Source: Antedon bifida (lineage: Eukaryota; Echinodermata; Crinoidea; Comatulida; Antedonidae). From it: a DNA stretch of 64,000 nucleotides. The position numbers and the translations under genes are program-made. Shown one piece after another: positions 1-64,000 of this stretch. The stretch spans positions 17,737,001 to 17,801,000 of the forward strand of contig OY727095.1 of NCBI GenBank assembly GCA_963402885.1. Reading direction: 5' to 3'. A model generated the notes under the pieces. The model did no database searches, was not told the origin of the DNA, and worked only from the letters and a program-made list of their open reading frames with translations. Every line of letters begins with the position of its first letter. Within the stretch, counting starts at the first letter, position 1.

Positions 1-2478
1 ATTTGCCATCATTTGTTCCATTGTTTTCCCACGATATTTTCTGCATTGTACACACCTGTTAGTAATCTTACGAGCTAATGCGTTGGCGCCTATTACCCAA
101 TATTTTTCCCGAAGTACAGATAACATCATATTTCGGCCACTGTGCCCACTTCTTCGATGAATTTCATCAAGCATTAAACTAGCAACAAGTGATTGTTTGG
201 GAATGATGATTGGGTGCTTTGCATTTGTCGAGATGTCTGCTAGATTCAGGCGTCCACCAACATTTAGAACCCCTTCGTTTAACCATGGATCCAGTCTATA
301 CAAAGGGCTGGATCTTGAAACTCTCATTGTGTTACTTTCTGTACTTCTCTGCAGAACTTCCATCTCTTCGGAATAAAACTTTTTTTGAACGTGTTTCACA
401 ATCAACATTTCCGCTTCATGAAGGTCACGAACAGTTAAACAGTGGGATCCGCTTATGTATGATCGAGTAGCGCCTCTTATTTTCCTCAGCAATACACCTT
501 TCACCTTTAAAATATATGCAACTGCCTTCTTAAGCGAGTGCCAAGATGAATAGTGTTCAACTAGTATACACACTGGATGATTAATATCATTAACCTGAGT
601 AGAGTGGCTTGCTTTTACCTCACAATCTCTTGAATCCTCTTTCATTGATATTATTTGCTGAGGCCATTTACCTTCATCTTCCAATAGAAACCTTGGACCT
701 TGAAGCCATACTGGATCCGAAAGAAATTGTTTAGGATTCTGTCCTCTTGACGCAACATCTGCCGGATTTTGTTTGGTATCAACAAACTTCCATTGGTTTA
801 TACTAGTTGCACTCCTTATGATGGTTACTCTGTTGGACACAAAGGTATGAAAGCGTGAGGACTCATTAGCTATGTATCTCAGCACTGAGGTACTATCTGT
901 CCAGTAGAAGGTTTGGTGGAGTTTGATATCCAACTCTCGGAGAACAACTGCACAGATTTTGACTGACATAGTTGCTGCTGTTAGTTCCATTCTTGGGATA
1001 GTCACTTTCTTTATAGGAGCCACGCGAGCTTTCCCAGTTACGAAAGAACATCTAATTTTTCCCTGCTCACTTATTTGCCTAAGATAGATCACACAACCAT
1101 AACCTTCGGCACTGGCGTCAGAAAATGCATGGACTTGAGTATTGACGAAATGTGAATTGCTTCCTGGTACGTAACATCTAGGTACAGTTACGGATTCAAT
1201 GAGAAAAATTTGCTTACACCAATTCTGCCATTTCATCGCATGCTCGTCCGGTATACGTTCATCCCATCCTAACTTTAGTTTACATAAATCTTGAAGTAAG
1301 TTCTTTGCCGACACGCTGACAGGCGCAACAAACCCTAAGGGGTCATAAATAGTGCTAACAGCAGATAAGATTGCTCTTCTTGTGTTTTCTGCTTTAAACT
1401 TGCCAATACTAAACCCGAACAAGTCCTTTTCCACATCCCATTGAAGGCCTAGTGCTCGTTCTTTTGGTAGCGGAGAATGGTCAAGATCCAAGTTCATTAC
1501 TCCTTTGGTCCGGTCTTCGACTGGAATTTGCGATAGAATATATTTGTTGGTACAGACCCATTTTGTAAGGTTGAATCCGCCTTTTTGACATAAGTTCTTC
1601 AACTCTTGAATTAAACCGAGTGCTTTTTGTGTAGACTCGACTGATCGCAAACAGTCATCCATGTAGAAATCATTTAGTACAGTTGATACTGCCTCTTTAC
1701 TATGTAATTTCTGGTTGTCTTTGGCTGTTTGTTGCAATGCAAAATTAGCGCAAGACGGAGATGACGTGGCTCCGAACAGATGGACAGTCATCCTGTACTT
1801 GATAGGAGTTGCTTCTAGATCACCACCTGGCCACCAAAAGAAGCGAAAAAGATTGCGATGCTTTTCAGGAACTTTTACTTGGTAGAACATGGTCTCGATG
1901 TCACTCATAAAAGCTACAGGATGCTGACGAAATCTAAGTAGAATACCATTTAAATTGTTGAGCAAATTAGGACCGCATAAAAGAAGATCATTCAACGCAA
2001 CACCAAGATACCGAGCGGCACAATCGAACACAACCCGTATCTTCGTGGGTTTTTTCGGGTGATAGACACCATGATGAGGGATATACCACGTTAAACCATC
2101 TTGCGATTCATAAGGTGAAACCTCTTCCGCATAACCCTGGTCTATAACGCTAGTCATAAATTTAACATAATCCTGTTTAAAGCTATCGTTGCGAATTAAC
2201 TTCCTCCGAAGGCTTTCCAGTCTACGTTTAGCAAGGTTTTCGTTGCACGGTAATTTTAATTTCTTGTCTCTTAAAGGAAGCTCCATCTGATAGTGACCGT
2301 CAACAAAGTTACAGCTATCAGTCATTATTTTAATAAATCGTTTATCTTCTTGTGACCACTCTCTTTTATCGTCTATAACTCTTTCCGGAAAATCGTATTT
2401 TAAACTTTCTCTGTATGTTCTCTCTAGACTTTCTGACTCGTCATGTTTAGATATAGCCACATTGATGAAACTTGAGTT
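1..2478 (-). CDS. BEL/Pao retrotransposon pol, partial (reverse transcriptase, RNase H, start of integrase)
   Basis: Reading the minus strand in the frame whose codons end at position 1, I find no stop from about 2520 to the window edge, so this pol is open and simply runs off the left side. Recognisable in order: WYIPHH near 2085, DIETMFYQVKV near 1890, SPSCANFAL near 1745, the YMDD catalytic box near 1665, FGFSIG and an IYDPLGF segment near 1350-1430, an RNase H-type AFSDAS near 1120, WTDST near 905, and an integrase zinc-binding HRRSGHSG...CVQC segment near 50-160. These are the usual BEL/Pao signatures. Integrase catalytic residues lie outside the window. The pol frame is offset by one base from gag and overlaps its end. 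No DTG/DSG-type protease lies between the gag zinc finger and the reverse transcriptase. Only about 140 codons separate them. Confidence 0.88.
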
Positions 2479-2491
2479 GACATTTGTAGTA

Positions 2492-4480
2492 TTACCAATC
2501 CGAATGACATTCCAAGTTGTGGGTACCTCTACATTTCGAACATGTGATGCCGGATGAACACCATCTCTTTGTATGACCTTTACCAAGACACAGAAAACAG
2601 ACATTTTTTCTCTTTAACATCTCAAACCGTTCTTGAATAGCCATCCTTTTCATTTCTGAGCATTGAGCGACTGAATGTGGCCTTTCACAACACAAACACT
2701 TCTCCACTTGCTTTACATTTACTGCAGACACCTTAGAAGACTCCTTGAACTTGTTGCCTCTAGAATCAAGTTGAAGTTTGCCATACACGGGATCATTAGA
2801 CTTTTTGGCTTCTTTTCGTACAAATTCAACAAGGTCACTAAATTTTACTCGTTCCTGCTTGGCCTTCAAGTCATACACCTTTCCTCGCCATCTTTCCTGC
2901 AAGTTGTAGGGTAGCTTAGTAACAATAGTTTTAAGATTCTCAAACAATTCAAGCACAGCCAAACTGCCCACACACTGCGTAGCTGCCTCACACTCTTTCA
3001 GGAAAATAGCAAAATCATCCAAGGATTTGGAATCTGAAGAACGAAGAACAGGCCATGAATACAGCTTCTTAACAAATGCGTTGGCTATCACTTCAGGATC
3101 ACCATAACGTTCTGTCAACTCTTTGATTGCCGATGGGTACCCTGTGTCTGCGTCTAGGTAAGAAAATCCTTTAACTATGCGATGGGCCTCTCCAGTTGTA
3201 AATTGTTCCAGGTACTGCAATTTCTCATCTGCTGAACAAAACTGTTCCACTCTAGACTTAGATTGTCTTATAAAACGTTTGAATTCCAAGGATTCACCTG
3301 CAAATTTCTTAATTTCCATTTGTGGCTTCCGCATAGTCCTTATCACCTCGTTCATATCAGTAGAACCAACATTTCTATTAGAAGAAAAAGAATCCTGACA
3401 ACCCTGCCGGTTTTGCGGAAACAGATGGCTTTGCGTAACAGGAACTACCACAGGAGTCACTGTGTTCGAAGCTAAGTTAGGAATTGTAGTAGGAGCAGGA
3501 TCTGCTTGAGCAAAGTTTTGAGTTGCCAGTACATTTACGGGAACAGCAGGTACTACCACAGGAGCAACTGACGTTAGCACAGGAATTGTAACATGATCGG
3601 CTGGAGCAAAGGCTTGTGTTACATCACCAGGAACAACAGGGACTACAACAGGATCCAATGGGTCTAAATCTAATACAGGAATAGTAGCAGGATCCGCTGG
3701 ACCAAGCGATAACACATTTCGTCGGTATGCACTATCTAGAAACCCTTCCATTGATGACGTACTTTTGTGGCTACCAGAACCCCTTCCGCTTGCGAAATCC
3801 CTTGCAACATTCAATCTTGCTTCGGCGACGTCTATCTCTTCTTTTAAAGCGTTTTCTTCTTTTAACTGTTTGAGTTTGAACTCTTCCTGTTTCAGTTTGA
3901 ACTCTTCCTGTTGAATTCTCTGCTTTTCTGTGAGACTCCTCTGCCTGGCTAGCAACTCTGCATGTTTTTGCTCTTCTTGAATCACAGAAGCACTTAGTGA
4001 TCGTTTAGAATATTTTGAACTGTTAGTTGATTTCCTGCTTGCGGAGCGATGAGAATTTACCGCCGCAGACTGCTCTACCTCAAGCACCGCAAACCAATCC
4101 TCTACCTTAGCCTTTAAGTTTGCCAACCACACATCTTTGTCTTCAAACCATTCATTATACATTATTTTCTCTTCCTCGTTCAGCAAGCCACAAATTTCAT
4201 CATGAAGGAACATAAATTCACCATACACCATTAACCAATCTTGATGCACCTTAATCAGATTTTCTCTTGTAACTTCCTTATTCAAAGAAGCTTTCAACGC
4301 TTCTGACACAAATTTAACACGACGCCACAACTCTTTGATTCCTTTCAGCTTTCGTTCCTTTTCGTACTCTGCACCCTTCTCGGTCTTACGTTTTACTCTA
4401 ACAGATTTCTCTGAAGCAGCTTCAGCCATCGTGGATATATCTTTGTAAATTTTATAACTGCACAAACAAGTTTCTTGCAA
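2492..4480 (-). CDS. BEL/Pao retrotransposon gag (DUF1759 plus zinc knuckles)
   Basis: A 662-codon open frame; the likely start is the internal ATG at 4429-4427 (MAEAASEK), because the preceding 17 codons look like leader. Order: a charged N-terminal half with a Q/E/K-rich coiled coil (about residues 165-225), a proline/valine-rich stretch with three loose repeats containing TIPVL and VVVPV (about 260-355), a DUF1759-like gag core (KKFAGESLEFKRF to GDPEVIANAFVKKL, about 395-500), and C-terminal zinc knuckles (CLCCERPHSVAQC, CFLCLGKGHTKRWC, CSKCRGTHNLEC). Gag binds RNA and builds the particle. The frame ends just after the last knuckle, where related elements continue into a protease. Family resemblance to the gag at 33073-34935 is obvious but the two are different subfamilies. 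Confidence 0.87.
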   Translation of the reverse strand: MQETCLCSYKIYKDISTMAEAASEKSVRVKRKTEKGAEYEKERKLKGIKELWRRVKFVSEALKASLNKEVTRENLIKVHQDWLMVYGEFMFLHDEICGLLNEEEKIMYNEWFEDKDVWLANLKAKVEDWFAVLEVEQSAAVNSHRSASRKSTNSSKYSKRSLSASVIQEEQKHAELLARQRSLTEKQRIQQEEFKLKQEEFKLKQLKEENALKEEIDVAEARLNVARDFASGRGSGSHKSTSSMEGFLDSAYRRNVLSLGPADPATIPVLDLDPLDPVVVPVVPGDVTQAFAPADHVTIPVLTSVAPVVVPAVPVNVLATQNFAQADPAPTTIPNLASNTVTPVVVPVTQSHLFPQNRQGCQDSFSSNRNVGSTDMNEVIRTMRKPQMEIKKFAGESLEFKRFIRQSKSRVEQFCSADEKLQYLEQFTTGEAHRIVKGFSYLDADTGYPSAIKELTERYGDPEVIANAFVKKLYSWPVLRSSDSKSLDDFAIFLKECEAATQCVGSLAVLELFENLKTIVTKLPYNLQERWRGKVYDLKAKQERVKFSDLVEFVRKEAKKSNDPVYGKLQLDSRGNKFKESSKVSAVNVKQVEKCLCCERPHSVAQCSEMKRMAIQERFEMLKRKNVCFLCLGKGHTKRWCSSGITCSKCRGTHNLECHSDW

Positions 4481-5075
4481 ATGCGGAATTTAATTGTTCT
4501 CCAACTTGATCCGATTTACTATAACAAATAAATAATGATTACAAATAATATATACGGTATCTATCATACAGTACAACATAAATAATTCTAAACAATAATA
4601 ATAGACCTTACATAAGTATCTAAATAAGTCATAGATAAAACAGTACAATATAAATAATTCTTGGTTCAAAATAATTACAACTATAATAATAATAAGATAA
4701 GTCTCAATTGCTTACCAAAGATATGCCTGGATAACATGTGCAGCTATAGCTATACACTATATCAATTACCACCGTACTACAGCTTTAGGCTTCTAAGTAA
4801 GCCTTGGTACATCTACCACTTCTATAGCTAGGCCAGCTTAGGCTTCTAAGTAAGCCTTGGTACATCTACCACTTCTATAGCTAGGCCAGCTTAGGCTTCT
4901 AAATAAGCCTTTTGTGCTTGCTAGGTCCTTACCCAACAAGCCTAACTATCCAACTGCCAGCCACAGCCCAAGCAAGCTATGCCCTCATTAGCATAACCCA
5001 TATGGTTGGTCACCTGTTCACTTGACACTCTTCAGTGAACACAAGCACAGTATACCTAGCTTGGATTTGGCACTT
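4481..5075. other. Leader/possible 5' LTR region of the left BEL/Pao element
   Basis: AT-rich sequence between the gag start and the first base homologous to the tandem unit (5076). By position it should hold the element's leader and 5' LTR (the element reads leftward), but the matching 3' LTR lies off the window, so LTR ends and target duplication cannot be fixed. No gene seen. Confidence 0.4.
4785..4913. repeat. 53-bp direct tandem repeat, about 2.4 copies
   Basis: A unit beginning TTAGGCTTCTAAGTAAGCC starts at 4785, 4838 and 4891; the first two copies are essentially identical and the third breaks off after about 23 bp with one change. Inside the unit AGGCTT...AAGCCT forms a small inverted repeat. 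It lies where the BEL/Pao 5' LTR should be, so it may be a promoter-proximal LTR repeat. Confidence 0.85.
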
Positions 5076-5989
5076 ACAATAATTAACAATAAAACAATGA
5101 TGGATTTAAAAACACTTTATCATCATAATTATGTACGTAACCATATTTTGTTTTTAGTATAGTAGACCTAGATTTATTGGTGCTTGCATGTTTGTAATTT
5201 AGAAAATATTTTATGATTATTTACGATAAATGTACTTTTATAAATAGAAAAAATGTCTTCTCTATTCTGTGTGTTTTGCACATTTTGTAAGGTGAATTGT
5301 TTCAGATGGAAATCAAGCAAGTCACCAGAAATTAGTTCCAGGACCGACGTGTGCAGTATGACGCTACTACTAGTACGATATTAATTATTAAAATGTAATT
5401 ATATTTTAATTTCATATTGTTCCGGAAAACTTCTGATGTGTGTGCAACTTTTTATATGACTAGACTGAGGATGACTCTCTAAATGTTATGGTGATTGGTT
5501 ACTCTATAGTCACTGCCAATATAATGTTCTGCTACTCTAAAAAAACCAATGGCGCCACCTATCATCAAGTTAGTTTGCAAAAAAAATAGGCAAAGCAAAT
5601 AAATTGTCTTTTGTGGCAATAATAGACTAGTCCAGATTTTCATATGCTGTAGGCATTTCATGTTAAAAGCGAATGTTTTAGGGTAGTTTTTAGGGTGCTG
5701 GATTGGTTTACCCGACTCAATTTTTAGATCTCCACCATTTCAGACTTATTTTGGTTTATAATATAACTAATTGACTTTTAAGTTGTTAAATTTCTTTCAA
5801 CGGTGACGGAACGTTTTGCCGAACGCCACTTCGCCGACAATTCACCGACCGGAAATTTTTTCGATAACTGTAATCATCATTATTTTGTCCGCCCGAATGG
5901 CATCCCAGTTATTTTTCTTGCACCGCCTAGTGGCGCTATACAATCTTTGCTTTTCTGCCATTTATACGGTTGCCACCCCGCTTATCTTC

Positions 5990-6188
5990 CCATTGGATCT
6001 TCATCCAATTCTCCAGGCCTCCCTGCCACTGATTCATGTTGTAGACAAAAAAAAAGGGGGAAAAAGGGATCTTCATCCAAATACACATGTTCGGCTAGGG
6101 TAGCGCTTTCCCATTGGATCTTCATCCAATTATCCTGGCCTCCCTGCTGTTGCTTCATGTGGAAAAAAAATGGATCTTCATCCAAACC
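5990..6188. repeat. GGATCTTCATCCAA repeat cluster (unit 1)
   Basis: TTGGATCTTCATCCAA-type motifs occur at about 5995, 6068, 6115 and 6173; the first and third sit in longer copies followed by a CC(A/T)GGCCTCCCTGC segment. The motif is partly palindromic (TTGGAT...ATCCAA). The same cluster is present in units 2, 3 and 4 (about 18440, 28010 and 49475). Confidence 0.7.
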
Positions 6189-6578
6189 ATAATAGCAAAA
6201 TGCGAATTGCTGAAAATAACATTAATAAATGGTCGTCACAAAATAATATGCGTATAAACGAAAAAAAAAACTGTATAAATATAGAAAAATAGCGAAAGAT
6301 GCGATTTCAGTAACAACAACCAAAAAAAAAGTTGTCTTCTTCCCTGGGCAAACACAGATAGATGGCCTAGCGTTTATGATGATCGGAAGTTACAAGTACC
6401 ACCTTCATCGGGGACCTGACGTTCACATTCAACGCAAACATATACATATATTCATGGCTGCAGTCGCGTGTGCAAATTTGAGTTACCGTACATCTTCCAA
6501 TAGTAACCCACACTCTAATAGTAACTCCCCTCTAATTAGTAACCCACCTTATAAGTCAATCTATAATAATAACCCACT

Positions 6579-6614
6579 ACTCTAATAGTAACCCATGGGG
6601 GTTACTATTAGAGT
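6579..6614. repeat. Perfect 16-bp inverted repeat with 4-nt loop (unit 1)
   Basis: ACTCTAATAGTAACCC (6579-6594), ATGG, then its exact complement GGGTTACTATTAGAGT (6599-6614). It could extrude as a cruciform. The same palindrome exists in unit 4 (50062-50097), in a duplicated version in unit 2 (19021-19086) and mutated in unit 5 (63051-63086). In unit 3 its right arm is split by the hAT-like element. Confidence 0.9.
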
Positions 6615-7604
6615 CACAAAAACTATTGAAAAAATGACTGGTCGTTTATGATGTAGCCGTATTTCGAAAACAAGGAGATAATGCATGTTGATCTCGGGAG
6701 TGGGGGAGGATTGAGGGTTTTTGAGTTCATAAAATAAAGTTAGAGTTCAACCAAATTTGTTTATTTGTACTGATTTATTATTTTGCTATGAGTTGCTGAC
6801 CGGAAACGTTGAGGATGGGCTACTAGTACTATTTTCAGGTGCCTAATTTAAGATTAGTAATAGTAACCCACTACTCTAATAGTAACCCCCTTCTAATAAG
6901 TAATAGTAACCCACCCTAAAAAACAATCAAAGAATAATAACCAAGGGTTACAATTAGATTTACGGTAGTGTTTACTGACCGACAAACCGACCGCCGACAT
7001 AGTGAGCTGTAGACTAAAAATAAGCTATGATCGTTTTGCTATTAGCTATAAGGAAGTGTAAGTTCCGGCGAACTACGGGTGCCATTTATCATAATTTATT
7101 TAATTGTACGACGTGCGAGAGTACCATTTCCGGCCGGCCATCTAGAAGGGGTGTCCTTTAAAATTAATGTCATATTATATTGTTACCGTATAGTGTGTTA
7201 TTTTTTATACTATATTTCAATATCTATTTTTGTGATAAGTGAACAATGCAATTTCCAGTTTATTTGGGTATCTGTAAAATTTTGCTTCACCACATAGCCC
7301 ACAATTTTCTTTTTTTTAATCACGTATTCACACTTATACACTACTTTGTTTATGTTTCATGGCAACAATTTCGTACTGCGCGCGTATCTGCTACTTGGTT
7401 TTACGTCCTCTGTCACCGGATCATTCCAGTAGCACATTAAATTTGATAACACGCCTCAATAATATGAATTAAAAACAATAGTAAAAATTACTAGAATTAA
7501 AGGAATGAGTTATACTAATGATATATACTAATACTACAGAATTTGAATTAATTGATTAATAAGATTATCAATATAGTTTTTTTGTAAAGCAAACAATGAG
7601 TTTA

Positions 7605-7735
7605 TGACGTCGATGTAGTGCGTATTTAGAACATAAATCCGGACACGCGACATTGTTTTTATGACGTACAAGTGTGGCACGCACACTGAAATGTATAAAA
7701 GGCACCCGAAATCGGAGCTCAGGCCTCATATCAGT
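7605..7735 (+). promoter_or_regulatory. Promoter of unit 1 kinase gene: two CRE-like sites, TATA box
   Basis: TGACGTC at 7605-7611 and TGACGTA at 7662-7668 are CRE/ATF-type cores. TATAAAA lies at 7694-7700, and an initiator-like TCAGTC begins at 7731. There is no ATG between this region and 7828, so the first ATG of the predicted transcript is the one used. The block is conserved in all four units (TATA boxes at 20178, 41556 and 51177). The start site itself is inferred. Confidence 0.65.
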
Positions 7736-7827
7736 CGTCAGAATTGTTTTTTCTGGTTTTAAATACGACGAATTAATTTACCTTTACGCATCCTAAATAT
7801 TTGTATTTATACGTCTAAGCTAGCAAT

Positions 7828-10800
7828 ATGAATTCTAGCATCAATATACTTCCTTTTTGGCGCCGTTCATCACGACGGTAAGTTTTTTAACCACCACCAG
7901 CCTCTAACTAGCCTCTAGGGTAGCGCCTAGCCTAGGCCTAGCCTAGGCCTAGCCTAGGCTAGTAGGCCTAGGCCCCTAGCTAGGCCGGCCTAAGTAGGCC
8001 TAGCCTGGCCCTAGTAAGGTAAGCCCAGAGGCCTAGTTTTTAGCCGTCTTTGGGCCTAGCCTCGGCCCTAGCCTAGAGAGTACAGTGAGTGTAGCTAGGC
8101 CTACTAGGCCTAGTAGTAGTACTAGTAGTAGGCCTAAATAACTAAATGGCAATGCCTAATAAGGGCCTCAAAAGGCCTCTAGAATAGGCCTAGCTAGGCT
8201 TATTGTAAATAAAAAGGTATTCCTCTATAGGCCTAAATGTATGAATATGAACATAGACTAGCCTAGCCCTAGGCCTATAGTACTGTATGTAGCTAAACTA
8301 GGGCCTGGTTAGGCTAGACTAAGCCTACCTCTCTACTATATAGTCCAGGTAGGCCTACCTAGGCCTAGACTAGTTTAGGCCTAGATAATAGGGCTAGGGC
8401 CTAGCTAGGCCTAAAACTCTGCTCTTCATACATAATGCCTTTCCTGACCCAGCATAGGCCTGGGTTATTTTTTTTATTTCCATTAGCTTTACATCTAGTA
8501 GGCTGTTAGGCCCTAGGCCTACTTAATACTATAGTAATTACTAATAATAGGAATAGAAGCCCATGTATTGTAATTTATTTTCAAATTGAATTTCATCAAA
8601 TAAAACAATGTCTGGATTCATTCTATTTGTACTGTAGCTTTGATCCGCAACTGCAGAAAACAAGTCTGTTGAGGAAGAAGCCAGTAACAAGATCATTCCA
8701 ACCAGATGCCGATCCACTTTCAGCATCAAAAAGAAATACTGTTAATCCAGGTGATTTAGTATTTATGCGGACAATGGAAGGTAACAAGGTAGGAAAAGAT
8801 TCCTAACACATCTTGCAAGTTTCACATTATTATTATCACTATTAATTAACTTTCTTTCAACAACATTTCATTTTATCTAACAAATATTAATTCAATTTCT
8901 TATTAAATAATTGTTTTAAGATCATAAGTACATTCCTGTGTCAAGTTGAATGTGCTTTGGACCATAAAAGAAACGATATGGAAGCTATTGAAATGGAAGC
9001 AGAGAAATTGAGAGAAAAGTATGAACAAAATAAAAACAGCTAAAAGGAACAATTATATTATACAACATTGTGTCCTTATTTTTATAATAGTATCAAAATG
9101 TAATGTGTTAATTGTTATATACCTGAATGTTTTATGTTATTATTATTATTATGTTTATAGAAAAAAAGCAAGTGAAAGGCTAGTAAAAGAGTTTAAGAAA
9201 AGAAACGGAGAGCTGAAGAAAGTATTAAATGAGAAGAAAGTCAGAATGATGGAAGTGTTTACAAATAAAGATGAGGAAATAAAGAAAGTTGGAAATGAAA
9301 AGAAAGATTTACAGAAAGAGTTAGAAGTTTTAAATGCCAAGTAAATGTTGAAAAGTTCATTTGAATACTAAAAATGGAGCTACAGTTATTTATTAAGCTA
9401 ATTACCTATATTTTTTATTTGATAACACTTCGAACATTTTTATTTTTTAGAATGATGGAAGAGTTTAAAAACAAAGATGATGAAATGAAAAGTTTGTTAA
9501 GTGAAAAGAAAGATTTACAGAAAGAGTTAGGAGCTATAAATGCCAAGTAAATATTATTGAAATGTTTATTTTTGTATCTAAGTTTAATATTAATGGAGCA
9601 ACAGTTTATTAGGCTAACCCTATGCAACACATCCAAAATGTTTATCGTAATTTCAGAATGATGGAAGATTCTAGAAACAATAGTGAGGAAATAAAGAAAT
9701 TGTCAAATGACAAGAAAGAACTACAGAAAGAGTTAGAAGCTGTAAATGCCAAGTAAGTATTGAACAGTTGAACTTTTGCAATTATTTATTAAGCTAACCT
9801 TATTTGTTATTTGATTAATTTTGCCAACACATTCAAACATTTTTATCTTAATTTTAGAATGATGGAAGATTCTAGTATCAATAGTGAGGAAATAAAGATA
9901 TTGTCAAAAGAAAAGAAAGAGTTGGAAGCTGTAAATACCAAGTAAGTATTAAAAGTATATCAATTCATCTTTGTAACAAATTTGAATAATAATGGAGCTA
10001 CAATAATCATTTATTAAGCTAGCCCTATATCATTTTCAATACCTCGAACATTTCTATTTCAGGATGATGGAAGAGTTGAAAAATAAAGATGATGAAGTAA
10101 AGAAAGTTGGACATGAAAAGAAAGAGTTAGAAGCTGTAAATGCCCAGTAAGTATTGATCAATTCATGTTTGTAACAAATTTGAATAATAATGGAGCTACA
10201 ATAACCATTTATTAAGCTAGCCCTATATCATTTTCAATACCTCAAACATTTCTATTTCAGGATGATGGAAGAGTTGAAAAATAAAGATGATGAAGTAAAG
10301 AAAGTTGGACATGAAAAGAAAGAGTTAGAAGCTGTAAATGCCCGGTAAGTATTGATCAGTTCATCTCTGTAACATAATTATTTGAATAATAATGGAGCTA
10401 CAATAACCATTTATTAAGCTAGCCCTATATCATTTTCAATACCTTGAACATTTCTATTTCAGGATGATGGAAGAGTTGAAAAATAAAGATGATGAAGTAA
10501 AGAAAGTTGGAAATGAAAAGAAAGAGTTAGAAGCTGTAAATGCCCGGTAAGTATTGATCAGTTCATCTTTGTAACAAATTGGAATATTAATGGAGCTACA
10601 ATAACCATTTATTAAGCTAGCCCTATATCATTTTCAATACCTCGAACATTTCTATTTCAGGATGATGGAAGACTTGAAAAATAAAGATGATGAAGTAAAG
10701 AAAGTTGGAAATGAAAAGAAAGAGTTAGAAGCTGTAAATGCCCAGTAAGTATTGATCAGTTCATCTCTGTAACATAATTATTTGAATAATAATGGAGCTA

Positions 10801-13800
10801 CAATAACCATTTATTAAGCTAGCCCTATATCATTTTCAATACCTTGGACATTTCTATTTCAGGATGATGGAAGACTTGAAAAATAAAGATGATGAAGTAA
10901 AGAAAGTTGGAAATGAAAAGAAAGAGTTAGAAGCTGTAAATGCCCAGTAAGTATTGATCAGTTCATCTTTGTAACAAATTTGAATAATATTGGAGCTACA
11001 ATAATCATTTATTAAGCTAGCCCTATATCATTTTCAATACCTCAAACATTTCTATCTCAGGATGATGGAAGAGTTGAAAAATAAAGATGATGAAGTAAAG
11101 AAAGTTGGATATGAAAAGAAAGAGTTAGAAGCTGTAAATGCCCGGTAAGTATTGATCAGTTCATCTTTGTAACAAATTTGAATAATATTGGAGCTACAAT
11201 AACCATTTATTAGGCTAGCCCTATATCATTTTCAATACCTCAAACATTTCTATCTCAGGATGATGGAAGAGTTGAAAAATAAAGATGATGAAGTAAAGAA
11301 AGTTGGATATGAAAAGAAAGAGTTAGAAGCTGTAAATGCCCGGTAAGTATTGATCAGTTCATCTTTGTAACAAATTGGAATAATAATGGAGCTACAATAA
11401 CCATTTATTAAGCTAGCCCTATATCATTTTCAATACCTCGAACATTTCTATTTCAGAATGATGGAAGACTTGAAAAATAAAGATGATGAAGTAAACAAAG
11501 TTGGAAATGAAAAAAAAGAGTTAGAAGCTGTAAATACCCAGTAAGTATTGATCAGTTCATCTCTGTAACATAATTATTTGAATAATAATGGAGCTACAAT
11601 AATCATTTATTAAGCTAGCCCTATATCATTTTCAATACCTCAAACATTTCTATCTCAGGATGATGGAAGAGTTGAAAAATAAAGATGATGAAGTAAAGAA
11701 AGTTGGAAATGAAAAGAAAGAGTTAGAAGCTGTAAATGCCCAGTAAGTATTGATCAGTTCATCTCTGTAACATAATTATTTGAATAATAATGGAGCTACA
11801 ATAATCATTTATTAAGCTAGCCCTATATCATTTTCAATACCTTGAACATTTCTATTTCAGGATGATGGAAGAGTTGAAAAATAAAGATGATGAAGTAAAG
11901 AAAGTTGGACATGAAAAGAAAGAGTTAGAAGCTGTAAATGCCCAGTAAGTATTGATCAGTTCATCTTTGTAACACATTTTAATAATAATGAAGCTACAAT
12001 AACCATTTATTAAGCTAGCCCTATATCATTTTCAATACCTCAAACATTTCTATTTCAGAATGATGGAAGAGTTGATAAATAAAGATGATGAAGTAAAGAA
12101 AGTTGGACATGAAAAGAAAGAGTTAGAAGCTGTCAATGCCCAGTAAGTATTGATCAGTTCATCTCTGTAACATAATTATTTGAAATAATAATGGAGCTAC
12201 AATAACCATTTATTAAGCTAGCCCTATATCATTTTAAATACCTCGAACATTTCTATTTCAGGATGATGAAAGAGTTAAAAAATAAAGATGATGAAGTAAA
12301 GAAAGTTGGAAATGAAAACAAAGAGTTAGAAGCTGTAAATTCCCAGTAAGTATTGATCAGTTCATCTTTGTAACAAATTTGAATAATAATGAAGCTACAA
12401 TAACCATTTATTAAGCTAGCCCTATATCATTTTCAATACCTCAAACATTTCTATCTCAGGATGATGGAAGAGTTAAAAAATAAAGATGATGAAGTAAAGA
12501 AAGTTGGTCATGAAAAGAAAGAGTTAGAAGCTGTAAATGCCCAGTAAGTATTGATCAGTTCATCTTTGTAACATAATTATTTGAAATAATAATGGAGCTA
12601 CAATAACCATTTATTAAGCTAACACTATATCATTTTCAATACCTTGAACATTTCTATTTCAGGATGACGGAAGACTTGAAAAATAAAGATGATGAAGTAA
12701 AGAAAGTTTTACATGAAAAGAAAGAGTTAGAAGCTGTAAATACCCAGTAAGTATTGATCACTTCATCTTTGTAACATAATTATTTGAATAGTAATGGAGC
12801 TACAATAACAATTTATTAAGCTAACACTATATCATTTTTCAACACATTTTCATTTCAGAATGATGGAAGAGTTTAAAAACAAAGGTGATGAAATAAAGAA
12901 AGTTGGAAATGAAAGGAAAGAGTTACAGAAAGATTTAGAATGTCTAGAAGCTGTAAATGCCAAGTAAATATTATTGAAACGTTTGCTTTTGTATCCAGGT
13001 TTAATAGTAATGGAGCTACAGTTTATTAAGCTAACCATATTTTTGATTTGATAATATTGCAACACCAACATTTTTATCTTAATTTCAGAATGATGGAAGA
13101 TTCTAGAAACAATAGTGAGGAAATAGAGAAATTGTCAAATGAAAAGAAAAAAGTACAGAAAGAGTTAAAAGCTGTAAATGCCAAGTAAGTAACAGTTTTA
13201 TCTTTGACAACTTTTACAGTTACTTATTAAGCTAACCCTATTTGTTATTTGATAATTTTTCAACTCATTCAAACATTTTTATTTTTAATTCAGAATGATG
13301 GAAGAGTTTAAAAACAAAGATGATGAAGTAAAGAAAGTGTTAAGTGAAAGGAAAGATTTGCAGAAAGAGTTTGAATGTCTAGAAGCTGTAAATGCCAAGT
13401 AAATATTCAAAAGTTAAATACTAGGAGCTACAGTAACCATCAATTAAGCTAATGCTATTTTCAACACATCTAACATTATGTGCAATTGTCAATTCAGGCT
13501 GAATGAGAAATATTGCCAACAGAGCAAAGAGAAAAAAGGAATTGAAAAGCTTGTAGAGGAGTTAGAGAAAAAAAATGAGCAGTTGAAGAAAGTTTTGAAA
13601 AAGAGAACAGAATTACTTAATGCTACAAACACTAAGTAAGTATAATGTTTTTATTGAAAAAGCTAACCCCATGTTGTGATAATTCACCACATCCAACATG
13701 CAAAGGATTTGTTAGCTAAATCAATTGATACCATTGAATAAAAAGCTAACCTGATATTTATTGATTATATCATTATTGTCACAACTTGTTTCCACTATTA

Positions 13801-15963
13801 TTATCGTTATGATTATCTTCAACACCAACAATTTCATCATCATCTTCTCATCATAGTCTTCATTATCAACATTCAATACTAATCATAAATGCAACAATAT
13901 TGTTGACATCTTTTTCTCAAAGTTTTTGAAATTACATGTTGTAAAAATAAAAAATATATCTTATAACTTATTAAAATATAATTCAAAACAGATATGAAAG
14001 TAAATATAAGGAAGCAAAGGAACAACTAAACGAAGCCAAGAAGATGTTAAAGAGTAAACAACGTACAGAAAGTGCAAGAAAACAAGGGTATGTGTAGGGT
14101 CCGTACAATAATAACCAAAATAGATCTAACCCCCCCCCCCCCCCCTCCCCCACCCCAGTCGGAGGGTCAACTAATGAATTTAAAATATTATATTTATAAC
14201 GATGAGCTGAATTTAAAAAAAAAAATAGATAAAATGCAAAGGAAATTAGAATAATAACAATTACATGTTAAAGATGTATTGTCCCTTGAAACACAAAAAA
14301 TGAAAAAAAAAATATTCTAAATTTAAATTGGCCATATCAAAGTAATGTTAAAGGTATTCACTTTAAGTCGAAAATTCGAGCCAAAAACAACAAGTTTACG
14401 TAATTAACAGGTAAATTAATTTGATTACATTTCGTCTGGAAAATCATCACAAGCGAAAGTAAACAAAGATTTCAAACCACGATTATGCATTATACATGAT
14501 GCTAATTAGGATTGTTTACAACTCGTCGCGGTTGAGAAGGTGTTTTCACACAGATCGCGAGGAAGTGTTATGATTATGCATACAGAGTAGCCAAACAAGC
14601 GCGTTGCATTATGAGATATGTTTTGATCGAAAACTTTGACTGGAAGTCAAAGTTATTTTTTGAACAAAAAATTGTCTGTATTTCGGTTAAATATTTTTTT
14701 TTTTTACAAATTTTTGGTGAAAGTTAATAACTATTATGATACTTCAAAATGACCCACTTTTTTTCGAAATTAAAAAAAAAAATTTTTTTTTAATTGGTCA
14801 AAGGGACAATACATCTTTAATTACAAGCTAATTCAAAGCAAATCATTCAGGTATTGTTTATTTTTTTAGCTGTGTTGATTACGATCAAAAAGAAAGAGAA
14901 TTAGAAAAGCTCAAGAAACTTTTAAGGAATGAAGAGAATAAGGTTATGGAATTGTTTGAAGAAGTTCAAAGGTAGGATTATCTTATGTCATCACAAGCCC
15001 ATAAATAGGATTCTGATGTTGACTTTTTTTAAAACTGAGAATGCTATTGCTTGGCTTCTTCAAGTGTTATGAAAGAGTGTTCTCATTAACAGATAATTAT
15101 TTTTTATTGTAGGCCTAACAATTTATATAAGCAGGCAATATATTTTCTGATATTTCTGTAAACAAAATGGTAAATTATTTAACTTCTTTACTTTAAAAAA
15201 AAATAGAATTCAGCTATCGGCTCAAACAGATTCAAACCAAGGAAAAGACAAGACAGATGTATTACTGAGTCTCCTGCCAACCGTGAACGTGATCAACCAG
15301 AAGGATCTAAAACCAGTCGACGAGACGAAAACACCAGTGGTCATCGGTCAAGGCGCTTTCGGGGAAGTTTCTCTGATGAGACACAATCCAACCAACTCAC
15401 TGGTTGCTGTCAAAACCATCTTAAATGGCAGTGCAGATAACATCAAAATAGAGGCTCGCACAATGCAACTATGTTCTGCTCACCCATCATTTCCGTTCAT
15501 GTTTGGCGTAGTAAGAGATGATAATAACATCATTCAAATTGTCTCTTCATTTGTTGGAGTTGACAGTTCATCTCTTACTCTTAGAAAAGCAATAAAGAGT
15601 AAATTCGCCAACATGAATAGGAGGTCAATTCTTAACATCCTATTGACAGTATCTGATGGTGTGAAGTTTCTCCACCGGAACAAAATTGCACATAATGACA
15701 TAAAGGCAGAAAACATTCTCCTTTCACATGAAAGTGAAGAATGGATGGGCAAGATTATTGACATGGGTGGAATAACATCACCACTTGTGGAACCACCTGC
15801 TGCTGAAGTAACATCAAGCGACATCTTTGCCCTCTGCTTTGTTATTTGTGAAGTAGCCCAGGCATGCCATTGGCAGCAACTTAATGAGTTGGCTGTGAGA
15901 TGCAAGAAAACTCGACCACCGATTGACGATCTCATCTCTCTTCTATCCAAACTTAATATCTAA
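7828..15963 (+). CDS. Coiled-coil protein kinase, unit 1 copy (28 coding exons, longest rod)
   Basis: Reconstructed spliced gene, not recognised by name. Exons: 7828-7877, 8638-8788, 8921-9018, 9161-9340, 9451-9546, 9657-9752, 9858-9941; fourteen 84-nt exons starting at 10063, 10261, 10463, 10661, 10863, 11061, 11259, 11457, 11659, 11861, 12059, 12262, 12460 and 12663; then 12859-12963, 13089-13184, 13294-13398, 13498-13635, 13992-14087, 14870-14971 and 15207-15963. All have GT-AG borders and sum to 3330 nt, about 1109 residues. Start: first ATG after the TATA promoter (MNSSINILPFWRR). Residues 1-70 are a basic, non-helical head. About 75-858 is a K/E-rich coiled coil, and 859-1109 the kinase exon. 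No signal peptide or membrane span, so probably cytosolic. A regulatory or scaffold kinase with a variable rod is inferred; substrate and pathway are unknown. Poly(A) signals lie at 15965 and 16158. Confidence 0.82.
7900..8525. repeat. AGGCCT/CCTAGG palindromic low-complexity DNA in intron 1 (unit 1)
   Basis: Dense TAGGCCTAG, CCTAGG, AGGCCT and GCTAGGCC words, each self-complementary, filling most of intron 1. Units 3 and 4 carry comparable long versions (41765-42370, 51385-51999), while unit 2 keeps only about 75 bp of it (20395-20470). Length differences point to slippage or recombination inside the tract. Confidence 0.85.
9942..12858 (+). repeat. Exon-intron cassette array: fourteen 84-nt exons at about 200-bp spacing (unit 1)
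   Basis: Each cassette is one intron plus one 84-nt exon, with starts 198-203 bp apart. The exon encodes MMEELKNKDDEVKKVG followed by (N/H/Y)EKKELEAVNAQ plus the split junction codon, 28 residues in all. Introns are as similar as exons, each with a GCTAGCCCTATATCATTTTC segment before a TTTCAG or TCTCAG acceptor. Every exon starts and ends after two bases of a codon, so any number can be added or removed in frame. Hydrophobic residues M, L, V, V, L fall at a/d positions, making each exon four heptads exactly. Confidence 0.93.
14272..14816. mobile_element. TTAA-flanked MITE in intron 26 of unit 1
   Basis: Units 2, 3 and 4 read ACATGTTAATTACAAG here; unit 1 carries 545 extra bases between duplicated TTAA copies (14268-14271 and 14817-14820). 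Ends are inverted: AGATGTATTGTCCCTTG at the left, and the complement of CAAAGGGACAATACATCT at the right. No transposase frame is visible inside. TTAA target choice fits piggyBac- or Kolobok-type transposases; which one is unclear. Confidence 0.85.
15207..15963 (+). other. Kinase-domain exon of the unit 1 gene, domain detail
   Basis: Numbering from the codon at 15283 (V=1): glycine loop IGQGAFGEV 21-29, VAVK lysine K44, helix-C glutamate E57, HPSFPFMFGVV 67-77, catalytic loop HNDIKAEN 137-144, magnesium loop DMG 160-162, and a helix-F-like SDIFALCFVICEV. Catalytic Lys, Glu, both Asp and the Asn are kept, so activity is plausible. The Arg of HRD is replaced by Asn and the Phe of DFG by Met. Only 64 residues follow DMG, so the activation segment and C-lobe are very short and no clear APE is present. 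The four units differ at only a few residues here. Confidence 0.88.
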
Positions 15964-17529
15964 AAATAAAACTCTTACCAGTATAACACATTCATTATGT
16001 TCAAATTCAATAATCATTATTACATTTTATACTGAATCTCTGTTTTAATCATATTTGCAACTTTCAAAATGTGCAATATTTGGATTGTAATAATTATTTA
16101 TAGATTTTTATACAAAGAAATGTATTAAAACAATACGGTATATATATTTTTATGGCAAATAAATATTTTGGTAAAACTTTACTAACAAAATGATATCTAA
16201 AATGTGTTTGTTGTTCGTTTAGACAATATTGGTAGGCCTACTGTAAATCGTTTCGTTGTAAAAACAGAAAGGGTTGCTTTTCGTGACTGATCCTCGGGAA
16301 TTATTGTGCAACCTGATACAGAGACAGTGGTAGTGATGACTGGAGCGGTAATAATGCAAGCTGTTTACATGCTCTTTTTTTATCATGTGCTTCAGTAGTG
16401 TGTGATATCTTAATAACAGATACCTCTGAAAGCTATCGGTTTAACGACACATAGGTTTGAGAGATCACACAAGCACGTCGGTTTTAAGTTTGTAAAGTAC
16501 AGTGCTTATAGTGTGTGATATAACATAAGCCCCTTCTACCTAGTACATTTCCCAAACACTGATTCGAAAAAATATTGTCAATACATTCGCTTTTATTTGC
16601 ACACCTAAACTAAATAAAAGAACGTACTGGCAGTAACCCGAGCTCCGCCTTAATATGTGGTTATATAATAATTCGCATAGGATGAGTAAGTATAATAAAA
16701 GCACAACACTCTTCCCTAATAAAAGTACTCTGACAAATTATTTTAAAAAAAAATTGTCAAGAATAAAATTATTGATTTGTTTATGCATTTGATTTCGCCA
16801 TGCAAACCTTCAAACAATTATCATTGATTTTGTTATACATGAAGTATTCCTTCACTTTAAAATATCTGTAAGCCCAAAATGAAAGCAATCCTGGATATGG
16901 GACTTTACGAACATAAAAGACGCTGTGAATATTAATCTAGGGTGCACATCATAAATTGACAACATGCATGAGAGGGACATGCACGTTGAACTCTGTCAGT
17001 CAGTCGGCAGTTTAAAACATTTCAATGATAACATATGAATTAGTAATTTATAGAATTAAGATGTGAAGTATTGTAATAAAACAACTGCGCTTACGGACCT
17101 GAAATCAACAATAAAAATGTGCACATGGTGGTGGTAGTCGAAATTAGATGATGAACGCGCCACTAAAGTATACATTACCAAACTATATATTTTTCATGGT
17201 GTATTTTATTTAATATTTGTTTGTTTCTTTGTGTGAGAGCTTTGTTTTTAATTATGCTCAGAAATAGTGATGTGTATGCAATAAGTCACATTTACCTATA
17301 GATAGAATAAAAAAGTATTTAGGCAATCAACAAAATATTAGTTATTTGTCATGGTAATTTTTTTTTCAGTTTTATTGTAATAAATCTAATAAGTATCAGA
17401 AATTAAAATATTAATATATGGTAATTTAACATGCCATTTTAATGATAATGTATGTGCCAGAATATTATTATCTTAATCAATTATATTGGCTTAGCAGAAA
17501 TAAAGCTTGCTGTTAATAAAATTCCTGTC
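15964..17529. other. 3' flank of unit 1, no supported gene
   Basis: AATAAA at 15965-15970 (immediately after the stop) and 16158-16163 are candidate poly(A) signals. The rest is AT-rich DNA shared with the other units. A 64-codon frame that is open in unit 3 (47222-47416) is interrupted here by a TGA near 16286, so it is not counted as a gene. Confidence 0.6.
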
Positions 17530-20101
17530 ACAATAATTAACAATAAAACAATGATGGATTTAAAAACACTTTATCATCATAATTATGTACGTAACCATAT
17601 TTTGTTTTTAGTATAGTAGACCTAGATTTATTGGTGCTTGCATGTTTGTAATTTAGAAAATATTTTATGATTATTTACGATAAATGTACTTTTATAAATA
17701 GAAAAAATGTCTTCTCTATTCTGTGTGTTTTGCACATTTTGTAAGGTGAATTGTTTCAGATGGAAATCAAGCAAGTCACCAGAAATTAGTTCCAGGACCG
17801 ACGTGTGCAGAGTATGACGCTACTACTAGTACGATATTAATTATTAAAATGTAATTATATTTTAATTTCATATTGTTCCGGAAAACTTCTGATGTGTGTG
17901 CAACTTTTTATATGACTAGACTGAGGATGACTCTCTAAATGTTATGGTGATTGGTTACTCTATAGTCACTGCCAATATAATGTTCTGCTACTCTAAAAAA
18001 AACAATGGCGCCACCTATCATCAAGTTAGTTTGCAAAAAAAATAGGCAAAGCAAATAAATCGTCTTTTGTGGCAATAATAGACTAGTCCAGATTTTCATA
18101 TGCTGTAGGCATTTCATGTTAAAAGCGAATGTTTTAGGGTAGTTTTTAGGGTGCTGGATTGGTTTACCCGACTCAATTTTTATATCTCCACCATTTCAGA
18201 CTTATTTTGGTTTATAATATAACTAATTGACTTTTAAGTTGTCAAATTTCTTTCAACGGTGACGGAACGTTTTGCCGAACGCCACTTCGCCGCCCGGAAA
18301 TTTTTTCGATAACTGTAATCATCATCATTTTGTCCGCCCGAATGGCATCCAAGTTATTTTTCTTGCACCGCCTAGTGGCGCTATACAATCTTTGCTTTTC
18401 TTCCATTTATACGGTTGCCACCCCGCTTATCTTCCCATTGGATCTTCATCCAATTCTCCAGGCCTCCCTGCCACTGATTCATGTTGTAGAAAAAAAAAGG
18501 GGCAAAAAGGGATCTTCATCCAAATACACATGTTCGGCTAGGGTAGCGCTTTCCCATTGGATCTTCATCCAATTATCCTGGCCTCCCTGCTGTTGCTTCA
18601 TGTGGAAAAAAAATGGATCTTCATCCAAACCATAATAGCAAAATGCGAATTGCTGAAAATAACATTAATAAATGGTCGTCACAAAATAATATGCGTATAA
18701 ACGAAAAAAAACCTGTATAAATATAGAAAAATAGCGAAAGATGCGATTTCAGTAACAACAACCAAAAAAAAAGTTGTCTTCTTCCCTGGGCAAACACAGA
18801 TAGATGGCCTAGCGTTTATGATGATCGGAAGTTACAAGTACCACCTTCATCGGGGACCTGACGTTCACATTCAACGCAAACATATACATATATTCATGGC
18901 TGCAGTCGCGTGTGCAAATTTGAGTTACCGTACATCTTCCAATAGTAACCCACACTCTAATAGTAACTCCCCTCTAATTAGTAACCCACCTTATAAGTCA
19001 ATCTATAATAATAACCCACTACTCTAATAGTAACCCATGGGGTTACTATTAGTTGTAATAGTAACCCATGGGGGTTACTATTAGAGTCACAAAAACTATT
19101 GAAAAAATGACTGGTCGTTTATGATGCAGCCGTATTTCGAAAACAAGGAGATAATGCATGTTGATCTCGGGAGTGGGGGAGGATTGAGTGTTTTTGAGTT
19201 CATAAAATAAAGTTAGAGTTCAACCAAATTTGTTTATTTGTACTGATTTATTATTTTGCTATGAGTTGCTGACCGGAAACGTTGAGGATGGGCTACTATT
19301 TTCAGGTGCCTAATTTAAGATTAGTAATAGTAACCCACTACTCTAATAGTAACCCCCTTCTAAAAAGTAATAGTAACCCACCCTAAAAAACAATCAAAGA
19401 ATAATAACCAAGGGTTACAATTAGATTTACGGTAGTGTTTACCGACCGACCAACCGACCGCCGACATAGTGAGCTGTAGACTAAAAATAAGCTATGATCG
19501 TTTTGCTATTAGCTATAAGGAAGTGTAAGTTCCGGCGAACTACGGGTGCCATTTATCATAATTTATTTAATTGTACGTGCGAGAGTACCATTTCCGGCCG
19601 GCCATCTAGAAGGGGTGTCCTTTAAAATTAATGTCATATTATATTGTTACCGTATATAAGTGTGTTATTTTTTATACTATATTTCAATATCTATTTTTGT
19701 GATAAGTGAGCAATGCAATTTCCAGTATATTTGGACAATAAAAGTTATCTGTATCTGTAAAAATTTGCTTCACCACATAGCCCACAATTTTCTTTTTTTT
19801 AATCACGTATTCACACTTATACACTACTTTGTTTATGTTTCATGGCAACAATTTCGTACTGCGCGCGTATCTGCTACTTGGTTTTACGTCCTCTGTCACC
19901 GGATCATTCCAGTAGCACATTAAATTTGATAACACGCCTCAATAATATGAATTAATAACAATAGTAAAAATTACTAGAATTAAAGGAATGAGTTATACTA
20001 ATGATATATACTAATACTACAGAATTTGAATTAATTGATTAATAAGATAATCAATATAGTTTTTTTGTAAAGCAAACAATGGGTTTATGACGTCGACTGT
20101 A
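17530..20101. other. Upstream flank of unit 2, no supported gene
   Basis: Same content as the unit 1 flank: GGATCTTCATCCAA cluster (about 18440-18630), TAATAGTAACCC repeats and the palindrome. Here the palindrome is partly duplicated (19021-19086), giving two AATAGTAACCCATGG...TTACTATTAG hairpins in succession. Confidence 0.6.
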
Positions 20102-20225
20102 GTGCGTATTTAGAACATAAATCCGGACACGCGACATTGTTTTTATGACGTACAAGTGTGGCACGCACACTGAAATGTATAAAAGGCACCCGAAATCGGA
20201 GCTCAGGCGCGCCTCATATCAGTCG
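20102..20225 (+). promoter_or_regulatory. Promoter of unit 2 kinase gene
   Basis: TATAAAA at 20178-20184. A TGACGTC site lies just upstream of this interval (about 20088-20094) and a TGACGTA within it (about 20146). A 4-bp GCGC insertion separates TATA from the initiator-like TCAGTC, compared with unit 1. Confidence 0.6.
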
Positions 20226-20314
20226 TCAGAATTGTTTTTTCTGGTTTTAAATACGACGAATTAATTTACCTTTACGCATCCTAAATATTTGTATTTATAC
20301 GTCTAACTAGCAAT

Positions 20315-23300
20315 ATGAATTCTAGCATCAATATACTTCCTTTTTGGCGCCGTTCATCACGACGGTAAGTTTTTTAACCACCACCAGCCTCTAACTAGGG
20401 TAGCGCCTAGCCTAGGCCTAGCCTAGTTTAGGCCATTAGGGCTAGGGCCTAGCTATGCCTAAAACTCTGCTCGTCCTACATAATGCCTTTCCTGACCCAG
20501 CATAGGCCTGGGTTATTTTTTTTATTTCCATTAGCTTTACATCTAGTAGGCTGCTAGGCCCTAGGCCTACTTAATACTATAGTAATTACTAATAATAGGA
20601 ATAGAAGCCCATGTATTGTAATTTATTTTCAAATTGAATTTCATCAAATAAAACAATGTCTGGATTCATTCTATTTGTACTGTAGCTTTGATCCGCAACT
20701 GCAGAAAACAAGTCTGTTGAGGAAGAAGCCAGTAACAAGATCATTCCAACCAGATGCTGATCCACTTTCAGCATCAAAAAGAAATACTGTTAATCCAGGT
20801 GATTTAGTATTTATGCAGACAATGGAAGGTAACAAGGTAGGAAAAGATTCCTAACACATCTTGCAAGTTTCACATTATTATTATCACTATTAATTAACTT
20901 TTTTTCAACAACATTTCATTTTATCTAACAAATATTAATTCAATTTCTTATTAAATAATTGTTTTAAGATCATAAGTACATTCCTGTGTCAAGTTGAATG
21001 TGCTTTGGACCATAAGAGAAACGATATGGAAGCTATTGAAATGGAAGCAGAGAAATTGAGAGAAAAGTATGAACAAAATAAAAACAGCTAAAAGGAACAA
21101 TTATATTATACAATATTGTGTCCTTATTTTTATAATAGTATCAAAATGTAATGTGTTAATTGTTATATGCCTGAATGTTTTATGTTATTATTATTATGTT
21201 TATAGAAAAAAAGCAAGTGAAAGGCTAGTAAAAGAGTTTAAGAAAAGAAACGGAGAGCTGAAGAAAGTATTAAATGAGAAGAAAGTCAGAATGATGGAAG
21301 TGTTTACAAACAAAGATGAGGAAATAAAGAAAGTTGGAAATGAAAAGAAAGATTTACAGAAAGAGTTAGAAGTTTTAAATGCCAAGTAAATGTTGAAAAG
21401 TTCATTTGAATACTAAAAATGGAGCTACAGTTATTTATTAAGCTAATTACCTATATTTTTTATTTGATAACACTTCGAACATTTTTATTTTTTAGAATGA
21501 TGGAAGAGCTTAAAAACAAAGATGATGAAATGAAAAGTTTGTTAAGTGAAAAGAAAGATTTACAGAAAGAGTTAGGAGCTATAAATGCCAAGTAAATATT
21601 ATTGAAATGTTTATTTTTGTATCTAAGTTTAATATTAATGGAGCAACAGTTTATTAGGCTAACCCTATGCAACACATCCAAAATGTTTATCGTAATTTCA
21701 GAATGATGGAAGATTCTAGAAACAATAGTGAGGAAATAAAGAAATTGTCAAATGACAAGAAAGAACTACAGAAAGAGTTAGAAGCTTTAATTGCCAAGTA
21801 AGTATTGAACAGTTTTATCTTAACTTTTGCAATTATTTATTAAGCTAAACCTTATTTGTTATTTGATAATTTGCCAACACATTCAAACATTTTTATCTTA
21901 ATTTTAGAATGATGGAAGATTCTAGTATCAATAGTGAGGAAATAAAGATATTGTCAAAAGAAAAGAAAGAGTTGGAAGCTGTAAATACCAAGTAAGTATT
22001 ATAAGTATATCAATTCATCTTTGTAACAAATTTGAATAATAATGGAGCTACAATAACCATTTATTAAGCTAGCCCTATATCATTTTCAATACTTCGAACA
22101 TTTCTATTTCAGAATGATGGAAGAGTTGAAAAATAAAGATGATGAAGTAAAGAAAGTTGGACATGAAAAGAAAGAGTTAGAAGCTGTAAATGCCCAGTAA
22201 GTATTGATCAGTTCATCTTTGTAACATAATTATTTGAAATAATAATGGAGCTACAATAACCATTTATTAAGCTAACACTATATCATTTTCAATACCTTGA
22301 ACATTTCTATTTCAGGATGACGGAAGACTTGAAAAATAAAGATGATGAAGTAAAGAAAGTTATACATGAAAAGAAAGAGTTAGAAGCTGTAAATACCCAG
22401 TAAGTATTGATCACTTCATCTTTGTAACATAATTATTTGAATAGTAATGGAGCTACAATAACAATTTATTAAGCTAACACTATATCATTTTTCAACACAT
22501 TTTCATTTCAGAATGATGGAAGAGTTTAAAAACAAAGGTGATGAAATAAAGAAAGTTGGAGATGAAAGGAAAGAGTTACAGAAAGATTTAGAATGTCTAG
22601 AGGCTGTAAATGCCAAGTAAATATTATTGAAATGTTTGCTTTTGTATCTAGGTTTAATAGTAATGGAGCTACAGTTTATTAAGCTAACCATATTTTTGAT
22701 TTGATAATATTGCAACACCAACATTTTTATCTTAATTTCAGAATGATGGAAGATTCTAGAAACAATAGTGAGGAAATAGAGAAATTGTCAAATGAAAAGA
22801 AAAAAGTACAGAAAGAGTTAAAAGCTGTAAATGCCAAGTAAGTAACAGTTTTATCTTTGACAACTTTTACAGTTACTTATTAAGCTAACCCTATTTGTTA
22901 TTTGATAATTTTTCAACTCATTCAAACATTTTTATTTTTAATTCAGAATGATGGAAGAGTTTAAAAACAAAGATGATGAAGTAAAGAAAGTGTTAAGTGA
23001 AAGGAAAGATTTGCAGAAAGAGTTTGAATGTCTAGAAGCTGTAAATGCCAAGTAAATATTCAAAAGTTAAATACTAGGAGCTACAGTAACCATCAATTAA
23101 GCTAATGCTATTTTCAACACATCTAACATTATGTGCAATTGTCAATTCAGGCTGAATGAGAAATATTGCCAACAGAGCAAAGAGAAAAAAGGAATTGAAA
23201 AGCTTGTAGAGGAGTTAGAGAAAAAAAATGAGCAGTTGAAGAAAGTTTTGAAAAAGAGAACAGAATTACTTAATGCTACAAACACTAAGTAAGTATAATG

Positions 23301-24933
23301 TTTTTATTGAAAAGCTAACCCCATGTTGTGATAATTCACCACATCTTCAACACCAACAATTTCATCATCATCTTCTCATCATAGTCTTCATTATCAACAT
23401 TCAATACTAATCATAAATGCAACAATATTGTTGACATCTTTTTCTCAAAGTTTTTGAAATTACATGTTGTAAAAATAAAAAATATATCTTATAACTTATT
23501 AAAATATAATTCAAAACAGATATGAAAGTAAATATAAGGAAGCAAAGGAACAACTAAACGAAGCCAAGAAGATGTTAAAGAGTAAACAACGTACAGAAAG
23601 TGCAAGAAAACAAGGGTATGTGTAGGGTCCGTACAATAATAACCAAAATAGATCTAACCCCCCCCCCCCCCAGTCGGAGGGTCAACTAATGAATTTAAAA
23701 TATTATATTTATAACGATGAGCTGAATTTAAAAAAAAAAAAAATAGATAAAATGCAAAGGAAATTAGAATAATAACTAATACATGTTAATTACAAGCTAA
23801 TTCAAAGCAAATCATTCAGGTATTGTTTATTTTTTTAGCTGTGTGGATTACGATCAAAAAGAAAGAGAATTAGAAAAGCTCAAGAAACTTTTAAAGAATG
23901 AAGAGAATAAGGTTATGGAATTGTTTGAAGAAGTTCAAAGGTAGGATTATCTTATGTCATCACAAGCCCATAAATAGGATTCTGATGTTGACTTTTTAAA
24001 AAACTGAAAATGCTATTGCTTGGCTTCTTCAAGTGTTATGAAAGAGTCTCCTCATTAACAGATAATTATTTTTTATTGTAGGCCTAACAATTTATATAAG
24101 CAGGCAATATATTATCTGATATTTCTGTAAACAAAATGGTAAATTATTTATCTTCTTTACTTTAAAAAAAAAATAGAATTCAGCTATCGGCTCAAACAGA
24201 TTCAAACCAAGGAAAAGACAAGACAGATGTATTACTGAGTCTCCTGCCAACCGTGAACGTGATCAACCAGAAGGATCTAAAACCAGTCGACGAGAAGAAA
24301 ACACCAGTGGTCATCGGTCAAGGCGCTTTCGGGGAAGTTTCTCTGATGAGACACAATCCAACCAACTCACTGGTTGCTGTCAAAACCATCTTAAATGGCA
24401 GTGCAGATAACATCAAAATAGAGGCTCGCACAATGCAACTATGTTCTGCTCACCCATCATTTCCGTTCATGTTTGGCGTAGTAAGAGATGATAATAACAT
24501 CATTCAAATTGTCTCTTCATTTGTTGGAGTTGACAGTTCATCTCTTACTCTTAGAAAAGCAATAAAGAGTAAATTCGCCAACATGAATAGGAGGTCAATT
24601 CTTAACATCCTATTGACAGTATCTGATGGTGTGAAGTTTCTCCACCGGAACAAAATTGCACACAATGACATAAAGGCAGAAAACATTCTCCTTTCACATG
24701 AAAGTGAAGAATGGATGGGCAAGATTATTGACATGGGTGGAATAACATCACCACTTGTGGAACCACCTGCTGCTGAAGTAACATCAAGCGACATCTTTGC
24801 CCTCTGCTTTGTTATTTGTGAAGTAGCCCAGGCATGCCATTGGCAGCAACTTAATGAGTTGGCTGTGAGATGCAAGAAAACTCGACCACCGATTGACGAT
24901 CTCATCTCTCTTCTATCCAAACTTAATATCTAA
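20315..24933 (+). CDS. Coiled-coil protein kinase, unit 2 copy (16 coding exons, short rod)
   Basis: Exons: 20315-20364, 20686-20836, 20969-21066, 21206-21385, 21496-21591, 21702-21797, 21908-21991, 22113-22196, 22316-22399, 22512-22616, 22742-22837, 22947-23051, 23151-23288, 23520-23615, 23839-23940 and 24177-24933. They sum to 2322 nt, about 773 residues, all in frame. Only two 84-nt cassettes remain (22113 and 22316), so the predicted rod is 336 residues shorter than in unit 1 with head, tail and kinase domain unchanged. Kinase differences from unit 1 are minimal (DEKK for DETK before the glycine loop); HND and DMG are kept. A length isoform encoded by a separate gene copy is the natural reading; function remains unknown. 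Confidence 0.82.
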
Positions 24934-27085
24934 AAATAAAACTCTTACCAGTATAACACATTCATTATGTTCAAATTCAATAATCATTATTACATTTTAT
25001 ACTGAATCTCTGTTTTAATCATATTTTCAACTTTCAAAATGTGCAATATTTGGATTGTAATAATTATTTATAGATTTTTATACAAAGAAATGTATTAAAA
25101 CAATACGGTATATATATTTTTATGGCAAATAAATATTTTGGTGAAACTTTACTAACAAAATGATATCTAAAATGTGTTTGTTGTTCGTTTAGACAATATT
25201 TGTAGGCCTACTGTAAATCGTTTCGTTGTAAAAGGCCAGGTGCGGGCAAAAAATTTCTATTGATCATACATTCCAATAATTATCGATCTATAGTTTCCTC
25301 TATGTTTCATAATTTTTGGGATTTTATTTGTGTTACACAAGCTTGTTATCAGTGGGGGGATAGTTCAAATTACACAGTAAAATCTCTATTCTTTTGTACA
25401 CAAATTTTGTAAATAGAGAGGCATTTTAAAAGGCTATTAAAAATAAACGGTGTGGTAAAAAATGTTATCAGATGAATAAATATAGGTAATATAACTTTAA
25501 TATTACATTTCTGGTATTTTTATTCAACTTCAGATTTTTATTTTCATGCTATAGCTAAAATTATCCACTGTATATCCACCATCTTTTTTTCACTTTCTAG
25601 GGAGTCACCAGACATGTTATTACATTAGGTTAACTACCTAACTACTGAAAAAAATGTCTTTTTGGCAGAATTTGGCCAAATTTTGTATTTGACCATATTA
25701 AGGGAAATTCATGTTTTTTCGTCTTGATTTCTATTACAAATATTTGATTTATGTACTATTAACCAAATATCATATTTAAAATCCATGCCTGTACCTGAGC
25801 TTAAAAACAGAAAGGGTTGCTTTTCGTGACGGATCCTCGCGAATTATTTTGCAACCTGATACAGAGACAGTGGTGGTGATGACTGGAGCGGTAATAATGC
25901 AAGCTGTTTACATGCTCTTTTTTTATCATGTGCTTCAGTAGTGTGTGATATCTTAATAACAGACACCTCTGAAAGCTATCGGTTTAACGACACATAGGTT
26001 TGAGAGATCACACAAGAACGTCGGTTTTAAGTTTGTAAAGTACAGTGCTTATAGTGTGTGATATAACATAAGCCCCTTCTACCTAGTCTAAGTGTCTGAG
26101 TACATTTCCCAAACTGATTTGAAAAAATATTGTCAATACATTCGCTTTTATTTGCACACCTAAACTAAATAAAAGAACGTACTGGCAGTAACCCGAGCTC
26201 CGCCTTAATATGTGGTTATATAATAATTCGCATAGGATGAGTAAGTATAATAAAAGCACAACACTCTTCCCTAATAAAAGTACTCTGACAAATTATAAAA
26301 AAAAAAAAATTGTCAAGAATAAAATTATTGATTTGTTTATGCATTTGATTTCGCCATGCAAACCTTCAAACAATTATCATTGATTTTGTTATACATGAAG
26401 TATTCCTTCACTTTAAAATATCTGTAAGCCCAAAATGAAAGCAATCCTGGATATGGGACTTTACGAACATAAAAGACGCTGTGAATATTAATCTAGGGTG
26501 CACATCATAAATTGACAACATGCATGAGAGGGACATGCACGTTGAACTCTGTCAGTCAGTCGGCAGTTTAAAACATTTCAATGATAACATATGAATTAGT
26601 AATTTATAGAATTAAGATGTGAAGTATTGTAATAAAACAACTGCGCTTACGGACCTGAAATCAACAATAAAAATGTGCACATGGTGGTGGTAGTCGAAAT
26701 TAGATGATGAACACGTCACTAAAGTATACATTACCAAACTATATATTTTTCATGGTGTATTTTATTTAATATTTGTTTGTTTCTTTGTGTGAGAGCTTTG
26801 TTTTTAATTATGCTCAGAAATAGTGATGTGTATGCTATAAGTCACATTTACCTATAGATAGAATAAAAAAGTATTTAGGCAATCAACAAAATATTAGTTA
26901 TTTGTCATGGTAATTTTTTTTTCAGTTTTATTGTAATAAATCTAATAAGTATCAGAAATTAAAATATTAATATATGGTAATTTAACATGCCATTTTAATG
27001 ATAATGTATGTGCCAGAATATTATTATCTTAATCAATTATATTGGCTTAGCAGAAATAAAGCTTACTGTTAATAAAATTCCTGTC
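24934..27085. other. 3' flank of unit 2, no supported gene
   Basis: AATAAA follows the stop codon directly, as in unit 1. The flank contains the unit 2-specific inverted-repeat element (25234-25801); the remainder matches the other units' 3' DNA. Confidence 0.6.
25234..25801. mobile_element. 568-bp non-autonomous terminal-inverted-repeat element, unit 2 only
   Basis: The other units read GTTGTAAAAACAGAAAGG without interruption. Here 568 bp lie between duplicated TAAAA copies (25229-25233 and 25802-25806). Ends are imperfect inverted repeats: CAGGTGCGGGCA near the left and the complement of TGCCTGTACCTG near the right. No coding frame is visible inside. The 5-bp duplication and CAGG ends resemble some hAT-related elements, but the superfamily is not settled. 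Confidence 0.78.
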
Positions 27086-28619
27086 ACAATAATTAACAAT
27101 AAAACAATGATGGATTTAAAAACACTTTATCATCATAATTATGTACGTAACCATATTTTGTTTTTAGTATAGTAGACCTAGATTTATTGGTGCTTGCATG
27201 TTTGTAATTTAGAAAATATTTTATGATTATTTACGATAAATGTACTTTTATAAATAGACAAAATGTCTTCTCTATTCTGTGTGTTTTGCACATTTTGTAA
27301 GGTGAATTGTTTCAGATGGAAATCAAGCAAGTCACCAGAAATTAGTTCCAGGACCGACGTGTGCAGTATGACGCTACTACTAGTACGATATTAATTATTA
27401 AAATGTAATTATATTTTAATTTCATATTGTTCCGGAAAACTTCTGATGTGTGTGCAACTTTTTATATGACTAGACTGAGGATGACTCTCTAAATGTTATG
27501 GTGATTGGTTACTCTATAGTCACTGCCAATATAATGTTCTGCTACTCTAAAAAAACCAATGGCGCCACCTATCATCAAGTTAGTTTGCAAAAAAAATAGG
27601 CAAAGCAAATAAATCGTCTTTTGTGGCAATAATATAATAGACTAGTCCAGATTTTCATATGCTGTAGGCATTTCATGTTAAAAGCGAATGTTTTAGGGTA
27701 GTTTTTAGGGTGCTGGATTGGTTTACCCGACTCAATTTTTAGATCTCCACCATTTCAGACTTATTTTGGTTTATAATATAACTAATTGACTTTTAAGTTG
27801 TCAAATTTCTTTCAACGGTGACGGAACGTTTTGCCGAACGCCACTTCGCCGACAATTCACCGACCGGAAATTTTTTCGATAACTGTAATCATCATCATTT
27901 TGTCCGCCCGAATGGCATCCAAGTTATTTTTCTTGCACCGCCTAGTGGCGCTATACAATCTTTGCTTTTCTGCCATTTATACGGTTGCCACCCCGCTTAT
28001 CTTCCCATTGGATCTTCATCCAATTCTCCAGGCCTCCCTGCCACTGATTCATGTTGTAGACAAAAAAAAAGGGGAAAAAAGGTATCTTCATCCAAATACA
28101 CATGTTCGGCTAGGGTAGCGCTTTCCCATTGGATCTTCATCCAATTATCCTGGCCTCCCTGCTGTTGCTTCATGTGGAAAAAAAATGGATCTTCATCCAA
28201 ACCATAATAGCAAAATGCGAATTGCTGAAAATAACATTAATAAATGGTCGTCACAAAATAATATGCGTATAAACGAAAAAAAAACAGTATAAATATAGAA
28301 AAATAGCGAAAGATGCGATTTCAGTAACAACAACCAAAAAAAAAGTTGTCTTCTTCCCTGGGCAAACACAGATAGATGGCCTAGCGTTTAATGATGATCG
28401 GAAGTTACAAGTACCACCTTCATCGGGGACCTGACGTTCACATTCAACGCAAACATATACATATATTCATGGCTGCAGTCGCGTGTGCAAATTTGAGTTG
28501 CCGTACATCTTCCAATAGTAACCCACACTCTAATAGTAACTCCCCTCTAATTAGTAACCCACCTTATAAGTCAATCTATAATAATAACCCACTACTCTAA
28601 TAGTAACCCATGGGGGTTA
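27086..28619. other. Upstream flank of unit 3 before the nested insertion
   Basis: Contains the GGATCTTCATCCAA cluster (about 28010-28200) and TAATAGTAACCC repeats, then the left arm (28594-28609) of the palindrome whose right arm is interrupted. No gene supported. Confidence 0.6.
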
Positions 28620-28897
28620 CTATTCAGGCCCGTATCCAGGGGGGGTGCGTTGGGTGCAGACGCACCCCCCCCCCCCCAAGTCCCAAAAGGTCCACTATTT
28701 CCTCGGTTGGTATTTTTTCTTGTCTTGTTTAACTAAAGACAATCATTATATATATACAAAATTTACATTATCAATGGTATACAAACAAAAATATGTTAAT
28801 ATAAAATGAAAAAATACCGGTAATTAAATTACGGAATTTGAACTGACTACAAACTCGATGTGAAACATGCGCAGTCGATCATGTGACGACAAGCAAT

Positions 28898-29606
28898 TGT
28901 AACAGCCTCTACTGTTGGGCGTAGGTTTTTACTTGAACGATCAAATAAACAATCTCAGACAACTTGTAACGCATCAAACACTTTATTCAATTCTCAATGG
29001 CGATGGCCATGGCAACTTGCCGATGTGATGAAGATCACGATAATGACGCTGATGATGATCAGCTATTGAATAAAGACTGACTTTACTGATGGTGATGATG
29101 GTTTCAACTAGAAACAAAAGATAATAACATGTTTGTTATTATAACAAGCATTTACGTTTAAATAACTCTTACGGAGCTCCAAACATAACAATAACAAACA
29201 CTTCCGTGTAAATAGCTCTTGAATAGAGCCGTGCTCAATCAAGCGGAACGACCACTGTCCGCATCCTTCATCATCCCATGACAACCGCGGGAGAATGATT
29301 ACGAACGTTACAACATTATACAACGAGCATGAACATGCTTTCAATCTTGGCCATAGATAGGCCTACACTCCACGCACCATTTAGACGGCGTTCGGAGTAA
29401 AAATTAACTATAATATAACTTCAATCAACTACTGCATTAATCATAATTTCTTATTATTATCACAATATTGTTCATTAGATGATTAAAACTTACGTTTGTG
29501 TCTCTTCTAGATAGACCTACGCATAGAACACATTATCTTTGTGAGCGGACATATTAGACAACCTTTAATTATAGAGGGCGCAAAAAATAACAGATGAGCC
29601 GTAACA
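28898..29606 (-). repeat. 3' LTR of the nested BEL/Pao element
   Basis: 709 bp; differs from the 5' LTR by one visible base indel (GTCCGCATCC here, GTCCGGCATCC at about 35325). Near-identity implies a recent insertion. Begins TGTTAC and ends TTACA in element orientation. Confidence 0.92.
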
Positions 29607-29768
29607 TCCCGGCCCCTTAAAGGCGATTAAATCGAGCCTTTACTATATATATACATATGTTACGGGTAACGACAAACAATAAAAGTAATAAGTCAATAAG
29701 TCTCTTATAAAGTTCACATAAGTCAAAATCCAAATATATCACTGGCAAACATCTCACAATGTGCATGT

Positions 29769-30509
29769 CTAATCATTTCCGTTGACTTCTAGAAGTATGA
29801 TCTTAGTGATTGGTCTTACTAGAGTTCCAACCGACGTTTTCAATCTCACAGAACGCACCATTCCATCTGAATCATTCTGGAGCACTTCTATCACTCGAGC
29901 AAGCGGCCACGAGCATCGTGGAACCGATGGGTCATGAACCAAAACAATGTCGCCATTCGCAACATTCTGCTGTTTCTTACACCATTTCTGTCGCTCTTGA
30001 AGTGCAGGCAAATATTCTCGGAGCCAGCGACGCCAGAAAACATCTGCGAGATACTGAGTTTGGCGCCAGCGCCTTCTCACGTAGCAATCGTCTGCAACAA
30101 ATCGTCCTGGTGGAAGGCTGGGTCCTGCTCGCAATAGTAAAAGATGATTCGGTGTTAATGCCTCATTGTCCTTTGGGTCATCTGACACCTTTGTTATTGG
30201 TCTCCCATTCACTATTGTTTCGACTTCACAGAAAAGCGTCTGCAATGTTTCATCGTTGATTGTTTGTTCTTCCATCAGCGAGCTGAGCACCTTGCGTACC
30301 GTACGAATGCATCTTTCCCAAACCCCGCCTTGATGGGAAGCTGCCGGAGGATTGAATTTCCATTCCACGTGATTCTGTGAGAGGTACTGGTGTATCTGTC
30401 CTTGATTCCAATCATTAATGGCCGATCGAAGCTCCTTTTGCCCCATAACAAAATTTCCTCCATTGTCAGACCGGATATGCTTTGGTACGCCTCTCCTAGC
30501 AACGAAACG
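29769..30509 (-). pseudogene. BEL/Pao pol C-terminal part after the stop codon (integrase core end, DUF5641-like)
   Basis: Same frame as the upstream pol but cut off by a TGA at 30510-30512. Contains the second integrase aspartate in IRSDNGGNFV, the glutamate in a GGVWERCIRTVRK context, and a C-terminal DUF5641-like domain (YVRRRWRQTQYLADVFWRRW through the end). An ATG-started part spans 29769-30446. Since two of three integrase catalytic residues fall after the stop, the copy would yield a truncated integrase unless the stop is read through. Confidence 0.85.
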
Positions 30510-33356
30510 TCAATAAGCATTTAAGAATGAGTTTGTGTCCAATGATGATGCCACTTCCAGATGCACTGCTCTGATTGATAAGCAGGTAAAAATCACTCCA
30601 TATCTTTTCAGCACTGATCTAGCATTCTTAACCTTAAATGGTCCAAAGCAATCAATCCCCACAAAGGTAAAAGGTGGGTGGGCTGGTGTAACTCTCTCAG
30701 CTGGCAGATCAGCCATTTTCTGATGTGCTGTCGGAGCATTTCTTCTTCTGCATTGAACGCATTTCCTACTGATCCCTTTGATCATTGTTCGTCCTCCTAC
30801 TGGCCAGTAAATTTGCCTTAGCTCAGATAGAACATGATTGACGCCTGAGTGCCCAGTACAGTTGTGGTAGTGTCTTAAGATGAGTATAGTCAGATCACTG
30901 GACTTTGGTAGTATGATTTGATGTTTGAGATCTTCACTAACATTGGCCATACTCAGTCGACCTCCAACCTTCAATACACCATTTTCTAATTTCGGGTCCA
31001 ACTTAATTAGTGGACTAGTTGACTTTATTGTCTTGCCTGTCTCTAAGCTTCTGAATTCCTCAGAATACGAATGCTTCTGGGCACGTCTGATGAGTACCAG
31101 TTCTGCTTCCTTCAATTCATCCACTGAGAGAGGTTCCACAACTTGATTGCTTGTCCTCTTCTGGACTGTCGTTTTCTTGTGTTTAACATTCTTTAAGTTA
31201 TTCGTGAATCGTAGCACCCAGCCAGTAACTCTTGACAGTGTCTTCCAACTTGAAAACTGTGAAGTTAGTTCATCCAGAGTGGTGTTGATTTCGGCCACAA
31301 CTAACGCTGTTACGGCCTTCACTTCGGGGTCATTCATTCTGAGGGCGAGATCGTCTGGCATCTCTGGCCACTTGGAATCATTTTGTGTGAGGAATTTTGG
31401 ACCGCAATACCACATTTCACTCGTCATCATTTCCTCTGCCGTCATCCCACTGGAAGCTAGGTCGGCCGGATTTTCAGCTGAATTCACGAACCTCCATTGG
31501 TCCTTGTTCGTCCTACTTAGGATTGCAGAAACTCGATTTCCCACATATGTTTTGAACCTGGTTTCGTCGTTGCTCAGATATTTGAGCACACACGTGCTGT
31601 CGGTCCAGCACACAGACTGGTCAATTTTAATTTCTTTAAGCTCTTCTCTTATCATTGTGTCCAAGCGTGCTGCTAACAGTGCAGCCTGCAACTCCAGTCT
31701 GGGAATTGTTTGAGCTTTAAGAGGAGCCAATCTGGACTTTGCTGCAACAAGGGTGCGGTTTACGTTGCCAGATTCATCCTTCTGATAGAGATATGATGCT
31801 GCTCCGTAACTTGTGGATGACGCATCTCCAAAGCTATGCAGTTCACGACGCACTACGATCCCAAACTCTGCAGATTTGTAGCATCGTTGAATTCGAATAG
31901 TCTCCAACTTCTTCAGATCGAATAACCACTGTTGCCATCTAGTCTCATATTCAATTGAGATTGTTGAATCCCAATCATAACCAAGTCGACAGAGCTCCTG
32001 CATCAATAACTTTGCCTTGAGGATAAATGGTGATACCAGCCCTAACGGGTCAAATACAGACGAAACAACTGACAGGATACCCCTTCGAGTCGCAGGCTTT
32101 GTTGTTGGAGATATGGTATATCCCAAGCTATCTTCACTGACAAACCAGCGAACACCCAAGGCACGTTGCTGGTCTCCACCACATAAGGAAACTGAGTTTG
32201 AATCTCCCTTATCTCTCAGCATGCTCACTAATTTACTCGAGTTTGAAACCCATTTCGTCAGGTTGAAACCTCCTCTTGCCAGCAACTGTTTCACTTGAAT
32301 GGCTATATCAATAGCACATTGTTCATCGTCTGTCGCATATAGAAGATCGTCAACATAAAAATGCCTATCTGCTATCTGCGTGATTATTGGATCGTAGTCC
32401 TTTCCATGGTCCTTTATTGTTTTCTTCAACGCAAAGTTGGCGCAACTCGGAGATGATCGGCCACCAAACAGGTGCACTAGCATCTGGTATTCCTGTGGTG
32501 CCTTCTTCAGATCTCCCATTTCCCACCACAAGTAGCGAAGAAAGTCTGAGTCCTGTTCCTTTACCTTGACCTGGTAAAACATTTTTTCAATATCGGCACA
32601 AAAGGCAACTGGAGAGCTACGGAATCTCATTAAAACTCCAACTAATGAATTGGTAAGGTCCGGTCCCTGGTTTAACTTGTCATTTAGGCATACTCCGTGA
32701 AACTTGGCAGAGCAGTCAAAAACAACCCTTAGCTTTCCCGGTTTCTGCGGGTGTAAAACTGGGTGGTGCGGAAGATACCATTTTGGAATTGATCCATCGA
32801 TGACCTCTGAAACCTTCCTGGAATATCCCTTGTCCACTAACGTTTCCATAAATTCTGTGTACTTCCTGTGGGTGTCATTACTCCTTTCCAGGCGAGCCTG
32901 CAACGTTTTGAGTCGGCGCTCAGCCAATACACGATTGTTTGGTAATGTTGATGGGGAAGCTTTCCAAGGCATAGCAACATGGTAATGTCCATCCTTGTAT
33001 GTCACAGATTCCTCCATACTTGTTAATGCCTGTATGTCACTCTGTGACATTGTCACCTGATCTGATTCGAGGTCATTGAACTCGATGCTGCAGAATTTTC
33101 TGAACTGCTCGTCTAGATTCCCAACGAAGCCGCATGTCTTGTTTTCTTGCCAAGAACTCAAAGGGCCATTGACCACCCAGCCAAACAGAGTTCGGGTGGC
33201 ATATGGACCGCCATTTTGCATGAGGTGCTGCCTTCTGATTTTCGACAGACTGTGTTGTGGTATGTTCACCCTTTGGAGGAGAGACTGGATGTAAGAAGGA
33301 CGAATGCTTTTCTGCACACATCTTACAAAAACTTGGTTTCGGACAAGACGATGCAA
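30510..33356 (-). CDS. BEL/Pao pol (reverse transcriptase, RNase H, N-terminal integrase), truncated by stop
   Basis: 948 codons. In order: a GPYATRTLFGWVVNGPL segment, WYLPHHPV, DIEKMFYQVKV, SPSCANFALK, the YVDD catalytic box, VFDPLGLVSPF, RNase H signatures SFGDAS and WTDSTCVLKYL, an integrase zinc-binding region with HYHNCTGHSG and CVQCRRR, and the first integrase aspartate in FVGIDCFGPF. It stops at TGA 30510-30512 after NSFLNAY. The 5' part overlaps the end of gag in another frame. The pepsin-like protease (DUF1758-type) that normally precedes GPYATRT is absent. Confidence 0.9.
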   Translation of the reverse strand: MHRLVRNQVFVRCVQKSIRPSYIQSLLQRVNIPQHSLSKIRRQHLMQNGGPYATRTLFGWVVNGPLSSWQENKTCGFVGNLDEQFRKFCSIEFNDLESDQVTMSQSDIQALTSMEESVTYKDGHYHVAMPWKASPSTLPNNRVLAERRLKTLQARLERSNDTHRKYTEFMETLVDKGYSRKVSEVIDGSIPKWYLPHHPVLHPQKPGKLRVVFDCSAKFHGVCLNDKLNQGPDLTNSLVGVLMRFRSSPVAFCADIEKMFYQVKVKEQDSDFLRYLWWEMGDLKKAPQEYQMLVHLFGGRSSPSCANFALKKTIKDHGKDYDPIITQIADRHFYVDDLLYATDDEQCAIDIAIQVKQLLARGGFNLTKWVSNSSKLVSMLRDKGDSNSVSLCGGDQQRALGVRWFVSEDSLGYTISPTTKPATRRGILSVVSSVFDPLGLVSPFILKAKLLMQELCRLGYDWDSTISIEYETRWQQWLFDLKKLETIRIQRCYKSAEFGIVVRRELHSFGDASSTSYGAASYLYQKDESGNVNRTLVAAKSRLAPLKAQTIPRLELQAALLAARLDTMIREELKEIKIDQSVCWTDSTCVLKYLSNDETRFKTYVGNRVSAILSRTNKDQWRFVNSAENPADLASSGMTAEEMMTSEMWYCGPKFLTQNDSKWPEMPDDLALRMNDPEVKAVTALVVAEINTTLDELTSQFSSWKTLSRVTGWVLRFTNNLKNVKHKKTTVQKRTSNQVVEPLSVDELKEAELVLIRRAQKHSYSEEFRSLETGKTIKSTSPLIKLDPKLENGVLKVGGRLSMANVSEDLKHQIILPKSSDLTILILRHYHNCTGHSGVNHVLSELRQIYWPVGGRTMIKGISRKCVQCRRRNAPTAHQKMADLPAERVTPAHPPFTFVGIDCFGPFKVKNARSVLKRYGVIFTCLSIRAVHLEVASSLDTNSFLNAY

Positions 33357-34935
33357 AGTGTCCCTTATTAAAACAATTCCAACAAAGCTTCTTTTCTCTT
33401 ACGAATTTCCTTCTGCTATCCACAGACTTAGCCTTAAAACCAGGGCAACGCGACAGCCAGTGTTCCTCTTGACAATAATGACACGACATCTTGGGTTTGG
33501 CTGTGTTGGATGACTGAACGCTAAATGTGGTATTTGAGCGTTTGTTCTTTTGTAGCTCTGTGGTCTCACGAGATACCGGGGTTTTGCCATAAACTGGATC
33601 ATTAAGCTTTTTGGCTTCTGTCTGTGTAAAGTCTACAATGTCACTGAAGCATATGGGCCTTTGTTGATTTCGGTGAACCTCTACCACATTTCTCCAACGA
33701 TCATGCAAGTATTGTGGAAGCTTCTCCATGATCATCCTTATGTTTTCAGAGAACTCTAACACACCTAGACTCCCAACGCAGAGTGTAGCAGCCTTACATT
33801 CCATAAGGAACACTGAAAACTCATCTAGAGCCTTCGGATCATTTGCCTTGATGGGTGCCCAAGATAGCAGCTTTTTTACATATGAGTTTGCGATCACCTC
33901 TGGATCCCCATAACGTCTTTTCAACTCTTTCATTGCAGCTGGATAACCAACTTCCGCTTCCAGGTAGGAGTATCCAATAACGATTTGTTGAGCCTCTCCT
34001 GTAGTGAATTGTTCTAAATATGCCATTCTGTCATCGTTAGTGCAGCCACTTTCTATTCGTGTTTTGAATTGTCGCATGAATTTGTTAAAGTCCATACAAT
34101 TCCCATTAAACTTCTTTATTTCTAATTTGGGCTTCCGCATTTCTACTATGGCATCATTAACTCTCTTCTCTGGTTTTTTAGCAGCGGGTTGCTTGACCTT
34201 GTTAACCTTGGGTGACACTGCAACTGAAGGTATCCTTGCAGTTTGCTTCACGGAGGACTGGTCATCGCCTGACGATGGCCCACTCAAGTTGCTTGCTACT
34301 TCTTCCTCCAAATCTTGACTAGAAGAAATTTCCTCAGCTTCCAGTTCTTCTAGCATCTCTTGTCTGGCCTCTGACCTTGCCATTTCCTTATCTAGAGCAT
34401 TTCTCTCTTTCTCTTGCTCTAGTTCGATTTCCAACAATTTAACTTTTTTCTCACTTTCCTGTTTTTCTTTCAGAATCCGACTCTGCTTCTTCAATTCTTC
34501 TAACCGCTTCAACTCTTCCTGTCTTCCAGCCACAGATCCCATACTACTACGAGACTTGGATGTCTTTGCCTTCCTTGCCACAGGCTGTACTACTTCCTTA
34601 CTCAAGAACCACTTTTCTGCTTCCGACTTTCTATTTTCTGCATAAACAGTTTTTTCACAAAACCAATCATTGTCATGATCTTGCAGGGCATCTTCGTTAA
34701 GTGTGTTGCAATATTGGTCATTAGCCAGGATGAATGCTTCATAAGAAGTCATCCACTTTGTGTATCGTAATCTTGCTTCTGTCACTGGCGGATTCTCATT
34801 CATATAGTTTCTCAGCTCCTCCGAACCCTTCTGTAGGTTCTTCCAGGCTATACCAAGAGCTTTATACTTCATTTCGGTTGCATATTCTTGTCCCTTGATA
34901 GTAGACTTGCGTTCTCGTTCATCTGATAACGCCAT
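33073..34935 (-). CDS. BEL/Pao gag (DUF1759 plus three zinc knuckles)
   Basis: 620 codons from an ATG 27 bp inside the 5' LTR (MALSDERERKSTIKG). An N-terminal charged region has a long E/K-rich coiled coil (about 125-215). A DUF1759-like core runs from KKFNGNCMDFNKFMRQF to GDPEVIANSYVKKLL (about 275-380). The zinc knuckles are CHYCQEEHWLSRC, CWNCFNKGHFASSC and CKMCAEKHSSFLH (about 480-550). The last 50 or so codons (33073-33240) are pol sequence read in the wrong frame, which shows that a deletion fused the gag linker to the start of the reverse transcriptase region out of frame. Confidence 0.88.
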   Translation of the reverse strand: MALSDERERKSTIKGQEYATEMKYKALGIAWKNLQKGSEELRNYMNENPPVTEARLRYTKWMTSYEAFILANDQYCNTLNEDALQDHDNDWFCEKTVYAENRKSEAEKWFLSKEVVQPVARKAKTSKSRSSMGSVAGRQEELKRLEELKKQSRILKEKQESEKKVKLLEIELEQEKERNALDKEMARSEARQEMLEELEAEEISSSQDLEEEVASNLSGPSSGDDQSSVKQTARIPSVAVSPKVNKVKQPAAKKPEKRVNDAIVEMRKPKLEIKKFNGNCMDFNKFMRQFKTRIESGCTNDDRMAYLEQFTTGEAQQIVIGYSYLEAEVGYPAAMKELKRRYGDPEVIANSYVKKLLSWAPIKANDPKALDEFSVFLMECKAATLCVGSLGVLEFSENIRMIMEKLPQYLHDRWRNVVEVHRNQQRPICFSDIVDFTQTEAKKLNDPVYGKTPVSRETTELQKNKRSNTTFSVQSSNTAKPKMSCHYCQEEHWLSRCPGFKAKSVDSRRKFVREKKLCWNCFNKGHFASSCPKPSFCKMCAEKHSSFLHPVSPPKGEHTTTQSVENQKAAPHAKWRSICHPNSVWLGGQWPFEFLARKQDMRLRWESRRAVQKILQHRVQ

Positions 34936-34961
34936 CGTACTTTAGAATATAAACTTGAAAC

Positions 34962-35671
34962 TGTAACAGCCTCTACTGTTGGGCGTAGGTTTTTACTTGA
35001 ACGATCAAATAAACAATCTCAGACAACTTGTAACGCATCAAACACTTTATTCAATTCTCAATGGCGATGGCCATGGCAACTTGCCGATGTGATGAAGATC
35101 ACGATAATGACGCTGATGATGATCAGCTATTGAATAAAGACTGACTTTACTGATGGTGATGATGGTTTCAACTAGAAACAAAAGATAATAACATGTTTGT
35201 TATTATAACAAGCATTTACGTTTAAATAACTCTTACGGAGCTCCAAACATAACAATAACAAACACTTCCGTGTAAATAGCTCTTGAATAGAGCCGTGCTC
35301 AATCAAGCGGAACGACCACTGTCCGGCATCCTTCATCATCCCATGACAACCGCGGGAGAATGATTACGAACGTTACAACATTATACAACGAGCATGAACA
35401 TGCTTTCAATCTTGGCCATAGATAGGCCTACACTCCACGCACCATTTAGACGGCGTTCGGAGTAAAAATTAACTATAATATAACTTCAATCAACTACTGC
35501 ATTAATCATAATTTCTTATTATTATCACAATATTGTTCATTAGATGATTAAAACTTACGTTTGTGTCTCTTCTAGATAGACCTACGCATAGAACACATTA
35601 TCTTTGTGAGCGGACATATTAGACAACCTTTAATTATAGAGGGCGCAAAAAATAACAGATGAGCCGTAACA
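34962..35671 (-). repeat. 5' LTR of the nested BEL/Pao element
   Basis: 710 bp, near-identical to the LTR at 28898-29606. It would drive leftward transcription into gag. TATA and start site are not assigned. Confidence 0.92.
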
Positions 35672-36086
35672 GCAATAGCTTAGCGCTTCATGTACGGTAA
35701 AGTGTTTTTGCATGCTGGAAATACAGACAACCGGCGGTAATTTGCTGGAAATACAGACAACCGGCGGTAAATACAGACACTATCGAATACGGCGCCTAAA
35801 CATGGGAAGGAAGCAGGAAGCTAGAAAGCGGAAAGCTGCTGGAAAATCGACGCTGTCTAAGTTGGCCTTTAAACATCATGAAAGCGTTAAGTTCTGGTGT
35901 CCATCGTTCAACTAGCCCAAGCCACAACAAAGAGTCTTAAATCAGTCTTTAGGACGTCAAAATTTTGCCGGGGCCTTCGGCCCCTGGACCCTGACAGGGG
36001 GCCCTTGGCGGCCCCCTGGCCCCCAGCCATTGTTGCTCGCTTCGCTCGCACCCCCCATTATAAATGCTGCATACGGGCCTGCTATT

Positions 36087-36531
36087 AGAGTCACAAAAAC
36101 TATTGAAAAAATGACTGGTCGTTTATGATGCAGCCGTATTTCGAAAACAAGGAGATAATGCATGTTGATCTCGGGAGTGGGGGAGGATTGAGTGTTTTTG
36201 AGTTCATAAAATAAAGTTAGAGTTCAACCAAATTTGTTTATTTGTACTGATTTATTATTTTTTGCTATGAGTTGCTGACCGGAAACGTTGAGGATGGGCT
36301 ACTATTTTCAGGTGCCTAATTTAAGATTAGTAATAGTAACCCACTACTCTAATAGTAACCCCCTTCTAATAAGTAATAGTAACCCACCCTAAAAAACAAT
36401 CAAAGAATAATAACCAAGGGTTACAATTAGATTTACGGTAGTGTTTACCGACCGACAAACCGACCGCCGACATAGTGAGCTGTAGACTAAAAATAAGCTA
36501 TGATCGTTTTGCTATTAGCTATAAGGAAGTG
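36087..36531. other. Unit 3 upstream flank between the two large insertions
   Basis: Resumes exactly after the palindrome arm, as in other units, with TAATAGTAACCC repeats near 36335-36385. It runs up to GGAAGTG just before the copia target site TAAGT. No gene. Confidence 0.65.
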
Positions 36532-36536
36532 TAAGT

Positions 36537-36730
36537 TGTTAAGTTATCCCCTCATATGTAATGCACCTTTGACGTGTCATACAGTAACTATGTCTCTTCT
36601 CTGGTGAAACCTCGTGAGATGATGATTCAGTGAAAAATAAATCACACGTTGTTCTTTAATTTCCCGTAGTTTCGTGTTATTATTTCTGTATATTCCCGAG
36701 TTTTAAATCCAGGTTACAATGGAATCAACA
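36537..36730 (+). repeat. 5' LTR of the copia element
   Basis: 194 bp, no differences seen from the 3' copy. Its last 12 bases are the first four codons of the gag-pol frame (ATG at 36719), so the start codon lies inside the LTR. Confidence 0.95.
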
Positions 36731-39700
36731 GGTTATGGGCCCAGCCGTTTTCAAAGACTTCTTTTTAGCGGAGATGAAGAAAAATATGAACTTTGGGAAG
36801 TAAAATTTCTAGGGTACCTCAACACGCTGAAACCACCGCTGAAAAACACGATTACGTCTACACAGCCGGAGCCAGCCACCGACGAAGATAACCATAAAAA
36901 TGAAAAGGCGTATTCGGAGCTGATACAATTCCTAGACGATAAGTCGTTATCGCTGATCATTAACGATGCAACTGACGACGGAAGAAAAGCCCTATCTATC
37001 TTAAGATCTGAATATTCTAGCAAGTCAAAGCCAAAAGTGGTCCAACTTTACACCAAACTAACAACACTTGAAATGGGTGAGGAAGATTGCACATCGTTCA
37101 TTATCAGAGTGGAAAAGATTATCACATCATTACAAAGAGCAAAAGAAACACCTAGTGACGCACTTCTAACAGCCATGGTATTAAAAGGTTTACCTGGAAC
37201 ATACGCTCCATTTAAAATATACATAAATACACAAGAAAAAGACATATCTTTTGTAGAATTTAAAACATCCCTAAGAAAGTTTGCAGAATCAGAGAAACTA
37301 AATACACCAGAATCTATTAACGACAGAGTGATGAAAGTTGGAAACCAACAAAACCCCAGAAAATGCTACGAGTGCGGATCACCTAACCACTTGATAAAAG
37401 ATTGCCCTACAAAAACCTGTAAATACCACAAGAATGCCAATCACCTTGACAAGGACTGTTTCAGAAATAAACCAAAGGACAAAATAAAGAAAGCGGAGGA
37501 TGGATTTGAACATTCCTTTTTCTTTCAAGCGTCAGAAAACATAACATGTCAAGATGGTATTTTAGTAGACACTGGCTGCACCTCACATGTAGTAAATGAC
37601 CGAGAGAAATTCTCCAGTTTCGATCCAACCTTTAAAAGCCTTAATCATACTATTGAACTTGCGGATGGTAGCGTAGCAAAAGGTGTTGCAGTAAAGAGAG
37701 GACATGCACACATAAACCTGATAGATGAAAACAACGAGAAAGTAGAAACTGTCTTAAAAAATGCCCTGTACATACCAACGTACCCACACAATATAATGAG
37801 CGTAAGAGCTGCAACGACAACAGGAGCAATAGTAACCCTTAGTAAAGAAGAAAACACAATCACTAATGCTGGAAGAACATTCAAAATGAGTATTATTGAC
37901 AACCTATACTACTTACCAACCACAAGTGCACCTAGAGAAGTAGATAAAGTAAGCCTTGTTAAAGATTTACAATATTGGCATAGAGTCCTAGGACATTGTA
38001 ACTTTGACGATGTACTAAAATTAGAAAAGGTAGTGGACGGCATGGAAATCAAAGGTAGTAAAGTTAATGAAACATGTAACATATGCACTGAAGGTAAATT
38101 TGTTAATGTAAGAAATAGAGAACCAGACAAAAGGGCCAATTGTCCATTAGCCTTAGTACATTCCGATCTGGCAGGGCCAATATCACCATTGGCTAAAGAC
38201 GAATTCAAATACGCCATATCATTTACCGATGACCATTCTGGTTTTGTTTTTGTTTACTTCCTCAGAATGAAAAGTGATGCTGCAACAGCTACTAAACAAT
38301 TTCTTTCTGACTGTGCCCCAATAGGCAAGGTTAAGTGCTTGCGAACTGATAACGGTGGTGAATATGTCAGTTCTGACTTCAAAAGCCTAATGACAGATAG
38401 AGGTATTAAACATGAGTTTTCATCTCCAAATTCACCCCATCAAAATGGAACCGCGGAACGTAATTGGCGCACTCTTTTTGAAATGGGTAGATGTCTTTTG
38501 CTGGAATCTTCACTGCCAAAGTCCTTATGGACTTATGCAGTAAGAGCAGCGGCCTATATAAGAAACCGTTGTTTCAACCAACGCCTAAATAAGACTCCTT
38601 TTGAGACCATGACAGGGTATAAACCAAATTTGGGAAAAATGCACATTTTTGGAAAACCTTGCTACACATACATACATAACTCAAAGAAACTAGAACCTAA
38701 GAGTAAGCGTGGTATATTTCTGGGATATGATTCATCTAGTCCAGCATATTTGATCTATGACCCAAACACTGGCAAAGTTCAGAAATTCAGATTGATCAAA
38801 ATTATATCTGACCAAACATCTAACACCAACCAACAAACACAGACAGATGAAAGTGACGAAACAAATGTAAACTTAGAGGATAATGAGAACACAAATGAAT
38901 CCCAAATTATTGAACATGAAAATACCCCAAATGTTAATTATGATAACTTAGAGGAAAATGACAACAATAGGGTAGATAATGATGATGCCCACAGAAGGTA
39001 CCCTCAAAGGGAGAGAAAGTATCCCAATTACCTACAGGAGTATGAGACTGAATTTGACAGTGATGATTCGATCTATCATATGTCATGTCAAAATGTTCCC
39101 TTAACCTATACAGAAGCTACCAATTCCCAATATTCAGAAAGTTGGAAAAGGGCAATGGATGAAGAATTACAATCATCGAAAGATAATAACACCTTTAAGA
39201 TAGTCACATTACCCAATGACAAACATCTCATTGGCGGAAAATGGGTATTTGCTATAAAGGAATCGGCCGAGGGTAATCACACGTACAAGGCAAGATACGT
39301 TGCCAAGGGTTTTAAACAAATAAAAGGCATAGACTATCATGAGACATTCTCGCCCACAGCCAATTTGACCTCAATTAGAACATTAATGCAAATATCTGTA
39401 CAACATAACCTTATAATCCATCAGATGGATGTAAAATCTGCATACTTAAATGCAGATATCGATACCGAAATATACTTAAGCCAACCTGAAGGTTACGAAA
39501 TTAAGTCAGAAAATGGCGAAAAATTAGTATTAAAATTGAACAAGTCATTATACGGGCTTAAACAGTCAGGTAGAAATTGGAATCAGCTGTTGCACAACCA
39601 CTTGAAGAGTAATGGTTTTAAAAGAAACCCAGCAGACTACTGTGTATATACAAAACGCAACAAAGATGACTTAGTAATTGTTGTAATATGGGTTGACGAT

Positions 39701-40627
39701 ATATTAATTGCAGCCACAAATGAGAATGTACTTAGTGATTTTAAGACAAATATGAAAAATGAGTTTAAAATGAAAGACCTTGGGGAAATCAGCTATTTCC
39801 TTGGAATTGATTTTAAACAAGAAGCCGATAAGATAACTATGAACCAAACACGATATACACTGAAAGTACTTGAAAAATTTAATATGTCTAACTGTAAGAC
39901 AAGGTCAACCCCCTGTGAAGTACAGACCGGCACCGGTCCAAATAATGAGAAAGTACAATTAGACAGATACAGGGAAATAGTTGGAAGTTTAATTTATCTA
40001 GCTACATGTACAAGACCAGATATTACATGGGTTGTCAGTAAACTCTCCAGAAGTTTAGCTGACCCCAAGTTAGAGGATTTAACCACAGCAAAACATGTAT
40101 TAAGATACCTAAAAGGTACTGTAAATCATAAATTAGTTTACAGAAAATCTGATTCAATGAAATTAACCTCGTATTGTGATTCTGATTGGGCTAGTTCGGA
40201 TGATAGGAAGAGTACCACTGGGTATATCTTTAGTTTGAATGAATGTAGTGCTCCAATATCTTGGAAAACCAGAAGACAGCCTACTGTGGCACTATCCACC
40301 TGTGAGTCTGAATATATGGGTCTTGGGGCTGCAACACAGGAGGCCCTTTACCTACTGCAGTTGTTAAATGATATCTGTCCCAATGAGTTTAAATGTGCTC
40401 ATATTTCATGTGATAACCAAGGTGCTATAGCATTAAGCAGAAATCCAGTGCAAAGACATAGGTCTAAGCATATAGATATACGGTATCATTTTATAAGGGA
40501 TGTCTTAAAAGAGGGACAAATAGATATCCAGTATTGTCCAACAGAAGACATGGTGGCAGATATTTTAACTAAACCAGCCACCAAGGTTAAACTAGAGAAA
40601 TTTAAAATATTTCTATTTGGAGAATAG
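36719..40627 (+). CDS. Copia gag-pol polyprotein, 1302 residues, full length
   Basis: Single open frame. Order: gag with a UBN2-like core (about 60-200), a CCHC knuckle CYECGSPNHLIKDC (about 220-235) and a second CKYHKNANHLDKDC; protease ILVDTGCTSHVV (about 280); integrase zinc finger HRVLGHCNFDDV...CNICTEGK, then catalytic Asp in VHSDLAGP, Asp in RTDNGGEYVSSDF and Glu in HQNGTAERNWRT (about 420-590). Reverse transcriptase follows, with KARYVAKGFKQ, MDVKSAYLNADIDTEIY and catalytic WVDDILIA (about 855-1010), then RNase H with YCDSDWASSDDRKSTTGY and CESEYMGL (about 1155-1220). The protease-integrase-RT-RNase H order is diagnostic of Ty1/copia. All catalytic motifs are present and no stop or frameshift is seen, so this copy may be active. 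Confidence 0.96.
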   Translation: MESTGYGPSRFQRLLFSGDEEKYELWEVKFLGYLNTLKPPLKNTITSTQPEPATDEDNHKNEKAYSELIQFLDDKSLSLIINDATDDGRKALSILRSEYSSKSKPKVVQLYTKLTTLEMGEEDCTSFIIRVEKIITSLQRAKETPSDALLTAMVLKGLPGTYAPFKIYINTQEKDISFVEFKTSLRKFAESEKLNTPESINDRVMKVGNQQNPRKCYECGSPNHLIKDCPTKTCKYHKNANHLDKDCFRNKPKDKIKKAEDGFEHSFFFQASENITCQDGILVDTGCTSHVVNDREKFSSFDPTFKSLNHTIELADGSVAKGVAVKRGHAHINLIDENNEKVETVLKNALYIPTYPHNIMSVRAATTTGAIVTLSKEENTITNAGRTFKMSIIDNLYYLPTTSAPREVDKVSLVKDLQYWHRVLGHCNFDDVLKLEKVVDGMEIKGSKVNETCNICTEGKFVNVRNREPDKRANCPLALVHSDLAGPISPLAKDEFKYAISFTDDHSGFVFVYFLRMKSDAATATKQFLSDCAPIGKVKCLRTDNGGEYVSSDFKSLMTDRGIKHEFSSPNSPHQNGTAERNWRTLFEMGRCLLLESSLPKSLWTYAVRAAAYIRNRCFNQRLNKTPFETMTGYKPNLGKMHIFGKPCYTYIHNSKKLEPKSKRGIFLGYDSSSPAYLIYDPNTGKVQKFRLIKIISDQTSNTNQQTQTDESDETNVNLEDNENTNESQIIEHENTPNVNYDNLEENDNNRVDNDDAHRRYPQRERKYPNYLQEYETEFDSDDSIYHMSCQNVPLTYTEATNSQYSESWKRAMDEELQSSKDNNTFKIVTLPNDKHLIGGKWVFAIKESAEGNHTYKARYVAKGFKQIKGIDYHETFSPTANLTSIRTLMQISVQHNLIIHQMDVKSAYLNADIDTEIYLSQPEGYEIKSENGEKLVLKLNKSLYGLKQSGRNWNQLLHNHLKSNGFKRNPADYCVYTKRNKDDLVIVVIWVDDILIAATNENVLSDFKTNMKNEFKMKDLGEISYFLGIDFKQEADKITMNQTRYTLKVLEKFNMSNCKTRSTPCEVQTGTGPNNEKVQLDRYREIVGSLIYLATCTRPDITWVVSKLSRSLADPKLEDLTTAKHVLRYLKGTVNHKLVYRKSDSMKLTSYCDSDWASSDDRKSTTGYIFSLNECSAPISWKTRRQPTVALSTCESEYMGLGAATQEALYLLQLLNDICPNEFKCAHISCDNQGAIALSRNPVQRHRSKHIDIRYHFIRDVLKEGQIDIQYCPTEDMVADILTKPATKVKLEKFKIFLFGE

Positions 40628-40719
40628 TTGATGTTAAAATGTTACAGAAATTGTTATTGTTATATTGAATTTTGTTTGTTATTTTTGTAGTGGTTTAAGA
40701 TTATGAGGTGATGTGGGGG

Positions 40720-40913
40720 TGTTAAGTTATCCCCTCATATGTAATGCACCTTTGACGTGTCATACAGTAACTATGTCTCTTCTCTGGTGAAACCTCGTGA
40801 GATGATGATTCAGTGAAAAATAAATCACACGTTGTTCTTTAATTTCCCGTAGTTTCGTGTTATTATTTCTGTATATTCCCGAGTTTTAAATCCAGGTTAC
40901 AATGGAATCAACA
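40720..40913 (+). repeat. 3' LTR of the copia element
   Basis: 194 bp, identical to the 5' LTR. The short frame starting at its terminal ATG meets TAA right at the flanking target duplication. Confidence 0.95.
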
Positions 40914-40918
40914 TAAGT

Positions 40919-41460
40919 TCCGGCGAACTACGGGTGCCATTTATCATAATTTATTTAATTGAACGACGTGCGAGAGTACCATTTCCGGCCGGCCATCTAG
41001 AAGGGGTGTCCTTTAAAATTAATGTCATATTATATTGTTACCGTATAGTGTGTTATTTTTTATACTATATTTCAATATCTATTTTTGTGATAAGTGATCA
41101 GCAATGCAATTTCCAGTTTATTTGGGTATCTGTACAAATTTGCTTCAACACATAGCCCACAATTTTCTTTTTTTTAATCACGTATTCACACGTCTTATAC
41201 ACTACTTTGTTTATGTTTCATGGCAACAATTTCGTACTGCGCGCGTATCTGCTACTTGGTTTTACGTCCTCTGTCACCGGATCATTCCAGTAGCACATTA
41301 AATTTGATAACACGCCTCAATAATATGAATTAAAAACAATAGTAAAAATTACTAGAATTAAAGGAATGAGTTATACTAATGATATACACTAATACTACAG
41401 AATTTGAATTAATTGATTAATAAGATTATCAATATAGTTTTTTTGTAAAGCAAACAATGA
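40919..41460. other. Unit 3 upstream flank after the copia element
   Basis: Continues with TCCGGCGAACTACGG as in the other units and runs to the promoter. Short frames here differ among units and are not supported as genes. Confidence 0.6.
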
Positions 41461-41610
41461 GTTTATGACGTCGACTGTAGTGCGTATTTAGAACATAAAT
41501 CCGGACACGCGACATTGTTTTTATGACGTACAAGTGTGGCACGCACTCTGAAATGTATAAAAGGCACCCGAAATCGGAGCTCAGGCCTCATATCAGTCGT
41601 CAGAATTGTT
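41461..41610 (+). promoter_or_regulatory. Promoter of unit 3 kinase gene
   Basis: CRE-like TGACGTC (about 41466) and TGACGTA (about 41524), TATAAAA at 41556-41562 and TCAGTC near 41593. About 5 kb of copia and more than 7 kb of other transposon DNA now lie upstream in this unit, yet the core promoter block itself is undisturbed. Confidence 0.6.
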
Positions 41611-41689
41611 TTTTCTGGTTTTAAATACGACGAATTAATTTACCTTTACGCATCCTAAATATTTGTATTTATACGTATAAGCTAGCAAT

Positions 41690-44600
41690 ATGAATTCTAG
41701 CATCAATATACTTCCTTTTTGGCGCCGTTCATCACGACGGTAAGTTTTTTAACCACCACCAGCCTCTAACTAGCCTAGGGTAGCGCCTAGCCTAGGCTAG
41801 TAGGCCTAGGCCCCTAGCTAGGCCGGCCTAAGTAGGCCTAGCCTGGCCCTAGTAAGGTAAGCCCAGAGGCCTAGTTTTTAGCCGTCTTTGGGCCTAGCCT
41901 CGGCCCTAGCCTAGAGAGTACAGTGAGTGTAGCTAGGCCTAGTAGTAGTACTAGTAGTGTAGGCCTAAATAACTAAATGGCAATGCCTAATATTAATAAG
42001 GGCCTCAAAAAGGCCTCTAGAATAGGCCTAGCTAGGCTTATTGTAAATAAAAAGGTATTCCTCTATAGGCCTAAATGTATGAATATGAACATGGACTAGC
42101 CTAGCCCTAGGCCTATAGTACTACTGCCTGTATGTAGCTAAACTAGGGCCTGGTTAGGCTAGACTAAGCCTACCTCTCTACTATACAGTCCAGGTATACC
42201 ATCTAGGCCTACCTAGGCCTAGACTAGTTTAGGCCTAGATATTAGGGCTAGGGCCTAGCTAGGGCCAGGCCTAAAACTCTGCTCTTCATACATAATGCCT
42301 TTCCTGACCCAGCATAGGCCTGGGTTATTTTTTAAATTTCCATTAGCTTTACATCTAGTAGGCTGTTAGGCCCTAGGCCTACTTAATACTATAGTAATTA
42401 ATAATAATAGGAATAGAAGCCCATGTATTGTAATTTATTTTCAAATTGAATTTCATCAAATAAAACAATGTCTGGATTCATTCTATTTGTACTGTAGCTT
42501 TGATCCGCAACTGCAGAAAACAAGTCTGTTGAGGAAGAAGCCAGTAACAAGATCATTCCAACCAGATGCTGATCCACTTTCAGCATCAAAAAGAAATACT
42601 GTTAATCCAGGTGATTTAGTATTTATGCAGACAATGGAAGGTAACAAGGTAGGAAAAGATTCCTAACACATCTTGCAAGTTTCACATTATTATTATCACT
42701 ATTAATTATCTTTTTTTCAACAACATTTCATTTTATATTAATTAAATTTCTTATTAAATAATTGTTTTAAGATCATAAGTACATTCCTGTGTCAAGTTGA
42801 ATGTGCTTTGGACCATAAAAGAAACGATATGGAAGCTATTGAAATGGAAGCAGAGAAATTGAGAGAAAAGTATGAACAAAATAAAAACAGCTAAAAGGAA
42901 CAATTATATTATACAATATTGTGTCCTTATTTTTATAATAGTATCAAAATGTAATGTGTTAATTGTTATATACCTGAATTTTTTATGTTATTATTATTAT
43001 GTTTATAGAAAAAAAGCAAGTGAAAGGCTAGTAAAAGAGTTTAAGAAAAGAAACGGAGAGCTGAAGAAAGTATTAAATGAGAAGAAAGTCAGAATGATGG
43101 AAGTGTTTACAAACAAAGATGAGGAAATAAAGAAAGTTGGAAATGAAAAGAAAGATTTACAGAAAGAGTTAGAAGTTTTAAATGCCAAGTAAATGTTGAA
43201 AAGTTCATTTGAATACTAAAAATGGAGCTACAGTTATTTATTAAGCTAATTACCTATATTTTTTATTTGATAACACTTCGAACATTTTTATTTTTTAGAA
43301 TGATGGAAGAGCTTAAAAACAAAGATGATGAAATGAAAAGTTTGTTAAGTGAAAAGAAAGATTTACAGAAAGAGTTAGGAGCTATAAATGCCAAGTAAAT
43401 ATTATTGAAATGTTTATTTTTGTATCTAAGTTTAATATTAATGGAGCAACAGTTTATTAGGCTAACCCTATGCAACACATCCAAAATGTTTATCGTAATT
43501 TCAGAATGATGGAAGATTCTAGAAACAATAGTGAGGAAATAAAGAAATTGTCAAATGACAAGAAAGAACTACAGAAAGAGTTAGAAACTTTTGCAATTAT
43601 TTATTAAGCTAACCTTATTTGTTATTTGATAATTTGCCAACACATTCAAACATTTTTATCTTAATTTTAGAATGATGGAAGATTCTAGTATCAATAGTGA
43701 GGAAATAAAGATATTGTCAAAAGAAAAGAAAGAGTTGGAAGCTGTAAATACCAAGTAAGTATTAAAAGTATATCAATTCATCTTTGTAACAAATTTGAAT
43801 AATAATGGAGCTACAATAATCATTTATTAAGCTAGCCCTATATCATTTTCAATACTTTGAACATTTCTATTTCAGGACGATGGAAGAGTTGAAAAATAAA
43901 GATGATGAAGTAAAGAAAGTTGGAAATGAAAAGAACGAGTTAGAAGCTGTAAATGCCCAGTAAGTATTGATCAGTTCATCTTTGTAACAAATTTGAATAA
44001 TAATGGAGCTACAATAATCATTTATTAAGCTAGCCCTATATCATTTTCAATACCTCAAACATTTCTATTTCAGGACGATGGAAGAGTCGAAAAATAAAGA
44101 TGATGAAGTAAAGAAAGTTGGAAATGAAAAGAAGGAGTTAGAAGCTGTAAATGCCCAGTAAGTATTGATCAGTTCATCCCTGTAACATAATTATTTGAAT
44201 AATAATGGAGCTACAATAATCATTTATTAAGCTAGCCCTATATCATTTTCAATACCTCAAACATTTCTATTTCAGGATGATGGAAGAGTTAAAAAATAAA
44301 GATGATGAAGTAAAGAAAGTTGGAAATGAAAAGAACGAGTTAGAAGCTGTAAATGCCCAGTAAGTATTGATCAGTTCATCTTTGTAACAAATTGGAATAA
44401 TAATGGAGCTACAATAACCATTTATTAAGCTAGCCCTATATCATTTTCAATACCTCGAAGATTTCTATTTCAGAATGATGGAAGAGTTGAAAAATAAAGA
44501 TGATGAAGTAAAGAAAGTTGGACATGAAAAGAAAGAGTTAGAAGCTGTAAATGCCCAGTAAGTATTGATCAGTTCATCTCTGTAACATAATTATTTGAAA

Positions 44601-46985
44601 TAATAATGGAGCTACAATAACCATTTATTAAGCTAACACTATATCATTTTCAATAACAACATTTTTATCTTAATTTCAGAATGATGGAAGATTCTAGAAA
44701 CAATAGTGAGGAAATAGAGAAATTGTCAAATGAAAAGAAAAAAGTACAGAAAGAGTTAAAAGCTGTAAATGCCAAGTAAGTATTGAACAGTTTTATCTTT
44801 GACAACTTTTACAGTTACTTATTAAGCTAACCCTATTTGTTATTTGATAATTTTTCAACTCATTCAAACATTTTTATTTTTAATTCAGAATGATGGAAGA
44901 ATTTAAAAACAAAGATGATGAAGTAAAGAAAGTGTTAAGTGAAAGGAAAGACTTGCAGAAAGAGTTTGAATGTCTAGAAGCTGTAAATGCCAAGTAAATA
45001 TTCAAAAGTTACATACTAGGAGCTACAGTAACCATCAATTAAGCTAATGCTATTTTCAACACATCTAACATTATGTGCAATTGTCAATTCAGGCTGAATG
45101 AGAAATATTGCCAACAGAGCAAAGAGAAAAAAGGAATTGAAAAGCTTGTAGAGGAGTTAGAGAAAAAAAATGAGCAGTTGAAGAAAGTTTTGAAAAAGAG
45201 AACAGAATTACTTAATGCTACAAACACTAAGTAAGTATAATGTTTTTATTGAAAAAGCTAACCCCATGTTGTGATAATTTACCATATCCAACATGCAAAG
45301 GATTTGTTAGCTAAATCAATTGATACCATTGAATAAAAAGCTAACCTGGTATTTATTGATTATATCATTATTATCACAACTTGTTTCCACTATTATTATC
45401 GTTATGATTATCTTCAACACCAACAATTTCATCTTCTCATCATAGTCTTCATTATCAACATTCAATACTAATCATAAATGCAACAATATTGTTGACATCT
45501 TTTTCTCAAAGTTTTTGAAATTACATGTTGTAAAAAAAAAAAATATATCTTATAACTTATTAAAATATAATTCAAAACAGATATGAAAGTAAATATAAGG
45601 AAGCAAAGGAACAACTAAACGAAGCCAAGAAGATGTTAAAGAGTAAACAACGTACAGAAAGTGCAAGAAAACAAGGGTATGTGTAGGGTCCGTACAATAA
45701 TAACCAAAATAGATCTAACTCCCCAGTCGGAGGGTCAACTAATGAATTTAAAATATTATATTTATAACGATGAGCTGAATTTTTTTTAAAAAACTATAGA
45801 TAAAATGCAAAGGAAATTAGAATAATACCAATTACATGTTAATTACAAGCTAATTCAAAGCAAGTCATTCAGGTATTGTTTATTTTTTTAGCTGTGTTGA
45901 TTGCGATCAAAAAGAAAGAGAATTAGAAAAGCTCAAGAAACTTTTAAAGAATGAAGAGAATAAGGTTATGGAATTGTTTGAAGATGTTCAAAGGTAGGAT
46001 TATTTTATATCATCACAAGCCCATAAATAGGATTCTGATGTTGACTTTTTTTAAAACTGAGAATGCTATTGCTTGGCTTCTTCAAGTGTTATGAAAGAGT
46101 CTCCTCATTAACAGATAATTATTTTTTATTGTAGGCCTAACAATTTATATAAGCAGGCAATATATTATCTGATATTTCTGTAAACAAAATGGTAAATTAT
46201 TTAACTTCTTTACTTTAAAAAAAAATAGATTTCAGCTATCGGCTCAAACAGATTCAAACCAAGGAAAAGACAAGACAGATGTATTACTGAGTCTCCTGCC
46301 AACCGTGAACGTGATCAACCAGAAGGATCTAAAACCAGTCGACCAGACGAAAACACCAGTGGTCATCGGTCAAGGCGCTTTCGGGGAAGTTTCTCTGATG
46401 AGACACAATCCAACCAACTCACTGGTTGCTGTCAAAACCATCTTAAATGGCAGTGCAGATAACATCAAAATAGAGGCTCGCACAATGCAACTATGTTCTG
46501 CTCACCCATCATTTCCGTTCATGTTTGGCGTAGTAAGAGATGATAATAACATCATTCAAATTGTCTCTTCATTTGTTGGAGTTGACAGTTCATCTCTTAC
46601 TCTTAGAAAAGCAATAAAGAGTAAATTCGCCAACATGAATAGGAGGTCAATTCTTAACATCCTATTGACAGTATCTGATGGTGTGAAGTTTCTCCACCGG
46701 AACAAAATTGCACACAATGACATAAAGGCAGAAAACATTCTCCTTTCACCTGAAAGTGAAGAATGGATGGGCAAGATTATTGACATGGGTGGAATAACAT
46801 CACCACTTGTGGAACCACCTGCTGCTGAAGTAACATCAAGCGACATCTTTGCCCTCTGCTTTGTTATTTGTGAAGTAGCCCAGGCATGCCATTGGCAGCA
46901 ACTTAATGAGTTGGCTGTGAGATGCAAGAAAACTCGACCACCGATTGACGATCTCATCTCTCTTCTATCCAAACTTAATATCTAA
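41690..46985 (+). CDS. Coiled-coil protein kinase, unit 3 copy (one exon lacks its splice donor)
   Basis: Exons: 41690-41739, 42498-42648, 42772-42869, 43009-43188, 43299-43394, [43505 onward, damaged], 43671-43754, 43876-43959, 44074-44157, 44276-44359, 44474-44557, 44680-44775, 44889-44993, 45093-45230, 45581-45676, 45892-45993 and 46229-46985. Exon 6 has lost its last codons and donor: the unit 1/4 GCTGTAAATGCCAAGTAAGT segment is deleted after about 43586. Retained, it would read into a TAA about eight codons later; skipped, the symmetric phases keep the frame, giving 2289 nt and about 762 residues. Four 84-nt cassettes remain. The exons matching unit 1 12663 and 12859 are missing. The kinase domain is intact, with DQTK for DETK, and LSPES for LSHES just after the catalytic loop. 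Confidence 0.76.
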
Positions 46986-48558
46986 AAATAAAACTCTTAC
47001 CAGTATAACACATTATGTTCAAATTCAATAATCATTATTACATTTTATACTGAATCTCTGTTTTAATCATATTTGCAACTTTCAAAATGTGCAATATTTG
47101 GATTGTACTAATTATTTATAGATTTTTATACAAAGAAATGTATTAAAACAATACGGTATATATATTTTTATGGCAAATAAATATTTTGGTGAAACTTTAC
47201 TATCAAAATGATATCTAAAATGTGTTTGTTGTTCGTTTAGACAATATTGGTAGGCCTACTGTAAATCGTTTCGTTGTAAAAACAGAAAGGGTTGCTTTTC
47301 GTGACGGATCCTCGCGAATTATTGCGCAACCTGATACAGAGACAGTGGTAGTGATGACTGGAGCGGTAATAATGCAAGCTGTTTACATGCTCTTTTTTTA
47401 TCATGTGCTTCAGTAGTGTGTGATATCTTAATAACAGATACCTCTGAAAGCTATCGGTTTAACGACACATAGGTTTGAGAGATCACACAAGCACGTCGGT
47501 TTTAAGTTTGTAAAGTACAGTGCTTATAGTGTGTGATATAACATAAGCCCCTTCTACCTAGTCTAAGTGTCTGAGTACATTTCCCAAACTGATTTGAAAA
47601 AATATTGTCAATACGTTCGCTTTTATTTGCACACCTAAACTAAATAAAAGAACGTACTGGCAGTAACCCGAGCTCCGCCTTAATATGTGGTTATATAATA
47701 ATTCGCATAGGATGAGTAAGTATAATAAAAGCACAACACTCTTCCCTAATAAAAGTACTCTGACAAATTATAAAAAAAAAAAATTGTCAAGAATAAAATT
47801 ATTGATTTGTTTATGCATTTGATTTCGCCATGCAAACCTTCAAACAATTATCATTGATTTTGTTATACATGAAGTATTCCTTCACTTTAAAATATCTGTA
47901 AGCCCAAAATGAAAGCAATCCTGGATATGGGACTTTACGAACATAAAAGACGCTGTGAATATTAATCTAGGGTGCACATCATAAATTGACAACATGCATG
48001 AGAGGGACATGCACGTTGAACTCTGTCAGTCAGTCGGCAGTTTAAAACATTTCAATGATAACATATGAATTAGTAATTTATAGAATTAAGATGTGAAGTA
48101 TTGTAATAAAACAACTGCGCTTACGGACCTGAAATCAACAATAAAAATGTGCACATGGTGGTGGTAGTCGAAATTAGATGATGAACACGCCACTAAAGTA
48201 TACATTACCAAACTATATATTTTTCATGGTGTATTTTATTTAATATTTGTTTGTTTCTTTGTGTGAGAGCTTTGTTTTTAATTATGCTCAGAAATAGTGA
48301 TGTGTATGCAATAAGTCACATTTACCTATAGATAGAATAAAAAAGTATTTAGGCAATCAACAAAATATTAGTTATTTGTCATGGTAATTTTTTTTTCAGT
48401 TTTATTGTAATAAATCTAATAAGTATCAGAAATTAAAATATTAATATATGGTAATTTACATGCCATTTTAATGATAATGTATGTGCCAGAATATTATTAT
48501 CTTAATCAATTATATTGGCTTAGCAGAAATAAAGCTTACTGTTAATAAAATTCCTGTC
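46986..48558. other. 3' flank of unit 3, no supported gene
   Basis: AATAAA directly follows the stop. A 64-codon frame (47222-47416) is open here but broken by TGA in units 1 and 4 and by the 568-bp insertion in unit 2, so I treat it as chance. Confidence 0.6.
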
Positions 48559-51080
48559 ACAATAATTAACAATAAAACAATGATGGATTTAAAAACACTT
48601 TATCATCATAATTATGTACGTAACCATATTTTGTTTTTAGTATAGTAGACCTAGATTTATTGGTGCTTGCATGTTTGTAATTTAGAAAATATTTTATGAT
48701 TATTTACGATAAATGTACTTTTATAAATAGAAAAAATGTCTTCTCTATTCTGTGTGTTTTGCACATTTTGTAAGGTGAATTGTTTCAGATGGAAATCAAG
48801 CAAGTCACCAGAAATTAGTTCCAGGACCGACGTGTGCAGTATGACGCTACTACTAGTACGATATTAATTATTAAAATGTAATTATATTTTAATTTCATAT
48901 TGTTCCGGAAAACTTCTGATGTGTGTGCAACTTTTTATATGACTAGACTGAGGATGACTCTCTAAATGTTATGGTGATTGGTTACTCTATAGTCACTGCC
49001 AATATAATGTTCTGCTACTCCATGCTAAACCAATGGCGCCACCTATCATCAAGTTAGTTTGCAAAAAAAATAGGCAAAGCAAATAAATCGTCTTTTGTGG
49101 CAATAATAGACTAGTCCAGATTTTCATATGCTGTAGGCATTTCATGTTAAAAGCGAATGTTTTAGGGTAGTTTTTAGGGTGCTGGATTGGTTTACCCGAC
49201 TCAATTTTTAGATCTCCACCATTTCAGACTTATTTTGGTTTATAATATAACTAATTGACTTTTAAGTTGTCAAATTTCTTTCAACGGTGACGGAACGTTT
49301 TGCCGAACGCCACTTCGCCGACAATTCACCGACCGGAAATTTTTTCGATAACTTTATTCATCATCATTTTGTCCGCCCGAATGGCATCCAAGTTATTTTT
49401 CTTGCACCGCCTAGTGGCGCTATACAATCTTTGCTTTTCTGCCATTTATACGGTTGCCACCCCGCTTATCTTCCCATTGGATCTTCATCCAATTCTCCAG
49501 GCCTCCCTGCCACTGATTCATGTTGTAGAAAAAAAAAGGGGCAAAAAGGGATCTTCATCCAAATACACATGTTCGGCTAGGGTAGCGCTTTCCCATTGGA
49601 TCTTCATCCAATTATCCTGGCCTCCCTGCTGTTGCTTCATGTGGAAAAAAAATGGATCTTCATCCAAACCATAATAGCAAAATGCGAATTGCTGAAAATA
49701 ACATTAATAAATGGTCGTCACAAAATAATATGCGTATAAACGAAAAAAAAACTGTATAAATATAGAAAAATAGCGAAAGATGCGATTTCAGTAACAACAA
49801 CCAAAAAAAAAAGTTGTCTTCTTCCCTGGGCAAACACAAATAGATGGCCTAGCGTTTATGATGATCGGAAGTTACAAGTACCACCTTCATCGGGGACCTG
49901 ACGTTCACATTCAACGCAAACATAATACATATATTCATGGCTGCAGTCGCGTGTGCAAATTTGAGTTACCGTACATCTTCCAATAGTAACCCACACTCTA
50001 ATAGTAACTCCCCTCTAATTAGTAACCCACCTTATAAGTCAATCTATAATAATAACCCACTACTCTAATAGTAACCCATGGGGGTTACTATTAGAGTCAC
50101 AAAAACTATTGAAAAAATGACTGGTCGTTTATGATGTAGCCGTATTTCGAAAACAAGGAGATAATGCATGTTGATCTCGGGAGTGGGGGAGGATTGAGTG
50201 TTTTTGAGTTCATAAAATAAAGTTAGAGTTCAACCAAATTTGTTTATTTGTACTGATTTATTATTTTGCTATGAGTTGCTGACCGGAAACGTTGAGGATG
50301 GGCTACTAGTACTATTTTCAGGTGCCTAATTTAAGATTAGTAATAGTAACCCACTACTCTAATAGTAACCCCCTTCTAATAAGTAATAGTAACCCACCCT
50401 AAAAAACAATCAAAGAATAATAACCAAGGGTTACAATTAGATTTACGGTAGTGTTTACCGACCGACAAACCGACCGCCGACATAGTGAGCTGTAGACTAA
50501 AAATAAGCTATGATCGTTTTGCTATTAGCTATAAGGAAGTGTAAGTTCCGGCGAACTACGGGTGCCATTTATCATAATTTATTTAATTGTACGACGTGCG
50601 AGAGTACCATTTCCGGCCGGCCATCTAGAAGGGGTGTCCTTTAAAATTAATGTCATATTATATTGTTACCGTATAGTGTGTTATTTTTTATACTATATTT
50701 CAATATCTATTTTTGTGATAAGTGAACAATGCAATTTCCAGTTTATTTGGGTATCTGTAAAATTTTGCTTCACCACATAGCCCACAATTTTCTTTTTTTT
50801 AATCACGTATTCACACTTATACACTACTTTGTTTATGTTTCATGGCAACAATTTCGTACTGCGCGCGTATCTGCTACTTGGTTTTACGTCCTCTGTCACC
50901 GGATCAGTCCAGTAGCACATTAAATTTGATAACACGCCTCAATAATATGAATTAAAAACAATAGTAAAAATTACTAGAATTAAAGGAATGAGTTATACTA
51001 ATGATATATACTAATACTACAGAATTTGAATTAATTGATTAATAAGATTATCAATATAGTTTTTTTGTAAAGCAAACAAT
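48559..51080. other. Upstream flank of unit 4, no supported gene
   Basis: Has the GGATCTTCATCCAA cluster (about 49475-49670), the TAATAGTAACCC repeats, the uninterrupted palindrome at 50062-50097 and the empty copia target GTGTAAGTTCCGG near 50540. This is the cleanest reference for the insertions in unit 3. Confidence 0.6.
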
Positions 51081-51215
51081 GAGTTTATGACGTCGATGTA
51101 GTGCGTATTTAGAACATAAATCCGGACACGCGACATTGTTTTTATGACGTACAAGTGTGGCACGCACACTGAAATGTATAAAAGGCACCCGAAATCGGAG
51201 CTCAGGCCTCATATC
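51081..51215 (+). promoter_or_regulatory. Promoter of unit 4 kinase gene
   Basis: CRE-like TGACGTC (about 51088) and TGACGTA (about 51145), TATAAAA at 51177-51183 and TCAGTC near 51214. It carries the GTCGATGTAG variant shared with unit 1; units 2 and 3 have GTCGACTGTAG. Confidence 0.6.
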
Positions 51216-51310
51216 AGTCGTCAGAATTGTTTTTTCTGGTTTTAAATACGACGAATTAATTTACCTTTACGCATCCTAAATATTTGTATTTATACGTCTA
51301 AGCTAGCAAT

Positions 51311-54300
51311 ATGAATTCTAGCATCAATATACTTCCTTTTTGGCGCCGTTCATCACGACGGTAAGTTTTTTAACCACCACCAGCCTCTAACTAGCCTCTA
51401 GGGTAGCGCCTAGCCTAGGCCTAGCCTAGGCCTAGCCTAGGCTAGTAGGCCTAGGCCCCTAGCTAGGCCGGCCTAAGTAGGCCTAGCCTGGCCCTAGTAA
51501 GGTAAGCCCAGAGGCCTAGTTTTTAGCCGTCTTTGGGCCTAGCCTCGGCCCTAGCCTAGAGAGTACAGTGAGTGTAGCTAGGCCTAGGCCTAGTAGTAGT
51601 ACTAGTAGTAGGCCTAAATAACTAAATGGCAATGCCTAATAAGGGCCTCAAAAGGCCTCTAGAATAGGCCTAGCTAGGCTTATTGTAAATAAAAAGGTAT
51701 TCCTCTATAGGCCTAAATGTATGAATATGAACATAGACTAGCCTAGCCCTAGGCCTATAGTACTGTATGTAGCTAAACTAGGGCCTGGTTAGGCTAGACT
51801 AAGCCTACCTCTCTACTATATAGTCCAGGTAGGCCTACCTAGGCCTAGACTAGTTTAGGCCTAGATAATAGGGCTAGGGCCTAGCTAGGCCTAAAACTCT
51901 GCTCTTCATACATAATGCCTTTCCTGACCCAGCATAGGCCTGGGTTATTTTTTTTATTTCCATTAGCTTTACATCTAGTAGGCTGTTAGGCCCTAGGCCT
52001 ACTTAATACTATAGTAATTACTAATAATAGGAATAGAAGCCCATGTATTGTAATTTATTTTCAAATTGAATTTCATCAAATAAAACAATGTCTGGATTCA
52101 TTCTATTTGTACTGTAGCTTTGATCCGCAACTGCAGAAAACAAGTCTGTTGAGGAAGAAGCCAGTAACAAGATCATTCCAACCAGATGCCGATCCACTTT
52201 CAGCATCAAAAAGAAATACTGTTAATCCAGGTGATTTAGTATTTATGCGGACAATGGAAGGTAACAAGGTAGGAAAAGATTCCTAACACATCTTGCAAGT
52301 TTCACATTATTATTATCACTATTAATTAACTTTCTTTCAACAACATTTCATTTTATCTAACAAATATTAATTCAATTTCTTATTAAATAATTGTTTTAAG
52401 ATCATAAGTACATTCCTGTGTCAAGTTGAATGTGCTTTGGACCATAAAAGAAACGATATGGAAGCTATTGAAATGGAAGCAGAGAAATTGAGAGAAAAGT
52501 ATGAACAAAATAAAAACAGCTAAAAGGAACAATTATATTATACAACATTGTGTCCTTATTTTTATAATAGTATCAAAATGTAATGTGTTAATTGTTATAT
52601 ACCTGAATGTTTTATGTTATTATTATTATTATGTTTATAGAAAAAAAGCAAGTGAAAGGCTAGTAAAAGAGTTTAAGAAAAGAAACGGAGAGCTGAAGAA
52701 AGTATTAAATGAGAAGAAAGTCAGAATGATGGAAGTGTTTACAAACAAAGATGAGGAAATAAAGAAAGTTGGAAATGAAAAGAAAGATTTACAGAAAGAG
52801 TTAGAAGTTTTAAATGCCAAGTAAATGTTGAAATGTTCATTTGAATACTAAAAATGGAGCTACAGTTATTTATTAAGCTAATTACCTATATTTTTTATTT
52901 GATAACACTTCGAACATTTTTATTTTTTAGAATGATGGAAGAGCTTAAAAACAAAGATGATGAAATGAAAAGTTTGTTAAGTGAAAAGAAAGATTTACAG
53001 AAAGAGTTGGGAGCTATAAATGCCAAGTAAATATTATTGAAATGTTTATTTTTGTATCTAAGTTTAATATTAATGGAGCAACAGTTTATTAGGCTAACCC
53101 TATGCAACACATCCAAAATGTTTATCGTAATTTCAGAATGATGGAAGATTCTAGAAACAATAGTGAGGAAATAAAGAAATTGTCAAATGACAAGAAAGAA
53201 CTACAGAAAGAGTTAGAAGCTGTAAATGCCAAGTAAGTATTGAACAGTTTTATCTTAACTTTTGCAATTATTTATTAAGCTAACCTTATTTGTTATTTGA
53301 TAATTTTGCCAACACATTCAAACATTTTTATCTTAATTTTAGAATGATGGAAGATTCTAGTATCAATAGTGAGGAAATGAAGATATTGTCAAAAGAAAAG
53401 AAAGAGTTGGAAGCTGTAAATACCAAGTAAGTATTAAAAGTATATCAATTCATCTTTGTAACAAATTTGAATAATAATGGAGCTACAATAACCATTTATT
53501 AAGCTAACACTATATCATTTTCAATACCTTGAACATTTCTATTTCAGAATGATGGAAGAGTTGAAAAATAAAGATGATGAAGTAAAGAAAGTTGGACATG
53601 AAAAGAAAGAGTTAGAAGCTGTAAATTCCCAGTAAGTATTGATCAGTTCATCTTTGTAACAAATTTGAATAATAATGGAGCTACAATAACCATTTATTAA
53701 GCTAGCCCTATATCATTTTCAATACCTCAAACATTTCTATTTCAGAATGATGGAAGAGTTGATAAATAAAGATGATGAAGTAAAGAAAGTTGGACATGAA
53801 AAGAAAGAGTTAGAAGCTGTCAATGCCCAGTAAGTATTGATCAGTTCATCTCTGTAACATAATTATTTGAAATAATAATGGAGCTACAATAACCATTTAT
53901 TAAGCTAGCCCTATATCATTTTCAGTACCTCGCTCATTTCTATTTCAGGATGATGGAAGAGTTAAAAAATAAAGATGATGAAGTAAAGAAAGTTGGAAAT
54001 GAAAACAAAGAGTTAGAAGCTGTAAATTCCCAGTAAGTATTGATCAGTTCATCTTTGTAACAAATTTAAATAATAATGAAGCTACAATAACCATTTATTA
54101 AGCTAGCCCTATATCATTTTCAATACCTCAAACATTTCTATCTCAGGATGATGGAAGAGTTAAAAAATAAAGATGATGAAGTAAAGAAAGTTGGTCATGA
54201 AAAGAAAGAGTTAGAAGCTGTAAATGCCCAGTAAGTATTGCTCAGTTCATCTTTGTAACATAATTATTTGAAATAATAATGGAGCTACAATAACCATTTA

Positions 54301-57041
54301 TTAAGCTAACACTATATCATTTTCAATACCTTGAACATTTCTATTTCAGGATGACGGAAGACTTGAAAAATAAAGATGATGAAGTAAAGAAAGTTATACA
54401 TGAAAAGAAAGAGTTAGAAGCTGTAAATACCCAGTAAGTATTGATCACTTCATCTTTGTAACATAATTATTTGAATAGTAATGGAGCTATTAAGCTAACA
54501 ATATATAATTTTTCAACACATTTTCATTTCAGAATGATGGAAGAGTTTAAAAACAAAAATGATGAAATAAAGAAATATTTAGAATGTCTAGAAGCTGTAA
54601 ATGCCAAGTAAATATTATTGAAATGTTTGCTTTTGTATCTAGGTTTAATAGTAATGAAGCTACAGTTTATTAAGCTAACCATATTTTTGATTTGATAATA
54701 TTGCAACACCAACATTTTTATCTTAATTTCAGAATGATGGAAGATTCTAGAAACAATAATGAGGAAATAGAGAAATTGTCAAATGAAAAGAAAAAAGTAC
54801 AGAAAGAGTTAAAAGCTGTAAATGCCAAGTAAGTAACAGTTTTATCTTTGACAACTTTTACAGTTACTTATTAAGCTAACCCTATTTGTTATTTGATAAT
54901 TTTTCAACTCATTCAAACATTTTTATTTTTAATTCAGAATGATGGAAGAGTTTAAAAAAAAAGATGATGAAGTAAAGAAAGTGTTAAGTGAAAGGAAAAA
55001 TTTGCAGAAAGAGTTTGAATGTCTAGAAGCTGTAAATGCCAAGTAAATATTCAAAAGTTAAATACTAGGAGCTACAGTAACCATCAATTAAGCTAATGCT
55101 ATTTTCAACACATCTAACATTATGTGCAATTGTCAATTCAGGCTGAATGAGAAATATTGCCAACAGAGCAAAGAGAAAAAAGGAATTGAAAAGCTTGTAG
55201 AGGAGTTAGAGAAAAAAAATGAGCAGTTGAAGAAAGTTTTGAAAAAGAGAACAGAATTACTTAATGCTACAAACACTAAGTAAGTATAATGTTTTTATTG
55301 AAAAAGCTAACCCCATGTTGTGATAATTCACCACATCCAACATGCAAAGGATTTGTTAGCTAAATCAATTGATACCATTGAATAAAAAGCTAACCTGGTA
55401 TTTATTGATTATATCATTATTGTCACAACTTGTTTCCACTATTATTATCGTTATGATTATCTTCAACACCAACAATTTCATCATCATCTTCTCATCATAG
55501 TCTTCATTATCAACATTCAATACTAATCATAAATGCAACAATATTGTTGACATCTTTTTCTCAAAGTTTTTGAAATTACATGTTGTAAAAATAAAAAATA
55601 TATCTTATAACTTATTAAAATATAATTCAAAACAGATATGAAAGTAAATATAAGGAAGCAAAGGAACAACTAAACGAAGCCAAGAAGATGTTAAAGAGTA
55701 AACAACGTACAGAAAGTGCAAGAAAACAAGGGTATGTGTAGGGTCCGTACAATAATAACCAAAATAGATCTAACCCCCCAGTCGGAGGGTCAACTAATGA
55801 ATTTAAAATATTATATTTATAACGATGAGCTGAATTTAAAAAAAAAAAAATAGATAAAATGCAAAGGAAATTAGAATAATAACAATTACATGTTAATTAC
55901 AAGCTAATTCAAAGCAAATCATTCAGGTATTGTTTATTTTTTTTAGCTGTGTTGATTACGATCAAAAAGAAAGAGAATTAGAAAAGCTCAAGAAACTTTT
56001 AAAGAATGAAGAGAATAAGGTTATGGAATTGTTTAAAGAAGTTCAAAGGTAGGATTATCTTATGTCATCACAAGCCCATAAATAGGATTCTGATGTTGAC
56101 TTTTTTAAAAACTGAGAATGCTATTGCTTGGCTTCTTCAAGTGTTATGAAAGAGTCTCCTCATTAACAGATAATTATTTTTTATTGTAGGCCTAACAATT
56201 TATATAAGCAGGCAATATATTATCTGATATTTCTGTAAACAAAATGGTAAATTATTTATCTTCTTTACTTTAAAAAAAAAATAGAATTCAGTTATCGGCT
56301 CAAACAGATTCAAACCAAGGAAAAGACAAGACAGATGTATTACTGAGTCTCCTGCCAACCGTGAACGTGATCAACCAGAAGGATCTAAAACCAGTCGACG
56401 AGGCGAAAACACCAGTGGTCATCGGTCAAGGCGCTTTCGGGGAAGTTTCTCTGATGAGACACAATCCAACCAACTCACTGGTTGCTGTCAAAACCATCTT
56501 AAATGGCAATGCAGATAACATCAAAATAGAGGCTCGCACAATGCAACTATGTTCTGCTCACCCATCATTTCCGTTCATGTTTGGCGTAGTAAGAGATGAT
56601 AATAACATCATTCAAATTGTCTCTTCATTTGTTGGAGTTGACAGTTCATCTCTTACTCTTAGAAAAGCAATAAAGAGTAAATTCGCCAACATGAATAGGA
56701 GGTCAATTCTTAACATCCTATTGACAGTATCTGATGGTGTGAAGTTTCTCCACCGGAACAAAATTGCACACAATGACATAAAGGCAGAAAACATTCTCCT
56801 TTCACATGAAAGTGAAGAATGGATGGGCAAGATTATTGACATGGGTGGAATAACATCACCACTTGTGGAACCACCTGCTGCTGAAGTAACATCAAGCGAC
56901 ATCTTTGCCCTCTGCTTTGTTATTTGTGAAGTAGCCCAGGCATGCCATTGGCAGCAACTTAATGAGTTGGCTGTGAGATGCAAGAAAACTCGACCACCGA
57001 TTGACGATCTCATCTCTCTTCTATCCAAACTTAATATCTAA
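51311..57041 (+). CDS. Coiled-coil protein kinase, unit 4 copy (19 coding exons)
   Basis: Exons: 51311-51360, 52118-52268, 52401-52498, 52641-52820, 52931-53026, 53137-53232, 53343-53426, 53548-53631, 53746-53829, 53949-54032, 54147-54230, 54350-54433, 54533-54607, 54733-54828, 54938-55042, 55142-55279, 55636-55731, 55947-56048 and 56285-57041. They sum to 2544 nt, about 847 residues, in frame. Five 84-nt cassettes. The exon at 54533 is 75 nt instead of 105 because of an in-frame 30-nt loss, which removes ten residues and shifts the heptad register. Kinase changes from unit 1: DEAK for DETK and NGNADN for NGSADN. All catalytic residues and the HND/DMG substitutions are shared. Confidence 0.82.
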
Positions 57042-58396
57042 AAATAAAACTCTTACCAGTATAACACATTCATTATGTTCAAATTCAATAATCATTATTA
57101 CATTTTATACTGAATCTCTGTTTTAATCATATTTGCAACTTTCAAAATGTGCAATATTTGGATTGTAATAATTATTTATAGATTTTTATACAAAGAAATG
57201 TATTAAAACAATACGGTATATATATTTTTATGGCAAATAAATATTTTGGTGAAACTTTACTAACAAAATGATATCTAAAATGTGTTTGTTGTTCGTTTAG
57301 ACAATATTGGTAGGCCTACTGTAAATCGTTTCGTTGTAAAAACAGAAAGGGTTGCTTTTCGTGACTGATCCTCGGGAATTATTGTGCAACCTGATACAGA
57401 GACAGTGGTAGTGATGACTGGAGCGGTAATAATGCAAGCTGTTTACATGCTCTTTTTTTATCATGTGCTTCAGTAGTGTGTGATATCTTAATATCAGATA
57501 CCTCTGAAAGCTATCGGTTTAACGACACATAGGTTTGAGAGATCACACAAGCACGTCGGTTTTAAGTTTGTAAAGTACAGTGCTTATAGTGTGTGATATA
57601 ACATAAGCCCCTTCTACCTAGTACATTTCCCAAACACTGATTCGAAAAAATATTGTCAATACATTCGCTTTTATTTGCACACCTAAACTAAATAAAAGAA
57701 CGTACTGACAGTAACCCGAGCTCCGCCTTAATATGTGGTTATATAATAATTCGCATAGGATGAGTAAGTATAATAAAAGCACAACACTCTTCCCTGATAA
57801 AAGTACTCTGACAAATTATTAAAAAAAAAAAATTGTCAAGAATAAAATCATTGATTTGTTTATGCATTTGATTTCGCCATGCAAACCTTCAAACAATTAT
57901 CATTGATTTTGTTATACATAAAGTATTCCTTCACTTTGAAATATCTGTAAGCCCAAAATGAAAGCAATCCTGGATATGGGACTTTACGAACATAAAAGAC
58001 GCTGTGAATATTAATCTAGGGTGCACATTATAAATTGACAACATGCATGAGAGGGACATGCACGTCGAACTCTGTCAGTCAGTCGGCAGTTTAAAACATT
58101 TCAATGATAACATATGAATGAGTAATTTATAGAATTAAGATTTAAAGTATTGGAATAAAACAACTGCTGCTTACCGACTTGAAATCAACAATAAAAATGT
58201 GCACATGGTGGTGGTAGTCGAAATTAGATGATGAACACGCCACTAAAGTATACATTACCAAACTATATATTTTTCATGGTGTATTTTATTTAATATTTTT
58301 TTGTTTCTTTGTGTGAGAGCTTTGTTTTTAATTATGCTCAGAAATAGTGATGTGTATGCAATAAGTCACATTTACCTATAGATAGAATAAAAAAGT
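57042..58396. other. 3' flank of unit 4, no supported gene
   Basis: Carries AATAAA after the stop and the same CGTGACTGATCCTCGGG variant as unit 1. No open frame of interest. Confidence 0.6.
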
Positions 58397-59052
58397 GGAC
58401 ATAAATCGAATGAGAAATACATTTCTGGGGAAAAACACGACCTAAACACAATTGTTAATAGCAGCTGGTCACTGAAAATCCAAGGTACTACTTGTCTATA
58501 CTACTTTTAACATTTTTGGATCATTTTACTTTAAAAAGCAATGCCAACGATGTTTAATAAAATTATTAAATTGTAGCTAATTAATTAGGCAAAACAATCG
58601 GTAGTTACATTGAAAAAAATGTTGACCGTTCAGCAGAATCGCCTGGATTTTTTTAGTTGTAATTGAAAATTCTTTAACAAACAGTAACCAGTCTAAACAG
58701 TTGATGCCAAGTCCTCGTTTTATCATGCAGGATATCCATTTCTGTTTATTTCTTGAAACATTATCTATGTATCTAGTCATAGGCTATAATATAAATTATG
58801 TGAAGTATGGGTTGAGTTATCTTTTTTTTTCTACCTTTTTTTCTTTTCACCTCCTTTTTGTTGTCCGATATAACATTTAATAACAATATTGTTGAGACAA
58901 TGAAATTTCAATTAATTAATTATTGGTAGTTCATGCGTCGCTTAATATAGAAAATAGAGAACTATTGAATGGATAGAAATAAATATATAAGTTTCGCAAA
59001 AAGTAATCTAAAAGATAGAACATCGAATTAAGCTCAGCTCTTCACCATTTTT

Positions 59053-59088
59053 AGGTCCCCCTATTTCACAATCCTGGATTCGCCACTG
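59053..59088. mobile_element. Fragment resembling a hAT transposon end
   Basis: The complement of 59073-59088 reads CAGTGGCGAATCCAGG, followed by a run ending in GGGGGACC. This looks like the widespread CAGTGGCGxATCCAGG hAT terminus. I could not find the opposite end, so it is probably a relic. Confidence 0.4.
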
Positions 59089-59432
59089 TCATCCTGCCAT
59101 CAATTTTCTTTCTCAAGTAGATTTAATGACGCATTCAATTGATATGTCATATATGAACATGCATTAAGTATGATAATCTGTAATTGATTGATTACTAATA
59201 TATATAAATATATATTTTTTTTTAAAGATTTCTAGACCGGAAGGAATAACAACGGGACGCGAGTCTTTCTATCATATGCATGATAAAGTACGAAGGCCTT
59301 GAGACATGGAAAGGTCACATGAACAAAGAAAGGTTTGAAAACATTGTTTTTTTATTTATTCAGTGTAAATCCTAACTTTAACGCAATGCATGTCACATTC
59401 ACATCTGTCTACACTATCATTTATCAAAATAG

Positions 59433-59639
59433 TTTTACAAAAAAGTGTGATGTGCCCAAATAATGGTAGTGATATGACATCATCACGTCCATATGGGCAC
59501 ATCACAGTTATTTGTCACGTAAAGTGTAGAAAGAGCTTTAAGCTATCAAACTTCGTGACAAAAAATGTGATGTGTCCATATATGGACACGATTATGTCAT
59601 CTAACATATTTGGGCAAATCACACATTTTTTTTGTAAAA
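59433..59639. repeat. Imperfect inverted repeat of about 207 bp (MITE-like)
   Basis: TTTTACAAAAAAGTGTGATG (from 59433) faces the complement of ACACATTTTTTTTGTAAAA (ending 59639), both arms continuing through a GCCCAAATA segment. A second inner pair (GTCCATATGGGCACATCACA and GTGATGTGTCCATATATGG) makes most of the stretch self-complementary. This resembles a foldback MITE. Confidence 0.6.
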
Positions 59640-59847
59640 GCAGAGCGTAAATAGTATATTTATCCTCTCCACCTTGGCCAAACTTAGCTGCAGATAATAT
59701 TAAGAAATATATTAAGATTTGCTTTTTTTTTGGTTTTCTTTCAGGACTCATTTAAGCGAGACCGTCTAACTGGTTTGGACACCTTACAATATGAACTTAT
59801 TCGTACGCATAAGCTGAAAATAGAGGGCGCTTCATGTACAATATATC

Positions 59848-59907
59848 CAGAGCCATATATATAAATTCTAATTTTCAATGTCGTAACTCTTTATATATAT
59901 GGCTCTG
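59848..59907. repeat. Perfect 18-bp inverted repeat with 24-nt loop
   Basis: CAGAGCCATATATATAAA at 59848-59865 and its exact complement TTTATATATATGGCTCTG at 59890-59907. No coding or RNA gene context identified. Confidence 0.85.
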
Positions 59908-60331
59908 AATATTATCATGTCAAATTAATATGTGATGAGAACCTCACCCCATGGTGTGTATCGACCCCAAAAAGGTGACAATAGCCAAGCTGTACATTTA
60001 ATTGTTAAAAGTTGTTTTATTTTGTACAAATCATTTACCTCATTTTGTATTGTCTTCTGTTTTACAGTAAATTCCACCTATCCTTTATAAAAATAAATGT
60101 TCGTTTTTTAAGTATAAGAATAATAATAGGGCTAGAAATTTACGTTTGCTAGTTGTAAACAAATATAACTGGCAAAATCCATTGAACCAAATTAATTCTG
60201 AACAGATGAAAATGGAAATAACATCCAATATGGTATGTGTCGGTGTCTAGTATCAGTGTCTAATGTTTTTATTAGATTGGGCTTGCAATCTCTTTTCTGA
60301 AAAATGAAAAATATTGTCAGTTACTGTAATT

Positions 60332-60800
60332 TATTTAGGCAATTAACAAATATCAGTTATTTGTCATTGTAATTGTTTTGTCTTTTCAGAATGATCAGAA
60401 ATTAAATATTAATATATGATAATTGATATTATGGTACAAAGGTATTGTGAACACTAGGACCTTCAACATGCCATTGTTTTAATGATAATGTATGTGCCAT
60501 AATATTAATATCTGAATAACTTATTGGCTTAGCAGAAATAAAGCTTACTGTTAATACAATTCCTGTCACAATAATTAACACTAAAACAATGATGGATTAA
60601 AATCAATTTATCGTCATAGGTATAATTACGTACGTAACCATATAATAATAATAACTATATAATAGTAAACCTAGATTTATTTTAATTGGTGCTTGCATGT
60701 TTGTAATTTAGAAAATATTTTCTGATTATTTAAGATAAATGTACTTTTATAAATAGAAAAAATGTAAGGAAATCAAGCAAGTTACTAGAAATTATTTCTT
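60332..60800. repeat. Diverged unit relic, first piece (end of unit 4 / start of unit 5)
   Basis: Matches the distal 3' flank and the first few hundred bases of units 1-4 with many substitutions and indels, including the unit start motif at 60568. It breaks off where the minisatellite begins. An older copy than units 1-4. Confidence 0.82.
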
Positions 60801-62180
60801 TCAAATAAAAAACTTCTCCCTCAAATAAACAACGCCTCCCTCAAATAGAGAATGCCTCCCTCGAATAAAGAACGCCTTCCTCAAATAAAAAACGCGTCCC
60901 TCGAATACAGAACGCCTCCCTCGAATAATGAACGTCTCCCTCAAATAAAGAACGTCTCCCTCGAATAAAGAACGCCTCCCTCGATTAAAGAACGCCTCCC
61001 TCGAATAAAGAAAGCCTCCCTCGAATAAAGAACGCCTCCCTCGATTAAAGAACGCCTCCCTCGATTAAAGAACGCCTTCCTCGAATAAAGAAAGCCTCCC
61101 TCGAATAAAGAACGCCTCCCTCGAATAAAGAACAACTTCCTCGAATAAAGAACGCCTCTCTCGAATAAAGAACGCCTCCCTCGAATAAAGAACGCGTCCC
61201 TCGAATAAGGAACGCCTCCCTCAAATAAAGAACGCCTCCCTCGAATAAAGAACGTCTCCCTCGAATAAAGAACGCCTCCCTCGAATAAAGAACAACTCCC
61301 TCGAATAAAAAACGCCTCCCTCGAATAAATAACGCCTTCCTCGAATAAAGAACAACTCCCTCGAATAAAGAACGCCTCCCTCGAATAAAGAAAGCCTCCC
61401 TCGAATAAGGAACGCCTCCCTCAAATAAAGAACGCGTCCCTCGAATAAGGAACGCCTCCCTCAAATAAAGAACGCCTCCCTCGAATATAGAACGCCTCCC
61501 TCGAATAAAGAACGCCTTCCTCGAATAAAGAACGCCTCCCTCGAATAAAAAACTTCTCCCTCAAATAAAGAACGCCTCCCTCGAATAAAGAACGCCTCCC
61601 TCGAATAAAGAACGCTTCCCTCGAGTAAAGAACGCGTCCCTCGAATAAAGAACGTCTCCCTCGAATAAAGAACGTCTCCCTCGAATAAAGAACGCCTCCC
61701 TCGAATAAAGAACGTCTCCCTCGAATAAAGAACGTCTCCCTCGAATAAAGAACGTCTCCCTCGAATAAAGAACGCCTTCCTCGATTAAAGAACGCCTCCC
61801 TCGATTAAAGAACGCCTCCCTCGAATAAAGAACGCCTCTCTCGAATATAGAAAGCCTCCCTCGAATAAAGAACGCCTCTCTCGAATATAGAAAGCCTCCC
61901 TCGAATAAAGAACGCCTCCCTCGAATAAAGAACAACTTCCTCGAATAAAGAACGCCTTCCTCGAATAAAGAACGCGTCCCTCGAGTAAAGAACGCGTCCC
62001 TCGAATAAAGAACGTCTCCCTCGAATAAAGAACGCCTCCCTCGAATAAAGAACATCTCCCTCGAATAAAGAACGCCTCCCTCGAATAAAGAACGCCTTCC
62101 TCGAATAAAGAACAACTCCCTCGAATAAAGAACGCCTCCCTCGAATAAAGAAAGCCTCCCTCGAATAAAGAACGCCTCCC
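60801..62180. repeat. Minisatellite: 69 copies of a 20-bp unit with no indels
   Basis: Consensus TCGAATAAAGAACGCCTCCC; 1380 bp equals 69 units exactly, and every copy stays in register, varying only by substitutions (for example TCAAATAAAG, AACGTCTCCC, AACAACTCCC). Most units contain AATAAA on the plus strand. On the minus strand long frames of a 20-residue repeat (FFIRGRRSLFEGGVLYSREA) appear in several frames because 20 is not a multiple of 3; these are a property of the repeat, not evidence of a gene. Confidence 0.97.
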
Positions 62181-62804
62181 TTAAAACCTCCGGAACAATA
62201 AACGCCCTAAAATCATGCCGACATCAGTATCAGCATGTTGAGGTGATGTCTTTAATAGTAAACTTCTTTAAAAATTGATCGTTTCACATACTACACAGCA
62301 GAGGGTCGATGTCAAATTTTTTTCGCGCTATTTTCGACACATTGCTGCTTTTCTCACGATGGCTCTAAAACGTAAACAAAAAGATAGAGGCACAACAAGC
62401 CAAACATTGTGTCAAACTAGATAGGCCTCCTATCCGGTGTTTTAAACATATTATTAATAAAGATCATCATCTAGACACCTCCGCAACGGCCCAGCAGATC
62501 CAGATAATGAAATCTATGCGAGAGTTTTTAAAAGTTTTTTGTTGTAATTCTCTTAAGGTTTCATTAAGCATGAATTTCGATCTCTAAGATAGTCTTCGGT
62601 TTGCCGTATGCCTTATCGGCATTTTTTGCCGACATAGAAGATCTAGACCTAGATCGCGTGATCGCGCGCTATTGGATTTTTTTATCTTTTCAAGCAAACA
62701 ACGCAATTAAAGTTAAGGGATCGTCTAAATTGGACTTTAATTGACTATATGGTGTGGGTGTGGTGAACACCACATGGAATTTATGATCCCTGAAGTTCAC
62801 TCTT
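62181..62804. other. Unassigned sequence between minisatellite and unit 5 relic
   Basis: About 620 bp not matching the units. Contains a short CG-rich stretch GATCGCGTGATCGCGCGC near 62653-62670. No gene, repeat or mobile element recognised. Confidence 0.45.
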
Positions 62805-63590
62805 CTTCCCTAGGCAAACAAAGATAGATGGCTCTATAGCGTTTATGATAATCGAAAGTACCACCTTCATCGGGGACTTCCCCTGACGTTCGCATTAAAC
62901 GCAAACAAGGCCATATTCATGGCTGCAGTCGAGTGTGCTAATTTGATTTGAGTCGAGTATAAATCTTCCAATAGTAACCCACACTCTAATAGTAACTCCC
63001 CTTCTAATAGTAACCCACCTTATAAGTCAAATCTATAATAATAACCCACTACTCTAATAGTAACCCATGGGAGTTACAATTAGAGTCACAAAAACAATTG
63101 AAAAAATGACTAGTCGTTTATGATGCAGCCGTATTTTGAAAACAAAGAGATAACGCATGTTGATCTCAGGAGTGGGGGAGGATTGAGTGTTTTTGAGTTT
63201 ATAAAATAAAGTTCAACGAAATTTGTTTATTTGTATTGTTTTATTATTTTGCTATGAGTTGCTGACCGGAAACGTTGGGGATGGGCTACTATTTTCAGGT
63301 TCCTAATTTAAGATTAGTAATAGTAACCCACTACTCTAATAGTAACCCTCCTTCTAATAGTAACCCACCCTAAAAAACAATCAAAGAACAATAACCCAGG
63401 GTTACAATTAGAAGATTTACGGTAGTGTTTACCGACCGACCGCCGACATAAGCTATGCTCGTTTTGCTATTAGTATTAGCTATAAGGAAGTGTAATTTCC
63501 GGCGAACTGTTTCTCATAATTTATTTAATTTTACGTGAGAGAGTACCATTTCCGGCCGGTCATCTAGAAGGGATGTCCTTTTAATGAATG
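62805..63590. repeat. Diverged unit relic, second piece (unit 5 upstream flank)
   Basis: Matches units 1-4 from CTTCTTCCCTGGGCAAACA (about 6340 in unit 1) to GAAGGGGTGTCCTTT (about 7160), with clear divergence. Includes TAATAGTAACCC repeats and a mutated palindrome (63051-63086). The promoter and kinase gene are absent beyond it. Confidence 0.87.
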
Positions 63591-63821
63591 AAATGAAAAA
63601 AAAAATTTAAAAAAAATTGTGTTATTTAATAATAATAATAACTAGAACTTAAACTCGTCACCTGAGGACGAGTTTGGTTATCCGCCCGCAACAGAACGTA
63701 TCTTGCGCATTCAAGTACTTTTCAGTTATGACTTTTACAAAAAGTAGCCCCTTCAAAATTCAAACTGCCCTTTCAGTGTAATAACCAAATAAATCCTTTT
63801 ATTTAATGGTTTTCCCGTGAT

Positions 63822-63889
63822 GGGATTCGATCCCGGTACCTCCGATACCAAAGTCGGTTGCATTACACATCGAGCCATATGAGCACCTG
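63822..63889 (-). tRNA. tRNA-like sequence (probable tRNA pseudogene or tRNA-derived SINE head)
   Basis: On the minus strand a B-box-like GATCGAATC (complement of 63824-63832) sits in a GGGATCGAATCCC T-arm, preceded by a CCGA...TCGG anticodon-like stem around CTTTGGTA and an A-box-like TGGCTCGATGTG. Pairing is imperfect (8-nt loop or mismatch) and the acceptor stem is unclear, so a functional tRNA is doubtful. Confidence 0.4.
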
Positions 63890-64000
63890 CTGATAAAATC
63901 CGAAGAAAGTTTACTCGTTCATTCGGTATGTCGTGAACCCCTCGATTCAAGTTGATTATTACATATCAAACTAAATCATAATTTTAACTATGATGAAATC

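Follow-up and report, generated by a model that had tools for sequence, protein, structure and literature searches.

Genes A–D belong to a young cluster of kinase genes, nearly identical to one another, in which a long predicted rod is assembled from small repeated exons. They probably represent an expanding family of coiled-coil kinases in which the length of the rod drifts through unequal exchange of frame-neutral exon units. In the window (the whole 64,000-nucleotide stretch of DNA analysed), self-BLAST delimits four duplicated units, each with one of the genes. The units are about 9–12 kb in size, the insert not counted, and about 89–99% identical to one another per aligned piece. Transposon insertions lie between B and C, at about 28624–40914. 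As modelled, all four genes splice into a single open frame with one layout, in which short phase-2 exons arranged in an array encode most of the coiled-coil rod and one kinase exon follows, and positions 7828 and 57041 are exactly the gene A ATG and the gene D stop.

5076..58396, no strand assigned: array of four duplicated units with genes A–D (self-BLAST)
7828..15963, + strand: gene A, 28 coding exons, 1109 aa (spliced open frame)
20315..24933, + strand: gene B, 773 aa, 8 cassettes (spliced open frame)
41690..46985, + strand: gene C, 762 aa, 8 usable cassettes (spliced open frame)
51311..57041, + strand: gene D, 847 aa, 11 cassettes (spliced open frame)

In gene A a short N-terminal part is followed by 20 cassettes, three more coiled-coil exons and the kinase exon. 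Cassette totals in A, B, C and D are 20, 8, 8 and 11, and the predicted rods are 759, 423, 412 and 497 residues. Such rods would be about 60 to 115 nm long, with that of gene A about 113 nm if fully helical. An earlier note on this DNA had counted 14, 2, 4 and 5 homogeneous 84-nt exons with the same split-codon phase at both ends, and the gene models return just these numbers, with phase 2 at both ends and AG/GT borders. Its description of the exons as nearly identical is also apt (in whole codons, the 25 comprise 15 distinct DNA sequences and 14 distinct peptides), and the arrays are, as it proposed, a tandem repeat of whole exons within coding sequence. Though the cassette search imposed AG and GTAAGT/GTAAAT borders, a 198–203 bp exon-plus-intron unit was also recovered by TRF and by a repeat finder without a border condition. 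Chance is ruled out as the source of the array, since the gene models agree with both repeat finders.

9451..9941, + strand: gene A leading edge cassettes of 96, 96 and a divergent 84 nt (gene model)
10063..12746, + strand: gene A, 14 homogeneous 84-nt phase-2 cassettes of 28 residues each (gene model and repeat finder)
12859..13398, + strand: gene A trailing edge cassettes of 105, 96 and 105 nt (gene model)
22113..22399, + strand: gene B, 2 homogeneous 84-nt cassettes (gene model)
43505..43592 (end approximate), + strand: gene C dead cassette, donor and exon end lost
43876..44557, + strand: gene C, 4 homogeneous 84-nt cassettes (gene model)
53548..54433, + strand: gene D, 5 homogeneous 84-nt cassettes (gene model)
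54533-54607, + strand: gene D shortened cassette, 75 nt (gene model)

Each gene has one extra, divergent 84-nt cassette (MMEDSSIN type). There are three 96-nt cassettes (32 residues) in each of A, B and D and two in C, and two 105-nt cassettes (35 residues) in each of A and B and one in each of C and D. The proposed step of 28 residues therefore fits the 84-nt class, but steps of 32 and 35 residues also occur. The open frame of gene C requires that the dead cassette be skipped, and skipping it keeps the frame.

That each 84-nt exon encodes four heptads stands as to length; the core is marginal. In the best heptad register the a places are L, V, K and N and the d places M, K, V and L, with K and N thus in core places; positions 12, 15 and 22 of a cassette mostly carry V, I, L or M. 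When the 28-mer is tiled, 211 of 20000 residue permutations reach the same heptad power, and 12 of 20000 do so for the tiled 35-mer. In all four proteins the period-3.5 signal of the complete rod is stronger than in any of 1000 shuffles, a test which the tiling inflates. Hydrophobic heptad periodicity, as expected of a coiled-coil rod, is thus present, though marginal for the 28-residue cassette. A separate idea, that heptad-perfect 28-residue tiling enabled amplification, is unsupported: at locus L023 the 96-nt cassette occurs ten times, beside one of 75 nt.

The search for further members covered this genome (315.6 Mb, 27 contigs), which in gene style and transposons looks like that of an animal. 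Seventeen kinase exons lie at C8:17.73–18.34 Mb, with diverged copies and fragments elsewhere. Over 21 loci 241 cassettes were counted, 8–20 per gene in the C8 cluster and 5–11 in each of five paralogs that are more diverged. The phase is 2-2 in every accepted cassette, and the donors listed are mostly GTAAGT or GTAAAT; since acceptance demanded AG/GT borders and an open frame, that no broken cassettes appear is in part built into the search. A tblastn check gave extra cassette places in gene C (one), L017 (ten, two with stops), L026 (one), L022 (one, in two pieces) and L027 (six, four of which then read as canonical 105-nt exons). Whole frames are open at 12 of the 20 loci tested (4/4 genes A–D and 8/16 others); L023 is among them, but with a non-canonical n2 border under the gene A exon plan. 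Six loci (L014, L016, L019, L021, L022 and L025) are interrupted, and L024 and L026 do not fit that plan. Every 84-nt cassette is within the C8 cluster, and the five diverged paralogs have 32- and 35-residue cassettes plus only two of 31 residues and one of 25. The 28-residue cassette looks like a recent derivative of the 32-residue one, a form shorter by 12 nt that would have spread in the chromosome-8 cluster.

Judged from substitution patterns, the kinase exon is under purifying selection: dN/dS is 0.10–0.40 over 21 pairs, 0.19–0.26 where dS is above 0.5, and the constraint holds across dS up to 0.58. In A–D alone, pooled values for three blocks are 0.10, 0.80 and 0.88, with too few changes to be informative. 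The cassettes are weakly constrained (pN/pS 0.54–0.78). In the 25 homogeneous cassettes of the window, divergence is as large in the exon as in the intron (0.052 and 0.055 per base), and because of this amino-acid constraint is invisible in them. Pooled from six non-independent pairs, the constant exons and first cassette have 0.59% substitutions and no indels, against 1.22% and 75 indel events in adjacent non-coding DNA. The kinase thus stays while the rod varies, from 8 to 20 cassettes in the cluster, as the earlier note had it.

Array differences between genes come as blocks. L010 has one 84-84-105 triple more than L009 and L012, and the block 'afgh' is common to A and D, being four consecutive units in A, where nine more units precede it. 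The closest match of an internal 84-nt unit is in another gene for 85 of 95 units and in the same gene for 2, with 8 ties. Units of one gene are slightly more alike (mean identity 0.922) than units of different genes (0.905), and therefore some change is local to a gene. Symmetric exons can, as had been supposed, be gained and lost in frame, given phase 2 at both ends. Unequal exchange within or between genes would then add or remove blocks of rod, leaving the frame intact because the exon-plus-intron units are alike, about 200 bp and frame-neutral; both this process and the direction of change are inferred. The length would drift because the rod is only loosely constrained.

The kinase exons are:

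15207..15963, + strand: gene A kinase exon, matching Pkinase (PF00069) at E 9.7e-22, with Lys, Glu, HND, Asn and DMG and a shortened activation segment
24177..24933, + strand: gene B kinase exon (gene model)
46229..46985, + strand: gene C kinase exon (gene model)
56285..57041, + strand: gene D kinase exon (gene model)

The PF00069 profile scores 78.1 bits, above its cut-off of 31.7, over profile positions 6–143 of 263. K, E, HND, N and the Asp of DMG are invariant across six aligned copies, and we take these to be the catalytic Lys, Glu, HxD, Asn and DxG. No APE motif, and so no complete activation segment, is found in the cluster kinase. From DMG to SD there are about 20 residues, where L042 and two L043 copies have about 50, and the activation segment is about 30 residues shorter than in relatives from the same genome. 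The domain could be a pseudokinase. Sequence search against solved structures gives many kinase families with similar scores, and for that reason the kinase group is left unplaced; the one structure model made, by AlphaFold for the kinase exon, gave no usable fold (mean pLDDT 35.6). A C11 gene, L041 (47% identity), resembles the cluster in its C-terminal HND kinase and in upstream frames that, judged by eye, are coiled-coil-like. It differs in having no 84-nt cassette array in the 4 kb read, and in a longer activation segment, which runs to its APE at the end of the stretch. The rod probably oligomerises the protein and acts as a stalk with the kinase at its tip, and activity is probably governed by clustering or placement and not by activation-loop phosphorylation.

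A bolder version, rather unlikely, makes the cluster a standing collection of stalks of many lengths that bear near-identical kinases. Frame-neutral coiled-coil exons prone to recombination would keep it variable, and the kinases would be controlled by where they are placed or clustered, since most of the activation loop is gone. If true, it would offer a naturally made length series with which to test coiled-coil length in signalling. Conflict with pathogens might favour new rod and copy-number variants, as in immune-type diversifying clusters. Interrupted copies beside intact ones and cassettes common to several genes are in keeping with this, and it is compatible with drift by unequal exchange. 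However, there is no excess of amino-acid change (kinase dN/dS is below 1 in 21 of 21 pairs, and the cassette pN/pS is that given above), and Pfam finds nothing outside the kinase in gene B at E 0.01; the idea is accordingly judged unlikely.

Quite unlikely, too, is a splicing device that yields many rod lengths per gene by skipping symmetric exons, though it also is compatible with drift. Any subset of the accepted cassettes could be skipped in frame, one must be skipped in gene C, and brown-algal phase-2 leucine-rich repeat (LRR) exon arrays are, in the cited part of the source, alternatively spliced (PMC11378527). However, no class of weak donors is seen among the mostly GTAAGT or GTAAAT donors, and exon symmetry is no pointer to splicing because gain and loss at the DNA level need it equally. 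A similarly low probability attaches to the molecular ruler of the earlier note, which thought the locus built to vary: selection would have given each paralog a rod length that keeps the kinase at a fixed distance, each cassette adding about 4 nm. The near-identical kinases of A–D do have rods of different lengths, and coiled-coil kinases such as ROCK2 have been proposed as rulers, in the portion of the paper cited (PMC5082667). There the ROCK2 rod keeps its length over long times, but here 8–20 cassettes go with nearly identical kinases, the step is inconstant (28, 32 or 35) and no target length is evident. Among the paralogs compared, length is not conserved while sequence diverges; it is instead the most variable trait of genes whose kinase exons are 98–100% identical to that of gene A. 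The ruler is rejected as the main reading because length is unconserved among paralogs and the step is unfixed. Least probable is a mostly neutral tandem repeat or pseudogene cluster with no protein function, for which several interrupted copies and the equal divergence of cassette exon and intron speak, against kinase constraint at dS up to 0.58, the open frames of all of A–D and the lack of exon indels beside 75 in non-coding DNA.

A cluster of intact kinase genes whose main difference is the length of the rod amounts to a natural experiment on whether length matters, since coiled-coil length is usually conserved, according to the section cited (PMC5082667). A kinase with catalytic residues but about 30 fewer activation-segment residues poses a clear biochemical question. 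The cluster also extends to coiled coils the phase-2 repeat-exon arrays that in ciliates and brown algae encode leucine-rich repeats.

Varying by small repeated frame-neutral exons is known from other gene families, with precedents, in so far as the sources are drawn on here, in the LRR exons of Tetrahymena and brown algae and in titin PEVK. To our knowledge titin and nebulin involve no tandem gene family and no heptads, and ROCK has its kinase domain N-terminal. Like the cluster, titin and nebulin have short repeated exons, but in giant muscle proteins: the cited extracts describe gain and loss of PEVK exons that alter titin length in evolution (PMC6469411) and nebulin repeat regions skipped by splicing (PMC7617313). 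ROCK2 shares the combination of kinase and long coiled coil, its rod of 107 nm being close to the roughly 113 nm of gene A if fully helical. In the portion cited, however, that length is conserved over about 650 My while sequence diverges (PMC5082667), whereas the cluster has variable length, a C-terminal kinase and a shortened activation segment. The earlier note knew of no described family with this layout. No description of this coiled-coil kinase family was found in the open-licence PMC literature; its exon layout, however, has close parallels. The cluster has the shared phase and variable number of an exon-shuffled repeat family, with three main length classes (84, 96 and 105 nt) and not one, and the closest exon is often in another gene (85/95 internal 84-nt units). 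In brown-algal ROCO genes, as far as the cited text goes, 72-bp phase-2 LRR exons form shuffled arrays (PMC11378527). A single repeat per phase-2 exon, array shuffling and a signalling protein are thus in common, but ROCO is an LRR GTPase, with alternative splicing reported. Tetrahymena LRR genes, in the excerpt relied on, have 1–51 exons, each exactly 90 bp long, and more than 96% of the introns are in phase 2; some of the genes are fused to protein kinase domains, and the exons are often closest to those of other genes, for which unequal crossing over was proposed (PMC6564038). Though these are LRR and not coiled-coil genes, in a ciliate and on a genome-wide scale, with direct tandem whole-gene duplications only about 1.6% (PMC6564038), they share with the cluster arrays of equal short phase-2 exons, variable in number and with closest exons across genes.

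Self-comparison of the window resolves four duplicated units, and in each of them exons with AG/GT borders can be joined into one open frame:

7828–15963, gene A, spliced open frame of 1109 aa
20315–24933, gene B, spliced open frame of 773 aa
41690–46985, gene C, spliced open frame of 762 aa
51311–57041, gene D, spliced open frame of 847 aa

The order of exons is the same in all four: e1–e4, the array of cassettes (short phase-2 coiled-coil exons), three further coiled-coil exons and a single 757-nt kinase exon. Intron phase, from exon lengths, is 2 after e1, 0 after e2 and 2 from e3 on. The homogeneous 84-nt exons number 14, 2, 4 and 5 in A, B, C and D, the same numbers that an earlier note had drawn from the sequence. 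To these every gene adds a single divergent 84-nt cassette and several 96- and 105-nt ones (a 75-nt cassette occurs once among the window genes, in D). All cassettes together come to 20, 8, 8 and 11, gene C having beyond its 8 an additional one whose donor is lost. The exon-3 donor of gene A is followed 22 nt downstream by an in-frame stop (9019–9043), and the sequence past the donor is identical in B, C and D; a retained intron would thus yield a protein of ~107 residues without rod or kinase.

The spacers and flanks carry elements of their own:

2492–4489, minus strand, left of the array, 665-aa, probably gag-like frame that contains a DUF1759 domain
28895–35671, B–C spacer, Pao-type LTR retrotransposon; the frames inside it are on the minus strand and one encodes a Pao peptidase domain
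36707–40627, B–C spacer, Copia-type element, single 1306-aa frame with gag, integrase and reverse transcriptase domains
60804–62181, right of the array, 20-bp minisatellite of 69 copies

The Pao-type insertion is recent; its direct terminal repeats of ~713 bp are 99.7% identical. Motifs like TAATAGTAACCC, with at most one mismatch, occur 49 times in the window against 0.41 expected, clustered in spacers at 6498–6956, 18940–19423, 28513–28625, 36331–36429, 49981–50439 and 62969–63410. The clusters are possibly an old mobile element copied along with the duplications.

The kinase gene family is real. In the 315.6-Mb genome, where the window occupies C8:17737001–17801000, the kinase exon has at least 27 DNA matches, at least 17 of them at C8:17.73–18.34 Mb with 98–100% identity (two partial) and at least 8 elsewhere (C8 at 9.56, 10.5 and 13.97 Mb; C1, C12, C14, C16); a remnant in two pieces lies at C8:18.38 Mb. 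Twenty stretches with matches, L009–L028, were retrieved and cassettes counted wherever the exon plan was readable. Accepted cassettes number 20 in L010 and L013, 17 in L009, L012 and L016, 13 in L019, 11 in L021 and L023, 9 in L014, L015 and L024, 8 in L011, L020 and L022, 6 in L026 and 5 in L025, with 2 in L027 and 4 more there in a later look. No accepted array was found in L017, L018 or L028; L017 is damaged yet has 10 cassette-like places, and the other two look like remnants. Over 21 loci the sum is 241 cassettes: 111 of 84 nt, 74 of 96, 50 of 105, 3 of 93, 2 of 75 and 1 of 87. Cassettes of 84 nt are absent from L023–L027, the five more diverged paralogs; most likely, then, a 12-nt deletion (residues LQKE) turned the 32-residue form into the 28-residue one, which went on to spread in the cluster.

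Under A's exon plan the frame is uninterrupted at 12 of 20 loci tested (A–D, L009–L016, L019–L026), namely A–D, L009–L013, L015, L020 and, with a non-canonical n2 border, L023. It is interrupted in L014, L016, L019, L021, L022 and L025, and L024 and L026 do not fit the plan.

When the six pairs among A–D, which are not independent, are pooled, the constant exons and first cassette show 0.59% differences and 0 indels; adjoining non-coding sequence shows 1.22%, with 75 indel events. These copies are too close for dN/dS among them to be informative. With paralogs of the same genome included (seven sequences, 21 pairs), dN/dS of the kinase exon is 0.10 to 0.40, and 0.19 to 0.26 for pairs at dS >0.5. 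Cassettes are under looser constraint than the kinase exon: pN/pS is 0.54 (96 nt) and 0.74 (105 nt) in the more diverged paralogs, and 0.78 (84 nt), 0.69 (96 nt) and 0.71 (105 nt) over all distinct cassettes. In the window's 25 homogeneous cassettes divergence is the same for exon and intron (0.052 and 0.055 per base), so amino-acid constraint is not visible there.

The kinase exon matches PF00069 (E 9.7e-22, profile positions 6–143 of 263), and six kinase copies all share the same Lys, Glu, HND, Asn and DMG. Compared with the more distant kinases of L042 and two copies in L043, the family's kinase segment lacks APE and has ~20 rather than ~50 residues from DMG to SD; the activation segment of L041 is also longer than the family's. 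L041 is the closest relative outside the family (47%), with coiled-coil-like frames upstream, judged by eye, and no 84-nt cassettes within the 4 kb read. The kinases of L041, L042 and L043 come from a set of 50 further kinase matches in the same genome (33–47% identity, E up to 1e-10), some in small clusters, e.g. C12:20.49–20.50 Mb. Sequence searches against solved structures gave no kinase group placement.

The predicted rods of A–D are 48–49% D, E, K and R, with no proline, and in each of the four predicted proteins the period-3.5 signal lies above all 1000 shuffles. A within-module permutation test was reached by 211/20000 for the 28-mer and 12/20000 for the 35-mer. Residue number modulo 7 is 0 in 161 of 241 cassettes, 4 in 76, 3 in 3 and 1 in 1; a length of 7n+4 would be consistent with a stutter in a coiled coil. 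Were they helical throughout, the rods of A, B, C and D would be 113, 63, 61 and 74 nm long at the usual rise per residue. The N-terminal part and rod of gene B had no Pfam match at E 0.01.

Among cluster genes the edge cassettes are much alike in most, and the middle of the array is variable. At a 97% cut-off the middle units read abcbddcebafghi in A and afghl in D, and L010 has an extra 84-84-105 triple relative to L009 and L012. The best match of an internal unit is in another gene for 85 of 95, in the same gene for 2 and tied for 8; mean unit identity is 0.922 within genes versus 0.905 between them. The units compared are those that are neither over-long nor of the divergent 84-nt type, from loci other than L017 and L023–L027. 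Such sharing of units across genes, with the differences between arrays, fits block duplication, deletion and between-gene exchange atop whole-gene duplication, though the exact process is inferred. The earlier note had read the array as a molecular ruler or spacing device, or at least an exon-level minisatellite; the ruler reading finds no support, and the data are best accounted for by a rod of loosely constrained length, which would be altered by exchange between frame-neutral exon units.

A literature search of open-licence PMC papers found the repeat-exon layout for no coiled-coil kinase family. Coiled-coil spacers, including that of ROCK2, are conserved in length (PMC5082667). The layout of the cassette exons is a known kind: Tetrahymena LRR genes have equal short phase-2 exons in varying number (PMC6564038), brown-algal ROCO genes have phase-2 exons of 72 bp encoding one LRR each (PMC11378527), exon gain and loss alter the length of titin PEVK (PMC6469411), and repeat regions are skipped in nebulin (PMC7617313).
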